Shown: one piece after another, positions 1 to 64,000 of the stretch
Layout: every line of letters begins with the position of its first letter
How positions within the stretch are numbered: position 1 is the stretch's first letter
Source of the DNA: an uncultured Carboxylicivirga sp.
GTDB taxonomy: Bacteria; Bacteroidota; Bacteroidia; Bacteroidales; Marinilabiliaceae
NCBI RefSeq assembly: GCF_963668385.1
Contig: NZ_OY764327.1
Coordinates: 310,001-374,000, forward strand
Direction: 5' to 3'
DNA: 64,000 bases
Notes under the pieces: generated by a model
What the model saw: the letters and a program-made list of their open reading frames with translations, nothing else
Databases searched by the model: none
Told to the model about the DNA's origin: nothing
Program-made: the position numbers and the translations under genes

Positions 1-378
1 CTAGTTAAATCGGAAGATTTGAAAGGAAAAGTTATTTATGTTGATGTTTGGGCAACCTGGTGCGGCCCCTGTAAAGGTGAAATACCTCACTTAAAAGCCA
101 TGGAAGAAGAATTGCATGATTTAGACATTGCTTTTGTAAGTATCTCGGTTGATAATGATAAAAGCGCATGGGAGAAAATGGTAGCTGATAAAGAGTTAAA
201 AGGATATCAACTTTTTGCTCCTAATGACTGGAATTCTGAGATTATCAAAAATTATGCCATCAGAGGTATTCCTCGTTTTATAATGATTGATAAAGAAGGC
301 AAATTGGTTGATGCCAATGCCAGTCGTCCTTCAAACCCTGAAACCAAAGATAAATTGATTGAATTGGCAAATAGCTAA
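1..378 (+). CDS. Thioredoxin-like (TlpA/ResA type) protein, 3' part only
   Basis: The reading frame is open from base 1, so the gene starts upstream of the window and only its last 125 codons are visible. The fragment holds the redox core of a thioredoxin fold: VDVWATWCGPCKGE with a CxxC motif, then the cis-Pro region GIPRFIMID. In Bacteroidota such C-terminal domains usually follow a DUF4369 or similar N-terminal domain and a signal peptide or lipoprotein anchor, and act in periplasmic disulfide chemistry; that part is outside the window. A strong hairpin terminator follows the stop codon, so this is the last gene of its transcript. The family call is firm; the specific substrate is unknown. 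Confidence 0.85.
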   Translation, partial: LVKSEDLKGKVIYVDVWATWCGPCKGEIPHLKAMEEELHDLDIAFVSISVDNDKSAWEKMVADKELKGYQLFAPNDWNSEIIKNYAIRGIPRFIMIDKEGKLVDANASRPSNPETKDKLIELANS

Positions 379-401
379 AATCCTTATAGTAAACTATTTC
401 A

Positions 402-430
402 AACCTGACTTTAAAAGTCAGGTTTTTTTA
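402..430 (+). terminator. Rho-independent terminator after the thioredoxin-like gene
   Basis: AACCTGACTTT pairs with AAAGTCAGGTT and is followed by a run of T. It lies about 24 bp after the stop codon at 378. Confidence 0.85.
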
Positions 431-518
431 TGCCAATAAACCACCCATTAATAAAGGGTTTTGATACAAAACAGCAGCTCAAAATCAGAAGCATAACAAA
501 CATTTTAGCTCAAATAAC

Positions 519-549
519 TTGCAGTTTTTAAAAATGGCTCATACTTTTG
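519..549 (+). promoter_or_regulatory. Promoter of the TetR/ABC operon
   Basis: TTG at 519-521, 20 bp, then TACTTTTG at 542-549. This matches the Bacteroidota housekeeping promoter (-33 TTG, -7 TAnnTTTG). The TetR-type operator begins inside the -7 box, so repressor binding would block initiation. Confidence 0.7.
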
Positions 550-565
550 ACTGAACGTTCAGTCA
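548..565. promoter_or_regulatory. TetR-family operator, 18-bp perfect palindrome
   Basis: TGACTGAACGTTCAGTCA is a perfect inverted repeat with the TGAACGTTCA core common in operators of AcrR-like TetR proteins. It sits 13 bp before the tetR-like start codon and overlaps the -7 box, the usual position for autorepression. Confidence 0.85.
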
Positions 566-578
566 CTTTAAAAGCATT

Positions 579-1172
579 ATGTCACCTCGAACCGATATAC
601 AAAACGAAAAAATACGCGAAGAACGCAAGCAACAAATCATGAATGTGGCACTCGAAGTAATTGCTGCAAATGGTTTTGCCAACTCCTCTATTTCGCGAAT
701 CGCAAGCAAAGCAGGTATCTCAAAAGGACTTCTTTACAATTATTTCGAAAGTAAAGAAGATTTGGTCATTAGCATTATGCTTGAGGGCTTTAAGCAATTT
801 ACTTCAGCTTTTGATACTAATCATGATGGCACACTCACTGAAGAAGAAATGCATTCTTTTATCAACCAGTCATTCATTATGCTGAAAAAAAAACTGCCCT
901 TTTGGCGTATGTATTTTATGGTCGTTCTTCAGCCCGATGTTTATGCAATAATAACACCTCATCTCGAAGCAACATTACAGCCCTTTTATGAGATAGCCAT
1001 TCACTATTTCAGCAATCAGGGTTATGCCGATCCTGTTACAGAGGTACGCTTTTTTGCAGCTATAATGGATGGCGTAGGGCTACATTTTATTCTCGATCCT
1101 GAGAATTTTCCATTAGAAGGAGTGAAACAGAAAATACATCAAATATTCGCATCAAAAAATAAAACTACTTAA
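579..1172 (+). CDS. TetR/AcrR-family regulator with an EF-hand-like loop
   Basis: A 197-residue protein. Residues 15-60 form a typical TetR helix-turn-helix (ALEVIAANGFANSSISRIASKAGISKGLLYNYFESKEDL). The ligand domain is divergent, as is normal for the family, but contains DTNHDGTLTEEE at residues 79-90. This matches the 12-residue EF-hand calcium loop exactly (D1, N3, D5, G6, L8, E12) and is flanked by likely helices. The gene starts the operon, 12 bp before the LolA-like gene, and directly follows its own promoter and palindromic operator, so it probably represses the whole operon. The TetR assignment is certain; calcium binding is inferred from the motif alone. Confidence 0.92.
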   Translation: MSPRTDIQNEKIREERKQQIMNVALEVIAANGFANSSISRIASKAGISKGLLYNYFESKEDLVISIMLEGFKQFTSAFDTNHDGTLTEEEMHSFINQSFIMLKKKLPFWRMYFMVVLQPDVYAIITPHLEATLQPFYEIAIHYFSNQGYADPVTEVRFFAAIMDGVGLHFILDPENFPLEGVKQKIHQIFASKNKTT

Positions 1173-1183
1173 AGCACACGCTT

Positions 1184-1945
1184 ATGTCAACTATCAAACC
1201 ACTAAAAACGCTACTACTAACCTTCATTTTATCAGTTTCTGCTTCATTACAGGCTCAGAACGCAAAAGAGATTGTAAAGAAGGCTGATGATAAGATGGAG
1301 GGTGAAGAATCCAGCATTTCAGTTATGTCGATGACCATTAAACGGCCAACCTACGAGCGAAACCTGGCATTTAAAAACTGGACTAAAGGCAATAAAAATG
1401 CCCTGACATTGGTAACTGCCCCTGCTCAGGAAAAAGGCCAAACTTTTTTAAAACGCGATCGTGAAATGTGGAACTGGAATCCGCGAATATCGCGAATGAT
1501 AAAACTTCCACCATCCATGATGTCGCAAGGTTGGATGGGATCGGATTATACTAATGATGATGCCCTGAAAAAATCATCCATTGTTGACGATTATAATCAC
1601 ACTTTACTAGGTGAAGAAGAAATTGATGATCAGCTTTGTTATCATATCCAACTGGTTCCAACCGAAGAAGCTGCAGTGGTTTGGGGTAAAGTTATCATGT
1701 GGATTACCAAAGACGAGTATCTGCAGATGAAGGTGGAATATTACGATGAAGATGAGTTTTTGGTTAAGACAGAACTGGCCCATAACATTACAACTATTGG
1801 TGGACGAATTTTGCCATCTCAGTTTGAGATAATTCCTGCTGACAAACCCAACCAGCGTACTATTATCAACATTGAGAGTATTGAATTCAATGTTCCGATT
1901 AATGACAATTTCTTCTCGCAACAGAATATGAAACGTATTCGCTAA
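1184..1945 (+). CDS. Outer-membrane lipoprotein-sorting (LolA-like) protein
   Basis: A 253-residue protein with a Sec signal peptide (residues 1-24, ending SLQAQ). The mature part resembles the LolA-like 'outer membrane lipoprotein-sorting protein' family (PF17131 type), including WNWNPRISRMIKLPPSMMSQGWMGSDYTNDD and the strand-rich region around WGKVIMWITKDEYLQMKVEYYDED. These proteins are periplasmic and have an unclosed beta-barrel that can hold acyl chains. It sits between the TetR regulator and two FtsX-type permeases, so it probably receives a lipid or lipoprotein extracted by the ABC transporter. It is not the housekeeping LolA, which has a different sequence signature. Confidence 0.85.
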   Translation: MSTIKPLKTLLLTFILSVSASLQAQNAKEIVKKADDKMEGEESSISVMSMTIKRPTYERNLAFKNWTKGNKNALTLVTAPAQEKGQTFLKRDREMWNWNPRISRMIKLPPSMMSQGWMGSDYTNDDALKKSSIVDDYNHTLLGEEEIDDQLCYHIQLVPTEEAAVVWGKVIMWITKDEYLQMKVEYYDEDEFLVKTELAHNITTIGGRILPSQFEIIPADKPNQRTIINIESIEFNVPINDNFFSQQNMKRIR

Positions 1946-1963
1946 TCAATTAAATATCGAACA

Positions 1964-3187
1964 ATGGCAAACAGCGAATTAAAACTGGCCTGGCGCAATA
2001 TATGGCGCAACAAGCGAAGGACATTGATTACTGTAGCATCCATCTTTTTTGGTGTGATACTAAGTACACTAATGACTTCGATGCAAGATGGAACCTACTC
2101 TAAAATGATAGATAATGTAGTGAGCTTTTATTCGGGTTACATTCAAATCCATCACCCCGATTATTGGGAAACCAAATCGATTGATGACTTATTTGTACCC
2201 ACCGATTCTTTATTAGAAAAAGTTGCCAAAACCAAAGATGTCGAATTGATTATTCCCCGCATGGAATCATTCGCTCTGATGTCGTATGGTAATAATACCA
2301 AAGGAGGCATGTTGATTGGTATTGATCCCGAAAAAGAAAATGAACTTACTCGTCTGGCTCATTGGGTAAGCAAAGGAAAATACCTCAATCAACACGACGA
2401 TGGAATATTAATGGCAGTGAATTTGGCAAAAGCTCTGAATGTTCAATTGGGCGACACATTAGCTCTTATAAGCCAGGGGCATCACGGATACAGTGCTGCC
2501 GGTCTTTTCCCTGTGGTCGGTATACTTGAATTCCCCTTCCCTACAATGAATAATTTTGGAACATACATCACACTCGATAAAGCTCGTGAGTTCTTTTCAG
2601 CCCCCGGAATGGTAACCAGTTTAGTTTTAACGGTTGATGATTACGATGATGTTTATCCTGTGAAACATCATCTGGAAGCCAATATCGGTGATAATTATTC
2701 GGTGATGACCTGGGATGAAATGGATCCGGTAACCAAGCAAATGATTGAAGGGGATAAAGGACAAGGCCTCATTATGAAAGGGATTCTTTACATTTTAATT
2801 GGCTTTGGAGTTTTCTCAACAGTAATTATGATGATAGCCGAACGCAGGAAAGAACTTGGTGTAATGATTGCCGTTGGCATGAATAAGCTAAAGCTAGCCA
2901 AAGTGCTTGTTTACGAAACCATATTAATTGGCATCGTAGGAGTAGCTGCCGGATTTGCCGTTAGCGTTCCTCTGGTCTGGGCATTGGTAAAAAGCCCGAT
3001 TCCACTCAGTGGCGAAGTTGCAGAAGTTTACGAACAGTTTGGAATGGAACCCGCTATTTATTTTGGAAACGATCCAATGGTTTTCGAAGGACAAATACTG
3101 ATTGTTTTTGCCATCACCTTACTGGTTTCCATCTATCCCTTAAGCAAGATTTTACGATTACAGGTAAGCAAAGCACTTCGTTCATAA
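1964..3187 (+). CDS. ABC transporter permease, FtsX/MacB/LolC type (first)
   Basis: A 407-residue protein with the MacB-like layout. There is one N-terminal membrane helix (about residues 20-42, after AWRNIWRNKRRTLITVAS), a large periplasmic domain, then three C-terminal helices (about 268-290, 315-345 and 370-395). The FtsX signature AERRKELGVMIAVGMNKLKLAKVLVYE is present. Such permeases do not move substrate through the membrane; they transmit ATP-driven motion to periplasmic partners, as in LolCDE and MacB. The next gene encodes a second, related permease, so the transporter is probably a heterodimer. It lies 18 bp after the LolA-like gene. Confidence 0.9.
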   Translation: MANSELKLAWRNIWRNKRRTLITVASIFFGVILSTLMTSMQDGTYSKMIDNVVSFYSGYIQIHHPDYWETKSIDDLFVPTDSLLEKVAKTKDVELIIPRMESFALMSYGNNTKGGMLIGIDPEKENELTRLAHWVSKGKYLNQHDDGILMAVNLAKALNVQLGDTLALISQGHHGYSAAGLFPVVGILEFPFPTMNNFGTYITLDKAREFFSAPGMVTSLVLTVDDYDDVYPVKHHLEANIGDNYSVMTWDEMDPVTKQMIEGDKGQGLIMKGILYILIGFGVFSTVIMMIAERRKELGVMIAVGMNKLKLAKVLVYETILIGIVGVAAGFAVSVPLVWALVKSPIPLSGEVAEVYEQFGMEPAIYFGNDPMVFEGQILIVFAITLLVSIYPLSKILRLQVSKALRS

Positions 3188-3206
3188 CCCTTTAAAACCA
3201 TAAATT

Positions 3207-4427
3207 ATGATACTATCCATATCCTGGCGAAATGTCTGGCGAAGTAAAACCCGAAGTGTGGTGATACTCTTAGCCATCGCTTTAGGAATCTTTACTGGTA
3301 TATTTAACTATGCTTTTTATAACGGAATGGCCATACAACGTATCAATTCCGCCATCTCAACCGAAGCTTCACATATTCAGCTTCATCAAAAAGGCTATCT
3401 TGAAGAACCTACTGAGAAAAATTACATCGAAAACGCTACCTCACTGGCCTTTAATATTACCAAAGACGATTCGGTTCAGGCAGCTTGTTCACGTTTTATT
3501 GTTCAAGGGATGATTCAGTCTCCAACAACTTCATCTGGCATTAAAATAATGGGTGTCGATCCAACAGTAGAATCAATGGTTACCAACCTGCACACCAAAA
3601 TTATTGATGGTACCTATTTCGAAGGAATTAAACGCAACCCCGTTGTAATTGGGCAAAAATTGGCTGATAAGCTGAAGCTAAAAGTACGATCTAAAGTAGT
3701 AATTACTTTTGCTGATGCTTCGGGTTATATCTCAGGAGCTTCATTCAGGGTAGCTGGCATTTATCAGACATCCAACAACATGTACGACCAAACCAATATT
3801 TTTGTAAGAGTTGATGATTTAACTTCGTTGTATGGTGTCGACTCAAATGCAGGTCATGAAATTGCTGTATTATTAAATCATTCTGATAATGTGCCGGCAG
3901 TTTTGCAGAGCTTCAAGGACGAATATTCTCAATACGATGTAAAAGAGTGGCGTCAAATCATGCCTGAAGTCTCTATGCTGGAATCAAGCTTAGACATTTC
4001 CATGTACATCTTTATGATTATCATTCTTTTGGCACTTACTTTCGGCATTATCAACACCATGCTGATGGCCGTATTGGAACGAACCAAAGAATTGGGGATG
4101 CTAATGTCCATTGGGATGAATAAAGCGCGTGTGTTTAAAATGATAATGATCGAAACCGTATTTCTATCATTGATTGGCGGCGTGGTTGGAATCATTATGG
4201 GGGCTGCTGTAACTCTCGCAACCGCCAACTCTGGTATCGATATTTCAGTTGTATCAGAAGGATTCGGTGCCATGGGCTACGATTCCATTGTTTATCCTGT
4301 ATTGAAGATTAAAAATGTGATTGATGTTGTGATAATGGTATTTATCACAGGAATGTTGGCGGCCATCTACCCAGCCCTTAAGGCTCTTAAATTAAAACCA
4401 GCAGAAGCTATTCGTATCGACATGTAA
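3207..4427 (+). CDS. ABC transporter permease, FtsX/MacB/LolC type (second)
   Basis: A 406-residue paralogue of the upstream permease with the same layout: an N-terminal helix after ISWRNVWRSKTRSVVILLA, a periplasmic domain, and the core MLMAVLERTKELGMLMSIGMNKARVFKMIMIETVFL followed by the last helices. The C-terminus ends LKALKLKPAEAIRIDM, a typical FtsX-family tail. It is separated by 19 bp from the first permease and 20 bp from the ATPase gene, so the three proteins very likely form one complex of the LolCDE type. Confidence 0.9.
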   Translation: MILSISWRNVWRSKTRSVVILLAIALGIFTGIFNYAFYNGMAIQRINSAISTEASHIQLHQKGYLEEPTEKNYIENATSLAFNITKDDSVQAACSRFIVQGMIQSPTTSSGIKIMGVDPTVESMVTNLHTKIIDGTYFEGIKRNPVVIGQKLADKLKLKVRSKVVITFADASGYISGASFRVAGIYQTSNNMYDQTNIFVRVDDLTSLYGVDSNAGHEIAVLLNHSDNVPAVLQSFKDEYSQYDVKEWRQIMPEVSMLESSLDISMYIFMIIILLALTFGIINTMLMAVLERTKELGMLMSIGMNKARVFKMIMIETVFLSLIGGVVGIIMGAAVTLATANSGIDISVVSEGFGAMGYDSIVYPVLKIKNVIDVVIMVFITGMLAAIYPALKALKLKPAEAIRIDM

Positions 4428-4447
4428 AACACTAAAATCCAAACACA

Positions 4448-5134
4448 ATGAATGTAATTGAAGTAAAAAAACTGACTAAGATATATAACGATTCAGAAGT
4501 AAAAGTACATGCTGTACAAGGTATCGATCTTGAAATTCAAGAGGGTGAATTTACCGCAATTGTTGGGCCATCAGGATGTGGAAAAACCACCTTTCTGAAT
4601 ATGTTGGGAGGACTGGATCAACCTACCGAAGGAACCATCCGAATTGGTAACACTATGGTAAACGAACTACATTCATCCGAATTAATTGATTTCAGACTGC
4701 ACAATATTGGTTTTGTTTTTCAGGCTTATAACCTGATACCTGTTTTAACCGCCAAAGAGAATGTGGAGTTTATTATGCAACTGCAAGGGCGAAAAAAGGA
4801 AGAGCGAGATCAAAGAGCAATTAGCTTGTTAACCGAAGTGGGGTTGGGTGATCGCATTGACGCACGACCATCACGACTCTCTGGAGGTCAGCAACAACGC
4901 GTGGCAGTAGCACGAGCCTTAGCCTCCAAACCTAAATTTGTTTTGGCTGATGAACCCACAGCCAATCTCGATTCTACTTCAACAGAAACCTTGCTTGATA
5001 TTATGGAAAAGTTGAATCGCGAAGAAAATATCACATTCATATTCAGCACTCATGATGCACGTGTGGTGAATAAAGCACGTCGTGTTATACAGCTCGAAGA
5101 CGGTAAAATCATTAAAGACGAACGTAAAGGCTAA
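4448..5134 (+). CDS. ABC transporter ATP-binding protein, LolD/MacB type
   Basis: A 228-residue nucleotide-binding subunit. Visible motifs are Walker A GPSGCGKTT (about residues 39-47), Q-loop FVFQAYNLIPVLT, signature LSGGQQQRVAVARAL, Walker B KFVLADEPTANLD and H-loop FSTHD. Length and motifs match the LolD/MacB-N/FtsE group. It directly follows the two permease genes and would energise them from the cytoplasm. A GGAACGGTTCT palindrome follows the gene before the outer-membrane gene. Confidence 0.93.
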   Translation: MNVIEVKKLTKIYNDSEVKVHAVQGIDLEIQEGEFTAIVGPSGCGKTTFLNMLGGLDQPTEGTIRIGNTMVNELHSSELIDFRLHNIGFVFQAYNLIPVLTAKENVEFIMQLQGRKKEERDQRAISLLTEVGLGDRIDARPSRLSGGQQQRVAVARALASKPKFVLADEPTANLDSTSTETLLDIMEKLNREENITFIFSTHDARVVNKARRVIQLEDGKIIKDERKG

Positions 5135-5148
5135 TTTCTACTATGCTT

Positions 5149-5196
5149 TATGGAACGGTTCTTTATCTGAAGCTTATAAATAAGAACCGTTCCATA
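5149..5196. repeat. GGAACGGTTCT palindrome, copy 1
   Basis: TATGGAACGGTTCTT (5149-5163) pairs perfectly with its complement at 5182-5196 around an 18-nt loop. The same arms recur at 38383-38426 and 61403-61445 with unrelated loops. No T-run follows, so it is not a standard terminator. Confidence 0.8.
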
Positions 5197-5214
5197 GACA
5201 TAAATTATTGAATC

Positions 5215-6456
5215 ATGTTACAACCTAAATTAAAAATACTCATATTACTGTTAACCCTGATTCCATCAGTTGCTTCGGCTCAATTCGGCGATTCGGATAA
5301 AAAGCTGGTGATAAATGGCTACCTGGTAAATATGCAATCGGTTTCCATATCAAAGATCCCCTTTGAAGTTCCTGATTCGCTTGATTTTTTAAAGCGTGGC
5401 GATAACAACATATATATCACTGATATTTATTTTCAAAACCGCTTAAACCTGTTTTGGTATGCCAGCGACAAACTCACCATTTCAGCACAAATGCGAAACC
5501 GTTTGATGGTGGGCGATCAAATGCGATTGGATTATACTCAACAATTAGAGAATAGCTTTGAAAAGAATGGTAATTTCTTCAATCCTTCGTGGAACCTGGC
5601 TGTTGGTAACAGTTACATACTTAATATGGCTTTCGATCGTATTTATGCCGAGTATTCATCGGGTAACTTGGACCTGACTGTTGGTAAACAACGTATCAAT
5701 TGGGGAAAAACCTTTGCATTTAACCCTAACGACATGTTCAATACCTACTCTTATTTCGACTTCGACTACGAGGAAAAACCAGGTACAGATGCATTTCGAG
5801 CCATGTATTATACAGGTGCCACATCCTCCATTGAGTTTGCCGCTAACATCGATAGCGCTTCACAGGTTTCGGCAGCTGTAAAATGGAATGCCAACATTTG
5901 GAACTACGATTTTCAGTTTATAGGTGGAACATTAAAAGGAGAAGATCTGGCTTTGGGTTTTGGCTGGTCGGGATATGTAAAAAACTCAAGCTGGCGGGGT
6001 GAGTTAGCCTGGTACCAACCCTTCGAAAATTTTGCTGATACATCAGGCGTCATCATGTTATCAACAGGAATGGATTATTCCATCGGATCAAAATGGACAG
6101 TTCAGGGAGAAGCGATGGTGGCCAAATTACCCAAAGGAAAAGAAATTGTATTTTTCGATGCCTATGCACCACCACAATCAGTTAAAGATCTTGCCACCTC
6201 TCCCTTTCAATTACTTGGAAGTGTAATGTTTCAAGCAAGCCCATTATCAACACTTTCGCTGTCAAGCATATGGTATCCACATCCTGATATAAAAGGAATT
6301 TTTCTGGGGCCATCATGGACATACAGTGTAGCCGATAATTTTAGTGCATCGTTGTATTGGCAGTATTTTCATGGTAATTTTCCAAACAGCATTACGGGAG
6401 AGATAAGTAACCAGAGTGTTAACTCAGGTTTTCTTCGACTGAAATACAGCTTTTAA
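5215..6456 (+). CDS. Probable outer-membrane beta-barrel protein
   Basis: A 413-residue protein with a signal peptide (LLLTLIPSVASAQ, cleavage near residue 23). The mature sequence is a series of alternating aromatic strands (RLNLFWYASDKLTISAQMRNRLM, LDLTVGKQRINWGK, ASLYWQYFHGNF) and ends in phenylalanine (LRLKYSF), as expected for a BAM-inserted barrel. The GKQRINWGKTFAFNPND region resembles DUF1302- and porin-like proteins, but I cannot name the family with confidence. It is the last gene of the TetR operon, 80 bp after the ATPase, and may be the outer-membrane end of the system. It meets the convergent sensor-kinase gene with no spacer; the two stop codons are adjacent. Confidence 0.75.
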   Translation: MLQPKLKILILLLTLIPSVASAQFGDSDKKLVINGYLVNMQSVSISKIPFEVPDSLDFLKRGDNNIYITDIYFQNRLNLFWYASDKLTISAQMRNRLMVGDQMRLDYTQQLENSFEKNGNFFNPSWNLAVGNSYILNMAFDRIYAEYSSGNLDLTVGKQRINWGKTFAFNPNDMFNTYSYFDFDYEEKPGTDAFRAMYYTGATSSIEFAANIDSASQVSAAVKWNANIWNYDFQFIGGTLKGEDLALGFGWSGYVKNSSWRGELAWYQPFENFADTSGVIMLSTGMDYSIGSKWTVQGEAMVAKLPKGKEIVFFDAYAPPQSVKDLATSPFQLLGSVMFQASPLSTLSLSSIWYPHPDIKGIFLGPSWTYSVADNFSASLYWQYFHGNFPNSITGEISNQSVNSGFLRLKYSF

Positions 6457-8268
6457 TTAAGCTAATGTATAGGGTATAGTACAGGCAAAAGAGGTTCCTT
6501 TTCTTGAAGAATTAATCAAACGGAGATCTCCATTTAACATTTCAACCAAATTTCTACAAATTGCTAAACCTAAACCTGTACCGGGTATACTAAAAGTCTT
6601 TTTATCTTTAACTTGAACAAATCGTTCGAATATTTTTTGATGAAATTTTTCCGGAATACCAATACCTGTATCAGAAATAATGAATTGGAGATCATTACTT
6701 TCCAACAATTCAACAGAAACAGAAACACTTCCTTTTTGAGTGAATTTGATTGAATTATTCAATAGATTCGATAAAATTTGTCGGAGTTTCACTTCATCAG
6801 TTACAATTGCCTTTTCAAACAAAAAATCTGGTATATCAAACTGAATAGCGATATGTTCCTTCTTATAATTATATAAAAGAGAATGAATATTTGCCTCTAA
6901 ATTACGAAGTAATTCTCCTACATTGCATAAAGCCAAACTAGGCTTAATAAATCCGGCTTCGAGTTTTGAAAAATCAACTAAATCATTTATTAAATTAAGC
7001 AGATGAACGCTATTATTAAGGATAATACCTGCAAAATCTTTGACCTCAAGCATAGTTAATGTATCTTCTTTCAATAACTCAGCAAAACCCGATATGGCAT
7101 TTAAAGGGGTTCTGATTTCATGACTCATATTAGCCAAAAAAGAAGATTTTAAACGATCTGATTCTTCTGCTTTCTCTTTGGCTTCAATTAAATCTTTCTC
7201 AATTTTCTTTCGTTCGGTGATATCGCGCCCAATTGACAAAACCACTTTTTTATCATTCAGAGTAAACAGATGAGAACTCACTTCTACAGGAAAAGTAATA
7301 CCATCCTTTCGCTGATGAATGACTTCAACCTTACTGGTTTTTATCTCTTCTAATTTTTGTAGAAATGCTTTCAATTCACTCTGCATCCCATTTTCCATTA
7401 AGTCAACCGGCGTCATTTTCATAAAATCGCTACGCGAATAACCAGTCATATTTTGTGCAGCCTGATTGACTTCCATACATTTTTTGATATTTAGCTTATC
7501 ATCTAATTCCCATAAATAAATTGCATCATTAGCCTGATTAAAAAGCTGACGAAATTTTTCTTTTTCTATTTGTAATTCAAGATTTGTATTCTGATTAGTC
7601 TGTATTTCTTTGAATATCAAATCATTTAATCGAGTAAGTTCCGATGTGCGCTTTTTGACTTTTCGCTCTAATGACTCATTTAGTTTTTTCAATTGCAAGA
7701 TTAGCCCCAATCGTTCCCATTTCTCTGATACGATTTTAACGAACTGATGAAAAATAAATAAATCGTTAAAAACTCCATTATCCTTTAAATCGCTTACAAA
7801 AACAAACACTCCGCTGTTAATGGTATGATTATGAAAGGTAATAAACACAGCTTCATTAGGAGTAAAATAATTAACTGGAGGTACTTTAAAATCATCTTTA
7901 TCGTCGCCTTGACATGATATACGCAAAAATCCTTCAGATTTAAGACTGTTAATTATTTTTTTACTTATAACAGGTTTAACAGGCAGTATTTCATCAATAT
8001 CAAAAGCACAATAGTTTCCTATTACATTATATTTTCTTGGAGTAATTTCAATACAATAACACAAAGGTACTCCTTTCAATATTGATACCTTCTCAAGCAG
8101 CGCCTCAAGCAACTCTTTGTCGTCATTTATTGAATCAAAACTTTCGGAAATAAAATTCAAAAGAATTGTTTCTTCAACATGTTCCGAAAGAGCGTTATTC
8201 TCCCTTTCGAGATATGCGATCTTCTCTTTGAGTTCTTCTATTTTAATTTTTCTATTATCCCCTTGCAT
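6457..8268 (-). CDS. GAF/PAS sensor histidine kinase
   Basis: A 603-residue protein without predicted membrane helices. An N-terminal coiled coil (residues 5-25) is followed by a GAF-like region (about 30-195), a second coiled coil (about 195-235), a PAS domain (about 238-355, with a PAC-like VVLSIGRDITERKK tail), the HisKA helix with FLANMSHEIRTPLN (phosphoacceptor about H383), and a HATPase_c domain with N box SNLLNNSIKFT, G1 DTGIGIPEKF and G2 GTGLGLAICRNL. There is no receiver domain, so a separate response regulator is needed and none is adjacent. Its start overlaps the end of the hydrolase gene by 14 bp, indicating translational coupling and a likely functional link. Confidence 0.92.
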   Translation of the reverse strand: MQGDNRKIKIEELKEKIAYLERENNALSEHVEETILLNFISESFDSINDDKELLEALLEKVSILKGVPLCYCIEITPRKYNVIGNYCAFDIDEILPVKPVISKKIINSLKSEGFLRISCQGDDKDDFKVPPVNYFTPNEAVFITFHNHTINSGVFVFVSDLKDNGVFNDLFIFHQFVKIVSEKWERLGLILQLKKLNESLERKVKKRTSELTRLNDLIFKEIQTNQNTNLELQIEKEKFRQLFNQANDAIYLWELDDKLNIKKCMEVNQAAQNMTGYSRSDFMKMTPVDLMENGMQSELKAFLQKLEEIKTSKVEVIHQRKDGITFPVEVSSHLFTLNDKKVVLSIGRDITERKKIEKDLIEAKEKAEESDRLKSSFLANMSHEIRTPLNAISGFAELLKEDTLTMLEVKDFAGIILNNSVHLLNLINDLVDFSKLEAGFIKPSLALCNVGELLRNLEANIHSLLYNYKKEHIAIQFDIPDFLFEKAIVTDEVKLRQILSNLLNNSIKFTQKGSVSVSVELLESNDLQFIISDTGIGIPEKFHQKIFERFVQVKDKKTFSIPGTGLGLAICRNLVEMLNGDLRLINSSRKGTSFACTIPYTLA

Positions 8269-9094
8269 TAATTTCCTTATGGAAGTTTAATATTAAATTG
8301 GAAAGCTGTTCGGGTTCATCTTCCTGAATAAAATGCCCTCCAGTCATTATTTTCTTATATAGAGAATTAGAAAGATTTTGATGTAATTCTTCACTAATCA
8401 CTTTTCTTAAAAAAATATCTGCTTCACCTCTAATTATCAGAACTGGAAGTTTCAATTCCTTTAATTCTTCGCGAATTTCCATTAGGTCCCGATTATTAAG
8501 ACAATGTGCAAAATATAAAAATGCCTTTCGACCTTCGCCAGTTTTCATTGGTTTCCAAAATAGCGACATCAACTCATGATCAACTCTTTCTCGATAAAAC
8601 AAACCTCTTTTTACCAATAATCTAAAAGCACCTAGATCCAGACTTATCATAGCGAGATTTCTGATTATTGGTGTCCGCATGGATATTATGGGCTGAACTG
8701 GCCAATAATCATATGCTACTGTATTAATCAGAGTTAAACTTTTAAATAACTGAGCCTGTTGCACAGCCATTATTTGTCCAATACCTCCACCAACGTCGTG
8801 ACAAACTAGATGAACTTTTTTTAGTTGCAAATGCTCAATTAATTCTAGCATCATACCAGCATGACTTTTTAGCGAAAAAGAATCATCAATATTCTTACTT
8901 GATAGGCCACAACCAGCCAAATCAACTGCTATTACATCATATTTACTAACAAAATAAGGTAATACCTTACGCCATATAAACGAATATGTTGTAATACCAT
9001 GAAGGAATAAAATGGGCTCCCCTTCTCCTTGTCTATAATAAGTAATACACTGGTGATCAACATCAAAAGCGTAAGCTTTTTTGAAAAAAATCAT
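8255..9094 (-). CDS. Alpha/beta hydrolase, dehalogenase/epoxide-hydrolase type
   Basis: A 279-residue alpha/beta-hydrolase fold protein. The oxyanion-hole motif HGITTYSFIW is at residues 32-41. The nucleophile elbow reads LVCHDVGGG with Asp100 where esterases have Ser, which is characteristic of haloalkane dehalogenases and epoxide hydrolases. The acid residue is probably in RGEADIFL, and the catalytic His in GGHFIQEDEP near residue 254. No signal peptide is seen. The gene overlaps the PAS sensor kinase gene, a layout reminiscent of RsbQ/RsbP, where a hydrolase prepares or senses a small ligand for a PAS protein. The substrate is unknown. Confidence 0.88.
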   Translation of the reverse strand: MIFFKKAYAFDVDHQCITYYRQGEGEPILFLHGITTYSFIWRKVLPYFVSKYDVIAVDLAGCGLSSKNIDDSFSLKSHAGMMLELIEHLQLKKVHLVCHDVGGGIGQIMAVQQAQLFKSLTLINTVAYDYWPVQPIISMRTPIIRNLAMISLDLGAFRLLVKRGLFYRERVDHELMSLFWKPMKTGEGRKAFLYFAHCLNNRDLMEIREELKELKLPVLIIRGEADIFLRKVISEELHQNLSNSLYKKIMTGGHFIQEDEPEQLSNLILNFHKEINARG

Positions 9095-9198
9095 AGCAAA
9101 GAATTAATCGTATTCAATTTACTAAATATTTTTCAATATATATAGTTGACCGTTTGAAAGAGTATTTTACATAGTTTTTAGATATACTATCGAATACA

Positions 9199-9921
9199 TC
9201 ATTTTTTTGCCCTTTCTTTTCTGAAATTAAGACGATACTCTTTTGTCATTTTTTCGGTAGCATACTGAAATATCAAACGAGCAGCAGCGTTCTTCCACTT
9301 ATGCAAAAATTCTTCCACCGGTTCAGGCTGTTTTTTCCAACATTCGCGCAAAAACCATCCTAATCCCTGATGCACTACTCTTTCGGTATCCATCATTAAA
9401 GGATCGATTAACTCCAACAACGGCTTTAATTCAAATCCCCTTTTAAATGGCTTGATAAAACTTACTGGCACTGCTCGCCGCTGGAATTTATTATCGGCCA
9501 CGCGCCATGATATAAAATCATCAATACTAACAATATCTTTATTGATAAAATAAGACAGTAACTCACCACAAATCACATCGGTATGTGCCCAATTATTAAT
9601 ACCCATTTGAAACCAACTTTCTATTGACACAAATGTATCGTGAGTAAATTCCTTCTTGTATTTATTAACCAGAGCGAAAGCAAAACTGGTATCTTCATAT
9701 TTTCCGGTAGGCACAAGCAAGTGTGCTGATTGTAAAATCAAAGCTAAATTAATTTCAGACCTGGAATATAATTCATCAACCTTTGCTTGAGTATTTTCAA
9801 AGGATACCCCATACGAATCAAAACCCTCTTTAAAATATCGACTATACTTTTCAACATTCTTAGGATCGGATTTTGCAATACAAAAAGCACGTATCTCATC
9901 AAAAAGTTCTTTGGGTGTCAT
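9199..9921 (-). CDS. DNA alkylation repair protein, AlkD-like
   Basis: A 240-residue all-helical HEAT-repeat-like protein of the AlkD/AlkC 'DNA alkylation repair enzyme' family. Recognisable segments are FAFALVNKYKKEFTHDTFVSIESWFQMGINNWAHTDVICGEL and NKFQRRAVPVSFIKPFKRG. The latter corresponds to the central WRRR/KRR-type region, followed by HQGLGWFLRECWKKQPEPVEEFL, matching AlkD's GWALREYGK-like segment. AlkD-type enzymes remove positively charged alkylpurines without base flipping. It is a monocistronic gene facing away from a hairpin cluster upstream. Confidence 0.85.
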   Translation of the reverse strand: MTPKELFDEIRAFCIAKSDPKNVEKYSRYFKEGFDSYGVSFENTQAKVDELYSRSEINLALILQSAHLLVPTGKYEDTSFAFALVNKYKKEFTHDTFVSIESWFQMGINNWAHTDVICGELLSYFINKDIVSIDDFISWRVADNKFQRRAVPVSFIKPFKRGFELKPLLELIDPLMMDTERVVHQGLGWFLRECWKKQPEPVEEFLHKWKNAAARLIFQYATEKMTKEYRLNFRKERAKK

Positions 9922-9966
9922 GGCATTTAAAATTAGTATAACTCAATATAACTAATTGATATGAAA

Positions 9967-9998
9967 TAAAAAAAGCTCCACCTTGGGGAAGATGGAGC
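9967..9998 (-). terminator. Rho-independent terminator on the minus strand
   Basis: GCTCCA...TGGAGC with an internal CTT/AAG stem (9975-9998) and, on the minus strand, seven T from 9974 to 9968. It would end transcripts arriving from the 10.1-10.4 kb minus-strand region. Confidence 0.75.
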
Positions 9999-10064
9999 AA
10001 ACTAGAGTGAGTGAAAGGATTCGGGGAGAATCCTTCCAGATGGAGATTTTTCGAGATAAATCTC
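9975..10064 (-). ncRNA. Candidate small structured RNA (three stacked hairpins)
   Basis: Read on the minus strand: a hairpin GAGATTT/AAATCTC (10064-10043), then AAGGATTC/GAATCCTT with a 5-nt loop (10035-10015), then the terminator hairpin with its T-run. This is the usual look of a small RNA or a structured 3' UTR of the 78-codon ORF upstream. No clear promoter was found immediately before it. A plus-strand 67-codon ORF over this segment looks non-coding. Confidence 0.35.
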
Positions 10065-10182
10065 GTGTCTTAATTAATTGTTACACCAAAGAAAAGTTAA
10101 TAGTCAATAATACCATTAATAAAAAAGCACGAAACGGCATTTTTATTGTATCAAACGACATTTTTTTTGATGAATATATTTT

Positions 10183-10419
10183 CTAATCCTCAAAATTAAG
10201 CTGTGGAGACAAAACCGAGGTGAAACCACCAACATAATTTACTATTACAAATAAAAAGGATGATTGTCTTATTTTTTCAATTAACGACTGTTTCAGTTCG
10301 GAGTTGGAATACACCGCAACACTCCCATTTTCGAAATGTACAGTCATTTGATCAACTTTATCCAGTTCTTTCTGACTGGATAGTATTTTTTTTGTCCAGC
10401 TTAGATATCGAAATTGCAT
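10183..10419 (-). CDS. Small hypothetical protein
   Basis: A 78-residue ORF in the gap between peptide deformylase and AlkD. It begins MQFRYLSWTKKILSSQKELDKV and has a moderately hydrophobic stretch near the C-terminus (SSFLFVIVNYVGGFTS), too short for a confident membrane helix. I do not recognise a family. It has a reasonable start, a spacer upstream and structured downstream sequence with a terminator, so it may be a real gene, but short ORFs of this size can arise by chance. Confidence 0.4.
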   Translation of the reverse strand: MQFRYLSWTKKILSSQKELDKVDQMTVHFENGSVAVYSNSELKQSLIEKIRQSSFLFVIVNYVGGFTSVLSPQLNFED

Positions 10420-10514
10420 AAGAGTTAAAATATAGGTTCACTTCAAACCTAATATAAAAACAATTGCTATCAATAGCATTTGGAATGAAACGGCAATTTT
10501 AACGTATGAAACGT

Positions 10515-11096
10515 TTACTTGGCAAATCTTATCCGATACTTTGGAGTTACTTTACCCTCAGCAATCTGATTTAGTTTATTCTTCATCAATCGTTTACTAA
10601 TACCTGAAACATGATCAATATAAAGAATTCCTTCAGTATGATCGTACTCGTGCTGAATAACGCGAGCATTATATCCCGAAAAAGTTTTGGTTTGCTTTTT
10701 AAAGTCTCTGTCGTAATATTCTATTTCAATAGACCATGCTCGTTCAACCTCTCCATTCAAATCAGGTAAACTTAAACATCCCTCCTGATCGGCCCACCAA
10801 TCTTCCGATTCTCCAACTATCTGTGCATTGATAAACACCTCTTTCATTCCCTTCTCATTCTCGAATAATTCAGCTTTATCTTCCTCATCCATACCTTCAT
10901 ATACTTGATCGGTATCAATAACAAATAATCGAATGGCTTTATTTACCTGAGGCGCAGCAAGGCCAACACCTCCGGCTTCATACATGGTTTCCCACATATT
11001 ATCAATCAAATTTTGTAATCCCTCATATTCTGGAGTAATTTCTTCACATACCTCCCTCAACACTTTACTTCCATATGCGGTAACTGCTAATGCCAT
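10515..11096 (-). CDS. def: Peptide deformylase
   Basis: A 193-residue enzyme that removes the N-formyl group from nascent proteins in the cytoplasm. All three family motifs are present: GVGLAAPQV (43-51), EGCLSLP with metal ligand Cys107, and HEYDH (149-153) with two His ligands and the catalytic Glu. The acidic insert EGMDEEDKAELFENEKG is common in Bacteroidota homologues. It is transcribed divergently from plsC with a good promoter in the intergenic region. Confidence 0.97.
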   Translation of the reverse strand: MALAVTAYGSKVLREVCEEITPEYEGLQNLIDNMWETMYEAGGVGLAAPQVNKAIRLFVIDTDQVYEGMDEEDKAELFENEKGMKEVFINAQIVGESEDWWADQEGCLSLPDLNGEVERAWSIEIEYYDRDFKKQTKTFSGYNARVIQHEYDHTEGILYIDHVSGISKRLMKNKLNQIAEGKVTPKYRIRFAK

Positions 11097-11121
11097 TTTA
11101 TATCTTTTTAATTACGGTGTG

Positions 11122-11151
11122 CAAAATTAATATAAAACATCAACAAGCCAA
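11122..11151 (-). promoter_or_regulatory. Promoter of def
   Basis: On the minus strand, TTG (complement of 11149-11151), 19 bp, then TAATTTTG (complement of 11122-11129). This matches the Bacteroidota -33/-7 pattern and lies 26 bp upstream of the def start codon. Confidence 0.6.
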
Positions 11152-11290
11152 TTAAATAAAAGTTGATTAAGAAAGAACAATCAGACTATCTGTAATTTAA
11201 ACACCTTTTTAGTTTACACTAACGAGTTGTTGATTTTATTTTGTTCTTTTGTAGAAATTAATTGTTTATAAAATATATTATCCACTTGAC

Positions 11291-12025
11291 ATGAAATTAC
11301 TTGCCGGTTACATACTGACACCTTTCTTTCATTTATATTACGGACTTTTATTGGTGATTTTTCATCCAATTCAGGTTATTACGAATATTACATTAGGAGA
11401 TAGTGCCCGAAAAAAAGTAGTAGATATTCTTAATATTTTTTTAGTAAACGGACTACATATTATGGGTTGTTCGATAAAATTTAAAGGCTTTGAAAAACTG
11501 CCAACAGATCGCCCCATTATTATCATCTCAAATCATCAAAGCATGTATGATATTCCGGCAATTGTACATGGATTTAAGAAACATTATCCCCGCTTTATTT
11601 CTAAAATTGAACTGGGTAAAAATTTGCCAAGTATTTCATATAATTTAAAGCATGGGAAATCGGCATTAATTGATCGTTCAAACCGTTCACAAGCTGTAAA
11701 AGAGATTTTTAAAGTAGGAAGATTAACACAAACCAATAAAACAGCTATCTGTATCTTTCCTGAAGGAACCCGCAGTAAAACAGGTAAGCTAAAAGCATTT
11801 AAACCAGCAGGTATTGAAACTTTACTCCGTGCCATCCCCGATGCTATTATTGTTCCATTTGTTATTAAAGGCCATTCACAATTAATTAAAAACGGTATGT
11901 TCCCTCTTAATTTTGGTGTACCTATCAGTTATACCGTATTAAATCCGGTTGAGCCCAAAGACAAAAATATTGAAGAGCTCATAACAGACCTTCACTCAAT
12001 GGTTAAGGACGAATTAGAAAAATAG
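11291..12025 (+). CDS. plsC: 1-acyl-sn-glycerol-3-phosphate acyltransferase
   Basis: A 244-residue membrane-associated acyltransferase that makes phosphatidic acid from lysophosphatidic acid. An N-terminal hydrophobic segment (about residues 8-32) precedes the HX4D motif NHQSMYD (H82, D87), a substrate-binding region FISKIELGKNLPS, and FPEGTRS (156-162), followed by VPFVIKG. These are the four conserved blocks of the LPLAT/PlsC family. It is probably monocistronic; a weak hairpin near 12042-12057 follows. Confidence 0.92.
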   Translation: MKLLAGYILTPFFHLYYGLLLVIFHPIQVITNITLGDSARKKVVDILNIFLVNGLHIMGCSIKFKGFEKLPTDRPIIIISNHQSMYDIPAIVHGFKKHYPRFISKIELGKNLPSISYNLKHGKSALIDRSNRSQAVKEIFKVGRLTQTNKTAICIFPEGTRSKTGKLKAFKPAGIETLLRAIPDAIIVPFVIKGHSQLIKNGMFPLNFGVPISYTVLNPVEPKDKNIEELITDLHSMVKDELEK

Positions 12026-12100
12026 TCATTTCGAACAATAGACTAAAACAGTCTAATTTACTGTAAATTAATTAGAAACAAGCTCTTGAATTCTTTTATA

Positions 12101-12133
12101 TGTAAGCCCATAGCATTACCTTTGGAGCTTACA
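12101..12133 (+). other. Hairpin upstream of the 590-residue protein gene
   Basis: TGTAAGC-CCA pairs with TGG-a-GCTTACA, enclosing TACCTTTG (12117-12124), a match to the -7 TAnnTTTG box. It is either a dyad at the promoter (operator-like) or a leader hairpin. No TTG at the usual distance was found, so promoter activity is uncertain. Confidence 0.35.
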
Positions 12134-12149
12134 TTAACCAGTTTTCAAG

Positions 12150-13922
12150 ATGAAAATATTTAAACAGCACACCTTTCATATCCCTGTGTTAGGATTGGGC
12201 TACACATTGGACACACCAATTAAGGTGGCACCATTAGGAATTTCGTCGGTAATTTCGTTGGTGGATGATGTATTGATGGAAAAACTCAGAGAATTTTACA
12301 GTAATCAATTCGACCTTCCTTTTCAGTCGATTTCCGATAAAGTAGAAGATTTTAGAGCCAAACGAATTACATCATACCTAAATATGGTGGATGATATCGT
12401 TAGCAAAAAGGTTGGTGACCTTAAAAAATCAGCTTCTGAAAAAAGTAGCGAATTGGAAAAATATTTCAATATGCTTCCCAGCCTATCGGAATATACCAAG
12501 AAATGGAATCTTGCACAAAAGAGTAAAGAAGTAAAAGAAGAATTGATGCATTGGGTTCAAAACCATCTTCCAATTGGTGATATTGATGTGAATATCATGA
12601 CTAAATTGGACAAAACCAACTACAAAGATGGTGAAGAATTACCCATAGAATTTAATGATGCTCATGCTGCCTTACGCGGTTTTGCTAACAGCAAACTTAG
12701 TTCATCTATCGTATTATCTGCAGGAATGAGTCCCCGACTTTTCACATACATCGAAAAATTTGATGATTTCTTTCCAAATGAAAAAGGTCAGATTAAGAAA
12801 AAGATCATTTTAAAAGTCAGCGATTACCGTTCGGCCTTAGTACAAGGAAAGATGTTAGCTGCTAAAGGGCTTTGGGTATCCGAATATCGCATTGAGTCGG
12901 GCGTTAACTGTGGCGGTCACGCCTTCCCTACAAACGGAGTTTTATTTGGCCCCATCTTAGACGAGTTTAAGGAGAAACGTGATGAGCTTTTGGCCATTTG
13001 TAAAACCACTTATTCTGATGCCTTAACAAAGAAAGGACTTAATCAACCAACAGAAGAACCTGTAATTAAAATTTCGGCACAAGGTGGTGTAGGAACTAAT
13101 GAGGAGCACAACTTCTTGCTCGATCATTACAAAATGGATGCTGTTGGCTGGGGATCGCCTTTTATGTTGGTACCAGAAGCAGTTAGCATCGACACTGAAA
13201 CATTACAATTATTGGCCGATGCCAAAGAAAAGGATTTGTACTTTTCGGGATTATCGCCATTAGGAGTTCCGTTTAACAGTGTAAGAGGCGCCAGCATGAG
13301 CAAACAGCGCTTACAATATGCTTCGGAAGGTAAAGAAGGCATGCCTTGTACCAAACAGTACCTGAAATTTAACACAGAATATACCGACAAACCAATTTGT
13401 ACAGCTTCAAAACAATATCAAAAAAAGAAGCTGGAAGAATTAAAAGCTAAGAACCTTAATCCGCAAGATTATCAAGAGGCATACAACGAAATTATCGAAA
13501 AAGAATGTTTGTGTGTTGGCTTGGGAATTTCGTTGTTAGAATCAAAAGGAATTGAGGTTGGTGCAACCGATAAAGTAACCGTTTGCCCGGGTCCCAATCT
13601 CGCGTACTTTTCGAAACAGATGACTCTGAAAGAAATGGTTGACCATATTTACGGTCGTGCTAATATGTTGGATGATCGTCACCGTCCACACATGTTTTTA
13701 AAAGAGTTGGGAATGTATCTCGACATCTTTAAAAAACGTTTGGATAAGTTTATGAAAACTACCGACGATAAAAAAGAGCTGAAGCAACTCAAAGCCTTCC
13801 AAAAAAACATTTTTGATGGAATTGATTATTACAAAGGCTTGTTCAACGAAAAGAAAAAAGAGATACTGGATGAACTAGATCAAATGATTCAGAAAAATCC
13901 AAGTATAAATGCAGATTTATAA
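12150..13922 (+). CDS. Conserved 590-residue protein, possibly a flavin-type TIM barrel
   Basis: I recognise this as a conserved Bacteroidota-type protein without an established function. The N-terminal third is helical and charged. The middle, NCGGHAFPTNGVLFGPILDEF (about 252-272) and KISAQGGVGTNEEHNFLLDHYKMDAVGWGSPFML (about 307-340), resembles the phosphate-binding end of FMN-dependent TIM barrels such as nitronate monooxygenase and GltB, where a GG-G loop precedes a VGxPF motif. The second half is rich in cysteines (MPCTKQY, KPICTASKQY, KECLCVGLG, VTVCPGPN), which could bind metal or an Fe-S cluster. No signal peptide. It is followed by a strong terminator and stands alone. Confidence 0.7.
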   Translation: MKIFKQHTFHIPVLGLGYTLDTPIKVAPLGISSVISLVDDVLMEKLREFYSNQFDLPFQSISDKVEDFRAKRITSYLNMVDDIVSKKVGDLKKSASEKSSELEKYFNMLPSLSEYTKKWNLAQKSKEVKEELMHWVQNHLPIGDIDVNIMTKLDKTNYKDGEELPIEFNDAHAALRGFANSKLSSSIVLSAGMSPRLFTYIEKFDDFFPNEKGQIKKKIILKVSDYRSALVQGKMLAAKGLWVSEYRIESGVNCGGHAFPTNGVLFGPILDEFKEKRDELLAICKTTYSDALTKKGLNQPTEEPVIKISAQGGVGTNEEHNFLLDHYKMDAVGWGSPFMLVPEAVSIDTETLQLLADAKEKDLYFSGLSPLGVPFNSVRGASMSKQRLQYASEGKEGMPCTKQYLKFNTEYTDKPICTASKQYQKKKLEELKAKNLNPQDYQEAYNEIIEKECLCVGLGISLLESKGIEVGATDKVTVCPGPNLAYFSKQMTLKEMVDHIYGRANMLDDRHRPHMFLKELGMYLDIFKKRLDKFMKTTDDKKELKQLKAFQKNIFDGIDYYKGLFNEKKKEILDELDQMIQKNPSINADL

Positions 13923-13942
13923 AACACCAATTTCGTAAATAG

Positions 13943-13972
13943 AAAGGCCGGGAAATATTTCCGGCCTTTTTA
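13943..13972. terminator. Bidirectional terminator
   Basis: AAAGGCCGG pairs with CCGGCCTTT, with A and T tracts on both sides. It sits between the convergent 590-residue protein gene and the cupin gene. Confidence 0.85.
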
Positions 13973-13981
13973 TATTTTAAT

Positions 13982-14443
13982 CTATAGTTCCCATTTTGGC
14001 GTATGCTCCACTCTTCGTCCATCATTGGCAGTATGCTCCTCTAAAGAGTTTGCTTTAGCTTGTACACAAATATAAACCAGATCTTCGTCAGCAGATGTAT
14101 TGCAAATACTACGAACTCCCTCTGGAGCAACTCTTATCACACTTCCTTCTTTAATAGGAAAACAATCGTCATCTACCTGATAATACCCCGATCCTTTAAT
14201 AACAATGTATGTTTCTTCATCCTTATTATGAATATGAAAGTAGCCAATATCTGACTTGGGAGGAAGTGTTGTAAATGAAATTTCGGTTCCGCTAGCTCCG
14301 GTTAAGGCATTTACAAATAATTTTCCCTTAATCTCTGTTTTTAATTTAGGATGCATCAACGAGTATGATTTTAAATCATTTAAACTACCAATGTTTATGG
14401 CAGAATGATTACTTCCTTCTGTAATTTTTTCTACTTTTTTCAT
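13982..14443 (-). CDS. Cupin-domain protein
   Basis: A 153-residue single cupin. Motif 1 is GYFHIHNKDEETYIVIKGSGYYQVDDD, with the His-His-Glu metal ligand set, and motif 2 is EGSVIRVAPEGVRSICN, where the usual His is Arg. The final part (VEHTPKWEL) is common in stand-alone cupins annotated as possible mannose-6-phosphate-isomerase-like. Substrate and role are unknown. The next gene upstream on the same strand lies 21 bp away, so they are probably cotranscribed. Confidence 0.82.
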   Translation of the reverse strand: MKKVEKITEGSNHSAINIGSLNDLKSYSLMHPKLKTEIKGKLFVNALTGASGTEISFTTLPPKSDIGYFHIHNKDEETYIVIKGSGYYQVDDDCFPIKEGSVIRVAPEGVRSICNTSADEDLVYICVQAKANSLEEHTANDGRRVEHTPKWEL

Positions 14444-14464
14444 AATGGGTCTTTAAGTTGAGTA

Positions 14465-14929
14465 TTAATAGTTGATTTCCATATTAAGCTGACGGCCTTC
14501 CTTTTCAGCTTTTTTATCCATCTCGCTTCCAATACCAATACCAAGAGTCATTCCAATGGGTACGCCAATTCCTATAAATGCCATTTGATTCATTGCCGTT
14601 CCAAAAGCTACTCCCAAAGGAATTCCAAAACCTGCCATACCAATAGCCATCCATAAATTACGATAATAATTTTTGGGTACTATTTTTAACTGTTTTTCCA
14701 ATAGCTTTAACACCTTAGCCTGATGAGCTCTTATCGCCTGGGCTAAAGGTTTGTCCAATGAAGGATGTGTATTTATTGCTTCAATACTACCATTGATCTG
14801 ACTTACAATAGTATCGGGTAATTCTTTTTTAGCAATCTCAATTAATAAACCATTAAAAATCCGAAAACGTTTTCCGCTTTTGGAATCGTAGTTTAGTTCT
14901 TCACGTAGAGTTAATTCTGCTAGTTTCAT
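14465..14929 (-). CDS. Hypothetical protein with glycine-rich membrane segments
   Basis: A 154-residue protein. The first 105 residues are soluble and helical. The remainder holds two hydrophobic glycine-rich stretches (NLWMAIGMAGFGIPLGVAFGTAM and MAFIGIGVPIGMTLGIGIGSEMD), which could form a membrane hairpin of the kind seen in glycine-zipper proteins. I do not recognise a named family. It precedes the cupin gene on the same strand and is divergent from the sigma-factor gene. Confidence 0.65.
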   Translation of the reverse strand: MKLAELTLREELNYDSKSGKRFRIFNGLLIEIAKKELPDTIVSQINGSIEAINTHPSLDKPLAQAIRAHQAKVLKLLEKQLKIVPKNYYRNLWMAIGMAGFGIPLGVAFGTAMNQMAFIGIGVPIGMTLGIGIGSEMDKKAEKEGRQLNMEINY

Positions 14930-15046
14930 AGGTTGTTATGATTAACGAAATCTGACTATTATTCCTCAATATTATAAATATTTCTCACCCTAAGCAACCC
15001 TTTTTAAGAAGCCTGCATTTATCTTAGTGAACTCATTACCCAACAA

Positions 15047-15589
15047 GTGAAAAAACTTATACGAGATTTAAAAAAGAAGCGAAGCAAAGCCCAGTTCAAA
15101 GTTTTTGAGCTCTACTCCGATTTTCTGTTTAAGGTAGCCTATCGCTATCTTAAGGAGACGCATCTGGTAGAAGAGGTGGTATCGCAGGCTTTTTTAAACA
15201 TCTTTGAAAAGATAGATCAAACCGATATTGATGACGAAGGTGCATTTAAGGCATGGGCCCGCCGCATCACCATTAACCAATCGCTAATGGAAATACGAAA
15301 ACATGTTCGTTTTCAGGAAAATATTAGTCTGATTGATTACATCGAAGAATCACCTATACGAACCGATCAACACTTGCACGAACAAGATATTGTTAAAATG
15401 GTGTTGCGCCTGCCCGATGGTTATCGAACCATTTTTAATTTATATGTAATTGAGGGATACACACACAAAGAGATAGGTGAAATGCTTTCTATTTCAGAAG
15501 GCACATCAAAATCGCAACTAAGCAAAGCCCGAAAATTATTAAAGAACTACATCCAACAAAACGAGAAAGATTATGCTGCCATTCGATGA
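15047..15589 (+). CDS. Sigma-70 family (ECF) RNA polymerase sigma factor
   Basis: A 180-residue sigma factor with region 2 (FELYSDFLFKVAYRYLKETHLVEEVVSQAFLNIFEKI) and region 4 (RLPDGYRTIFNLYVIEGYTHKEIGEMLSISEGTSKSQLSKARKLLK), the latter giving a clear helix-turn-helix. The frame has no ATG before this block, so translation most likely starts at GTG 15047. The partner gene overlaps the 3' end by 17 bp and encodes a membrane protein with a coiled coil, the usual position of an anti-sigma factor. Confidence 0.88.
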   Translation: MKKLIRDLKKKRSKAQFKVFELYSDFLFKVAYRYLKETHLVEEVVSQAFLNIFEKIDQTDIDDEGAFKAWARRITINQSLMEIRKHVRFQENISLIDYIEESPIRTDQHLHEQDIVKMVLRLPDGYRTIFNLYVIEGYTHKEIGEMLSISEGTSKSQLSKARKLLKNYIQQNEKDYAAIR

Positions 15590-16292
15590 AAATAATATAC
15601 GTAAGGCTTTTGAAAAGTGGGAAAACGAACCGGCTCCATTAGCTTATAATAAAAACAATATCCTTAATAAACTGAATATTGGATCAACACCCATGTGGCA
15701 TCAGCACCTGATGCAAGTTGCAGCTATTGCTCTTATACTATTATTGAGCGGAGCATTGGGTTATGCTCTGGTTAGAAACAATCAGGCACACAAGGATAAC
15801 AACCTGTTACTATCGGAACAAATTAAACAGCAACAACAACTAAAGCAATTGCGCGATTCGTTACAAAACAATCATTCCGGACATGAAATTAAGTATGTAA
15901 CTGTAGTGAAAGAGAAGAAAGTAGCTGATCCTGATTGTAATCAAAATCAGTTAGAAGCACAACATCAAATAGCAAGCTTAGAAAAAGAAAACATGAGTTT
16001 AAAATCATCACTTCAACAATTATCCGTGGCAACCGATGAGTTGAACGACAGCATCCAGACTTTACTTACCAACATGAATTCTATTGAAGAGCAATATATG
16101 ACGATGCTGGATAAAATGAAAAACAAAGGTGGCTTTGATATTAACTACAATCAACAAATGATTGCATCAACCAACAATAGCAAACCCCTGCATAATATAA
16201 AAAGACCTGAAGAAGAAAAAGTACAGATTAAACTGGGTAGTGGCCCGGCCGGCACCGCACCAATCCGTCGTTCCTTTTCTTTTAATAATTAA
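15573..16292 (+). CDS. Probable anti-sigma factor / membrane coiled-coil protein
   Basis: A 239-residue protein with a short N-terminal cytoplasmic part (about 1-43), one membrane helix (LMQVAAIALILLLSGALGYALV, about 46-67) and a long coiled coil (about 75-185, rich in Gln, Leu and Glu heptads). The proline-containing C-terminal tail ends RRSFSFNN. There is no ZAS zinc motif. Overlap with the sigma-factor gene and the topology suggest an anti-sigma factor, but no canonical anti-sigma domain is recognisable, so the role is inferred from context. Confidence 0.65.
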   Translation: MLPFDENNIRKAFEKWENEPAPLAYNKNNILNKLNIGSTPMWHQHLMQVAAIALILLLSGALGYALVRNNQAHKDNNLLLSEQIKQQQQLKQLRDSLQNNHSGHEIKYVTVVKEKKVADPDCNQNQLEAQHQIASLEKENMSLKSSLQQLSVATDELNDSIQTLLTNMNSIEEQYMTMLDKMKNKGGFDINYNQQMIASTNNSKPLHNIKRPEEEKVQIKLGSGPAGTAPIRRSFSFNN

Positions 16293-16309
16293 CCAATAAT
16301 AAACTTAAA

Positions 16310-17374
16310 ATGATTAAAAAGATAACTATAGTACTGTTGCTGGCAACCTTATTTATACCAGCCATACAAGCCCAAGATGATTACAAAGACACATTAAGCC
16401 TAATAATGCCCAATAATGTGCAAATAGATCAACTAGTGTACTATAAAAAACCTGAAAATATAGAAGTTCTAAAAGAATTTCAGTCGTACCTAAAAGACTT
16501 TTTAAACGACTTTAAAAAATTAGAGACTGATGGTTTGTCTGAGGATCATCCGGTTAAATTTACGTATAAAAGATCTTCAGGACAATTCGCTACCAACTCA
16601 TTAACATTTAGCGATTATCATACTCCTACAACAATTTTGTTTGCAAAAAATGAAACGGACATGCTAAACGACCAAAGTGTAACTAATGAGATACTTATTA
16701 AAAAACGAACACACTTGTTAGAGTTGGTACAAAATGAATATCCTTTTGAATTTAAAGCATTGGTTCATTTCAACAACATCGATCAATTAGAAGAACTTTT
16801 AGATTATAATTTTGAGGATATAACCAATAATCTCGAAACATTATTGGCAAAAGGAAAAAGAGATAGTAAAAAGAGAATAGCATTTACTGCTTTTGTTAAA
16901 ATTGATGATAACAAACAGCCCGAAATTTTACAAACGGCTTTTCTTCCGGGAAATAATGATGTTATTCAATTATCGGCCGGATCGGGAATGCAAGGAATTA
17001 AAGGCGACTGGCTGGGTAGTTTCAATGCTCAAGCTACGATGATATTAACACGTAAAGGCATTGATAAACACGCAATAAGTTTTTCGTACGAGTGGCTATA
17101 CAACTTTACAACACCTAACGAAAAATACATTAACGAATTTATCGACTTGGGATATGCTCATAACTTTTCGAAAAATCCCGACAAAGATAACTGGATGGGT
17201 ATATCGTTTGGCTTTATGACCAAGCGCAGAGGCGAATTCTTTAGTAATAACACTTACCGACTTGGATTAAACACTCGACTTAACAAGAATTTAGCAATTG
17301 GACCTCAAATGTATTTCAACGATTTTTTCAAAGATGTGTATCCGGGAGTTAACGTAACCATTACTCTACTATAA
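16310..17374 (+). CDS. Secreted hypothetical protein of the sigma/anti-sigma operon
   Basis: A 354-residue protein with a signal peptide (TIVLLLATLFIPAIQAQ, cleavage near residue 21). The N-terminal part is charged and helical. The C-terminal part has repeated amphipathic strands ending in hydrophobic residues (LAIGPQMYFNDFFKDVYPGVNVTITLL), so it may carry a small beta-structured envelope domain. No family recognised. It lies 17 bp after the anti-sigma-like gene and ends the operon at a strong terminator, so it is probably a structural or sensor partner of that system. Confidence 0.6.
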   Translation: MIKKITIVLLLATLFIPAIQAQDDYKDTLSLIMPNNVQIDQLVYYKKPENIEVLKEFQSYLKDFLNDFKKLETDGLSEDHPVKFTYKRSSGQFATNSLTFSDYHTPTTILFAKNETDMLNDQSVTNEILIKKRTHLLELVQNEYPFEFKALVHFNNIDQLEELLDYNFEDITNNLETLLAKGKRDSKKRIAFTAFVKIDDNKQPEILQTAFLPGNNDVIQLSAGSGMQGIKGDWLGSFNAQATMILTRKGIDKHAISFSYEWLYNFTTPNEKYINEFIDLGYAHNFSKNPDKDNWMGISFGFMTKRRGEFFSNNTYRLGLNTRLNKNLAIGPQMYFNDFFKDVYPGVNVTITLL

Positions 17375-17397
17375 ATTACAATTAGCCAAACAACCCA

Positions 17398-17440
17398 AAG
17401 CCTGAATCCGATCCGCAAAGATTAGATTCAGGCTTTTATT
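17398..17440 (+). terminator. Rho-independent terminator
   Basis: AAGCCTGAATC pairs with GATTCAGGCTT across a 16-nt loop, followed by TTTATTT. It ends the sigma/anti-sigma operon. Confidence 0.85.
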
Positions 17441-17509
17441 TCCTATCAAACAATACTCCTGGAAATTAGATAAATTTAAAATACAAAGCCAATACACTGT
17501 CATTTAGCA

Positions 17510-17541
17510 TTGTTATAAACAACACATTTTTATTAGTTTTG
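17510..17541 (+). promoter_or_regulatory. Promoter of the dipeptidyl peptidase gene
   Basis: TTG at 17510-17512, 21 bp, then TAGTTTTG at 17534-17541. A good match to the Bacteroidota promoter, 43 bp before the start codon. Confidence 0.55.
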
Positions 17542-17584
17542 ATCGCCCGTAACAATGTAAATTAATATCACAAAATAAAATACT

Positions 17585-19768
17585 ATGCGAAAGCTAATCT
17601 ATTTAATAGCTTTTCTGACATTACCACTATTGGTATTTGCACAGAAAAAAACAGTTACACTGGATGATTTTACCAAAAACGGAACTTTTTATGCCCGCTC
17701 GGTATATGGATTAACATCGATGAATGATGGTATTCATTTCACTACTTTGGAAGAAGGATCGAAAATTGAAAAATATGAATACAAAACAGGTAAAAAAGTT
17801 GCCACAATCATAGATTTAGCTGCAATAGAAGACTGCCCTGTTAAGAATATTCAAGGTTACGAACTTAATGCTGATGAAACCAAAGTTTTGTTTTATACCA
17901 ACAGTGAAAAAATATATCGTCACTCTTTCCGAGCCGATTATTACATCTATGACTTAGTTCATAAAGAATTAAATCCTCTATCGGAAAACGGAAAACAACA
18001 AGTGGCTTCATTCTCTCCCAATGGAGATATGGTCGCATTTGTTAGAGATAACAACCTTTTCTTGAAAAAATTAAAATTTGGAACCGAGAGCACCATCACC
18101 ACCGATGGAGAGTATAACTCTATTATTAACGGAGTTCCTGATTGGGTTTACGAAGAAGAATTCAGCTTTAACAAAGCCTACGATTGGTCGCCCAACAGCC
18201 AGGAAATTGCATTTATTCGTTTCGACGAATCGAAGGTAAAAGAATACTCTTTCCCTGTGTATAAAGGTTCGTTCCCTACACACGAAGAGAATGCTTTGTA
18301 TCCGGGCCAATATAAATTTAAATACCCAAAAGCAGGAGAAGATAATGCAGTGGTAAGTGTACATGTTTTTAATATTAAAAACCGTACTACTAAAACAATG
18401 GATACGGGCGAAGAAACCGACATTTACATTCCTCGCGTTCGATTTACTCATACCGAAGGCAAATTGGGAATTATGAAGCTTAACCGTCATCAAAACCAAT
18501 TTGATTTGATGATTGCCAACACTGCTTCGGGCATTTGCAATACAATATTCACCGATCGTAACCAATATTACATTGCTGAAGATGTACTTGATAATCTTCA
18601 GTTCACTGAAGACAATAAGTACTTTGTTTATGTTGGCGAGACAGATGGTTACAACCACATTTACCTATACACCATGGCAGGTGCTAAAGTTGCTCAGGTA
18701 ACAAAAGGCAAATGGGATGTAACCGAATATCTTGGTTACGATTCTAAGTCTAAACTATTCTACTATCAGGCAGCAGCAAAATCAGCACTTCAACGCGAAA
18801 TATATGCTGTACGAGCTGATGGTAAAAAGAAAATGATCTTGTCTGCTAAAGAAGGAACCAACAATGCATCGTTTAGCAAGGGATTTAAATATTACATCAA
18901 TTATTTCTCAAATGTAAATACACCTACATTGGTAACACTACATGATGGAACCGGCAAATTAGTAAGAACTTTAAAAGACAATGCCGATCTTAAAAAGCGC
19001 GTTGAAGATTATGAATTGAGTCCGAAAGAGTTCTTCACATTCAAAACATCCGAAGGTGTAGAATTGAACGGATGGATGGTTAAACCTCTTCATTTCGATG
19101 CCAATAAAGAATATCCACTATTGATGGTTCAATACAGTGGACCTAACTCGCAACAGGTGCTAGACCAATGGGGAATTGGATGGGAACAGTATTTAGCCGA
19201 GAATGGTTACATGGTTGCTTGTGTTGATCCCAGAGGAACAGGTGCACGTGGCGAAGCTTTTCGTAAATGCACTTACCTTCAATTGGGCGAAATTGAATCG
19301 CACGATCAGATTGAAGCTGCCAAATATTTTGGTAGTCTGCCTTATATTGATGCATCACGCATTGGTATTTGGGGATGGAGCTACGGAGGCTTTATGAGTG
19401 CTATGTGTTTAAGTAAATCAGATGTGTTTAAAATTGGTATTGCCGTGGCGCCGGTAACCAGCTATAAATTCTACGACAGCATTTATACCGAACGATATAT
19501 GCGTACTCCAAAAGAAAATCCTAAAGGATATGAAAATTGTCCACTAAACCTTGCCGAAAACCTAAAAGGACGATTATTCCTGATTCATGGAACTGCAGAT
19601 GACAATGTACACTTCCAGAATTCAATCGAATATGTCGATCGTTTGGTACAAGCAGGTGTTCAGTTTGATATGTTTACATACCCTAACCGTAATCATAGTA
19701 TTTATGGAGGAAACACCCGCTCTCACTTATACAAAATGAAAGCAGGTTATATCTTCCGTAATTTGTAG
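17585..19768 (+). CDS. Dipeptidyl peptidase IV (family S9B)
   Basis: A 727-residue exported peptidase with a signal peptide (residues 1-19, LPLLVFAQ). The N-terminal beta-propeller contains the substrate-binding double-Glu motif in NGVPDWVYEEEFSF. The C-terminal alpha/beta-hydrolase domain has the nucleophile motif GWSYGG (Ser599), Asp672 in HGTADDNVHF and His704 in NRNHSIYGG, a complete S9B triad at usual spacing. It removes X-Pro or X-Ala dipeptides from peptides in the periplasm, typical of asaccharolytic peptide use in Bacteroidota. Monocistronic, with its own promoter and a hairpin downstream. Confidence 0.95.
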   Translation: MRKLIYLIAFLTLPLLVFAQKKTVTLDDFTKNGTFYARSVYGLTSMNDGIHFTTLEEGSKIEKYEYKTGKKVATIIDLAAIEDCPVKNIQGYELNADETKVLFYTNSEKIYRHSFRADYYIYDLVHKELNPLSENGKQQVASFSPNGDMVAFVRDNNLFLKKLKFGTESTITTDGEYNSIINGVPDWVYEEEFSFNKAYDWSPNSQEIAFIRFDESKVKEYSFPVYKGSFPTHEENALYPGQYKFKYPKAGEDNAVVSVHVFNIKNRTTKTMDTGEETDIYIPRVRFTHTEGKLGIMKLNRHQNQFDLMIANTASGICNTIFTDRNQYYIAEDVLDNLQFTEDNKYFVYVGETDGYNHIYLYTMAGAKVAQVTKGKWDVTEYLGYDSKSKLFYYQAAAKSALQREIYAVRADGKKKMILSAKEGTNNASFSKGFKYYINYFSNVNTPTLVTLHDGTGKLVRTLKDNADLKKRVEDYELSPKEFFTFKTSEGVELNGWMVKPLHFDANKEYPLLMVQYSGPNSQQVLDQWGIGWEQYLAENGYMVACVDPRGTGARGEAFRKCTYLQLGEIESHDQIEAAKYFGSLPYIDASRIGIWGWSYGGFMSAMCLSKSDVFKIGIAVAPVTSYKFYDSIYTERYMRTPKENPKGYENCPLNLAENLKGRLFLIHGTADDNVHFQNSIEYVDRLVQAGVQFDMFTYPNRNHSIYGGNTRSHLYKMKAGYIFRNL

Positions 19769-19837
19769 GTTTAGACGTGTAGATTACTTTTCTTTTGAAC
19801 AAAGATAATTTTCAGCTCAAAACATAACGATATAAAA

Positions 19838-19867
19838 CGAACCGATTAGATGATTCTGATCGGTTCG
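19838..19867 (+). terminator. Terminator-like hairpin after the DPP IV gene
   Basis: CGAACCGAT pairs with ATCGGTTCG around a 12-nt loop. The following sequence is only moderately T-rich, so termination strength is uncertain. Confidence 0.6.
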
Positions 19868-19892
19868 TCCATTTAATTTCAAACTGAAATAG

Positions 19893-19900
19893 TATATTTG
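19893..19900 (+). promoter_or_regulatory. -7 box of the tRNA-Leu gene
   Basis: TATATTTG matches TAnnTTTG and ends 10 bp before the mature tRNA. No TTG lies at the expected -33 position. Confidence 0.45.
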
Positions 19901-19910
19901 CCTTCCGCAA

Positions 19911-19994
19911 GCCCAGTTGGCGGAATTGGTAGACGCGCTGGTTTCAGGGACCAGTGACCGCAAGGTCGTGAAGGTTCGAGTCCTTTACTGGGCA
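19911..19994 (+). tRNA. tRNA-Leu (anticodon CAG)
   Basis: An 84-nt class II tRNA. The acceptor GCCCAGT (19911-19917) pairs with ACTGGGC (19987-19993), with discriminator A. The D arm contains TTGGTAGACGC. The anticodon stem CTGGT/ACCAG encloses loop TTCAGGG, giving anticodon CAG. A long variable arm (GTGACCGCAAGGTCGT) and a T arm with GGTTCGAGTCC follow. CCA is not encoded. Confidence 0.97.
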
Positions 19995-20034
19995 CAACAA
20001 CTCCCGTTTGATTCAGTCGGGAGTTGTTGTTTTG
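19995..20034 (+). terminator. Terminator of the tRNA-Leu gene
   Basis: CAACAACTCCCG pairs with CGGGAGTTGTTG around a short loop and is followed by TTTTG. It directly abuts the tRNA 3' end. Confidence 0.8.
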
Positions 20035-20150
20035 TATATTCACGTTTTCGCTCAAATAATGACACAAACCAAGTTTGAATGCTAAAGTATTTACCTTATT
20101 TTCGTGCATAAAGGCATCTGGGCATTACCAGGCAATAGAAACATATACAA

Positions 20151-21014
20151 ATGAAAATTACTAAAGCACTGATCACAGCTGCAGGAAGTCACCAACGACA
20201 ACTTCCATTGCAAACTTTGATTGACCGCGATCGTAGCCAAAAGACGATTCTTGAAATATTGATTCACGAAATACAAAATGCTGGTATTTCAGAAATAGGG
20301 ATTGTGATACAAAAAGAAGATCGTGATCGTTTTGAGCAAGTATTAGATCAGTCGAAAATTTCAGGTGTTGAGTTTATTGCCCAGAAAGAACAAAAAGGCT
20401 ATGGACATGCCTTATTAAGCGCAGCTGATTTCCTAAATAATGAGTCTTTCCTTCACCTGGTTGGAGACCATTTGTATGTGCACCCCAAAGGGAAAAATGT
20501 TGCACGTGAATTAATTGATCTTGCAGAAAAAAACAATTGTTCCATTTCCACGGTACAGGCAACACGCGAAAACCAAATTGGTAACTACGGAAGCATTGGT
20601 GCTGAGCGTATTCAAGGCGAGAATTCGTTATTTAAGATTCGTGAAGTAAAAGAAAAACCAACTCCCACCTATGCCGAACAACATTTAATGGTATCTGGCA
20701 TCAGAACAGGTTATTATCTGTGTTTCTATGGAATGCATGTTTTCACTCCAACCATATTGGAAATATTACAAAATAAAGCAAATGCTAATCCCGACGCTGT
20801 GCTTGGCTTAAGTGAATCGTTAAATGAACTGGCAACTAAAAGTAAATATCTGGCATTAGAACAAAATCACCCTCGTTATGATGTAGGGCTTGACTATGGT
20901 CTGTTGAAAGCACAACTGGCATTGTCGCTATCAGGGAAAGATCGCGATTACCTTCTTTCAGAGTTGCTACAGTTTTTTATCGATAAGGATCTGAACCAAA
21001 ACAGAGGAAAATAA
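20151..21014 (+). CDS. GalU-like sugar nucleotidyltransferase with atypical signature
   Basis: A 287-residue NTP_transferase-fold protein. It starts ITKALITAAGSHQRQLPLQTLIDRDRSQKTILEILIHEIQNAG, aligned with the AAGxGTRxLPxTK block of GalU, but the Gly-Thr-Arg of the nucleotide loop is replaced by Ser-His-Gln-Arg. Later segments fit the family: QKEQKGYGHALLSA, HLVGDHLY (the usual Asp-Asp is Asp-His), GNYGSIGAE, REVKEKP and YDVGLDYGLLKAQLA. It may still be an active uridylyl- or guanylyltransferase, but the changes leave this open. Its stop overlaps the start of the fusion gene downstream (ATAATGG), so they are cotranslated and probably work together. Confidence 0.8.
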   Translation: MKITKALITAAGSHQRQLPLQTLIDRDRSQKTILEILIHEIQNAGISEIGIVIQKEDRDRFEQVLDQSKISGVEFIAQKEQKGYGHALLSAADFLNNESFLHLVGDHLYVHPKGKNVARELIDLAEKNNCSISTVQATRENQIGNYGSIGAERIQGENSLFKIREVKEKPTPTYAEQHLMVSGIRTGYYLCFYGMHVFTPTILEILQNKANANPDAVLGLSESLNELATKSKYLALEQNHPRYDVGLDYGLLKAQLALSLSGKDRDYLLSELLQFFIDKDLNQNRGK

Positions 21015-24000
21015 TGGGACAATTACTTTCAATCATCTGTTCTGAGAAACCTGAAATAAAGAACTTATCACTGGATAGTGTTTGTAATCAGCTAAGTTTG
21101 GAAGAATTGCTTTTGGAATGTGCCGATCTGGAACAGTTTCGCATTAACAATACCAACTTATATCATAAAGTTCGTGCACTGTTCTTTTTGTATGCTATTC
21201 ATCGTTTTCACATACCACAACGCCAACAAATCGATCAGCGCGCAATACTACCCTACACGGCATATGAACATATATTAAACCGTCGCTTCGAAGAAGCCAT
21301 TGCTATCATATTATCCATTCAGGAACTTGAAGGCCCCAACGAAGGACTTTCAAGTGCTTTGGCCGATGCTTATCACAAACTGGCTTTTCAAACCTTAGCC
21401 GATCAGGTTAAAAAGAGTGTTAAAACAACGGTAGGCAACAACTGGATGTTTAGAATTGGCCATCCGGAAGATCATCCTCTTAAATTGCACAAAAAATTAT
21501 TACAGGTGGATGAAGAAACTGGCATGTACCCTATTCTGCAAGAGAAAACAGCTGTGCGAATGGATTTATCTCATTCGTGTTGGAGTGATATCTTCTTTTT
21601 AGGGATGGACTATCCCGAAGGCGCCAAAGTATTAAACATATCAGTTGATTTGTGCATTGCCAATGAAGAAAAGCAACCTCAGCCTCCCATCGAAACATAT
21701 TTTCGGGTAATCAACGAACCAATTATTCGTTTGGTAAGTACAGATCTTGAAGCTTCTGCTGAAATTCATAATATTTCAGAAATATTTGATTTTGCCAAAG
21801 ACTATCTTGGCTTACTCAAAGCAGCCATTATTGCATCGGGACTTGTTCCTCCTGCAATGGAAGGAATCAATAGCCCGGTATCCACCTTACTCGACAGAGT
21901 TGTGGGGCCCGGCTTAGGACTTGAATTAGCAAGTAAAGTTAATAATATACCCAAAGGATCGCGTTTGGCCGTCTCAACCAACTTGCTTGCATCGCTTATC
22001 TCGTTATGCATGAAAGCCACGCAACAAACAGAAAACCTAACGGGTTCGCTTGAAGAAAGTGAAAGAAGATTAACTGCAGCCAAAGCTATCCTGGGCGAAT
22101 GGATTGGTGGTTCAGGAGGTGGTTGGCAAGACTCCGGTGGCGTATGGCCTGGAATAAAAATTATTGAAGGAGCCCCTGCCAACGAAAACGACCCTGAATT
22201 TGGAGTAAGTAAAGGTAAACTCTTACCCAATCACACAGTACTTCACGAGAATATAGTATCTAAAGAAACGCGACAAAAACTTCAGGATTCGCTTGTGATG
22301 GTGCATGGAGGAATGGCTCAAGACGTTGGCCCCATTCTTGAAATGGTTACTGAAAAGTACTTGCTACGTTCGGAGAAAGAGTGGCAGGCACGTTCCGAAG
22401 CACTGGAACTATTCGATCAGATTGTTGATAAGCTTAAAACCGGAAATATTCAGGAACTGGCACGATTAACCCATCAGAATTTCGATGGACCAATTCAAGC
22501 CATTATTCCGTGGGCAACAACTGCATATACCGAAAAACTAATTGCAAAGACTCAGGCTCATTATGGTGATGATTTTTGGGGTTTTTGGATGATGGGAGGA
22601 ATGTCGGGCGGTGGAATGGGCTTTATTTTTCATCCTGATAAAAAGAAAGAAGCCCAGGAGTGGTTACAAGCCACTCTTCTTGAAACCAAATATGAGCTTG
22701 AAGATGCGGTTCCTTTTGCCATGAATCCGGTTGTATACGATTTTAAGATTAACGAAAAAGGAACCTATTCTTATTTACTAACAGGTAGCAAAGCTCTACT
22801 TCCTGAGAATTACTACACCATTGTACTTCCGGCTTTATTGAAGCAAGAAATCAGCACATTACCAAAATACAGAAGAAAAGAACTGGAGGCCTTGTCTAAA
22901 TCAAGTAAGAAAAATATTTCTTACTCCAATTTAATATCCGGTTTGTTTGAACGTATGTTGCCTAGTTCGAAACAAGAACAACAGCAACAAAAAACGTTAA
23001 CTGAACTATTAAATAGCATTGGATTCAATCCTGATTTACACGAGCAGATCAAAGACAGTTTAAAATCGGGTAGTATTGGTTTAGCAAAAAACAGGTTGCG
23101 TCCCGATGTTAATATAACCGATACAAAGGCTACTAATTTAAGCGATATTGAAAAAGATCAGAGAGAGACAATACTATCTTTGGGAGAAAATGCGCTTAAA
23201 AATGGAGAGTTGGCAATTGTTAGTATGGCAGGCGGTATTGGTAGCCGATGGACCAAAGGAGCTGGCGTGGTTAAGTCTCTCCATCCATTTGTAAAGTTTA
23301 ATCAGACACACCGTAACTTTCTTGAGATTCATTTAGCTAAAAACAAACAGGTAGCTCAACAACACAAACATGTTTTACCTCACGTATTTACGACCAGCTA
23401 TTTAACTCATCAGGCACTTCAGAAGTATCTGGATAAGAATCAACCGGGAGACCATGTGTATTTATCCGTAGGGCAATTTATTGGCCTTCGACTTTATCCA
23501 ATGGAGCGCGATCTTCGTTTCCATTGGGAAGAAACCGTTCAACAAGTGCTGGATGATCAAGCGCAGAAGATGAAGGAAAGCTTGCAAAATGCATTAATAA
23601 ACTGGACCAAATCAAATGGAGAAGGCGAAGATTACACCGATAATATTCCCTCACAATGCATTCATCCGGTTGGGCACTGGTTCGAAATACCCAACTTAAT
23701 TCTGAATGGTACTTTATCAACATTGCTAAAAAAACATCCTAATCTCAAATACCTTTTACTTCATAACATTGATACTTTAGGTGCTAATGCCGATCCTCTG
23801 TTATTAGGTAATCATATTTTTAATAAAAGTGCCTTTTCTGTTGAAGTAATATCGCGCTGGGTTCACGATCGTGGTGGAGGTCTTGCCAATATCAATGAGA
23901 AAGATCAATTGATTGAAGGTTTAAGCTTACCAAACGAAGAGGTTGAATTTAACCTTAGCTACTATAACACTGGTACATTCTGGATTAGTATCGATCAATT

Positions 24001-24325
24001 ACTATCAGCTTTTGACCTCACCAGAGACGATTTAGAGGATACAACAAAAGTGAGAACTCAGATTATGGATTTGGCTCAACATATGCCTACCTACATCACT
24101 CTAAAAGAAGTTAAAAAACGTTGGGGTAAAGGTCAGGAAGATATTTATCCGGTAACCCAGTTTGAAAAGCTATGGGGAGATATGACCTCACTAAATAAAC
24201 TGCATACTCAGTTTATTCATGTTAGCCGACAAAGAGGACAACAACTAAAAGATGTTGCTCAACTAGATGCCTGGTTACGCGACGGCTCAGCCGATTATAT
24301 TAATCAGCTATGCGACTGGGAATAA
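21014..24325 (+). CDS. GHMP sugar kinase fused to a UDPGP-type pyrophosphorylase
   Basis: A 1103-residue fusion. After a helical N-terminal region (1-170), the middle (about 170-560) resembles Fkp-type L-fucokinases. It has NIPKGSRLAVSTNLLASL at about 310-328 (the GHMP phosphate loop, where fucokinase has GSGLGTSS), GGSGGGWQDSGG at about 365-376, and the glycine-rich GGMSGGGMGFIFHPD at about 528-541. The C-terminal part (about 700-1080) is of the UDPGP family, with SMAGGIGSRWTKGAG (about 736-750) and LLHNIDTLGANADP (about 913-926). The two activities together would convert a free sugar to sugar-1-phosphate and then NDP-sugar. The domain order is opposite to Fkp. The sugar is unknown. It overlaps the GalU-like gene and ends at a terminator. 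Confidence 0.82.
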   Translation: MGQLLSIICSEKPEIKNLSLDSVCNQLSLEELLLECADLEQFRINNTNLYHKVRALFFLYAIHRFHIPQRQQIDQRAILPYTAYEHILNRRFEEAIAIILSIQELEGPNEGLSSALADAYHKLAFQTLADQVKKSVKTTVGNNWMFRIGHPEDHPLKLHKKLLQVDEETGMYPILQEKTAVRMDLSHSCWSDIFFLGMDYPEGAKVLNISVDLCIANEEKQPQPPIETYFRVINEPIIRLVSTDLEASAEIHNISEIFDFAKDYLGLLKAAIIASGLVPPAMEGINSPVSTLLDRVVGPGLGLELASKVNNIPKGSRLAVSTNLLASLISLCMKATQQTENLTGSLEESERRLTAAKAILGEWIGGSGGGWQDSGGVWPGIKIIEGAPANENDPEFGVSKGKLLPNHTVLHENIVSKETRQKLQDSLVMVHGGMAQDVGPILEMVTEKYLLRSEKEWQARSEALELFDQIVDKLKTGNIQELARLTHQNFDGPIQAIIPWATTAYTEKLIAKTQAHYGDDFWGFWMMGGMSGGGMGFIFHPDKKKEAQEWLQATLLETKYELEDAVPFAMNPVVYDFKINEKGTYSYLLTGSKALLPENYYTIVLPALLKQEISTLPKYRRKELEALSKSSKKNISYSNLISGLFERMLPSSKQEQQQQKTLTELLNSIGFNPDLHEQIKDSLKSGSIGLAKNRLRPDVNITDTKATNLSDIEKDQRETILSLGENALKNGELAIVSMAGGIGSRWTKGAGVVKSLHPFVKFNQTHRNFLEIHLAKNKQVAQQHKHVLPHVFTTSYLTHQALQKYLDKNQPGDHVYLSVGQFIGLRLYPMERDLRFHWEETVQQVLDDQAQKMKESLQNALINWTKSNGEGEDYTDNIPSQCIHPVGHWFEIPNLILNGTLSTLLKKHPNLKYLLLHNIDTLGANADPLLLGNHIFNKSAFSVEVISRWVHDRGGGLANINEKDQLIEGLSLPNEEVEFNLSYYNTGTFWISIDQLLSAFDLTRDDLEDTTKVRTQIMDLAQHMPTYITLKEVKKRWGKGQEDIYPVTQFEKLWGDMTSLNKLHTQFIHVSRQRGQQLKDVAQLDAWLRDGSADYINQLCDWE

Positions 24326-24337
24326 TAAATACAAATA

Positions 24338-24380
24338 CACTACCCTTGAAAACTCTGTTATTTGGGGTAGTGATTTTTTA
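24338..24380 (+). terminator. Rho-independent terminator
   Basis: CACTACCC pairs with GGGTAGTG and is followed by A and seven T. It ends the kinase/pyrophosphorylase operon. Confidence 0.85.
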
Positions 24381-24679
24381 AAGTATTTCTTTCATCTTAT
24401 ACTTCTGCGTGTACAAGCAACTAAATTCATTACAACAGTACACCAATATTGCTCCTTTGACACAGACAATTACTATCAACAAACAGTTGTAAAAGTAGTA
24501 TTATTGCCATCCAACACAACAGAGTTGCAAACCTTATCATCTTCGAATAAAAAACCCGAAAGATATGCACCTGAAAAAATGATACGCATCTAATTGGTTT
24601 TAGATATGCATCTCGCGAACTTGAGATGCACATCTAAATTCCCCAAAACATAGTCAGTTGTTTGTCAATATCTTAAATA
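24381..24679. other. Intergenic spacer between convergent operons
   Basis: No convincing gene; the short ORFs here have no features of real proteins. A long dyad at 24601-24635 (TAGAT-at-GCATCTC, 8-nt loop, GAGATGC-ac-ATCTA) could be a weak terminator of the minus-strand operon that ends at 24680, but it has no T-run. Confidence 0.5.
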
Positions 24680-25789
24680 TTACACTTTAATAAATATCTT
24701 GCGTTTATAAAGAATCCAGCCAATAAACCAGAAGAAAATAATATGGGCCAAGCCAAATAAAAGTGAACCATTCATATTGTCTGCCAGTGGAACAAATACC
24801 TTTTCGTACAAGGCCTGATATCCACTCATCGTTTCCACTTTAACTGGATCGGAGAATTGGAAACTATACAAAAGATTCACCCAAATGCCAGATAATGCAT
24901 AAATAAACAATGGATTCATACCAAATACCACAAAAAAGGAAGTCCATTTTTTATATTCCTTGATGTCGATGATCCATATCAAAACAGCTAAGAAGATGGT
25001 ACCTAATCCGGCAGTATAAACCACATACGAACCTGTCCAGATGGGTTTATTGATGGGCCAAACAAAATCCCATAACCAACCTGCAGCGGTTAATACAGCT
25101 CCAACAATCAGCAGATGAAGTGGTAATTTTACTTTTTCGATGGTTTTAATGGATCGGCCCACCAGATAACCAATTAAGGTGGTAACCACAGCCGGTAAAG
25201 AACTTAGTAAACCCTCAGGATCAAAAGCTATTCCGAAACCATGATACATATGCTGTTCTCCAAAAATCCATTTGTCGATATTGGTCACAATATTTCCTTC
25301 GAGACTATATGGATCGGTTCCTCCAAAGAAATAAAGGATAGCCCAGTAAGCAAGCAGAATTGCTCCGCCTATATACTGTATGGTTCGGTATTTAAACGAA
25401 AGAACCAACACAGCACTGATTCCATAAACAATGGCAATACGTTGCAGGACTCCCATAATGCGCAATTCCGAAAAGTCGTGTCTCCACTGAGGAAATGAAT
25501 TCATAAATAAGCCAATGGCAAAGATGAGTACAGTACGTTTTGCTATTTTATACAACGATTGCTTATTGAGTTCGCTTCCGTACTTGGCAAAGGAGAAAAA
25601 CATAGAAACACCCATCACAAAAAGGAAGAATGGAAAAACCAGATCAGTTGGTGTACAGCCATTCCATTCCGAGTGCCGCAGCGGAGGATAAACATACGAC
25701 CAACTGCCGGGGGTATTCACTAATATCATACCGGCAATGGTAATGCCTCGTAATACATCGAGAGCTAAGTAACGCGGGGATTTTGTCAT
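24680..25789 (-). CDS. Membrane acyltransferase, HGSNAT/NagX-like (DUF5009)
   Basis: A 369-residue protein with about ten membrane helices. The N-terminus YLALDVLRGITIAGMILVNTPGSW and the loop RHSEWNGCTPTDLVFPFFLFVMGVSM, with the His-x5-Cys-x2-Thr-Asp block, are hallmarks of the heparan-alpha-glucosaminide N-acetyltransferase-like family (DUF5009). Bacterial NagX proteins of this type occur in GlcNAc/MurNAc use clusters and are thought to acetylate amino sugars across the inner membrane. Here it follows an AmpG-like permease in the peptidoglycan island, which supports that role. It is the last gene of the minus-strand operon. Confidence 0.85.
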   Translation of the reverse strand: MTKSPRYLALDVLRGITIAGMILVNTPGSWSYVYPPLRHSEWNGCTPTDLVFPFFLFVMGVSMFFSFAKYGSELNKQSLYKIAKRTVLIFAIGLFMNSFPQWRHDFSELRIMGVLQRIAIVYGISAVLVLSFKYRTIQYIGGAILLAYWAILYFFGGTDPYSLEGNIVTNIDKWIFGEQHMYHGFGIAFDPEGLLSSLPAVVTTLIGYLVGRSIKTIEKVKLPLHLLIVGAVLTAAGWLWDFVWPINKPIWTGSYVVYTAGLGTIFLAVLIWIIDIKEYKKWTSFFVVFGMNPLFIYALSGIWVNLLYSFQFSDPVKVETMSGYQALYEKVFVPLADNMNGSLLFGLAHIIFFWFIGWILYKRKIFIKV

Positions 25790-25819
25790 TTTAAATTGGG
25801 TTTAATTGTTATTAGCTAC

Positions 25820-25958
25820 TAGCCGCTAGCTGATGGCTGATAGCTTGTTTGTATTTTCACTATAATTTGTAGCATTGCTACTCTGTTATTAGAATTTTCA
25901 CCATTAAACATACATAAAATAAATGCAAAAAAGGCTAACAGCTAATAGCTAACGGCTA
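25820..25958. repeat. Inverted repeat of TAGC-type motif flanking the spacer
   Basis: A 25-nt arm (TAGCCGCTAGCTGATGGCTG and onward, 25820-25844) is about 80% complementary to 25934-25958. The right arm overlaps the final codons and stop of the permease gene. Low-complexity GCTA-rich inverted repeats of this kind occur in Bacteroidota spacers. Confidence 0.6.
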
Positions 25959-27250
25959 GCATCTTTTTTAATTCCAAACGACGGATCAATCTTTAAAAAC
26001 CGGATAATAACAAAAGCAGGTATAGTGCAAATCATCACCCAAATAAAGAAGTGTTGATAGCCGATCATCTCCTGCAGCCAACCCGAGATCATGCCGGGTA
26101 TCATCATTCCCAAAGCCATAAAACCGGTACAAAAGGCAAAATGAGCTGTTTTATGCTCTCCTTCTGATACATATATCTGATACAACATAAAGGCCGTAAA
26201 ACCAAAACCATAGCCAAACTGCTCAACAGCAACAGCCGCACTTATCAACACAATAGAATTGGGTAAAGCATACGAAAGATACACATACACCAGGTTTGGC
26301 AGGTTGATGGCAAAAACCATGGGCCATAGCCAGTATTTCAATCCTTTTTTCGATACAACCAATCCACCTAATATTCCACCAATAGTCAGGAACATTACTC
26401 CGATGGTTCCATATACCACACCCACATCGCTGGTGCTTAATCCCAAGCCGCCAACTTCTGGTTTATCCAGCAAAAAAGGAGAAGCCATCTTTACCAATTG
26501 CGATTCGCCCAATCGATAGGTTAAAAGCATCCCCATTATCAACCAGATGTCTTTCTTTGCAAAGAAGGTAACGAAGGTATGTCCGAAATCATCCATGATC
26601 TCATTCAGGCTCTTCACTTCCTTATCTTCATCTTTGGTAGGATGAGGCAATACCAGTTTATGATACACAGCCAGCAAAAGAAACAGAGCTGTGATCACAT
26701 AAAAAGTAAGCGACCATGCCAGTGGAATGCTGGGAGCATCCTTTCCAAACAGCATCATCTCCTCTAACTGACCTGCCAGATAAACCAGTAAACCTTGTCC
26801 GGTAATCATGGCTATTCGATAAAAAGTGCTTCGTATTCCAACAAAATAGGCTTGCTGACTATCATCCAAACCATACATATAAAAACCATCAGCGGCAATA
26901 TCGTGGGTAGCTGAGCTAAAGGCCAGCAACCAGAAAAATGCCAGCGTTGACTGAAAGAAAAAAGTAGTGGGAATGGTAAAAGCTACACCAGCCAGACCAG
27001 CACCTATCAGTAGTTGCATACTAACGATCCACCAGCGTTTACTTTTCAAAATATCAACTATCGGGCTCCAAATGGGTTTAATTACCCAAGGCAGATACAA
27101 CCACGAAGTATACAGGGCAATATCCGTATTGGAGATGTCGAGCTTCTTATACATGATAACCGCCAAAGTCATTACCACCACATAGGGTATGCCTTCAGCA
27201 AAATAGAGTGTGGGCACCCAGGCCCAGGGAGATGTAGATTTTTTATTCAT
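25949..27250 (-). CDS. AmpG-like muropeptide permease (MFS)
   Basis: A 433-residue, 12-helix MFS protein. The start PWAWVPTLYFAEGIPYVVVMTLAVIMYKKLDISNTDIALYTSWLYLPWVIKPIWSPIVD is the typical AmpG opening (F-x-GxP and W-x-KxxW-xPxxD). LLAFSSATHDIAADGFYMYGL is also characteristic (DIAxDGxA in AmpG). AmpG proteins import anhydromuropeptides or GlcNAc-anhMurNAc, and related Bacteroidota permeases (MurT in Tannerella) import MurNAc. With MurQ and an amino-sugar kinase nearby, MurNAc or a muropeptide fragment is the likely substrate. The final codons (KKDASR) lie within a TAGC-type repeat. Confidence 0.88.
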   Translation of the reverse strand: MNKKSTSPWAWVPTLYFAEGIPYVVVMTLAVIMYKKLDISNTDIALYTSWLYLPWVIKPIWSPIVDILKSKRWWIVSMQLLIGAGLAGVAFTIPTTFFFQSTLAFFWLLAFSSATHDIAADGFYMYGLDDSQQAYFVGIRSTFYRIAMITGQGLLVYLAGQLEEMMLFGKDAPSIPLAWSLTFYVITALFLLLAVYHKLVLPHPTKDEDKEVKSLNEIMDDFGHTFVTFFAKKDIWLIMGMLLTYRLGESQLVKMASPFLLDKPEVGGLGLSTSDVGVVYGTIGVMFLTIGGILGGLVVSKKGLKYWLWPMVFAINLPNLVYVYLSYALPNSIVLISAAVAVEQFGYGFGFTAFMLYQIYVSEGEHKTAHFAFCTGFMALGMMIPGMISGWLQEMIGYQHFFIWVMICTIPAFVIIRFLKIDPSFGIKKDASR

Positions 27251-27321
27251 TTTTTTATGTCCGAAGCGCTTGATCCGAAGTCGGTGACGCCATTTTATAT
27301 TTTTGTTTACTTAAGCAACAA

Positions 27322-27410
27322 TCCCCCTCTGTCTGTCGACATCTCCCCAAGGAGAGAATTACCTTGTGCCATCTTCCCCTCGGGGAAGTGCCCGTTTGGG
27401 CGATGGGGGA
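27322..27410. repeat. Cloverleaf-like multi-hairpin intergenic element
   Basis: An outer stem TCCCCC (27322-27327)/GGGGGA (27405-27410) encloses three hairpins: TCTCC-ccaa-GGAGA (27342-27355), TTCCCC-tc-GGGGAA (27374-27387) and GCCC-gttt-GGGC (27390-27401). It fills the 192-bp gap between two co-directional genes. It resembles REP-like elements of Bacteroidota; no transposase is near. Confidence 0.7.
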
Positions 27411-27442
27411 ATTAATTTCAACTCAAAACGATAATCTGTTAA

Positions 27443-28774
27443 TCAATACCTTTTCTCTAACCCCGCTCCTCTGAAATAATGCATTAAGATACTATTATAA
27501 TCGTAACCTTTAGCTCCCATCATTGCAGCTCCAATCTGGCAAAGGCCAACACCATGTCCCCAGCCTGCACCTTTTAGAATAAATTTCACTTGGTTATTTT
27601 CTTCCACTTTCTCAACAACAAAAGCTGAACTATAGAGATGGGATTCAGATAATGCCTTACGAATTTCCAGCTCCTTTCCGATAATCATGGTCTTTTTATC
27701 GCCAACAATTTTCAGTTTTATTAGTCGGGATGAATCACCCCGCTCAACAGGTATTAACTCCTGTATAGTACCAAAATCAATACCTGTCCGTTTAGCAACC
27801 AGCTGGCTTATTTCTTCCTGAGTATATTCAACTTTCCAACGATAAAAGTCGTTTGTTTCCTGATCGTAATCATTTAACACCTGACTTAATACCTCCTTAT
27901 CATTGGTATTACAAAATGCATCGGGTTCTCCCAGCATCCATTTTTCGGCTGATGATTCATTCTTCAAGTCTAAACTAAAACCTTTCGGATCAAATTCATT
28001 ATCAACAAGCTTTTGCAGATAAGGATGATTAACAGGTTCCCAAACATTCTCAAATACCTCAACCATACCTCCGCAACACTTCGAGAAACGGGCATCGCAA
28101 ATAGCTCCTTCGTATGTCAAAACTTCGCCCCAGGTTTCTTTAACTGCCTGCACAACCATTGGTGTATTGGCCCGGGTTATTCCCTGATAACGTTGACAAT
28201 GATCGTCGGCACACACATCAAAATTGGCATGATCCTCCCGATCGTACCATCTGATTAATTCGGTTTCGGTTTGATAAGTTGAGCTATATTTCTCCACTTT
28301 TTGTTCTAAAGCTTTATTCTTTTCGATCTGTGCCAACAGCCAGCTTCGTGAAATAACCGCATGAGCCTTCAATAGCTGTAATGACGAGGTTGCACTCATC
28401 TCCGATGAAATCACACTCATCAGATAATCCTCAACCGAAAGAATATTGATTGCAGTGATTTTTTCATCTTCAATCAGCAGTTTTAAACCACCCCTGAAAA
28501 CCTGATCTTCATCGCGCTGCCAATGAAAATTAATACCTATGGTAACATTATGGAGTGTAAACTGACAATCTTCATTCATCGGGTTCAGAACAGCAACTGA
28601 CGATACTTCAATTTCTTTTTCTCCATTTCTCAATATCAGATCAGATCCCTTTATTTGAACTTTCCATCTTCCGGATAGTTTTTCTCCTTTTTCGGTTTGA
28701 TAAATCCCTTCTAAAGTAAATTCTACTGTAGGTTTAAACAGAATCCCCACATTGATTACGGGTATATTATTCAT
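27443..28774 (-). CDS. SpoIID/LytB-domain protein
   Basis: A 443-residue protein. The SpoIID core is clear: INILSVEDYLMSVISSEMSATSSLQLLKAHAVISRSWLLAQ (about 110-150), with the catalytic-type Glu in SSEM, later the CCGGMVE segment (KCCGGMVEVFENVW) and the C-terminal GAGWGHGVGLCQIGAAMMG. SpoIID is a lytic transglycosylase that cleaves glycan strands after stem peptides are removed. I see no clear signal peptide at the annotated start (NNIPVINVGILFKP), so its location is uncertain. It overlaps the DUF4922 gene by 8 bp and lies in the same operon as a peptidoglycan amidase, the activity SpoIID depends on. Confidence 0.88.
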   Translation of the reverse strand: MNNIPVINVGILFKPTVEFTLEGIYQTEKGEKLSGRWKVQIKGSDLILRNGEKEIEVSSVAVLNPMNEDCQFTLHNVTIGINFHWQRDEDQVFRGGLKLLIEDEKITAINILSVEDYLMSVISSEMSATSSLQLLKAHAVISRSWLLAQIEKNKALEQKVEKYSSTYQTETELIRWYDREDHANFDVCADDHCQRYQGITRANTPMVVQAVKETWGEVLTYEGAICDARFSKCCGGMVEVFENVWEPVNHPYLQKLVDNEFDPKGFSLDLKNESSAEKWMLGEPDAFCNTNDKEVLSQVLNDYDQETNDFYRWKVEYTQEEISQLVAKRTGIDFGTIQELIPVERGDSSRLIKLKIVGDKKTMIIGKELEIRKALSESHLYSSAFVVEKVEENNQVKFILKGAGWGHGVGLCQIGAAMMGAKGYDYNSILMHYFRGAGLEKRY

Positions 28775-29720
28775 TATTATGATTTTCGATTAACAACATT
28801 GCGAATTGCTCACAACCGGAAGAACTCATACAAACCTGATTTAATATTTCTTCCACATCTGTTGATGATAACTTTTCGTAATCTTCCAAGCGGGGAGTGA
28901 TAAAAACTCCGCCCATATCAACCGAAGCGGGACTAATTAAAATCTGTTCTTTTCCTTCTTTAAAATAACAATCAGGTCGGTGCAGAATGCGTGGAAAAAT
29001 ATGAACAACCAATTCCCCCTCTTCAAAATAAGTTAGCACATTCATCATTGGCTCCACCTCATCCGGTTGGTTCTTTTGCAACAACACATATAAGTCATTA
29101 AACAAAGTAACCAAAGCCTCCATATCATCAGCCATAAAAGTTATTACACCCCGGTTATAGTTCCCCCAGGTATAAATAGCCACCTCATCAACCAGCCCTG
29201 TTAGATTTGCATATCTGCCGGATCTAAAATCAGCTTCGATCGGCATAAAATCCTTATTGCCCGCCTGAAAATGAAAATGATCGGGTGCTGATGCTCCGCA
29301 GTTAGGACCGTTATAAAACAAAGTAAAATCTGGCAACTCATATGCTAATTCCAACATCGATTGAAAATAAGGCTGAATCAACTGTGGAGTATGATTATTG
29401 TGTGGAATGGTTAAGTGACTCCGGAAAATAGGAAACGGATTAATCAGGATGGTATAATCATCAAAACTAACACCCTCCTGCTCTTTGGGTCGGTTACTTT
29501 CACATAAGAAACAAGGCCTCGCTTCAATTGATTGGGCATCAACCTTTGCTGCCGACGATCGAATACGCTCAGGATTAAATTGCACTTTAATCTCACTGCC
29601 TCCCGATAAAGTTAAGCTGCGTGTTTTCACTTTATCCAAACCGGCATAATTCTTCTTTGCCGCTTCCCAATTGATAAGCTGAGATTTAATCAGCTGATTT
29701 ACCTTATATGATGTTTCCAT
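28767..29720 (-). CDS. DUF4922 HIT-like nucleotidyl phosphorylase/transferase
   Basis: A 317-residue protein. The family is recognised by EARPCFLCESNRPKEQ (a zinc-type CxxC), the INPFPIFRSHLTIPHNNHTPQ segment and the HIT-superfamily active site DHFHFQAG (H-x-H-x-Q). GalT and Ap4A/GDP-galactose phosphorylase enzymes share this layout, so it probably transfers a nucleotidyl group to phosphate or a sugar phosphate, but its substrate is not established. It is translationally coupled to the SpoIID gene (8-bp overlap), and a glycosyltransferase gene precedes it. Confidence 0.82.
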   Translation of the reverse strand: METSYKVNQLIKSQLINWEAAKKNYAGLDKVKTRSLTLSGGSEIKVQFNPERIRSSAAKVDAQSIEARPCFLCESNRPKEQEGVSFDDYTILINPFPIFRSHLTIPHNNHTPQLIQPYFQSMLELAYELPDFTLFYNGPNCGASAPDHFHFQAGNKDFMPIEADFRSGRYANLTGLVDEVAIYTWGNYNRGVITFMADDMEALVTLFNDLYVLLQKNQPDEVEPMMNVLTYFEEGELVVHIFPRILHRPDCYFKEGKEQILISPASVDMGGVFITPRLEDYEKLSSTDVEEILNQVCMSSSGCEQFAMLLIENHNNE

Positions 29721-29751
29721 ATTAAATTAATAGTTCTCAGGCAGTAGCCAG

Positions 29752-29802
29752 AAGGCAGAAGTTTAAACTGCCGTTATTAAATAAACTTACAACTTCTGCC
29801 TT
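29752..29802. repeat. Inverted repeat AAGGCAGAAGTT between DUF4922 and glycosyltransferase genes
   Basis: AAGGCAGAAGTT (29752-29763) pairs perfectly with AACTTCTGCCTT (29791-29802), with a further CTTCTGCCT copy at 29808. The stop codon of the glycosyltransferase gene lies inside the right arm. No T-run, so not a terminator. Confidence 0.7.
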
Positions 29803-31264
29803 AAATCTTCTGCCTTTTTACCACTTGTTGACGTGCCTTTAATTCCATCGTCCGGATTTTATCCTTATACAAATTATGCACATTCATTTTATTGATATCC
29901 AATGAAGCATCTGAATTATCCTCCCAGCGACGACACAGATATAACGGATTGTATATACGCCCGATTTGATAATTTCGACTAATGTTCAAACCTAATGCAT
30001 AATCTTCGCCATAACTGGTATTAGGCACTTTTACATCGCGTAAAACAGGCGTATAAAAAGCCCGAGGTGCACCCAACCCGTTTATACGAAGCGCATTGTT
30101 TCGTCCATTATCAGGCGTCCATTCTTTATGATCGATTAATCCGGGAGGAATCTCTTCCAGCTTGAAATTAACCATTTGATAACTACCCACCACCATGGCA
30201 CAATTCTGCTCATAAAACGCTTTTACAACTTGCTCAAGAACTGTTTCATCAATATATAAATCATCGCTATCGAGCTGAACAGCAAACTTACCACATCGCT
30301 CATCTTCAGCTCCTCTGTTCCAGCAACCACCTATTCCCAAATCATCACGCTCAGGAATGATATGCACGATTCGATCATCCTTAAATGACTGAATAATTTC
30401 AGTTGTTTTGTCTGTAGAATGATTATCAACTATAATGAGGTTAAATGCAAAATTGGTTCTTTGCTTCAACACCGATTCAATGGCATCAGCAACCGTCTTC
30501 TCCCTATTTCGGACAGGAATAATCACCGAAGCCTCAACAGGAAATTTCGACTCAGAAAATTCTATCTTTTTAAAATCGGGTTTCAAATAAGCTCCAACCT
30601 TTTTGAGATGGGCAGTACATGCCAGTTCCATTTCAACTTGACGATCGCGGTTACGAGGATCGACATAATCGAACATTTTCTCACCCGATTTGCGTGTATC
30701 CAACTCAACCTCGGTATATAACAACTCAGGCAAATGAAACAACTCATAATTTTGCGAAACCCGAAGACGTACATCGTATAAAGCAGCAAATTTATAATCG
30801 GCATCCATTTCGTTAATCGCCTTTACAAAAGCTTCCTTCTTGAAAAACATTAACGATCCAAAATCAAAATCATCTCTCAAACTGCCTTCCTGATAATCAA
30901 TTACAGGATGAGCTGCTAATTGCCCTTCTTTTCGCTCATAGAAATCGGAATAAACCATTCCGGCACCGGTATCTGCACAAGCTTTACTCATTCGTTCCAA
31001 TGCATTTTGCCCCAATACTAAAGCCATTGGTTTGGTATAAACAGCTACATATTTCCCCAACGATTTCTTAACCAAAACTTTCCATGTAGAAGTTGCATAA
31101 ATTCCACCTTCAGCAACTAAAACATCAACTCCTTCAACATCTACAACCTCAGGTGCAACAACTATTATCTTCTCAACCATAGCAGAGTCTTTCAGAGTCT
31201 TTATGGTTGATTTTAATTCTTCTATTGGTGCATATGGTAGGATGCACGTTATATTTTTGTTCAT
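29801..31264 (-). CDS. Family 2 glycosyltransferase with two GT-A-like domains
   Basis: A 487-residue protein without membrane helices. The C-terminal half (about 240-470) is a full GT2 domain: EASVIIPVRNREKTVADAIESVLKQ, LIIVDNHSTDKTTEII, and the metal motif VQLDSDDLY. The N-terminal half (about 1-230; ITCILPYAPIEELKSTIKTL, MVYSDFYER) looks like a second, degenerate GT-A domain without a clear DxD. It belongs to the operon with DUF4922, SpoIID and AmpG-like genes. Acceptor and donor sugars cannot be predicted. The last codons are formed by a GGCAGAAG repeat. Confidence 0.85.
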   Translation of the reverse strand: MNKNITCILPYAPIEELKSTIKTLKDSAMVEKIIVVAPEVVDVEGVDVLVAEGGIYATSTWKVLVKKSLGKYVAVYTKPMALVLGQNALERMSKACADTGAGMVYSDFYERKEGQLAAHPVIDYQEGSLRDDFDFGSLMFFKKEAFVKAINEMDADYKFAALYDVRLRVSQNYELFHLPELLYTEVELDTRKSGEKMFDYVDPRNRDRQVEMELACTAHLKKVGAYLKPDFKKIEFSESKFPVEASVIIPVRNREKTVADAIESVLKQRTNFAFNLIIVDNHSTDKTTEIIQSFKDDRIVHIIPERDDLGIGGCWNRGAEDERCGKFAVQLDSDDLYIDETVLEQVVKAFYEQNCAMVVGSYQMVNFKLEEIPPGLIDHKEWTPDNGRNNALRINGLGAPRAFYTPVLRDVKVPNTSYGEDYALGLNISRNYQIGRIYNPLYLCRRWEDNSDASLDINKMNVHNLYKDKIRTMELKARQQVVKRQKI

Positions 31265-31291
31265 AATTTAATATTATTCATTCTTAATTTA

Positions 31292-31507
31292 CCCTCAGGC
31301 TGCTGAGCTTTTGGCTTCACCTATTTTCAATTCATTTCTTTTCTTGATAAAAGAAACGAAACAAAGAAAATCAAGGCTACATCTAGAATTTCATTATGAC
31401 TATTACCTTACTTTAAGTGCGGCCGAGTGATCTTCGAACAAGTTCTCAGCTTCTCGGTCTTTCTAAAAGTAAGTTCTTATTCATAATTCATTCTACCTGA
31501 TGCCATT
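31292..31507 (-). repeat. Structured intergenic repeat, copy 1
   Basis: Fills the gap between the amidase and glycosyltransferase genes. Stems on the plus strand: CTCAG/CTGAG (31294-31307); ATTTTC/GAAAAT (31323-31328, 31366-31371); TTTCTTTT/AAAAGAAA around CTTGAT (31335-31356); ATTATGA/TCATAAT (31393-31399, 31481-31487); CTTACTTT/AAAGTAAG (31407-31414, 31466-31473); CCGAG/CTCGG (31423-31427, 31453-31457). The CCGAG/CTCGG stem is CCGGG/CCCGG in the other three copies. Confidence 0.85.
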
Positions 31508-31519
31508 CCTTCATATAAG

Positions 31520-34456
31520 CTATTTTCCACTCCTCATGTAAAAAAGATCCAGTATTTCCTTCATCAAATTATCACGTTCCTGTTCTGAAATTATTGTCTC
31601 GAACGGAAAGCCTAAAACAACCGTTTTATACTCTCCCTCATACAACGTTCCTGCACTTGAATTATTCTCTTTATATCTGAATGCCGTTACCGCATTTTCT
31701 CCAACAGGCTCAATGGCATCAGGTGCTTCCACACTATAAAAATCAGGATGATAAGCTGCATTAAAACTAAGCTCTCCAGAAAAATAAGGCATTGCAAAAT
31801 TACTTGCATAAACATCCCCGCTTTTTACGGCATGATTGGTTCGCCATTTGAACTTGAGCACATCCATAGCAAACTGAGCCGCCAACGTATCCTTTGTAAG
31901 ATGAATATCAGATCCCACATAAGCACCACTTATAAAAACGTTCTGATTATTCTGGGTCAAGCTGCTCAGCTTTGCCATAAATTCAGGCGTATATATTTTA
32001 TAGCGAACCGTATTGTTTTTGTACGACACCGTTGTTTTTTCTTCTCCTAAAATGATATCAACCACTTTATAAGCTGAAGCATCATAGTCGCTTTGATTAA
32101 ATGCTTCATCACTCACCGAAACAAATGAATATCCGGCTTTCAGTATCGAATGACCATGCAGATAAACATTATCAAAGGTGTTTCCCTTGATGATCTTGCC
32201 TTCGTAGTCGGCATAGCTTGCTCCCCACCCGGGACTATCATCATCCAACCATGGCGATTGTCGATCGAAATCGTACTGAAAACCTGTAAAAGCAATATCG
32301 TATCTATCTGGCACACCCTGATCATCCCACCAGGCAATACCCGCAAAATCTCCTTCATCAATAAAAGCCGGAGCACTGACCCGATCAAAGGCATTTACAA
32401 CCAATACTTTTTCAGCATCCTCTGTGGCTATACCCATTGACAATATTTCGCTTGCGAAGCTTTCTCCACCTTCATTTATGGCCGACACTTTATAGCTGAT
32501 TATTTGTCCCGCATCAGGTTCCGGAAACAGAAATGAGGTTCCGTTCACAATCACTCCGTTATCAAAACCATTATCATTAATCCGTTGATACACTTTATAT
32601 TTTGTTGGTTTGGCTGATGGCTCCATAGGATCATCAACCGGCTGCCAGCTTAATTCATATCCGCTACTTGTTTCTTTTATTGCCAATTGATCAACAGGCA
32701 AAGGCTGAACCACATAACCCCGTCCTTCCTGATACGCCAAAAATTTAAGCATCCCTTTATAAACAGCCCGACAAACATCAAACCTGAAATTCGGACCCAA
32801 ACCATATCGCATATCGGCCACATTCTGATGCGACAGTAATTCCAACAACATTGTTGGCACATTAGGACGCCACGCTTCGGAATATTGCTTATCCCAAAGA
32901 CCTCGTCGAGTCCAATCCTGATTATATAAAACGCGAATATCTTCTACAATTTGTGATTGAATAATATCAGCCAAATCGCGACTCACCAACTTGGATTGAC
33001 CATTAGGAAATTTGCCTTCGTCACGCACCGTACTGAAAATTCCCAAAGTGCCAATAACAGAATCGTTAGGAGTTACCCCTGCATCACTGTGAAAAGCAAA
33101 AGCCAAATCAATGGGTAGATTCAAGCCCGATGCATTTTGATCACATAAGTAATTCACCCATTCACCACGGCTCATGTAATCATCCTTGTAATCATTTTTC
33201 TCATCATTCAAGTTAAATGCCAAAGTATCGGGCATACCGGCATACTGCATCCAGTATCGGGCAGCTTCCATATATCTGGGTTTACCGGAAGTCTTTGCTG
33301 CAACAGTTGATATTGCCTGACGAGCCACATTTCCCATACCACCTCCTAAACGAACAGCATCCAACGAAATAGTTCCTTCGCCTGAAACTTCAATAACGGC
33401 ATCTTCATCTGATTTAAAATGAAATGTGCCCAAATAAATCCAGGTTCCACCTCCCATTGTCTGGCTAACCGTATAGCTAGTTTTCCCTCCGCTATGATGA
33501 ATGGTATATTGGACTTTTTTCGATTGATCCTCTCCCTGTTGATAAGAGATATAAACTGCATAATCACCCGTTTCTGAAACCTGCGATCGATATTCAGCCA
33601 CTTTACCGTTGGCATTATCCACCAGTAAAGAAGTACCCATTTGAAAAGGATTATCACCTGCAAACAGGGTGTCTTTATATGCAAAACCGCTTTTACTAGA
33701 AGTATCTGTTCCTTCTTCTTGTTGAAATACAGATTGCCCTGTACAAAAATCATTATCGATAATCACTTCATTTGTTTGCAGGCATCGTTCGCGAGGCAAG
33801 AAAACCGTAGCCCCGGAATTTTCTAGCATAGGCAATAAATACGGCAACACATACGACATGGTATAAATATCTTCAACCGTTCCATAAAGGCGAGCCCGCT
33901 GCCACTCCCATCTATCCAGTTTTTGATCGAAATGATAACCATGACTATGCCAAAGAGCTATCAACTCATCTGATAAGCCTTCTGAATAATGTAACTGGTC
34001 TTCTCGTTTTATAAAGTTTTCTGATTGCTTCTTTTCTGCGAATCGATCTTTATCAATCTCCTGATTAGTTCGATAGATATTTGGTATCAATTCCGATAAT
34101 TCGTAGCCATTTGTATAAACAACAGTTGAATAATTCTTATGCTTCCTCTTTTGTAAATCTGATAAGCTATTGACAAATTTTTCAACATCATCGTTTCTCC
34201 ATGGAACATAAGATAAGGTGGTATTGTAATAGAAATGCACCTCCTTTGCAAGCTCATCAACCTGAATCGAATCCAATTTAATGGCTCCCAAGCCACCCCA
34301 TTCAGTCATTGGATTTTGCCAATTCTCCACTGACTTATTAAGTCGATGAAGCATTCTCTCGGATTTTTTATCCTGTGCATGAGACGTTGAAATTACTATC
34401 AACATCAAAAATAAAACAACCAGCTTCCTCCTTTTTATAAAACTCATGAATGCCAT
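31520..34456 (-). CDS. Exported N-acetylmuramoyl-L-alanine amidase-like protein with golvesin-type domain
   Basis: A 978-residue protein with a signal peptide (KLVVLFLMLIVISTSHAQ, cleavage near residue 28). Amidase_3-like motifs are spread through the sequence: a His-rich LWHSHGYHF (about 168), AFAFHSDAGVT (about 455, like the family's HxDA motif) and TMLLELLSHQN (about 552, with the C-terminal catalytic Glu). Between them is a beta-rich segment (about 240-380) resembling the golvesin C-terminal-like domain often annotated 'xanthan lyase'. A fibronectin type III-like module follows (about 615-700). It probably removes stem peptides from peptidoglycan outside the inner membrane, supplying the SpoIID-type enzyme and permease of the operon. 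Confidence 0.75.
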   Translation of the reverse strand: MAFMSFIKRRKLVVLFLMLIVISTSHAQDKKSERMLHRLNKSVENWQNPMTEWGGLGAIKLDSIQVDELAKEVHFYYNTTLSYVPWRNDDVEKFVNSLSDLQKRKHKNYSTVVYTNGYELSELIPNIYRTNQEIDKDRFAEKKQSENFIKREDQLHYSEGLSDELIALWHSHGYHFDQKLDRWEWQRARLYGTVEDIYTMSYVLPYLLPMLENSGATVFLPRERCLQTNEVIIDNDFCTGQSVFQQEEGTDTSSKSGFAYKDTLFAGDNPFQMGTSLLVDNANGKVAEYRSQVSETGDYAVYISYQQGEDQSKKVQYTIHHSGGKTSYTVSQTMGGGTWIYLGTFHFKSDEDAVIEVSGEGTISLDAVRLGGGMGNVARQAISTVAAKTSGKPRYMEAARYWMQYAGMPDTLAFNLNDEKNDYKDDYMSRGEWVNYLCDQNASGLNLPIDLAFAFHSDAGVTPNDSVIGTLGIFSTVRDEGKFPNGQSKLVSRDLADIIQSQIVEDIRVLYNQDWTRRGLWDKQYSEAWRPNVPTMLLELLSHQNVADMRYGLGPNFRFDVCRAVYKGMLKFLAYQEGRGYVVQPLPVDQLAIKETSSGYELSWQPVDDPMEPSAKPTKYKVYQRINDNGFDNGVIVNGTSFLFPEPDAGQIISYKVSAINEGGESFASEILSMGIATEDAEKVLVVNAFDRVSAPAFIDEGDFAGIAWWDDQGVPDRYDIAFTGFQYDFDRQSPWLDDDSPGWGASYADYEGKIIKGNTFDNVYLHGHSILKAGYSFVSVSDEAFNQSDYDASAYKVVDIILGEEKTTVSYKNNTVRYKIYTPEFMAKLSSLTQNNQNVFISGAYVGSDIHLTKDTLAAQFAMDVLKFKWRTNHAVKSGDVYASNFAMPYFSGELSFNAAYHPDFYSVEAPDAIEPVGENAVTAFRYKENNSSAGTLYEGEYKTVVLGFPFETIISEQERDNLMKEILDLFYMRSGK

Positions 34457-34473
34457 TAATTCTGTTCAATTAT

Positions 34474-34502
34474 CAAATTTAATTAACTATTGCGAGGAAC
34501 AA
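34474..34502 (-). promoter_or_regulatory. Promoter of the peptidoglycan operon (minus strand)
   Basis: On the minus strand, TTG (complement of 34500-34502), 18 bp, TAAATTTG (complement of 34474-34481), 17 bp before the amidase start. The -7 box is perfect; the spacing is one base short of the usual range. Confidence 0.5.
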
Positions 34503-34600
34503 ACACAAATTTTCGAACCTAGCACCAACTAACCCTAATTATTGCGCCTTCATCTAATCAAAACAACTTACTTTTACATCAATAAAACCAAAGCATCACA

Positions 34601-35440
34601 ATGATATTAATTGCAGACAGCGGCTCTACCAAAACGGAATGGAGACTTATTTCCAATGATCAATTAACCATTGAAACCTGTTTCACAAAGGGAATTAATC
34701 CTTTTTATCAAAGTACAGAAGATATTATTCTTAGCCTTAAGGAATCATCAACCTTGAAAGCTATCCATCCTGAACGCATCTATTTTTACGGTGCAGGATG
34801 TGCGAATACAGAGAAAAATCTTATCGTTGAAGATGCTTTAAAATCATTTTTTAGAGCTGAAAAAATTTTGGTTGATAGCGATCTTACCGGTGCAGCACGA
34901 TCGTTATGTCAGAATGATGAAGGGATTGCCTGCATTTTGGGTACCGGATCCAATTCTTGTCATTACGATGGAGAGAAGATTACATCAAACGTATCGCCAT
35001 TAGGTTTTATCATTGGAGATGAAGGAAGTGGTGCTGTACTAGGCAAAAAGTTATTAGGAGATATTTTGAAAAACCAACTTCCTAACGATTTGATTGATTT
35101 TTTTTTCAACACTTACCAAACAGATAGAGCTGAAATACTGGATCACATTTACAAAAAGCCATTTCCTAACAGATATCTGGCTCAATACACAAAGTTTTTG
35201 TCGGAAAATATTAAAAATGAAGAGCTACAAATTTTAGTAATCGATTCATTTAAAGAATTTATACAACGAAACCTTTTGCAATACAACAATATTGCTCAGC
35301 GTCCCATTCATTTTACCGGAAGCATTGCCTTTTATTTTAAAGAACAGTTGAAAGATGCTCTTTCAAGTTTTGATCTAAAACCTGGAACGATATGTCAATC
35401 CCCTATGGAAGGTTTGATTCGCTATCATCTAGAAAGATAA
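34601..35440 (+). CDS. BadF/BadG-type amino-sugar kinase (GlcNAc/MurNAc kinase-like)
   Basis: A 279-residue ASKHA-fold kinase. Phosphate-1 motif LIADSGSTKTEWRLI (2-16), the DSDLTGAARSL region (about 96-106), phosphate-2 CILGTGSNSCHYDG and GDEGSGAVLGKKLL are typical of the BadF/BadG/BcrA/BcrD-type N-acetylglucosamine kinases. In Tannerella a related enzyme, MurK, phosphorylates MurNAc to MurNAc-6-P. Only 3 bp separate it from murQ, whose substrate is MurNAc-6-P, so MurNAc kinase is the best call. It is divergent from the amidase operon. Confidence 0.87.
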   Translation: MILIADSGSTKTEWRLISNDQLTIETCFTKGINPFYQSTEDIILSLKESSTLKAIHPERIYFYGAGCANTEKNLIVEDALKSFFRAEKILVDSDLTGAARSLCQNDEGIACILGTGSNSCHYDGEKITSNVSPLGFIIGDEGSGAVLGKKLLGDILKNQLPNDLIDFFFNTYQTDRAEILDHIYKKPFPNRYLAQYTKFLSENIKNEELQILVIDSFKEFIQRNLLQYNNIAQRPIHFTGSIAFYFKEQLKDALSSFDLKPGTICQSPMEGLIRYHLER

Positions 35441-35443
35441 AGA

Positions 35444-36274
35444 ATGAAAAAAGAGGATAATCCCGTTAATATCACCGAATCTTCATCGCATTACAATCAT
35501 CTTGAAAAAATGTCGGTTGAAGAGTTATTAACAAATATAAATAATGAAGATGCAAGCGTTCATCTGGCTGTTCAGAAGGCGCTTCCTCAAATAATTGCTC
35601 TGACTGAACAAATTGTTGAACGAATGAGGAGAGGTGGTCGAGTATTTTACTTGGGAGCCGGCACCAGCGGACGTTTGGGCGTACTGGATGCATCTGAGCT
35701 TCCTCCTACTTTTGGAGTTCCTGACAATATGGTAATTGGACTGATTGCCGGTGGAGATACCGCCTTACGTAAAGCAGTTGAAGCAGCCGAAGATGATAGA
35801 GAAATGGCCTGGAAGGAACTTTGCGAATACAAGGTTGATGAGCTGGATACGGTAATTGGCATTGCTGCCTCCGGTACCACGCCTTATGTTATTGGCGGAC
35901 TTGAAGAGGCTCGCAAATATGGTTTATTAACAGGGTGCATCACCTGCAATCCGGATAGTAAAGTTGCAGAAGCGGCTGAATTCCCAATAGAGGCCGTTGT
36001 TGGACCAGAGTTTGTGACCGGAAGTACCCGAATGAAGGCAGGAACGGCTCAAAAAATGATTTTGAATATGATGACAACAACCATTATGATTCAATTGGGG
36101 CGAGTAAAAGGAAATAAAATGGTAAACATGCAACTCACCAACAATAAACTGGTTGATAGGGGAACCAAAATGATTATTGAAGAACTAGAGATTCCATACA
36201 AAGAAGCCGAAGCACTTCTTCTGAAACATGGATCGGTTAAAAAAGCCATTGATTTCTTCAAAGAAAAGAACTGA
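35444..36274 (+). CDS. murQ: N-acetylmuramic acid 6-phosphate etherase
   Basis: A 276-residue cytoplasmic enzyme that cleaves the lactyl ether of MurNAc-6-P, giving GlcNAc-6-P and D-lactate. SIS-domain motifs are present: FYLGAGTSGRLGVLDASELPPTFG, GLIAGGDTALRKAVEAAED and VIGIAASGTTPYVIGGLEEAR. These are close to the MurQ consensus. The signature GPEFVTGSTRMKAGTAQKMILNM is also complete. Slightly shorter than E. coli MurQ (298). Cotranscribed with the kinase gene and ends at a bidirectional terminator. Confidence 0.96.
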   Translation: MKKEDNPVNITESSSHYNHLEKMSVEELLTNINNEDASVHLAVQKALPQIIALTEQIVERMRRGGRVFYLGAGTSGRLGVLDASELPPTFGVPDNMVIGLIAGGDTALRKAVEAAEDDREMAWKELCEYKVDELDTVIGIAASGTTPYVIGGLEEARKYGLLTGCITCNPDSKVAEAAEFPIEAVVGPEFVTGSTRMKAGTAQKMILNMMTTTIMIQLGRVKGNKMVNMQLTNNKLVDRGTKMIIEELEIPYKEAEALLLKHGSVKKAIDFFKEKN

Positions 36275-36285
36275 TCAGATAACAC

Positions 36286-36325
36286 AAAAAAGCATTCTCA
36301 ATGCGTTTACCAAGAATGCTTTTTA
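36286..36325. terminator. Bidirectional terminator
   Basis: AAAAAGCATTCT pairs with AGAATGCTTTTT, with A and T tracts on opposite sides. It separates murQ from the convergent transaldolase gene. Confidence 0.9.
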
Positions 36326-36356
36326 GGTTTGAAGACAAATCTACGTTATTTAATAA

Positions 36357-37022
36357 TCAAAAATCAATATCATATAAACCTTCTGCGTCTTTTTCGAACC
36401 ACTCAACACTCATATCCGTCATTGGGTGACTGCGAAGACGTTCCAGAATTTCAAAATTAATGGTAGCAGCCTGGCTACCCATCATACTCACACGATGCAC
36501 CTGATCGACTGTTTTAAAACTGGCTGCCAATACCTTTGTATCCAAACCGAAACATTCGATATTTTCTACAATATTACCAACCACCTCAATACCGTGAGAC
36601 GATATATTATCCAAACGATTAACGTATGGTGCAACCCAATCGGCTCCTGCACGGGCTGCAACCAAAGCTTGTTGCTGAGTAAAAATAGCTGTAGCTGTTA
36701 CATTAATTCCAGCCTCTTTAATCATTGGCATAGCTCGGTATCCTTCGGCAGTTACCGGAATTTTAGCAAAATAATTATCACCCAAACTATATTTTGCTTT
36801 ATAAGCTTTAGCCTCACGAAGCATATCTTCAGCTTTGTTACTGATCATCTGAACATGCAACATCTTATCGCCAACTAACTCAATTAATTCGGGTAATATT
36901 ACCGACATTGGCTTTTTTGCCTGTGCAATAATGCTCGGATTAGTTGTAACTCCTTCGATTGGAAAATAATAAAACAACTGTTTTAGCTCGTCTATATCGG
37001 CTGTATCAGCTAAGTAAATCAT
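36357..37022 (-). CDS. Transaldolase, FSA/TalC (fructose-6-phosphate aldolase) type
   Basis: A 221-residue short transaldolase. MIYLADTADIDELKQLFYYFPIEGVTTNPSI is the family opening, and the Schiff-base lysine is K87 in NYFAKIPVTAEG. TATAIFTQQQALVAARAGADWVAPYVNRLDN follows. Short FSA-type enzymes can act as fructose-6-phosphate aldolase (to dihydroxyacetone and GAP), as transaldolase, or on related phosphorylated sugars. It is the last gene of the GntR-controlled operon, next to two sugar-phosphate dehydrogenase genes, so a related ketose phosphate is probably its substrate. Confidence 0.9.
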   Translation of the reverse strand: MIYLADTADIDELKQLFYYFPIEGVTTNPSIIAQAKKPMSVILPELIELVGDKMLHVQMISNKAEDMLREAKAYKAKYSLGDNYFAKIPVTAEGYRAMPMIKEAGINVTATAIFTQQQALVAARAGADWVAPYVNRLDNISSHGIEVVGNIVENIECFGLDTKVLAASFKTVDQVHRVSMMGSQAATINFEILERLRSHPMTDMSVEWFEKDAEGLYDIDF

Positions 37023-37031
37023 GACAAAATC

Positions 37032-38309
37032 TTATTGGTTTATAGCCTCAAAGTTAGCCAATAAATACTCTTCTGCCTCAATATTCCACAATCCATTATG
37101 CTTTTCGCAAATATTTGCCAGTTCAGCAAAGAATGGACTTGTTTTTCCTTTCTCTTCAAAATCAGCAATTGGAGTCAATGGCATTTCAATATGGTTATAT
37201 ATCAACTTCTTACCTCCCGGAATATTGGGAAGATTAAGAGTTGTATCAATAACAGCATCAATTCCTCCAATGTGAGTAACCAAACCTGCAGGATCTAAAC
37301 CTTTGGTCATTACTTCCAAAGCTTCTTTCATATCATCCGTATTTCCACCTGAAGTACCAACGATATGCGTGTATGCGTAATGCACGTTATAGAAATTCAT
37401 CTGAGCTTTCAACTGTGGATTTGATGGCCCTGCAAAGAAGTTCAAACAACCATCGAATCCCAAAATATCATCAGCCTGCTCAATTACTGCCGGAACCGGA
37501 GCAAAAACAAACACATCATCATACCCCGTACCTCCTGAAAGATCTTTCAACTTGGCAACCGGATCGCCTTCGCCGGTATTCAGATATATCAACTCAATAC
37601 CATTTGCTTTAGCCGCTTCAACAGGATATATCTCAGCTGCTCTGTCCAGTCTGGTTTGATCAATATCAGTAACCACGCAAATGGAAGGCTTGCGATCTGA
37701 CCGATGAATTACATAGTTGATGGCAGCCAATCCCATAGGACCAACACCTGCCAGAATAGCCATTTTTCCACCTTCCACTATCTCCATTTTATGAACATAC
37801 GAGCCGGGTGTTGTATGATAATTAGCATGCATAGCACCAATTACACAAGAAAGTGGCTCTGCCAACGAAGCCGGATAAAAACCCGGTCCATCGTACGACA
37901 ACAGACAATCCTGTTCCAACACATCTTTAGGAATGATAACATAAGTAGCATCTCCTCCAATGTATTTGTATGAATACCCGGGAGCACTTAATACACCTAC
38001 CGGTCCATCTTCGTAATAAATAGCAGGCTGGATAGAATATTTCTGTCCAGGCTTAAACTTACTTTGCCATTTTGAACCTACTTCAATTATCTCACCAGCA
38101 AATTCGTGCCCGATAATAATAGGTTCTTCAGCCACATTATTTGGAACACGTTTGTGAGCCGTTCCCTGATTGGCTGCTTTATATGACGACATACAGATAC
38201 TATCGCAAATAACCTTTGCTAAAATCTCGTCTTCTTTAATGGCAGGCAATTCAAATTCCTCCAGGCGAAGATCTTTTTCTCCGTATAATCGTACCGCTTT
38301 TGTTTTCAT
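37032..38309 (-). CDS. Zinc-type alcohol dehydrogenase, SorE-like
   Basis: A 425-residue MDR dehydrogenase. The N-terminal GroES-like domain holds ICMSSYKAANQG (catalytic zinc position) and IIGHEFAGEIIEVG, with SLAEPLSCVIGAMHANYH further on. The Rossmann motif is LAGVGPMGLAAINYV. The structural-zinc four-cysteine loop of common ADHs is not visible. Overall it resembles L-sorbose-1-phosphate reductase (SorE), which interconverts L-sorbose-1-P and glucitol-6-P. The next gene upstream encodes a sorbitol-6-P dehydrogenase-like SDR, which supports a role in sugar-phosphate interconversion; the exact substrate is inferred. Confidence 0.8.
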   Translation of the reverse strand: MKTKAVRLYGEKDLRLEEFELPAIKEDEILAKVICDSICMSSYKAANQGTAHKRVPNNVAEEPIIIGHEFAGEIIEVGSKWQSKFKPGQKYSIQPAIYYEDGPVGVLSAPGYSYKYIGGDATYVIIPKDVLEQDCLLSYDGPGFYPASLAEPLSCVIGAMHANYHTTPGSYVHKMEIVEGGKMAILAGVGPMGLAAINYVIHRSDRKPSICVVTDIDQTRLDRAAEIYPVEAAKANGIELIYLNTGEGDPVAKLKDLSGGTGYDDVFVFAPVPAVIEQADDILGFDGCLNFFAGPSNPQLKAQMNFYNVHYAYTHIVGTSGGNTDDMKEALEVMTKGLDPAGLVTHIGGIDAVIDTTLNLPNIPGGKKLIYNHIEMPLTPIADFEEKGKTSPFFAELANICEKHNGLWNIEAEEYLLANFEAINQ

Positions 38310-38382
38310 ATTTCTAATTTGTTTGCTTTGATTTAATGAATTCCTTTTAGCTTGTTCATTCTGTGAAATTCATTATTCCTAT

Positions 38383-38426
38383 AGGAACGGTTCTCTTGGA
38401 CAAAATGCTAATAAAGAACCGTTCCT
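38383..38426. repeat. GGAACGGTTCT palindrome, copy 2
   Basis: AGGAACGGTTCT (38383-38394) pairs with AGAACCGTTCCT (38415-38426) around a 20-nt loop. It lies between the SorE-like and SDR genes of one operon. Arms match copies 1 and 3; the loop does not. Confidence 0.85.
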
Positions 38427-38446
38427 TAAGACTTAAAAAAACAACT

Positions 38447-39550
38447 TTAATTCAGCATCTCCTGACCACCAGTCACAGGAACTGCCTGACCTGTTTCGTA
38501 CTCCTGATTAATTACATATACAATTGCTTTAGCAACATCAGCAACACGACATCCTCTTCCGGCCGGAACTTGCTTCTCGTAATGCGCCTGCACATCTTCA
38601 ATGGTTTTGGCTCCAGGAACTTTTCCTGCATTCAGGTATTGAACAAACAATCCTTTTTCAGGATCGCTCCACAAAGGTCCGTCAAAAAAGTTACCCGGAC
38701 ATATTGAGTTCACTTTAATTCTATTTGGCATCAGCTCCAGTGCAAAAGACTGGGTTAAGCCAATTCCTCCGAATTTACCACCTGCATAAGCAAAGTTTCG
38801 ATTACTTCCTTTCAGACCTGATTTAGAGTTAATCTGGATGATATCCATATAATGATTCTCATCAACCTGCGACTGTAACTTCATTACTTTTGAAGCATGT
38901 TTGGCACAATAAAAATAACCGGCGTAATTCACTTTGGTCATCAGATTAAAAGTATCCGGATCCATTTCGTCCAATCCTCCTGCTCGCAAAATACCGGCAT
39001 TACTTATAATGACATCCAAACCACCCAGTTCCAGAACAGTTGTTTCAATCATACTCTTCACCGAATCAGAATCGCCCACATTAACAGGAATAAAAACAGC
39101 CTTATTCATCTGCTTACTGCTTTTCAGTTTTTCAACCAAACTTCTTCCTACTTCGTGATTTAAATCGGCCACCACAACATGTGCACCTTTTGCATACAAC
39201 TCTTCGGCAATACCACCACCAAAGCCTTGTGCACCACCGGTAACAATAACAATTCGTCCTTCAACCGGATTGTAAGGATTCGGATTATCAACTTTTTTAC
39301 CTTTAACCACTGCACCTAAACCATCAAAAACAACCGCTTTGGTGTTTGATTTAACCTGCTCTTTCAAAAGAGCAACTAAATCAGCTTTATCGTCACCAGG
39401 TAAAATGGTAATACATTCATCATCCGACAAATCATATCCCACCTTTCTTAATCCTTCAATATTATCAATATTCAGAAGTGCCTTAGCTGTAACTAAGCCT
39501 TCTTTTGAAAAGAGAATGCGTACAACGGGCACTAAATCTGTAAAATTCAT
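38447..39550 (-). CDS. SDR dehydrogenase, sorbitol-6-phosphate 2-dehydrogenase-like
   Basis: A 367-residue short-chain dehydrogenase with an extra N-terminal region of about 95 residues that I do not recognise. The SDR core starts GRIVIVTGGAQGFGGGIAEELYAKGAHVVVADLN, has the NAG motif (DVIISNAGI), serine in QINSKSGL, catalytic YAGGKFGG (Y-x3-K) and IKVNSICPGNF. The long form resembles SrlD/SorD-like sorbitol-6-P dehydrogenases of gut bacteria. It lies 3 bp from the PHP gene and is separated from the SorE-like gene by a GGAACGGTTCT palindrome. Confidence 0.82.
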   Translation of the reverse strand: MNFTDLVPVVRILFSKEGLVTAKALLNIDNIEGLRKVGYDLSDDECITILPGDDKADLVALLKEQVKSNTKAVVFDGLGAVVKGKKVDNPNPYNPVEGRIVIVTGGAQGFGGGIAEELYAKGAHVVVADLNHEVGRSLVEKLKSSKQMNKAVFIPVNVGDSDSVKSMIETTVLELGGLDVIISNAGILRAGGLDEMDPDTFNLMTKVNYAGYFYCAKHASKVMKLQSQVDENHYMDIIQINSKSGLKGSNRNFAYAGGKFGGIGLTQSFALELMPNRIKVNSICPGNFFDGPLWSDPEKGLFVQYLNAGKVPGAKTIEDVQAHYEKQVPAGRGCRVADVAKAIVYVINQEYETGQAVPVTGGQEMLN

Positions 39551-39553
39551 TTC

Positions 39554-40771
39554 TTAATTTTTATTTGTTACAAACTGAATCAGAGAATCACCTAATTTAG
39601 TAAACTCGTCTCTTTTTTCAGCTTTAAAAACTCCTTTATTATCCAATACACCCACACCCTCTTTGGCAAATAAATACTGATGAGCAGCTAAAATACAAGC
39701 ACCTTCGTAATTGATTTCCATCAAATCCTTATCAAGCTTTGTTGCTCCTTTCGCCTCTACTTCAATGGGCTGCTTTCCCGGACTGTTATGCTCCGTTCCG
39801 AATGAAACAACAAATCCTTCTTTTTTAAGATATTGAGCATACTCTTTTAAAATAGCATGATTGTTTCGGGTTGGTATAAATTCAACCGACCACACACCTA
39901 AATCCTTTAATTCGGCAGATACTTTTTTCAACTCCCGCTCAAAATCGGTGTACCCCTTTACTGCATCAGCCAAAAACGGATATGTAGGAATTCCACCTGC
40001 TTCCAGAATAATGGAACGAATCTCGGCAACACTTAAGAACCCATTCGGATCTTCAGGTACATAAGCAGGCTTACCGGCTTTCAGTAAAGCTCCCCGGATT
40101 TCATTCTCAACACCGGCTTCATCTGTCAGACTGCACGACATTCCGTTGACATCTAATAATTCGTTATAAAAAGCCAACAAACGGTTGGCATCTTTGTAAT
40201 GCTTTTCAGCTAATTGGCGAATTGCACGAGCTAAATGACGTTCGCGAACCTGCCCCATTGCCAAATCCTTTTTTATTTGATTGTAATCCAATCGGAAACC
40301 AAATTGCTTCTTTGCAAAAAGCTCGTTTACCTTTTCGGTCATTTTGCGAACATAGTCGTTGGCATTGGTTACCAAATCGTCTATCTTCTGTTTCGTATCA
40401 GTCGATAAAGTCAGTGGATAAGCTAAACTCTTTCCGCTGAAATAGGTACGACCGGGATTACCCGGATCATTCACTTTCAAACCCTCTTTTTGATAGGCTT
40501 CATTCAAACCAATGAATTCAACATTAAAAAGAGGAAATAAATTTCTTTTAAAAGCACCATCATTCCAATCAGCATAAGCATCGAAGCTAAAGAAATCGTT
40601 GACTCCAACTACTTTTACACCTTCTTCGGCCGATTGATCTAAAGCTTCGTCAACCGATTGAAATGCACTAAATGAATGTGGTGTATGTAAGTGATTATTC
40701 ACCTTAAGCGGCTTTAAATCGCCGCTTGTGATTTGTGGTGAAAAATCTTTTAAATTATCTATAAAACTCAT
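39554..40771 (-). CDS. PHP-domain phosphoesterase-like protein
   Basis: A 405-residue protein with the PHP metal-site opening KVNNHLHTPHSFSAF (His27, His29), then VKVVGVNDFFSFDAY and late VVSFGTEHNSPGK, the places where PHP proteins supply further metal ligands. PHP proteins hydrolyse phosphoesters (histidinol phosphatase, TrpH-type). The long middle helical region (about 130-240) is not part of the minimal domain. In this operon it could dephosphorylate a sugar-phosphate intermediate, but this is inference from position only. It follows a large intergenic structured repeat. Confidence 0.75.
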   Translation of the reverse strand: MSFIDNLKDFSPQITSGDLKPLKVNNHLHTPHSFSAFQSVDEALDQSAEEGVKVVGVNDFFSFDAYADWNDGAFKRNLFPLFNVEFIGLNEAYQKEGLKVNDPGNPGRTYFSGKSLAYPLTLSTDTKQKIDDLVTNANDYVRKMTEKVNELFAKKQFGFRLDYNQIKKDLAMGQVRERHLARAIRQLAEKHYKDANRLLAFYNELLDVNGMSCSLTDEAGVENEIRGALLKAGKPAYVPEDPNGFLSVAEIRSIILEAGGIPTYPFLADAVKGYTDFERELKKVSAELKDLGVWSVEFIPTRNNHAILKEYAQYLKKEGFVVSFGTEHNSPGKQPIEVEAKGATKLDKDLMEINYEGACILAAHQYLFAKEGVGVLDNKGVFKAEKRDEFTKLGDSLIQFVTNKN

Positions 40772-40832
40772 AAAACCTGGATTTAGTTTTTGCTTTTTCT
40801 TTCTTTAGCCAGAATCATGTTGAATTTACTTT

Positions 40833-41045
40833 GCTCAAGCCCCAGGGCTTTTGGCTTCGCCGATTTTCAATTCATTTCTTTTCTTGATAAAAGAAACGAA
40901 ACAAAGAAAATCAAGGCTGCATTATGGATGATCTCATTCTATTTGCTGAACTTAAGTGCGGCCGGGTGATCTTCGAACAAGTTCTCAGCTTCCCGGTCTT
41001 ACTAAAGTTCATCGTCATATTATTTATCATCCCTAATGAGGCCAT
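40833..41045 (-). repeat. Structured intergenic repeat, copy 2
   Basis: Occupies most of the 307-bp gap between the E1 and PHP genes. Stems: AAGCCC/GGGCTT (40837-40850); GATTTTC/GAAAATC (40862-40868, 40906-40912); TTTCTTTT/AAAAGAAA (40875-40896); CATTA-t-GGATGAT with ATCATCC-c-TAATG (40920-40932, 41026-41038); TGAACTT/AAGTTCA (40947-40953, 41005-41011); CCGGG/CCCGG (40962-40966, 40992-40996). No other feature was seen in the gap. Confidence 0.88.
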
Positions 41046-41078
41046 TCCGGTACAATTAAGATCAAGCATATTCTATTC

Positions 41079-43547
41079 TTAGATTCCTAATTTCGATCTG
41101 CGGATATTTTCTGCATTGGTAAAGTTGTTGCTCACAGTATGTCCTTTTAAAGGCACAATTTTCTCGTGAATAGCATCTAAAATCCATTCTTTAGTCGGGA
41201 AGAAGTAATCTTCCAACTCATATGCAGGGGTAATCCAGTTGCGCGATCCAACAACCACAGGAGGTGCATCCAACTCGTCGAATGCCAGTTCGGTTAATCG
41301 TTGAGCCATATCTTTCAGGAACGAACCACGCTCGTTTGCATCACTAGTAAGAATAATTCGACCAGTCTTTTTCAAGCTTTCGATAACCGACTCATAGTTG
41401 AAAGGCACAATCGAACGGGCATCAATCACTTCAGCTGTCATGCCATACTTCTCTTCCAATTCTTTCGCCGCTTCCAAAGCACGATAAAGAGTTGCTCCAA
41501 TACTTAAAATGGTTACATCTTTACCTTCCTTCTTAACATCAGGTTCGCCAAACGGAATTTCGTAATATTCTTCTGGCACACCACCTTCGTGGAATTGCTC
41601 ACCTATATCATAAATTCGCTGACTCTCGAAGAACACAACCGGATCGGTTCCCTGAAGGGCAGCATTCATCAATCCTTTTGCATCATATGGAGTTACTGGG
41701 AAACAAACTTTTAAGCCAGGTACATGTGCCACCAATGAAGTCCAGTCTTGCGAGTGCTGAGCACCGTATTTCGAACCTACCGACACACGAATAACAACCG
41801 GCATTTTAATTACATTACCCGACATGGCCTGCCACTTAGGTAACTGGTTGAATACCTCATCACCACAACGACCTAAGAAATCGCAATACATGATTTCAGG
41901 AATAACGCGACCACCACACATGGCATAGCCTATGGCAGTACCAATAATAGAAGCCTCTGAAATAGGCGAGTTAAATAAGCGGTTGTAAGGAAGAGCCTCT
42001 GTTAATCCACGATACACAGCAAAAGCACCACCCCAGTCACGGTTTTCTTCACCGTAAGCAACCAAAGTTGGATCTTTATAGAAACGATCAACAATGGCTT
42101 CGAACAATCCATCGCGCAATTGATATTGTTTGATTTTTGAGAAGGCCTTACCATTGTCATCAAAGGCAAAACGCTCTTTTTTGGCAATTTGTTGAACGCG
42201 TGGATTTTCTTCCATTGGATGATTCACTTCAACCGGACGATCTTCCATCTTATCAACACTACCTTCTGAGAACATCATATCACCAATGATTTCAGGATGC
42301 TTCACCAAATCCATTCGAGGCGAAACCTCTTCGTCAATAGCCAGCTTCATGGCATATTTCATCAGCTCCTTAATATCTGCACTAATTGCTTCCAACTCTT
42401 TTACCGAAACCACACCTGCTTTTTCTAATTCTGCAGCATAGCTTGCAATACAATCCTGAGCTTCCCAGGCTTCAATCTCTTCTTTACTTCTGTATGATGA
42501 AGCATCAGATGGAGAGTGACCACTGTAACGATAAGTCAGCACATCCAACAAAACAGGTCCTTTCTTATCTTTAATCAGCTCCATTTTGCGTTTGTATGCG
42601 TCAATAACCGCCAATGGATTGTAACCATCTACACGCTCAGCATGCATGTTATCACGATTGACACCTGCACCGATACGAGCTGCTACATCATAACCCATGG
42701 TTTCGCCACAAGTCTGACCACCCATACCGTACTGGTTATTCATTATATTGAAGATGATTGGCAATCCACCTTTATAAGCGCCTTCCCACAATTGTTCAAA
42801 CTGATCCATGGTAGCAAAAGATAATCCTTCCCAAACAGGACCACAAGCCATAGAAGCATCACCAATATTGGCAACCACAATACCATCTTTCTGATTTACT
42901 TTTTTAAAGAGAGCTGCACCAACTGCAATATCACCTGATCCACCCACAATGGCGTTGTTCGGATAAACTCCAAACGGAGTGAAGAAAGCATGCATCGAAC
43001 CTCCCAAACCTTTGTTAAAACCGGTTTCGCGGGCGAAGATCTCAGCCAGTGTTCCATAAACAAGGAAACGACGGGCCAATGATTTCAAATCGCCTTTATG
43101 ATTTTCTGAAACAATTTTCAAGATGGTTCCGTCGAAGAAATTCTTCATCACCTCGGTTAAGGCTTCATCATCCATTTTGTGGATAGCCGACATTCCTTTA
43201 GCAAGAATTTCACCATGCGAACGGTGCGAACCAAAGATAAAATCTTCAACTCCTAAATTATAAGCCATACCAACTGCAGCTGACTCCTGTCCGATTGACA
43301 AGTGAGCAGGCCCCGGATGATTATACTCTATTCCTTCGTATTCACCTTTAATTTTAATAAGATTCAACATGGTTTCGAACTCTCGGATCAAAGCCATATC
43401 GTGATATATATCTATAAACTGCTCTTTTGAGAAGTTCACTTTTTCTTCTTCAATTGATTTGTCATACTGATTAACAGGAATATCTTGAATTTTAACAACT
43501 CCTGCTTTTCTAACTTTTACGGGATCTATAAATTGTGACTTAGGCAT
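41079..43547 (-). CDS. 2-oxo acid dehydrogenase E1, fused alpha and beta subunits
   Basis: An 822-residue thiamine-diphosphate enzyme. The alpha half (about 1-430) has GPAHLSIGQESAAVG, FGSHRSHGEILAKG and the ThDP motif region GDASMACGP...NNQYGMGG (the usual GDG is GDA). The beta half (about 475-822) has GEENRDWGGAFAVYRGL, FNSPISEASIIGTAIGYAMCGGRVIPEI and KVCFPVTPYDAKGLM. Such fused E1s are common in Bacteroidota and act on branched-chain 2-oxo acids, pyruvate or acetoin; sequence alone does not decide which. It forms an operon with dedicated E2 and E3 genes. Confidence 0.9.
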   Translation of the reverse strand: MPKSQFIDPVKVRKAGVVKIQDIPVNQYDKSIEEEKVNFSKEQFIDIYHDMALIREFETMLNLIKIKGEYEGIEYNHPGPAHLSIGQESAAVGMAYNLGVEDFIFGSHRSHGEILAKGMSAIHKMDDEALTEVMKNFFDGTILKIVSENHKGDLKSLARRFLVYGTLAEIFARETGFNKGLGGSMHAFFTPFGVYPNNAIVGGSGDIAVGAALFKKVNQKDGIVVANIGDASMACGPVWEGLSFATMDQFEQLWEGAYKGGLPIIFNIMNNQYGMGGQTCGETMGYDVAARIGAGVNRDNMHAERVDGYNPLAVIDAYKRKMELIKDKKGPVLLDVLTYRYSGHSPSDASSYRSKEEIEAWEAQDCIASYAAELEKAGVVSVKELEAISADIKELMKYAMKLAIDEEVSPRMDLVKHPEIIGDMMFSEGSVDKMEDRPVEVNHPMEENPRVQQIAKKERFAFDDNGKAFSKIKQYQLRDGLFEAIVDRFYKDPTLVAYGEENRDWGGAFAVYRGLTEALPYNRLFNSPISEASIIGTAIGYAMCGGRVIPEIMYCDFLGRCGDEVFNQLPKWQAMSGNVIKMPVVIRVSVGSKYGAQHSQDWTSLVAHVPGLKVCFPVTPYDAKGLMNAALQGTDPVVFFESQRIYDIGEQFHEGGVPEEYYEIPFGEPDVKKEGKDVTILSIGATLYRALEAAKELEEKYGMTAEVIDARSIVPFNYESVIESLKKTGRIILTSDANERGSFLKDMAQRLTELAFDELDAPPVVVGSRNWITPAYELEDYFFPTKEWILDAIHEKIVPLKGHTVSNNFTNAENIRRSKLGI

Positions 43548-43577
43548 TTTTCTATATTTAAGAGATTATTGTTCTGA

Positions 43578-44936
43578 TTAATGAGCGAAACTAAAAACGG
43601 TTTCTTTGAATATTTCTGATACAGTAGGATGAGGGAACACCACTTGTTCCATCTCTTTCAGGGTCATTTCGGCTTCGATAGCCATGCAGGCTCCGTAGAT
43701 CATTTCACTTGATGGGTTACCCAACATGTGAACTCCGAGCACTTCACCATATTTAGCGCCAACCAAAACTTTGCATAGTCCGCTTCCACCTTCGTTTTCG
43801 GCAACAAAACGGCCTGCATAAGCCATTGGCAACTGGGCCACTTTATATTCGATGCCTTTTGCTTTAGCAGCTTCTTCTGTTAAGCCAACACCTGCAATCT
43901 CAGGATTGGTATAGACCACCCCCGGAATAGCATTGTATCGCATCTGATCGTTTCCTCCTGCCAGATTATTTACCACCACTTCGCCTTCGCGACTGGCAGT
44001 ATGAGCCAACAGTGAAAAACCTGTAACATCACCTGCGGCATACACATTTGGGATGTTGGTTCTCATCTTTTCATCTACTTTAATGCCACCACGGAAAAGT
44101 TCCACTCCAAGGTTCTCCAAACCAAAACCGGTAACCACAGGCTTACGTCCCACACTTACCAAAATCTTATCGCCTTTTATTTCAGCTGATTTACCATCTT
44201 TCTCAAATGTCACGGTTTGACCATCAACCTTTGTTACTTTTGATGATAAATAATATTCAATTCCTTTTTTAGCGTACATCTGACGAAGCATGGCGCTCAT
44301 TTCTACGTCCATACCTGTTAGGATTTCATCCAACATTTCGATGATTGTAACCTTTGTTCCCAAGCTATTAAAGAAACTGGCAAACTCCATTCCTATCACA
44401 CCACCTCCAATAATTACCAATGATTCGGGCTGTGCTTTTAAATCTAATATTTCACGATTAGTAAGAATTGCATCATTATTGGCCAACCCCGGAATAGGCG
44501 GAACAAAAGCTTCAGAACCTGTACAAATCAACAGGTTCGAAGCTTGAATTTTTCCATCTTGAATTGAAATTTCTATACCCTCGCGAGTACGTCCTTGTAT
44601 TAACGCAGATTCCTTTATCACATCTACTTTATGCTGTTTCATCTTCAAGCCAACGCCGCCAACCAGTTTTTTAACCACTTTTTGTTTGCGAGCCATCATC
44701 TTATCAAAACTGAAAGACAAATCATTGGCTTCGACTCCATATTTACTTCCTCCTTTGGCATTATCATACAGCTTAGCACTGTACAACAATGTTTTTGTAG
44801 GAATACATCCTTCATTCAGACAAACTCCGCCTAAATCTTTCTTTTCGAAGAGAACCACTTTCAAACCTTTGGCACCTGCTCGTTCAGCTGCCACATATCC
44901 TGCAGGACCTCCTCCTATAATTGCTAAATCGTACAT
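43578..44936 (-). CDS. lpdA: Dihydrolipoyl dehydrogenase (E3)
   Basis: A 452-residue FAD disulfide oxidoreductase. FAD motif IIGGGPAGYVAAERAGAKGLKVVLFE, redox centre GGVCLNEGCIPTKTLLYSA (C-x4-C), NAD motif VIIGGGVIGMEFASFFNSLG, second FAD motif VYAAGDVTG and the C-terminal catalytic HPTVSE are all complete. It reoxidises the lipoyl groups of the adjacent E2 protein. The E2 gene is 10 bp upstream and the E1 gene 30 bp downstream, so it belongs to this complex. Confidence 0.96.
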   Translation of the reverse strand: MYDLAIIGGGPAGYVAAERAGAKGLKVVLFEKKDLGGVCLNEGCIPTKTLLYSAKLYDNAKGGSKYGVEANDLSFSFDKMMARKQKVVKKLVGGVGLKMKQHKVDVIKESALIQGRTREGIEISIQDGKIQASNLLICTGSEAFVPPIPGLANNDAILTNREILDLKAQPESLVIIGGGVIGMEFASFFNSLGTKVTIIEMLDEILTGMDVEMSAMLRQMYAKKGIEYYLSSKVTKVDGQTVTFEKDGKSAEIKGDKILVSVGRKPVVTGFGLENLGVELFRGGIKVDEKMRTNIPNVYAAGDVTGFSLLAHTASREGEVVVNNLAGGNDQMRYNAIPGVVYTNPEIAGVGLTEEAAKAKGIEYKVAQLPMAYAGRFVAENEGGSGLCKVLVGAKYGEVLGVHMLGNPSSEMIYGACMAIEAEMTLKEMEQVVFPHPTVSEIFKETVFSFAH

Positions 44937-44946
44937 GTAATTATTT

Positions 44947-46263
44947 TTAGAAGTCGATAGTTAGATTTTCAATTTCAATAGCTATTTGTTTCAGGAAGCG
45001 GGTTGCCAAACCTCCGTCGATAGCCTGGTGATCGTATGTCAAACTCAAGCCCATATAAGGAACAAAGCCATAAACACCTCCGCCTAAATCAGCAGGACGA
45101 GGCACAATGGTATTTACACCCAATATTGCCACCTGAGGTAAATTGATAACAGGCGTAAACATTTCCACACCGTAATTACCCAAATTGGATACGGTAAAAG
45201 ATGCCGCTTCAGATGATAATAATTCAGGATCGATACTACCTGCACGACAAGATTCAGCCACTTCTTTAAACTGGTTGGATAATCCTGTTATAGAAAGATC
45301 ATCTGCATTTTTTATAACTGGCACCATTAAACCACGATCGGTATCAACCGCCAATCCTAAATGAACTTTGTTGAAATATTTTACACTATCTCCCAGGAAG
45401 TGAGCATTGGCATCTGGGAATTGTTTCAAGGCTTTAATAACCGCGAAACAAACCATATCGTTAATGGTAATATTAGGCGCTCCTTCTGTTGCTTTTACTT
45501 TTTTGCGCAAAGCTTGCAATTGGCGGGCATCGGCACCCAAATGGTGAGTCAGCTGAGCCGAGTTCTGCAACGATGCATGCATTGCTTTTGCAATCAGCTT
45601 GCGGATATTAGGTAATTTCTTAATCTCAAAATCGCCGCTGTAAACAGGATTAGAAGCTGTAAGATCAGATGCTTTAACACTTCCTCCCAAACCAGTTCCT
45701 GTTTCAGCTGGCTGAAGATCTTCCTGCTTCATTACTTCTTTTGCAAGAGGTGTTGTTTTCGGAGTTGAAGCCAGATATGCTTCCACATCTCTTACAATAA
45801 TTCGTCCTTCTGGTCCTGAGCCTTCCAGACTTGCATAAGGAACAGCCTTTTCTTCAGCCAGCTTTTTAGCTCGCGGCGAAATTTTCACCTTTTCGCCTTC
45901 AGCTCTTTCTTTTAACACCACTTCAGCAATCGATTCGGCAGCAGTTGCTGCAACTTCTTCTTTCACTGTTTCAACAGATGGAGCATCTTCCGCTCCTCCG
46001 GATTTAAATTCATCGATATTTTCACCAGCCTGACCGATTACGCCAATATTTTGTAGAACGGGAATTTCATCTCCTTCTTCACAAAAAGCTGCTAACAAAA
46101 TACCATCTGCTTCAGCTTCTTGTTCGAAAGATGCTTTATCGGTTTCGTAGGCAAAGAGTATATCGCCTGTTTTTACTTCGTCGCCCACACTTTTATACCA
46201 TTGGGTAAATATGCAGGATTCGACTGATTGCCCCTGGCGAGGCATTATAATTGCGTTAGCCAT
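44947..46263 (-). CDS. 2-oxo acid dehydrogenase E2 (lipoyl acyltransferase)
   Basis: A 438-residue protein. One lipoyl domain (residues 1-75) carries the lipoylation site in YETDKASFEQEAEADG. An E3/E1-binding domain follows near 127-165 (KISPRAKKLAEEKAVPYASLEGSGPEGRIIVRDVEAYL), after an Ala/Glu-rich linker. The catalytic domain ends with SLTYDHQAIDGGLATRFL, the HxxxDG active site. First gene of the GntR-regulated operon; its promoter overlaps an operator palindrome. The acyl group transferred is undefined. Confidence 0.93.
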   Translation of the reverse strand: MANAIIMPRQGQSVESCIFTQWYKSVGDEVKTGDILFAYETDKASFEQEAEADGILLAAFCEEGDEIPVLQNIGVIGQAGENIDEFKSGGAEDAPSVETVKEEVAATAAESIAEVVLKERAEGEKVKISPRAKKLAEEKAVPYASLEGSGPEGRIIVRDVEAYLASTPKTTPLAKEVMKQEDLQPAETGTGLGGSVKASDLTASNPVYSGDFEIKKLPNIRKLIAKAMHASLQNSAQLTHHLGADARQLQALRKKVKATEGAPNITINDMVCFAVIKALKQFPDANAHFLGDSVKYFNKVHLGLAVDTDRGLMVPVIKNADDLSITGLSNQFKEVAESCRAGSIDPELLSSEAASFTVSNLGNYGVEMFTPVINLPQVAILGVNTIVPRPADLGGGVYGFVPYMGLSLTYDHQAIDGGLATRFLKQIAIEIENLTIDF

Positions 46264-46282
46264 GATTTAGTTAGTTTTTATA

Positions 46283-46313
46283 CAAATCTATTTATCACTA
46301 CTTGTATATACAA
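46283..46313 (-). promoter_or_regulatory. Promoter of the E2-E3-E1 operon
   Basis: On the minus strand, TTG (complement of 46311-46313), 20 bp, then TAGATTTG (complement of 46283-46290), a perfect Bacteroidota promoter. Its -33 TTG lies within the palindromic operator at 46300-46315. Confidence 0.75.
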
Positions 46314-46315
46314 GT
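46300..46315. promoter_or_regulatory. GntR-family operator, site 1
   Basis: ACTTGTATATACAAGT is a perfect 16-bp palindrome of the TTGTATATACAA kind bound by HutC/YtrA-like GntR proteins. It covers the -33 element of the operon promoter. Confidence 0.8.
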
Positions 46316-46374
46316 TAATATTTGAATTTTATTTAACATCTTGTTTTATTGCTTCTTACAACCTTTTACAAGTT

Positions 46375-46390
46375 ACTTGTATATACATTT
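46375..46390. promoter_or_regulatory. GntR-family operator, site 2
   Basis: ACTTGTATATACATTT shares its first 13 bases with site 1 and lies 75 bp from it. It covers the TTG of the regulator's own promoter. Confidence 0.7.
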
Positions 46391-46407
46391 AAAACTACTT
46401 ATCTTTA
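46377..46407 (+). promoter_or_regulatory. Promoter of the GntR-family regulator gene
   Basis: TTG at 46377-46379, 20 bp, TATCTTTA at 46400-46407 (one mismatch to TAnnTTTG). It lies 17 bp before the start codon and mirrors the divergent promoter. Confidence 0.6.
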
Positions 46408-46424
46408 CAAAAAATTAACTCCCC

Positions 46425-47141
46425 ATGACAAGTAAGAAACCGTTACCTCCATATAAAATACTTTACGAACAACTCAGAAGACACATCACCGATGGATTAT
46501 ATGAGAAAGGCGACATACTGCCTTCGGAGAACGAATTATGTACCACACACAATGTAACCCGACCAACAGTGCGCAAAGCATTAGACAGATTAGTTCACGA
46601 GGGCTACATAAGAAAGAAACAAGGAAAAGGAAGCATCGTACAAGGTCAGCCACAGGGCGTTGGCATTCTTTCTCTTTCGGGAACCACTTCAGCTATTGGG
46701 AAAGAAAATCTGGAAACAAAAATCATTATCAAACCTTACCTAACAACATGGCAAGAAGCTTTTGGATTTCCCTTATTGAGTTACGAAAAAGAAGTTGGTT
46801 GCTATCGTTTTGAAAGACTCCGCATTGTAAATAGACAGCCTGTTTTTTACGATATCACCATGGTTCCTAATATCAACCTTCCACGATTTACAAGCAGAAA
46901 TTTTGAAAACCGATCGTTGTTTGAGATAATGCGAACCAATTATCAGATAGAGATTATTGGTGGAGAACAAAAACTGATGGCTATTACCGCCAATGAAACC
47001 ATGCAACAATATTTCAATGTAAAACCCGGCCACCCCATTTTACAATTAGACCGAAAAATGGAGACTTCGAAAGAAGGCTTTTTCCTATACAGCCAGGTAT
47101 TTTGCAATACGAATGATTATGGATTATATGGGACTTTCTAA
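46425..47141 (+). CDS. GntR-family (HutC/UTRA) transcriptional regulator
   Basis: A 238-residue regulator. The winged helix is at residues 7-70 (PYKILYEQLRRHITDGLYEKGDILPSENELCTTHNVTRPTVRKALDRLVHEGYIRKKQGKGSIV). The UTRA effector domain covers about 90-235 (YRFERLRIVNRQPVFYDITMVP...FFLYSQVFCNTNDYGLYG). Such domains bind small metabolites, often sugar phosphates or amino acids. It is divergent from the E2 operon; one palindromic operator lies on each promoter, so it very likely controls both. Ends at a bidirectional terminator. Confidence 0.93.
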   Translation: MTSKKPLPPYKILYEQLRRHITDGLYEKGDILPSENELCTTHNVTRPTVRKALDRLVHEGYIRKKQGKGSIVQGQPQGVGILSLSGTTSAIGKENLETKIIIKPYLTTWQEAFGFPLLSYEKEVGCYRFERLRIVNRQPVFYDITMVPNINLPRFTSRNFENRSLFEIMRTNYQIEIIGGEQKLMAITANETMQQYFNVKPGHPILQLDRKMETSKEGFFLYSQVFCNTNDYGLYGTF

Positions 47142-47153
47142 GCACATATAAAA

Positions 47154-47181
47154 AAAGAGGCCATCATTCGATAGCCTCTTT
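47154..47181. terminator. Bidirectional terminator
   Basis: AAAGAGGC pairs with GCCTCTTT, with an inner ATC/GAT stem and an A tract on the left. It lies between the convergent GntR and SusD genes. Confidence 0.8.
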
Positions 47182-47210
47182 CCAATCTAATTATTCACTA
47201 TATCACTTTA

Positions 47211-49121
47211 TTACTGGGGGCCTTCTCCAAAATTAGGTGCTCCTTTATCCTGCCATACTCTCTCAGTATTTAACAAACTAGTACTAATACCAGTACCACT
47301 TGTAAAACCTTGACGATCGTAGGCTTTAGTTTTAATATCATACATGATATCCGTAACAGATGGAGTTAACACCTCAAATCTTCTTGGAACTTCATTATAT
47401 GTTGGTTCACTAAAATCTGTCCATTTAAAAAGCGAACTTGCTCTTGATGGAATACCAGAACGACGAACAACACTAAACTGATCTGATGGAAAATACATAA
47501 AATGTAATATCTCTTGAATATAAACTTTTTCTAACATTTCACTTTCAGAACCAGTTAACTGCACATCAGGTTTCGCCATCATTGTTGTCAGTTCACCCTC
47601 TTTTAAATCAATTGATTCTTCAAAAGGATCATAACCGTAAGTTGTTCCATAATAAGGTATATGATTTAACGAAGCTAATCTATCATATTCCTTAACTGAA
47701 GATTCGACAGCAACATTATAATACTCTTCTGCTGAAAGAGGTAAGTTTGCACCTAATAATTTCAATTCAGCAAAATAGAAATTAACTTCTGCCGTAGACA
47801 TATACATACCATACCAAGGATAATCTTCAGTATCCGTAACTGGTGTGTCATCCGGAGCTGAAGGAATAGTGTAATCAACTCTTCCTTTCACCATTTCTTC
47901 ACTAAATTGAGAAGTAGCACGATAAGTATACTCTACACCTTCTTTATTTGTAATGGTATATGGAGTTGTTTTAAAATATCCATCATATTGACTATTCTGA
48001 TTTGCATTCATCACAACAGGTAAACCATAATAGCGAACCCAAGGCTCACCTAATCCAGCCCAACCTGTAAATGTTTTATGCCCTTCTGCATCTTCAGTAT
48101 ACTCAACATTATCTGAAATAAATGCAGGAAGATCAACTCCTTGATCAAAAAATGCCTGAACTACTTTTGAGTTATAGCTATTTTTAGAGAAGAAGAAACG
48201 AATACGTGGATCTTCATTATCCATCATAAAATCAGTAACTAGTTGAGTTGGATACAAAGCAGACCCTAATACAGAACTACCAAAATGGTAAACTTTATCA
48301 CCGTCATTAGATACAATTGCATCTGACTTATTATAAATAAAATCATCATCAGCTCCATCTAATACACCAACCGAACTTGATGCTACTGCATTTGCAATTT
48401 CAAAAGCTTTAGTTTGATTCTGATTTAACAAACGAACAGCTATTTTCAGTCGTAAAGAGTTTGCCAACTTAGCCCATTTTGTAGCATCACCACCGTAAAT
48501 TAAATCTTGTTTTGCAATCCAATTTTGATTTTGAGCCGTTGTTAAAATGGTCATATACTCCTCTAATTCCTCCAACCATTGCGAATATAGACTTTCAACA
48601 GAGTCATACTCTGGAGTTAATAATGAAGGTGAAGTATATCTCGCCATAGCCGCCTGATTAAATGGAATATCACCATACATATCCGTATCGAATATTCCTA
48701 AGTATATACACAATACACGAGATGCTGCAACTTGTTGTTGATATCCGGCTGCTTCCTCTTCAGACATTAAACTTACCAAGTATTCAATTTCACGAGTATA
48801 TTTTAATACGTTGATAAATTGCTCTCCTTGTCCACCATACTCGGTTGTTTCTTGATACGTTGGCGAAAAACCACCAGAACCAATTCCCACTTGCCCCCAT
48901 TTATACATCATTGGAGCATTATAAAACCAAAATGTATAATCAGATGGTTCAAATTCAAGTTCTGCTTGAGTAAACAAGAAGTCAACATTACCAACAACAA
49001 CAGCTGCCGGATCAGTATTTATTTCAGCAAAGTCTTCTTTACAACCACTTATCGATAAAATAGATATGGCAACAAGAAGCAAAAATGCTATTTTATTATA
49101 TTTCATATTCATCTTTTTCAA
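47211..49121 (-). CDS. SusD/RagB-family nutrient-binding outer-membrane lipoprotein
   Basis: A 636-residue lipoprotein with a type II signal peptide and lipobox ISISGC (about residues 22-27), followed by KEDFAEINTDP, a common SusD start. Helical TPR-like segments and FYFAELKLLGANLPLSAEEYYNVAVESSV, FLMDG-equivalent FSEPTYNEVPRRFE and the later KAYDRQGFTSG follow. It resembles the 'SusD/RagB nutrient-binding' subfamily (SusD-like_2). It would sit on the outside as the lid of the SusC pore encoded just upstream, here frameshifted. Glycan specificity cannot be read from the sequence; no glycoside hydrolase is adjacent. Confidence 0.92.
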   Translation of the reverse strand: MKKMNMKYNKIAFLLLVAISILSISGCKEDFAEINTDPAAVVVGNVDFLFTQAELEFEPSDYTFWFYNAPMMYKWGQVGIGSGGFSPTYQETTEYGGQGEQFINVLKYTREIEYLVSLMSEEEAAGYQQQVAASRVLCIYLGIFDTDMYGDIPFNQAAMARYTSPSLLTPEYDSVESLYSQWLEELEEYMTILTTAQNQNWIAKQDLIYGGDATKWAKLANSLRLKIAVRLLNQNQTKAFEIANAVASSSVGVLDGADDDFIYNKSDAIVSNDGDKVYHFGSSVLGSALYPTQLVTDFMMDNEDPRIRFFFSKNSYNSKVVQAFFDQGVDLPAFISDNVEYTEDAEGHKTFTGWAGLGEPWVRYYGLPVVMNANQNSQYDGYFKTTPYTITNKEGVEYTYRATSQFSEEMVKGRVDYTIPSAPDDTPVTDTEDYPWYGMYMSTAEVNFYFAELKLLGANLPLSAEEYYNVAVESSVKEYDRLASLNHIPYYGTTYGYDPFEESIDLKEGELTTMMAKPDVQLTGSESEMLEKVYIQEILHFMYFPSDQFSVVRRSGIPSRASSLFKWTDFSEPTYNEVPRRFEVLTPSVTDIMYDIKTKAYDRQGFTSGTGISTSLLNTERVWQDKGAPNFGEGPQ

Positions 49122-49132
49122 ATAATTAGGTC

Positions 49133-52100
49133 TTAGAATTTCGCATTAATTGAGAACATATAGTTTGCAGTATAAGCAGCAAATGAACGCATACGGAAGT
49201 TAGATGGTGTTGTTCCCCTAACCGACTCTGGATTTACACCTGCTGGAGCATTATTTAGCAAATATCCTAGATTATAACCTGACAAGCTAAATGACAAACC
49301 TTTCAATCTTAATTTATCAGCTATACCAGGGCAACGATAACTAACTGTTACTTCGCGCAATGCTATGTAATTTAGATCTTTTACCCAATCGCTATTTGTG
49401 GTACCATAACTCCAACTGTTATTCCAATAATGCCATGCAGAAGCATGAACTGGCTCAAGAATTCCTCTTTCATATAATGATTGATAACTTTCGCCTCCTT
49501 CTCCTACTGTATAAACAGTACCATTTGCCTGAGTAATATTCGTACCGGCTGTTAATAATCCATTTGGTACATAACCATCCTGGTATTGAATACCATCATA
49601 AGCAGAAGTCCAGGCTACACCACCATATTCAGGAGCTGAGTATCGCAAAGATGCTTCGGTATATCCATAAGCTGTACCATACTTAGCACCATATGATGCA
49701 ACCATACCTCCAAAACGCATATCGAATCCAGCTGTTAAACTCACATTCTTATAGCTAAGTGTTGTTCTTAAACCACCTAAGAAATCTGGCTGAATAGATC
49801 CTAATTCTTCTTCTTCTCCACTTCGTTGCTGAAACGCCATTCTACGTGTATCTGAATATGTTAATACAGGTAATCCGGTTGCATCATCAATCATAGGTTT
49901 AGAATCTGTAATTAGCATACCATATTCACCACCCACTTTGGCAACCGATCCAATACGATAGTTACCATAGTTCGTATATCCACTTAACAATATATAATCA
50001 GCTACATTTTCATGTAATGAGATAATTTTACTTTCATTACGCGTATAAGTAAAGTCAACGTCCCATCTCCAATCTGCTGTTCTAATAGGAGTTGTATTTA
50101 AAGCTATTTCAACACCTTGGTTTTGGATATTACCAGCATTAACCAATTGCTGACTAACTCCAGAAACACTTGGCACATCAATATTCATGATCTGATCTTT
50201 GGTATTCTCTTTATAATAGGTAGCATCTATTCCCATACGACTAGAAAAGAATCTCCAATCCAAACCAACTTCCCATGAATTCTTTCTCTCAGGTTTAAGA
50301 TCTAAAGATGTCATCTGACTATTCAAAACCAAAGAATTTACATTGGAACCATTTTGACTAGATGTATTTAAAGAATAGGCTGAATTAATAGCATAAGGAT
50401 CAGTGTCATTACCCACCTGCGCCCATGAAGCACGTACCTTACCAAATGAAATCCATGTTGGTAAGTCTACCATTTCACTAAGATACCTGATAAACTAACT
50501 GATGGATAAAAATAAGAATTATTACCTGTTTGATCAGCATAAACCAAAGCTGAAGACCAATCATTCCTTCCTGTAATATCTAAATATATTTGACTCCTCC
50601 ATGCTAAATTTATGGCAGCAGAAGTAGAAAGAATACGTTTATAACCGGTAACATACGAATTATAAGATACTGTATTTACAGAGTTATTAATAAAGTACTG
50701 ATCAGGAACAACCAATCCTCCATTTGTTGAATTACTCATGTAAGTTTGCTTATTATCGTAATAATCGCCCCTTATGAACCCAGACAATACTAAATCATCA
50801 GTTAAATTTTTGTTATATAAGAACGATGCACTCGCATTGGTTTGCTTTTTGGTAGTTTGAATCATTGCATATTGTCCTGCACCAGATTCATAGGTACGAC
50901 CATATCCACTATTAGGATTTTTTATTTCACGATCGGTAAAATAATAGTTATAGTTAGCCTCTGCTTTTAGTTTTAACCAAGTTGTTAAATCAACTGTTAA
51001 ACCTAAATAAGGACGCACTGAGGTTTCGTGCTGAATATCTGAATTTTCATTTAATGACCACCATAAACCAATACCAGGAACATTTGCATACTCATCACCA
51101 TAATTACCATTAGCTAATCCACCATGGGTTCCTTTGTATTTATCTTTATAATAATCAGGATCATATTCTCTTCCTAATACTCCACTTGTAAAATACTCAC
51201 CAATATTTGGTTGTGGGTTTTTTGGAGTAGAATTGGCAAAGTTTATTGATGCTTCAACCAAAACATGGTCATTTAATTGATGAGACGCCTTGGCTAGAAA
51301 AGATAACCGATCAAACTCATTTTTACCTAATGTTCCATTTGCATGTCGATATGACATTGATGTGTAAAATGTAGTTTTTTCGTTTCCACCTTGCACCGAA
51401 ATATTAGTATTTGAGTTAAAACCAAGATCATACATGTCGCGATAGTTATTATCAACAGCATTATAATTGGTAAGTTTATTATCATATCCTAATATTGATC
51501 GTCCATCAAAGCGAGGTCCATACCCCATTTGCCAATTATTAAATTTAGCTTCTCCATTGGTATTCAAATAGAATTGCTCCTGGTTTTGCCATTGATAATA
51601 GCTACCACTACTATTGGTTTCACCATAATCAACATAACCAGACAACGCACCATCACCATATACATTTTGCAAATCAGGTTGACGATAAACGTAATCAACA
51701 CCAAATGTCTGATTAACAGAAACACCTAATCCTTGAGAGTTTTCTCCACTTTTTGTGGTAATTACAATTGCACCATTTAAACCCCTAGAACCATACAGCG
51801 CTGTTGCTGCAGCTCCTTTTAATACCGAAATTGATTCAAAATCATCAGGATTTAAGTTTTTAAGTTCACTACCAAAATCACCTGCAGTAGAAGACCAGTC
51901 TGCATCACCAACATCAGCATGATTATTTTCCAAAATCACTCCATCGATAACATAGATTGGTTGGTTATCTGGTTTTAAAGTCGAAGCACCACGAATCAAA
52001 ATTCTTGATGAACCGAACATACCACCATCTGATTGGCTAATATCAACTCCGGCAGCCCTACCTTGAAGCGCATTAACAGGATTAATGACATTTTTATTTA

Positions 52101-52815
52101 AGTCATCTCCTTTTAGATCAGTAACAGCATAACCTAAAGCTTTGGTCTCTCTTTTTATACCCAAAGCAGTAACTACTACTTCATCTAAATCGGTAACTTC
52201 GTCAACCATTGAAATATTAATGGTAGTTTGACCAGCTATTGCAACTTCCTGTGTGTCAAACCCAATAAAAGAGAAAACCAACACACCCTCTGAGGCACAG
52301 TTAATAGAATAATTACCATCCATATCAGTAATTACTCCATGAGTAGGATTACTCTTTTCAAATACGTTAACTCCAGGTAAGGAAAGACCTTGAGTATCTA
52401 CAACTCTACCTTTTACCGTTACTTCTTGTTGCATCGAATTGTTAGCCATATTATGAGAATAAATTACGATTACCTTGTCCTTCACTTCATAGGTAACCTT
52501 GTCTTTATCCAACACATCTTCTAACACCTCTGAAATAAGCTTACCATTTGCATGATAATCAAATCGTTGCTTTAGATCAACATCATCTTGTTTATAAAAG
52601 ATGGTAAATTCCGACTGTTTTTCAATTGCATCAAACACTTCTTTAATCGAAGCATTCTGAAGCTCAAAGCTCAATCGTTTACTACTTGCATAGTTTGCGG
52701 CATTTGCCTGCAAACAACCAACTAATAAAAATAGACCAAGCACCTTAGCCATTTTCATATACTGTTGGATTTTAGGAGATACAGAACCTCTCTTCAAAAA
52801 GGTTAATCTTTTCAT
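49133..52815 (-). pseudogene. SusC/RagA TonB-dependent receptor, broken by a one-base frameshift
   Basis: Two overlapping ORFs together make one SusC of about 1,230 residues. The first (52815 to 50467, 782 residues) has a signal peptide, an STN domain (SFELQNASIKEVFDAIEKQS), a carboxypeptidase-regulatory-like domain, and the plug (SISVLKGAAATALYGSRGLNGAIVITTKSG). It runs into the wrong frame at SGILVKW and stops. The second (50473 to 49133) begins in DLPTWISFGKVRASWAQVGNDTDPY and holds the rest of the barrel. Restoring one base near 50480 gives the family-typical ...SGILSEMVDLP. It is a real lesion or a sequencing error. The STN domain links this receptor to the FecR and sigma genes upstream. 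Confidence 0.85.
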
Positions 52816-52909
52816 AGATTCTTTCCGTTTAGATTAATAGAATATTGTTTTTTTCATAAATACTTGATTGGTATTTATCTGAGATAGGGTTAATTTCAGA
52901 TGATAAAAT

Positions 52910-53920
52910 TTACATAGGCTCACTTTTTTTTACAATAGTTAAATTCCTGTTGGTAAGATTATATTCTATAGGCGTTGTCATTTTTATAATATCTAACACC
53001 TGCCATATAGTTTCTTCATTTTTAAATTTGCCAGTATATCTTAATTCATTCAATTCTTGATCTTTCAGCTCAATACTAACATCATACCATCTTTCTAAGC
53101 GCAAAACCAACTCGTGAAATGAAATATTATCAAACAAAAAAACGTTGCTTCTCCAGGCCATTACCTGATCTGGATTGGACTTTTTTACGCAAAATTGTTT
53201 TGACGCCTTATCATAAGCTACTCTTTGCCCGGGCTTTAATACAACTACTTCTTTTCTTTTTCCTTCTTTTTCGATTTCAATCGCAACAGAGCCTTTCTTA
53301 AGAGTTGTTTCTGTTCTGCCAAAATCAGAATAAGCCATCACATTAAATTCAGTACCTAACACTTTTGTCTCATAATCTTCTGTCTGAACATAAAATGGTA
53401 CATCCTTATTCTTGCTTACTTCAAAAAAAGCTTCACCTTCTAAAATAACCCTTCGCTCCTTTCTTCCAAATCGAATTGGATATCTCAATTTACTTTCAGA
53501 GTTTAGCCAAATATGAGTTCCATCGGGCAATATAACTTGAGACTTCTCTCCCTTTGGTACAATCATTTCACACCACTGAGTTCCAGTATCAGCATTAAAA
53601 CTATTAAAATAGAAGTATTGCCCCACTCCCAACAAAACAATTACAACAGCTGCAAGTGATGCAAACTTGATCCAAGGCTTGATAATTTTTCGCATTGACT
53701 TTTCTGTTGTATGCAAATACTGAGCTTTAAATTTTTTCCAATAAGCGTCAGTAGTTACATCTCGTTTCTTTTCAAACAGAAACTCGTTGTCGTAATTATT
53801 AAAATACTTTCCAAAAGATTTATCTGTCTTAACTTTTTCAAACAACACCTCTTCTTCTTTCCTAGAAATGGTACCACTATAAAAGCTCCTAACTAAAATC
53901 TTTAGCTGTTTGTCTTCCAT
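52910..53920 (-). CDS. FecR-family anti-sigma factor
   Basis: A 336-residue inner-membrane regulator. The cytoplasmic N-terminal part (1-80) would bind the sigma factor. One helix follows (FASLAAVVIVLLGVGQYFYF, about 87-106), then the FecR periplasmic domain (MIVPKGEKSQVILPDGTHIWLNSESKLRYPIRFGRKERRVILEGEAFFEV) and a DUF4974 C-terminal domain (FDNISFHELVLRLERWYDVSIEL). DUF4974 is thought to contact the STN domain of the partner SusC. It lies between the sigma and susC genes, the usual order in Bacteroidota. Confidence 0.95.
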   Translation of the reverse strand: MEDKQLKILVRSFYSGTISRKEEEVLFEKVKTDKSFGKYFNNYDNEFLFEKKRDVTTDAYWKKFKAQYLHTTEKSMRKIIKPWIKFASLAAVVIVLLGVGQYFYFNSFNADTGTQWCEMIVPKGEKSQVILPDGTHIWLNSESKLRYPIRFGRKERRVILEGEAFFEVSKNKDVPFYVQTEDYETKVLGTEFNVMAYSDFGRTETTLKKGSVAIEIEKEGKRKEVVVLKPGQRVAYDKASKQFCVKKSNPDQVMAWRSNVFLFDNISFHELVLRLERWYDVSIELKDQELNELRYTGKFKNEETIWQVLDIIKMTTPIEYNLTNRNLTIVKKSEPM

Positions 53921-53996
53921 TGTAATTTAAATGATATAAATAGTACAGGGATTGGTATTGAAAACCCGCATGGATTTTCATTTTTTTGTGTTTTTT

Positions 53997-54611
53997 TTAA
54001 AAAAACATCAAAATAAATAGGGTATAAAGACGAATATCTTTATTCTTCATTACATCTCTCAAGGTTTTTAGAGCCCTTGATATGTGTTTTTCGACAGTTT
54101 TTATATTGAGCCCCATTTGCTCGGCAACTTCTTGGTTTTTTAATTCTTTAATCCGACTTAAAACAAAAGCTTGCCTAACGGTAGGTGGTAAAGTTTTGAG
54201 AATTCGATGAACTTCATCCATCATTTCATTACAAGCCTCTTCATACTCTTGTTCATCTAAAAAATTAAACATATACAAGCCCTGTGAAGCAGACTCATGC
54301 CTAAAGGCATCAATATACTTATTTACTACTTTATTATGATCGAGATGATTTAGGCAGATATTTCTGACGGCACGAAATAAAAATGACTTTAGATTACCTT
54401 TATCTTTAAGTAAATATCGCTTCTCCCATACTGAAGCAAACGCCTCTTGAACCAGATCTTCAGCAACCTCCTGATCTCCAACCATACCTTTAGCATAAAC
54501 GAGTAAGCGAGGAAAATAGGCTTTAAATATTATTCCAAACGCATTCTCATCCCCCCCCCTCACCTTTCGAATAAGGGTATCATCAGAGATATCTGATAAA
54601 AAACTATTCAT
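53997..54611 (-). CDS. ECF sigma factor (FecI-like) with a G9 tract near the start
   Basis: A 204-residue ECF sigma factor. Region 2 is DENAFGIIFKAYFPRLLVYAKGMVGDQEVAEDLVQEAFASVWEK, and region 4 is LPPTVRQAFVLSRIKELKNQEVAEQMGLNIKTVEKHISRALKTLR. The short hydrophobic tail (RLYTLFILMFF) is unusual. Codons 17-20 contain nine consecutive G on the coding strand (54559 to 54551), encoding part of VRGGDE; loss or gain of one G would truncate the protein. The sigma/FecR/SusC/SusD order indicates cell-surface-signalled control of the transporter genes. Confidence 0.93.
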   Translation of the reverse strand: MNSFLSDISDDTLIRKVRGGDENAFGIIFKAYFPRLLVYAKGMVGDQEVAEDLVQEAFASVWEKRYLLKDKGNLKSFLFRAVRNICLNHLDHNKVVNKYIDAFRHESASQGLYMFNFLDEQEYEEACNEMMDEVHRILKTLPPTVRQAFVLSRIKELKNQEVAEQMGLNIKTVEKHISRALKTLRDVMKNKDIRLYTLFILMFF

Positions 54612-54985
54612 ATACGAGTTAAAAATCGCTAAGATTTAGTCATAGATTCTCAGCGAAAATAAGAAAATTGCATTGGAACAAAAAGATTAAAACTTAATTA
54701 ATGCATGTAACGATAAATCATCAGCATTTACATTTAATAATTATCAATTAACAATTCAATAAAACTAAGAGGTTTGACAGATAAGATCAACCATATTCCC
54801 CATTACGATGCAAATCTGTTTTCAAACACGAATTTGCTCATGAGACCGTTATGCTTAAATCCGAATCAACTCAATATTAAACAACATACTAATTTAAAAG
54901 TACTTACAATCTTACTTTTACTCTATAATTCATGATTAACCACTAATCATACACCAAGTAAGAGACAAACTAAACAACATTACCT
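54612..54985. other. AT-rich intergenic spacer
   Basis: This separates the sigma-factor gene from the end of the rhamnose operon. It must hold the sigma promoter, but I find no convincing TTG/TAnnTTTG pair; the best is TATTTTCG with a TTG 17 bp upstream. No coding sequence or repeat is apparent. Confidence 0.5.
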
Positions 54986-55021
54986 AATAAAAAATCCCCG
55001 CAACCCTTTGGCTGCGGGGAT
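54986..55021 (-). terminator. Rho-independent terminator of the rhamnose operon
   Basis: ATCCCCGCA pairs with TGCGGGGAT; on the minus strand a T-run follows (complement of 54988-54994). It lies about 85 bp after the last rhamnose-operon gene. Confidence 0.88.
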
Positions 55022-55105
55022 ACAAATCTATGCAAGTTATACCGAGTTAATTTTTTGAGTTACTACCCTACAATTTCATCGGCATGTTTTAAATCTAAAA
55101 TAAAC

Positions 55106-56404
55106 CTACGATAAGAATTTCTTTCTTAAATCTTCTACCTGCTCATCGTTGATGGGTACTAAATCACCCATTGGAGCAGCCATTACTAATGATTTAGCAC
55201 TAAATTCAGCAACTTCAAGGCGGTCGAATGTTTGCAGAAGCTTATCTCCTGTTACTATAAACGAATCATTTGCCACTAGTACGGCAGGAACATTTTCGCT
55301 TAGCAACTTTGGAATGGTATCATCTCCCTGGAAATGCACCCCAAAAGGTAAACAAGGCACATCTTGTAAGAAAATCCAACTTTCTGGTATAGTACGCACA
55401 TCAAACTTAACTCCGGTTGTTCCATAAGCCATCAAGTTTGGTGGCTGGGTTAAAATGATTGAATTGACATGTGGATTTTCCTGGTAAATCTTTTGATGCA
55501 AGAAAGTTGAACGACTAGGTGTTTTACCTGGCTCTGCTTTACCTCCTTTAATTTGCACAATATCTTCTGGCGAAATATCCCAACGAGCCACATCTGGTGG
55601 TGTAATTAAGAAATCATTATTCTTCCAACGCACCGATACAGTTCCGTATGTACTTATCATCAAACCTTGGTCACAAGCACGACGAACAATATCGCAAATA
55701 TGCTGTCTTATCTCTTTTTCCTCTGGTGGATATGTTACATCAGTATTGCGAGGCACATTATGAGGCACCTGCTTTTCGAACTCATTAATCTGCTCATCAC
55801 TCAAAAACTTAGGCTCTCCAATAGCTTTAGCATTGATAATGGTTCGACAGCAAAATTCCAAGGTCTCAAAACGAGCATATGCATCCAGCATATCACTACC
55901 ACCTAATACCGTACCATGATTCTCCATGATAACAGCCATGCTTTCGCCTTTCTTGAATTCAGCTGCAATCAAATCCCCCAACTCATCACTTCCTGGCAAA
56001 CCATAAGGAGCATAACCAATAGGTCCACAAATATTTTTTGCCTGTGGAATAATATTGGTATTCGGAATTTGACGTACAATACTAAAAGAAACCAATGCTG
56101 GCGGATGTGCATGAATAACGGCTTTAATTTCCGGACGACAATCATAAATCGCCTTATGAAATGGAAATTCCGACGAAGGTTTATGAGGCCCTACAATGGT
56201 TCCATCACGCTTCACGCAGATAATATCCTTCTCTGTAAGCGTACCTTTATCAATTGCCGATGGAGTAACCCAAATATCTCCATTCTCATCGCAGATGGAA
56301 ATATTCCCACCTGAAGTAGTCGTCATCCCACTTTTGTAAATACGACTGATAATCTTTACAATCTGCACCTTGGGGTGCATCAACTTAGTGTCTATTTGTT
56401 TCAT
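55106..56404 (-). CDS. Tandem class II aldolase/adducin protein, second domain degenerate
   Basis: A 432-residue protein with two class II aldolase domains. The first (about 8-205) keeps the zinc site: the SSEFPFHKAIY glutamate, HAHPP and ENHG. The second (about 230-425) has the same fold pattern but LTQPP in place of HAHPP, NDSF in place of NHG, and no acidic residue at the SSE position, so it cannot bind zinc in the normal way. Class II aldolases cleave L-fuculose- or L-rhamnulose-1-phosphate or act on related sugar acids. It is the last gene of the rhamnose operon, next to a sugar kinase and a second aldolase. Confidence 0.85.
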   Translation of the reverse strand: MKQIDTKLMHPKVQIVKIISRIYKSGMTTTSGGNISICDENGDIWVTPSAIDKGTLTEKDIICVKRDGTIVGPHKPSSEFPFHKAIYDCRPEIKAVIHAHPPALVSFSIVRQIPNTNIIPQAKNICGPIGYAPYGLPGSDELGDLIAAEFKKGESMAVIMENHGTVLGGSDMLDAYARFETLEFCCRTIINAKAIGEPKFLSDEQINEFEKQVPHNVPRNTDVTYPPEEKEIRQHICDIVRRACDQGLMISTYGTVSVRWKNNDFLITPPDVARWDISPEDIVQIKGGKAEPGKTPSRSTFLHQKIYQENPHVNSIILTQPPNLMAYGTTGVKFDVRTIPESWIFLQDVPCLPFGVHFQGDDTIPKLLSENVPAVLVANDSFIVTGDKLLQTFDRLEVAEFSAKSLVMAAPMGDLVPINDEQVEDLRKKFLS

Positions 56405-56517
56405 TATCCTTAAATCAAAAAATCCAAAATTTAGTTTGTTAGTTTTTAGACAGTAGGCAGTAGCTCACTTCAAAAAACTAATTATTTAATCATGTAAGTT
56501 AGGAGTATTACCCCTTT

Positions 56518-57927
56518 TTATCCAAATGCTTTCCAATATTTTAAACCTAAATCAACCGATGGCTTTTCTTTCAAGTCCAGTTGATCGTATACCAACAGTG
56601 CAGCTCCTAATGCACTAGCGTTATCTACCTCCGATGTATAAACGTTACATTGCGGAAAGAAATTTGCCATCAATCGAATAAACATCTCATTTCGGGCAAA
56701 TCCTCCGGATATATATATCGTTTTAACATCATCACTCATGACCAAATCCAACGATTCGGCATTTAGCAATGTTATATCATACATTAAACGATGATAGGCC
56801 TCATCAAACGATGAAAATTGAGATAAATCAATCGAAACATCAATATAATCTGCCCACATCTCATCCTTAAAGAACATTCTTTCCTTACCTTTTGAAAGAT
56901 ATTGATTCATCAATGCCTCATCAGCTTTTACTTTTTTGTATTGATTACTTTCAACCTTAAAGAAGTTGGTCAATCGCTCGGTATTAACATCATGAATATG
57001 CCCCATAAATAAACGCGAAGATTTCACCGGTTTTTGCTCGCTACTGATGTAACACAAACAATCGCGTTTCAACTGATCGGCAGTCAGCGGACTATAATTG
57101 TATGGATTCATATTGATACACCACGTTCCGGTAGATACCAGCACAAACTTCTCGTCGCTTCCTTTAAAATAAGGCACCAGACTAGATGAACTGTCATGAA
57201 CGCCAATGCCCGTTTTGATATCAACGCCATCCAGCTTACTATCAAAACAAAGCTGGTTTGAAACAGGATCAGGGAGCTTTACTCCAGCGTCAGTCAACCA
57301 TTGATGATACTTACTATCATCAAAATTCCACATAAAAGTGTGACAACCAATAGAAGTACTTTCCGAAGTAACTTTACCCGTTAGCAAGTACGACAGATAC
57401 TGTGGAAAATGAAGTATATCATTCACCTTTGCAAATAACTCAGGCTGTTCTTTTTGCAACCACAATATTTGAATGCCCGAATTTAACATCACACCCAAAG
57501 CCGGACTGGCTGTTTGGCGACAAAATTCCGCTTCGCCACCATACTTTTCATACAATGCCTGATGAATCGATTCATCAATCGGCTTCAGATAATTATAAAT
57601 AGGCGTCAAACGTTTTCCTGCCTCATCCAAGAAAGCCAGACTAGCTCCATAGGTTGAGAAATTAACCGCCTTTACATCGTAATCTTTTTCATCAACCAAT
57701 TGTTTGAGGGTTGATTTCATCCAATCTTCAATCAGATCAATGTCATCGCATTCAAATCCATCCTCATCAACAATGGTTGGCATTTTCTGCTCTTTCTGAA
57801 AAACCATCTGCAGCTTTTCGTCAAAGAGCAATATTTTTTTATTTGTCTTACCTATATCAAAAACGGCAATAACAGGTATACTCATTCCTTTTTTATTTAA
57901 TGAATCTTCGTTGTAATCTTGAGACAT
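56518..57927 (-). CDS. FGGY-family sugar kinase, probable L-rhamnulokinase
   Basis: A 469-residue FGGY kinase. The start of the conserved fold is IPVIAVFDIGKTNKKILLFD, the phosphate-1 loop, with AVNFSTYGASLAFLDEAG and the sugar/catalytic region GIGVHDSSSSLVPYF (Asp in VHDSS). ATP motifs VLVSTGTWCINMNP and IYISGGFARNEMFI follow. Context (rhamnose isomerase and aldolase) makes L-rhamnulose the likely substrate. The first 14 codons are atypical; the second Met (57885), directly after an AAAAAAGGA tract, is a plausible true start. Confidence 0.85.
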   Translation of the reverse strand: MSQDYNEDSLNKKGMSIPVIAVFDIGKTNKKILLFDEKLQMVFQKEQKMPTIVDEDGFECDDIDLIEDWMKSTLKQLVDEKDYDVKAVNFSTYGASLAFLDEAGKRLTPIYNYLKPIDESIHQALYEKYGGEAEFCRQTASPALGVMLNSGIQILWLQKEQPELFAKVNDILHFPQYLSYLLTGKVTSESTSIGCHTFMWNFDDSKYHQWLTDAGVKLPDPVSNQLCFDSKLDGVDIKTGIGVHDSSSSLVPYFKGSDEKFVLVSTGTWCINMNPYNYSPLTADQLKRDCLCYISSEQKPVKSSRLFMGHIHDVNTERLTNFFKVESNQYKKVKADEALMNQYLSKGKERMFFKDEMWADYIDVSIDLSQFSSFDEAYHRLMYDITLLNAESLDLVMSDDVKTIYISGGFARNEMFIRLMANFFPQCNVYTSEVDNASALGAALLVYDQLDLKEKPSVDLGLKYWKAFG

Positions 57928-57944
57928 CCTCTCTCCTGCTTTTC

Positions 57945-58162
57945 GCTGCTCAAGCCGCGGAAGCTTTTGGCTTCGCCGATTTTCAATTCATTTCTTGTCT
58001 TGATACAAGAAACGAAACAAAGAAAATCAAGGCTGAATTGGCAATGACTCTTGTTTCTTTATTGAACCTAAGTGCGGCCGGGTGATTTTCGAGCAAAGCT
58101 CTCAACTTCCCGGTCTTACTAATGTTCAACTTCAAAACATTCCTCATTTCCAATTAGGCCAA
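57945..58162 (-). repeat. Structured intergenic repeat, copy 3
   Basis: Lies between the kinase and aldolase genes. Stems: AAGC/GCTT (57952-57966); GATTTTC/GAAAATC (57978-57984, 58022-58028); TTTCTTGT/ACAAGAAA (57991-58012); AATTGG-c-AATGA with TCATT-t-CCAATT (58036-58047, 58144-58155); TTGAAC/GTTCAA (58062-58067, 58124-58129); CCGGG/CCCGG (58078-58082, 58109-58113); inner GAGC/GCTC (58091-58101), which is GAAC/GTTC in other copies. Confidence 0.88.
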
Positions 58163-58188
58163 TCTGTACAACTTTACCCAATAATATT

Positions 58189-59292
58189 TTATTTTTTAGC
58201 CATCTTTCGACGGTAATTTTCCACTTCCCAATTATCGATAAACGCAATTTGCTCTGCTGTCATCGATTTTGGGCCTCCAAAACCGGCAGCATAAAAACCA
58301 ATCTTCAACATATCGGTAAAAACCTCCAAAACCGTAGCAACTGATTTCTCGCTTTCCTCTGCTATCACAATCCCTTTGCCTTTAATAGCAATAACCTTGG
58401 GAGTATATCCTTTTTGAGCAATAAATTCCTTTAACACATCAGCATTTTCTTCTGATTGTAAAAACGGATAGTAAGCTTTGGCATATACAATATTATCGGG
58501 CGTATAAGCTGCGGCCACCTTTTGAAACATCTGCTCATCATTCACAAAGTATTGTATCAAATCGCTGCTAAAGAACTTTACTATCATCTGACTGGCAGGA
58601 TCAACAACAGATTTAATAGCATTCAAATCAAAATCCATCACTTCTAATGCATTGGAAAAAGGAAGTTCTTCTTCAATTTGAGCTAATAACACTTCGTTTA
58701 CATTATCGTATATTGCATTTACTTCATCAACATTATTTGCTGCTACAAAAATCCCATGATTCTCAAGAAAAATTACCTTTGGCGATTCTCCTTTTTCTGC
58801 TTTATAATCGTTAATGCGATTATATACTTTTTTGAAAAGCACATAACCAGGATCGATATATTCAATAAATAATGCATCGGGAAACAACTCTGCACATTTT
58901 TCTTTGGCATTAACTGAACACATCAAAGCATTTACCAAGGTTGGATGCGTATGAACAACGTATGCATAATCGATTACTTCATGCATTGATGTTTCCACAC
59001 TTGGACGCTTATCAACCGGGAATAATATGGCTGCATGCAAATCGTTTTTCACCTCTTCTTCTCGCTTTGAACTGTCGGTGCTATACGATTTTTCAGCTAT
59101 GGTTTTGAGTTTACTTCGTGAAAGACACACAAAACCATCTTCTTCGATTACAGCCAGTGACGTTCCACTAGCTTTGATCCAAAGTTTTTCTTCGTCTTTG
59201 TAAGAGGTATTACCACCTCCGGCAATCACATAAAGGGGATTTTTTCCGTATTGCTGGGATATTTCAATTAAATCATTCAGACTTGGATTCAT
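58189..59292 (-). CDS. Class II aldolase, probable rhamnulose-1-phosphate aldolase
   Basis: A 367-residue protein corresponding to the aldolase half of RhaE-like bifunctional enzymes, without the dehydrogenase half. The zinc-site residues are present: VETSMHEVIDYA (glutamate), VVHTHPTLVNALMC (H-x-H) and FLENHGIFVA. The GGGNTSYKDEEKLWIKASGTSL block binds the substrate phosphate. It would split L-rhamnulose-1-P into dihydroxyacetone phosphate and L-lactaldehyde. No lactaldehyde reductase or dehydrogenase is in the window. Confidence 0.85.
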   Translation of the reverse strand: MNPSLNDLIEISQQYGKNPLYVIAGGGNTSYKDEEKLWIKASGTSLAVIEEDGFVCLSRSKLKTIAEKSYSTDSSKREEEVKNDLHAAILFPVDKRPSVETSMHEVIDYAYVVHTHPTLVNALMCSVNAKEKCAELFPDALFIEYIDPGYVLFKKVYNRINDYKAEKGESPKVIFLENHGIFVAANNVDEVNAIYDNVNEVLLAQIEEELPFSNALEVMDFDLNAIKSVVDPASQMIVKFFSSDLIQYFVNDEQMFQKVAAAYTPDNIVYAKAYYPFLQSEENADVLKEFIAQKGYTPKVIAIKGKGIVIAEESEKSVATVLEVFTDMLKIGFYAAGFGGPKSMTAEQIAFIDNWEVENYRRKMAKK

Positions 59293-59349
59293 AATAACTG
59301 ATTTTGAATGATTATTTATTACACCCAGATAATTTTCTTTTCATTACTT

Positions 59350-59586
59350 CGCTCTAGCCGCGAGGCTTTTCATTTGTTCATCCATTGTTTATTTTCCAAC
59401 AGAATTCACGATTTTCAATTCTTGTCTTGATACAAGAAACGAAACAAAGAAAATCAAGGCTACATTAAAGATGCTTGATGCTTATTTGAAGAGCTTAAGT
59501 GCGGCCGGGTGATCTTCGAACAAGTTCTCAGCTTCCCGGTCTTTCTAAAACTCTTCCTCATCGCTTCAAACATCTTTAATGAGGCC
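59350..59586 (-). repeat. Structured intergenic repeat, copy 4
   Basis: Covers most of the 340-bp gap between rhaI and the aldolase gene. Stems: AGCC-gcga-GGCT (59356-59367); GATTTTC/GAAAATC (59410-59416, 59449-59455); TTCTTGT/ACAAGAA (59419-59438); CATTAAAGATG/CATCTTTAATG (59463-59473, 59571-59581); GAAGAG/CTCTTC (59488-59493, 59551-59556); CCGGG/CCCGG (59505-59509, 59535-59539). About 35 nt of unrelated sequence replace the GGCTTCGCC block near 59370-59408. Confidence 0.88.
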
Positions 59587-59632
59587 ACCCTAGTGCAACA
59601 AAATCATTTGAATTAAGGGATTTTAGTCATTC

Positions 59633-60898
59633 TTATCTTTTACTCAAAACGTCTTGTTCATATTGTTGGATATCGGCAATGTAAGCCTCACTTACAGGCA
59701 CACCTTCTTGCATACAATAATAATCCCACACAGCACCAAAAGGCTTCGTTTTCAACTCTTCCAACAATGCCAAACGTTCAAAGTTCTTACCTTCTTCTTC
59801 GTATTCAACCAGCGTTGCTGTTGGTTCCAACATAGCAATCATAAAGGCTTTTTGAGCTGCACGAGTACCTGTTACATAAGCACCAATGCGGTTGATTGAA
59901 GCATCAAAGAAGTCGAGACCAATATTAACACGATTCAGAAATTCGTTGCGAACAATTTCAGAAGCTATTAATTGAATATCTTCATTTAAGGTCACCACAT
60001 GATCAGAATCCCAACGCACCGGACGAGTAACATGTAACAATACCTCATCAACAAAATTTAAACATGCTGATATTTTATCACCCACCTGCTCAGTTGGATG
60101 GAAGTGACCGTTATCTAAACAAATCAGTTTATTATTTTTGATGGCATATCCCAAATAGAAATCGTGCGAGCCCACAGTCATGCTTTCAGCACCAATACCG
60201 AATAACTTACTTTCTACGGCATCTTTCAAATATTCTTTAGGATATTCAACAGAAAAAGCCTCATCTAATGATTTCTTAAGAATTTGGCGATATCCGTTTC
60301 GATCCACCGGAGTGTCTTTCGATCCATCATGAACCCATGTATTATGCACACAAGGAGTACCTAACTGCTTACCCATTTCGGCACCAATGGCACGACAACG
60401 CTTCAAATGCTCAACCCAAAACTGGCGATGCTCTTCGTTTTTGCTTGATAAGCTAAATCCATCATCTGATTTAGGATGAGAAAAGAAAGTTGCATTGAAA
60501 TCCAGCCCCATTCCACGTTCTTTAGCCCAATCAATCCATCCCTGAAAATGCTTAACTTCAATCTCGTTACGCTCAACAAATTCTCCAGCAAAGTCACCGT
60601 ATATTGCATGTAGGTTTAATCTTTGTTTACCTGGCAATAAGGACATTGCCTTATCTAAATCCTGACGCATCTCAGCAATACTTCCAGCTTTACCCGGATA
60701 GTTACCTGTGGTTTGAATTCCACCACCTCCCAACTCAGCATCAGGTGTTTCAAATCCACCTACATCGTCTGTTTGCCAGCAATGTAAGCTGATCACTACA
60801 TCTTTCATCTTTTCGATAACCTTATCTGTATCGATTCCTAATGCTGCATATTGTTCTTTTGCAACTTCGTATGCTTTTTCTATGATTTCGTTAGCCAT
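59633..60898 (-). CDS. rhaI: L-rhamnose isomerase
   Basis: A 421-residue TIM-barrel isomerase of the Pseudomonas stutzeri RhaI type (family length about 430), converting L-rhamnose to L-rhamnulose. Characteristic segments are VVISLHCWQTDDVGGFETP, GNYPGKAGSIAEMRQDLDKAMSLLPGKQRLNLHAIYGDF, the metal-site region LICLDNGHFHPTEQVGDKIS and LLHVTRPVRWDSDHVVTLNEDI. Near-identity of these blocks to known RhaI proteins makes the call firm. Confidence 0.95.
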   Translation of the reverse strand: MANEIIEKAYEVAKEQYAALGIDTDKVIEKMKDVVISLHCWQTDDVGGFETPDAELGGGGIQTTGNYPGKAGSIAEMRQDLDKAMSLLPGKQRLNLHAIYGDFAGEFVERNEIEVKHFQGWIDWAKERGMGLDFNATFFSHPKSDDGFSLSSKNEEHRQFWVEHLKRCRAIGAEMGKQLGTPCVHNTWVHDGSKDTPVDRNGYRQILKKSLDEAFSVEYPKEYLKDAVESKLFGIGAESMTVGSHDFYLGYAIKNNKLICLDNGHFHPTEQVGDKISACLNFVDEVLLHVTRPVRWDSDHVVTLNEDIQLIASEIVRNEFLNRVNIGLDFFDASINRIGAYVTGTRAAQKAFMIAMLEPTATLVEYEEEGKNFERLALLEELKTKPFGAVWDYYCMQEGVPVSEAYIADIQQYEQDVLSKR

Positions 60899-60951
60899 TG
60901 TATAATTTTTTAATGTTGTTTCTTTTTTGTTTTTTTTCTCTCTCTCTCATA

Positions 60952-61386
60952 GCACTTACGTACTATGCTTTTACAAACGTCCTTACAGGACTGTTTTTTA
61001 CCGTTCGTATTACATAGCATTTGCATACTATGTTGGTAAAGTCGTCCCTGCGGGACTGGTTTCCCATCTTCTAATTCACATTGCACTTACGTACTATACT
61101 GCTACAAACGTCCTTACGGGACTATGATTTACTTTTCGTATTACATAGCATTTACATACTATGTTGTTAAAGTCGTCCCTGCGGGACTGGTTTCCCATTT
61201 TCTAATTCACATTACACTCTGGTACTATGCTGCTACAAGCGCCCCTGCGGGACTATGATTTACTTTTCGTATTACATAGCATTTACATACTATGTTGATA
61301 AAGTCGTCCCTACGGGACTGGTTTTCCATCTTCTAATTCACATTGCACTCTCGTACTATGCTGCTACAAGCGTCCCTGCGGGACTA
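60952..61386. repeat. 131-bp tandem array with GTCC/GGAC hairpins
   Basis: About 3.3 direct copies with a constant 131-bp period. Each period is two related half-units of 65 and 66 bp, starting at 60952, 61017, 61083, 61148, 61214, 61279 and 61345. Each half-unit has TACTATG followed by a short hairpin such as GTCC-ctgc-GGGAC. It fills the gap between rhaI and rhaM together with a GGAACGGTTCT palindrome. No ORF of interest. Confidence 0.9.
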
Positions 61387-61402
61387 GTTAGAATTTTATT
61401 AT

Positions 61403-61445
61403 GGAACGGTTCTTTATTTTCATCTCTCAAATAGAGAACCGTTCC
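61403..61445. repeat. GGAACGGTTCT palindrome, copy 3
   Basis: GGAACGGTTCT (61403-61413) pairs with AGAACCGTTCC (61435-61445) around a 21-nt loop. It sits between the tandem array and the end of rhaM. Confidence 0.85.
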
Positions 61446-61504
61446 TTATGCGAGCTTCGGACTTCCGCCTCCAGTCTTCCGTCCGATAACTTTTACTTTG
61501 ATTT

Positions 61505-61819
61505 TTATTCCATATAAAACACTTCTTCCAAAGAAATGGTAACAGGTGAATTGTCGGGATTTACCTTCATGATATCAGCCATAAAATCCCACCATTGTTT
61601 TACAATTTCGGTTTTACCTAAATCCTGCGATCCCCCATCACCACTTACTTTTTGAAAAGCAAATAAGGTGTTAGTTTCTTCATCGAGAAAGATGGAATAT
61701 TCCGATACTCCTGAATCTTTCAATAATTGTTTTAGAGAAGGCCATATCTCGTTATGACGCTTAATGTATTCTTGTTTCTGCCCCTCATTGAGGTGCATTT
61801 TAAATGCTAATCTATTCAT
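61505..61819 (-). CDS. rhaM: L-rhamnose mutarotase
   Basis: A 104-residue protein, the exact usual length of RhaM. It interconverts the anomers of L-rhamnose. The catalytic His22 is in KRHNEIWPSL, and SEYSIFLDEETNTLFAFQKV and KQWWDFMADIMKVNPDN match the family. It lies 9 bp downstream of rhaT. Confidence 0.95.
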   Translation of the reverse strand: MNRLAFKMHLNEGQKQEYIKRHNEIWPSLKQLLKDSGVSEYSIFLDEETNTLFAFQKVSGDGGSQDLGKTEIVKQWWDFMADIMKVNPDNSPVTISLEEVFYME

Positions 61820-61828
61820 GATAAAAGA

Positions 61829-62929
61829 TTAATGTACAAAGTCACTTTTGGCAATTCCCATAATAATTACCGACAACAGAATTAAACCAATTCCAAGGAA
61901 AATAGTGGTTCTTGTTTTTTTAGAAACACCTGCCCATTCTTTGCGATAGAAGCCCCAAAAATTAGCTGTAAGAATGATAGTAGACATGTGTAGAATCCAT
62001 GAACTTGCTCCGTTTCCTATTTTGGTTTCTCCCATTCCGTAGAAAAAGAATTGCAAGAACCAGGTAGTACCGGCCAATGCACAGAAAAGGTAGTTTTTCA
62101 GTAAAGGTGTTTTTGTATCAACAAAATCTTTACCGGTTTTATTTTTGATGATAAGTCCCAGACTCCAGATAAGGTTAGTTGTTAACCCTCCCCAAAGAAT
62201 AACCAGAAAAATGATGTTATTTTCAAACAGGTAAACTCCATCGGTTACAAAGGAAAAATTGTTTTCTACCGCAATAGAGCGAACTGCTTCTCCCATTTCT
62301 TTTCCGGCATCGATACCAAAACTAAAGAATGCACTTAGCACACCTGAAATAACAGCGATAATTAAACCTTTGGTAAGTTTAAACTCACTATTAACGCCTT
62401 CTTTTACATCTGCCAGATCTTTATCTTTCATTAACCCGGCCTTTCCGCTTAAGATGATTCCAATCAACATAACCAGAATACCAAACAGAATAATCTGACC
62501 ACTTGTACAACCTAACATATCGGTAAACGAATCTCCTGCAGGCAATATTTCGCCCAGGTTACCCACATTACGTAAAATGGGCAAGCCCAACGATCCTACC
62601 AACGAGGTTATTCCTAATAAAACAGAGTTTCCGAGCGACATGCCGAGGTAGCGGATTCCTAAACCATAGGTAAGACCTCCTATTCCCCACAATACACCCA
62701 AAATATAAGTAAGACGAACAATAGATGAATCGGTAACACCAATAATATCGCTCCAGCCTGGTGTAGTTAATAAAACGGCGATAAAGGGCATAATCAACCA
62801 TGAAAACAATCCGCCTACAATCCAGTAGACTTCCCATCTCCATTTTTTAACCAGATTATAAGGCATGTACCAACTTCCGGAAGCGGCTCCTCCCAGAGAG
62901 TGAAAGATGATTCCTAAAATAACTTGCAT
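61829..62929 (-). CDS. rhaT: L-rhamnose/H+ symporter
   Basis: A 366-residue, ten-helix permease of the RhaT family, which imports L-rhamnose with protons across the inner membrane. Recognisable segments are SLGGAASGSWYMPYNLVKKWRWEVYWIVGGLFSWLIMPFI, GVLWGIGGLTYGLGIRYLGMSLGNSVLLGITSLVGSLG and TTWFLQFFFYGMGETKIG, all close to RhaT of enterobacteria and Bacteroides. It is the first gene of the rhamnose operon, divergent from the AraC-family regulator. Confidence 0.95.
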   Translation of the reverse strand: MQVILGIIFHSLGGAASGSWYMPYNLVKKWRWEVYWIVGGLFSWLIMPFIAVLLTTPGWSDIIGVTDSSIVRLTYILGVLWGIGGLTYGLGIRYLGMSLGNSVLLGITSLVGSLGLPILRNVGNLGEILPAGDSFTDMLGCTSGQIILFGILVMLIGIILSGKAGLMKDKDLADVKEGVNSEFKLTKGLIIAVISGVLSAFFSFGIDAGKEMGEAVRSIAVENNFSFVTDGVYLFENNIIFLVILWGGLTTNLIWSLGLIIKNKTGKDFVDTKTPLLKNYLFCALAGTTWFLQFFFYGMGETKIGNGASSWILHMSTIILTANFWGFYRKEWAGVSKKTRTTIFLGIGLILLSVIIMGIAKSDFVH

Positions 62930-63031
62930 AATAGTATAACTAATTTGATTTAAGGGTAAATTGAAATATTAATTCAATATTTTAGCTGATAACAATGTCA
63001 AATGTATGTGACATAATCAATACTATCAATA

Positions 63032-63062
63032 CACTTTTTGGCATTTGATTTGCACTTTTTGG
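63032..63062. promoter_or_regulatory. AraC-type direct half-sites
   Basis: CACTTTTTGG occurs twice, at 63032-63041 and 63053-63062, with start-to-start spacing of 21 bp (two helical turns), as at araI1/I2. The sites are 8 bp before the regulator gene and 103 bp before rhaT. Confidence 0.6.
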
Positions 63063-63069
63063 ACCTAAT

Positions 63070-63963
63070 ATGAAAGATTTTTTCAAATACCTTACAGCTG
63101 GTGAGGAAGACAGAGCCTGGGGACTTTTTTTAACTGTTGCCGGCAAATCATATATAAAACCCGGATCGAGTTATCCACCCAGTGAACATCCGAGTGGATA
63201 TTACTTTACATGGGAAAACGGTCGAGTACTAAACGAGTATCAGATCAACTACATTACCGAAGGAAGAGGCACCCTTGAAAACGATCGTGGAAAGTTTGCA
63301 GTTAAGCCCGGATCATTAATGATAATACGCAAAGGTGAGTGGCATCGGTACCGCCCGGTAAGGTCGAGTGGATGGCAAGAACATTACATTGGTTTTGACG
63401 GAACACTGGCTCATCATTTCTTACAAAAAAATCAGGTACTTCAAGGACAATCGGTAATTGACTGCGGCGATCATGAAGACATTATCGATACCTATTTTCG
63501 AATTTTTGAACTTGCCAAAAATGAAGCGCCGGGCAACCACCATATAGCTTCGGGTTTTATTATTAAATTACTTGGATATATAGTAGCCCGACAAAAACAT
63601 AGAACATTTGCCGGAACCCAAATTGAAAAACTGATTCAGGAAGCACGTTTTCATATGAGAAAAAATATTGAGAAGGAAATTGATCTTGAAAAGCTGGCAC
63701 AGGATAATTGTATTGGCTACTCCTATTTCAGGAAGATGTTTAAAAAGTATACAGGCATATCGCCTCACCAGTATTACCTTGACTTAAAACTGATGCGGGC
63801 AAAAGAGCTTATTTTAACCTCCGATAAAAGTATTAAAGAGATCAGTTATGATTTGGGTTTTCAGTCGATCCATTATTTTAGCCGACTGTTTAAAAAGAAG
63901 GTAGGGCAAAATCCTTCGGAAATAAGAAGCACTGTTAAGAAGACGGAAGTTAATTTTAAATGA
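63070..63963 (+). CDS. AraC-family regulator of the rhamnose operon
   Basis: A 297-residue regulator. The N-terminal cupin-type sugar-binding domain (about 20-170) contains YQINYITEGRGTLENDRGKFAVKPGSLMIIRKGEWHRYRP. The C-terminal two-helix-turn-helix DNA-binding domain (about 198-292) has LEKLAQDNCIGYSYFRKMFKKYTGISPHQYYLDLKLMRAKELI and IKEISYDLGFQSIHYFSRLFKKKVGQNPSEIR. It is divergent from rhaT, so it is the likely activator in response to L-rhamnose, comparable in role to RhaS/RhaR. The intergenic region contains a matching pair of direct half-sites. Confidence 0.93.
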   Translation: MKDFFKYLTAGEEDRAWGLFLTVAGKSYIKPGSSYPPSEHPSGYYFTWENGRVLNEYQINYITEGRGTLENDRGKFAVKPGSLMIIRKGEWHRYRPVRSSGWQEHYIGFDGTLAHHFLQKNQVLQGQSVIDCGDHEDIIDTYFRIFELAKNEAPGNHHIASGFIIKLLGYIVARQKHRTFAGTQIEKLIQEARFHMRKNIEKEIDLEKLAQDNCIGYSYFRKMFKKYTGISPHQYYLDLKLMRAKELILTSDKSIKEISYDLGFQSIHYFSRLFKKKVGQNPSEIRSTVKKTEVNFK

Positions 63964-64000
63964 TACGATGTGATGATTTTCAATTATGCAAAAGATCAAA

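Follow-up and report, generated by a model that had tools for sequence, protein, structure and literature searches.

A conserved structured module within tiny non-coding mobile elements of marine Bacteroidota probably works as folded RNA

The analysed window is a stretch of 64,000 nucleotides from an uncultured Carboxylicivirga sp. (contig NZ_OY764327.1), in which a structured module occurs in four intergenic copies that are all read as RNA on the minus strand. The module comprises a small 3' hairpin, a pseudoknot hairpin and a rod. Copy 1 (31292-31504) lies between a glycosyltransferase gene (29801-31264) and a gene with a Golvesin_C domain (31520-34456), both on the minus strand. Its pseudoknot (31331-31375) has arms at 31331-31342 and 31349-31360, the loop CTTGAT (31343-31348) and the partner ATCAAG (31370-31375), and its rod (31375-31504) has an outer stem (31375-31389 with 31490-31504) followed by the next stem and the conserved core (31393-31487). 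Copy 2 (40833-41043) is found after a dehydrogenase E1/transketolase-like gene (41079-43547) and before an ORF (39554-40771). It contains a pseudoknot (40871-40915; arms 40871-40882 and 40889-40900, loop CTTGAT 40883-40888, partner ATCAAG 40910-40915) and a rod (40915-41043; outer stem 40915-40932 with 41026-41043, next stem and core 40947-41011). Remnants of terminal repeats are present on the plus strand to its left (40790-40812, a weak match with 7/23 mismatches to the TIR1 consensus) and right (41047-41069, 4/23 mismatches).

The other two copies lie in a row of co-directional rhamnose genes (rhaA, aldolase, kinase) and fill its two gaps. Copy 3 (57945-58160) separates the genes for aldolase_II (58189-59292) and an FGGY kinase (56518-57927), with a pseudoknot at 57987-58031 (arms 57987-57998 and 58005-58016, loop CTTGAT 57999-58004, partner ATCAAG 58026-58031) and a rod at 58031-58160 (outer stem 58031-58047 with 58144-58160, next stem and core 58062-58129). 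Copy 4 (59350-59586) is located between RhaA (59633-60898) and aldolase_II, with a pseudoknot at 59414-59458 (arms 59414-59425 and 59432-59443, loop CTTGAT 59426-59431, partner ATCAAG 59453-59458) and a rod at 59458-59586 (outer stem 59458-59473 with 59571-59586, next stem and core 59488-59556). Copies 2 and 3 have orthologous copies in C. linearis, and the C. linearis orthologue of copy 4 lacks 45 bases (59374-59418) that copy 4 has in addition. A sequence-only reading had described a four-copy intergenic element between co-directional genes, and the cores and arm pairs that it quoted were all recovered; its starts stood, as did the end at 59586, and the other three ends were refined to 31504, 41043 and 58160. 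The hairpin with the CTTGAT loop that it reported is real but constitutes half of a pseudoknot, whose pairing with the downstream ATCAAG had been missed.

The four copies fold with z scores of -3.8 to -6.1 on both strands, and comparison of many copies verified that the arms vary and yet keep their pairing. A 22-row alignment contained 119 double-change cells against 33.7 after shuffling, and 65 distinct aligned rows contained 503 against 142.4, values that none of 500 shuffles reached in either case. Double changes were distributed over 40 of the 52 pairs of the larger alignment, and the score dropped from 0.372 to 0.087 or less when partners were slid by 1-3 columns in this alignment, which is itself fitted to the model. 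The pseudoknot pairs are also exchanged, as double changes affected five of six in the 22-row alignment. The complementarity extended over 6 nt in 46 and over at least 5 nt in 50 of the 65 rows, compared to shuffled loops with exactly 6 nt in 1.2% and exactly 5 nt in 4.5%. Shorter matches (below 5 nt) were seen in 15/65 rows; the pseudoknot is lost in L047, and core pairs are lost in L024 and L037. The core retains conserved unpaired bases among copies and across genera. An A-run is interrupted by a G in agreement between stem and linker in all 56 classifiable rows of the 65, which could reflect the ancestry of two clades. As the stems change sequence but keep pairing, the module probably works as a folded RNA within transcripts of the adjacent genes. 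No fitting Rfam family was identified: only one tRNA exceeded the gathering threshold in the window and nothing did so in eight further loci, and at E<=10 the nine matches in ten loci were all below the gathering score and none was taken as real. A literature search, largely at the level of abstracts, retrieved no earlier published description of the element.

The 6.27-Mb Carboxylicivirga genome contains 24 exact occurrences of AAGTGCGGCCG and none of its reversed control. A covariance model was built from 22 of these copies, leaving out L013 and L014 with a missing or disrupted left part. This model yielded 35 genome matches at E<=0.001 among the 150 of 3650 first-look candidates that were scored, and about thirty places in this one genome contain the module. 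A wider search gave matches in 24 of 60 genomes, the window's own included, in line with the earlier expectation that similar pieces may exist in other Bacteroidota. A scan of named genomes returned at least 115 stretches; 26 of the 80 listed, from other phyla by title, were excluded as likely chance matches. A phylum-wide probe for the commonest pseudoknot form matched one of 99 genomes, the window's own. No module match was found in viral contigs or phage records when a phage or viral origin was considered.

Young relatives of these copies are mobile, and the suggestion that the copies are DNA elements mobilised in trans proved right in kind. L105 and L107, which resemble each other closely, carry 23-bp inverted ends (18/23 matching by eye) and are flanked by target repeats (9/10 bp and 10/10 bp, respectively), and the site of L105 is empty in the window's genome. 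The site of L097 is occupied by another structured sequence. Of the four copies queried, two have sites that gave matches on both sides. Three end types that are dissimilar in sequence carry the module, together with at least two different rods, of which the first occurs with all three end types and the second with two. Inspection by eye identified exact 9-bp repeats for TIR2 in 11 rows (10 distinct elements) out of the 24 that have a second end, and exact 8-bp repeats for TIR3 in five of nine elements with both ends. Among 30 copies in the window's genome, just two retain both TIR1 ends with up to 7/23 mismatches (shuffled controls: left 0/30, right 1/30), so the mobility of these copies is deduced by homology. 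The copies are members of a family of very small, non-coding mobile elements found in marine Bacteroidota. No transposase is contained in the copies of these miniature elements. A 1.7-kb element in genome G003, bounded by TIR3 ends without matching target repeats, carries a DDE_Tnp_1 frame together with the module and was the sole full-length match among 36 genomes. ISL3, for which GGxTCT ends and 8-bp repeats spoke, was considered as the partner of TIR3 and is not supported by the sole transposase found, which matches DDE_Tnp_1. One TIR1 element (L147, by eye) lacks the module and has 9/10 flanking bases repeated; the module therefore seems unnecessary for mobility.

Wobble pairs and orientation suggest that the folding RNA corresponds to the strand transcribed together with the neighbouring genes. 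Outside three near-fixed pairs, 107 wobble cells are A.C on the plus strand (G.U on the minus strand) and 25 are G.U on the plus strand; two of the near-fixed pairs are G.U and one is A.C on the plus strand. Insertion is also biased in orientation. The plus strand runs antisense to the genes on either side in all four window copies and in 22 of 30 copies, with 4 in sense, a count that includes the local cluster L054-L056 with ORFs more than 350 nt away. Excluding C. linearis, 30 antisense and 11 sense cases were found among 57 (p=0.004), and both counts contain related rows. Elements with the second rod fold better on the minus strand by z in 10 of 13 cases. For the four window copies, z does not discriminate between the strands.

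Taken together, the copies may be MITEs (miniature transposons that carry no gene) which were inserted long ago and have a conserved structured interior that acts as RNA within the host transcript, a reading to which we would give an even chance. On the co-transcribed strand, the module starts with GGCC, continues as a long rod closed by GGCC/GGCT, leads into an H-type pseudoknot of CUUGAU with AUCAAG and ends with the small hairpin; the pyrimidine-rich pseudoknot loop could lie in the groove of the A-rich stem. It would most likely serve as an intercistronic or 3'-UTR domain that is compact and resists nucleases. Such a transposon-borne domain might render insertions harmless or stabilise the upstream mRNA; this would account for its retention by MITEs with unlike ends. 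A bolder version, possible though doubtful, holds that the module is a transposon-independent pseudoknot-triplex RNA with exchangeable rods, captured as an RNA "passport" by several families with unlike ends. They would have captured it because it makes insertions in operons harmless or useful; it would be spread in Bacteroidota, reach a plasmid of a Fusobacteriota member and be a bacterial counterpart of the triple-helix stability elements in eukaryotic transposons.

It had been proposed that the variable arms are what selection on folding produces, and selection at the RNA level is indeed favoured by the strand bias seen in wobble pairs and in orientation. Selection is, however, not the only source, as orthologous copies in the window's genome and in C. 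linearis also carry the DNA-level signature of template switching: between L043 and L106, one arm of the tip was converted into a perfect complement of its partner, and between L047 and L095, a single step inverted the loop of the hairpin. Template switching at quasi-palindromes during DNA replication, a process reported to generate RNA hairpins and to maintain them (PMC8794818), may be the main origin of the paired unrelated arms; the elements would then be ordinary MITEs, and their structure would play no part at the RNA level. Between orthologues, the conservation of the module barely exceeds that of the short intergenic flanks (18/1988 versus 10/876, omitting three of 12 pairs with one arm homogenisation, one likely conversion and one strong divergence), as this explanation would have it; inserted copies are more conserved than third codon positions. 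Nevertheless, template switching should generate neither the strand asymmetry of wobble pairs nor the orientation bias nor the crossed complementarity of the pseudoknot, and the conserved unpaired core bases persist, which makes it unlikely as the principal explanation. Alternatively, the relevant form of the structure could be single-stranded DNA or the plus RNA strand, for example in transposase recognition, strand choice or a separately expressed sRNA. This would fit the two near-fixed G.U pairs on the plus strand and the module within the transposase-frame element; we judge it improbable, as the variable pairs and the folding of the second rod favour the minus strand and the module seems dispensable for mobility. 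A REP/RAYT-like system, in which a Y1 (HUH) transposase moves the hairpins, would fit the hairpins in many intergenic copies and the four Y1 matches of the genome (three RAYT-like by eye), but it is highly improbable since no model match and only single short motifs lie near these genes and Y1 enzymes are not known to produce inverted ends together with target repeats of 8-10 bp.

Should the module act as RNA, it would be a structured RNA domain within bacterial selfish DNA that different transposons keep, recombine and use again. The arms also offer a natural case for telling selection on folding from template-switch mutation, because strand-specific wobble pairs, orthologous copies and hairpin conversions are all visible here, and they are a warning that covariation alone is no proof of selection.

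Among known systems, the IS200/IS605-type omega/re RNAs (HEARO and others) are likewise multi-copy, transposon-linked structured RNAs. The present elements differ by ends that are inverted repeats with target repeats, by MITEs in which no nuclease gene was seen and by a module without an Rfam match. REP/RAYT repeats share the intergenic hairpins, and the present module is not placed beside the four Y1 transposase genes of the genome. Bacterial MITEs such as ERIC, Correia and QMITE2 are similarly short and intergenic with inverted ends, target repeats and stably folding transcripts; RNase III cleaves Correia transcripts, and ERIC changes the level of transcripts (PMC10969869). Unlike in these, the interior of the present elements covaries in detail beyond the ends, contains a pseudoknot and is common to MITEs with dissimilar ends. 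The ENE or triple-helix stability elements of eukaryotic transposons reportedly provide a further transposon-borne fold with a possible RNA-protecting triplex (PMC12501189), whereas the present module is bacterial and built on an H-type pseudoknot, with no poly(A) clamp shown and a triplex that is putative.

Sequence inspection found four copies of an intergenic element, with the conserved cores and arms described in the sequence-only reading, at 31292-31504, 40833-41043, 57945-58160 and 59350-59586 of the window. Copy 1 lies 15 nt past the stop codon of the gene at 31520-34456 and copy 2 lies 35 nt past that of the gene at 41079-43547, and copies 3 and 4 occupy both gaps of a rhamnose gene row (L-rhamnose isomerase, 59633-60898; class II aldolase-like protein, 58189-59292; FGGY kinase, 56518-57927). 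Provided that these gene rows are operons, all four copies would be transcribed on the minus strand. The genome of the window (G000; a single contig of 6.27 Mb, same genus as the compared genomes G001 and G007) contains 24 exact occurrences of AAGTGCGGCCG and none of the reversed control. A first alignment comprised 22 of these copies, two with a missing or disrupted left part being omitted, and was tested against a structure drawn by hand. Both-sided changes were detected in 31 of 58 pairs, with 119 double-change cells versus 33.7 in shuffles. A covariance model yielded 35 matches in G000. For a larger set, 54 of the 80 loci listed by a scan of named genomes and 15 others gave 71 model matches and 65 distinct rows; in this alignment, which was fitted to the model, double changes occurred in 40 of 52 pairs (503 cells versus 142.4 shuffled). 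The arms, as first proposed, keep their pairing while their sequence changes. At the loci L026 and L027, a divergent form of the module occurs three times within about 5 kb (G000:C1:5685500-5691000), each within a longer shared repeat.

In the + orientation (the forward strand of the window for the four copies), the module begins with a small hairpin, AAGCC..GGCTT. Judged by eye, the loop of this hairpin can base-pair with the sequence immediately upstream (CCGC/GCGG in G000, GTCC/GGAC elsewhere). Next come a hairpin with the loop CTTGAT, an A-rich linker and the sequence ATCAAG, which pairs with the CTTGAT loop; the last part is a rod closed by GGCT/AGGCC, which carries AAGTGCGGCCGGG..CCCGGTCTTACTAAA and has a variable tip. 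Loop and partner covary (CTTGAT/ATCAAG, CTTGAC/GTCAAG, CTTGAA/TTCAAG) and match over 6 nt in 46 of 65 rows, over at least 5 nt in 50 and over a shorter stretch in 15, while shuffled loops match over exactly 6 nt in 1.2% and exactly 5 nt in 4.5% of cases. A second rod, unlike the first in sequence, accompanies two of the three element end types, TIR2 and TIR3, and inspection by eye showed yet other rods, both in other families and on Persicobacter plasmids. On the pseudoknot side of copy 4, 45 bases (59374-59418) are absent from the orthologue in the relative C. linearis. A palindrome of about 40 nt, CTGAAAC..AAGAATACTCAATTCTT..GTTCCGAT, lies within the pseudoknot hairpin, where it takes the place of part of an arm, in both orientations, at several loci whose host elements differ in their ends (L105, L107, L297, L299, L302, L308 and L276).

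Several observations bear on the strand that folds. Without three near-fixed pairs, A.C on the + strand, which is G.U on the minus strand, accounts for 107 wobble cells versus 25 with G.U on the + strand; mutation alone would be expected to give equal numbers. The cells are not independent, and the three near-fixed pairs split 2:1 in the opposite direction. For the 30 of 35 G000 matches examined for neighbouring genes, the + strand is antisense to both neighbours in 22, sense to both in 4 and otherwise placed in 4 (p=0.0005); in the other genomes without C. linearis (n=57) the numbers are 30 antisense, 11 sense and 16 other or undefined (p=0.004). Folding z scores favour the minus strand in 10 of 13 elements with the second rod and do not discriminate for the four window copies. 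Read on the minus strand, the module would form an H-type pseudoknot in which the linker supplies a pyrimidine-rich loop 1 beside an A-rich stem strand. Stem and linker are concordant in the presence or absence of a G within the A-run in all 56 classifiable rows of the 65, which is compatible with a major-groove triplex; descent from two clades would give the same concordance.

Orthologues in C. linearis (20 regions fetched, covering 21 of its 31 matches) gave twelve pairs for comparison, L041 being left out for its one-sided match. In L043/L106 a rod-tip arm was turned into the exact complement of the opposite arm, and in L047/L095 a hairpin loop was inverted, which broke the pseudoknot in G000; both are template-switch signatures. 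The outer stem of L046/L096 is altered at many paired positions simultaneously and may have been converted by another copy. Divergence amounted to 100/2661 in the module, 114/1423 in short intergenic flanks and 1383/10465 at third codon positions (module 18/1988 and flanks 10/876 when L043, L046 and L052 are excluded). The copies are thus conserved relative to third codon positions, yet hardly relative to their own flanks. The initial attribution of the arms to selection on folding is retained in part: we read the pattern as selection on RNA folding, with template switching as one mutational source. An RNA role of the module appears likely, and any specific function is put forward as a proposal.

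Sixty genomes from within the genus, family and order were searched with the model, and 24, G000 included, gave matches; 11 of 13 other genomes of the genus contained matches, up to 44 each, and two had none. Among the matches listed by the scan of named genomes, model-confirmed homologues occur in Labilibacter, Saccharicrinis, Ancylomarina, Labilibaculum, Marinifilum and further Bacteroidota, so the suspicion that similar pieces exist in this phylum was borne out. The commonest pseudoknot form was not found in 98 other sampled Bacteroidota genomes, and the phage records and viral contigs searched gave no match. Persicobacter plasmids carry the pseudoknot hairpin with another self-complementary rod. 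Plasmid pILYOP01 of Ilyobacter polytropus (Fusobacteriota, a different phylum) has it at 8 places, including a pair in two orientations less than 500 bp apart (L333; 1495-1545 and about 1890-1950).

Mobility was also suggested at the outset, and young relatives support it by inverted ends, target repeats and a vacant site. The C. linearis copies L105 and L107, which closely resemble each other, end in ATGTATCGTCGTTATTGTACCAG and CTGGTATAATAAAGACTAAGCAT (the TIR1 type), with one base different in the ATGTATCGTCGTTATTGTACCAG end of L107, and are flanked by repeats of 9/10 and 10/10 bp, respectively. The L105 site, between two apparent convergent terminators, is vacant in G000; the site of the C. 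linearis copy L097 is not cleanly empty there and holds a different structured sequence (L133, G000:C1:5336676-5336770) closed by ATTAGTTTGTTA/TAACAAACTAAT. Exact 9-bp repeats flank 11 of 24 both-ended rows (10 distinct elements) with TIR2, CAATRTTGTCCTAA, and exact 8-bp repeats flank 5 of 9 both-ended elements with TIR3, GGYTCTRTATGATTT..GTGGGTA (both by eye). Both TIR1 ends are kept at no more than 7/23 mismatches in just 2 of 30 G000 copies. Mobile-element identity is well supported for the young relatives and, through homology, for the window copies. The 157-bp L147 (G001:C98:14907-15063) has ends of the L105/L107 type, 9/10 repeated flanking bases and, by eye, a different, strongly folded interior lacking the module. 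In genome G003, one element bounded by TIR3 combines the module with a DDE_Tnp_1 transposase frame. Because its flanks do not form matching target repeats and a partial second copy adjoins it, this element may have arisen by recombination. It is the sole full-length match in 36 genomes, one of which also gave fragments and another a weak match. Separately, repeated stem-loops, CTTCCCTTCGTTTCCTAACGAAGGGAA and GCTCCTCGATAGGAATCGAGGAGC, form an array around a RAYT-like gene at 690-2330 of L131; this is probably a REP system of G000. The elements themselves are MITEs, miniature transposons without a gene of their own, whose conserved interior covaries strongly, is RNA-like and is common to several end types.
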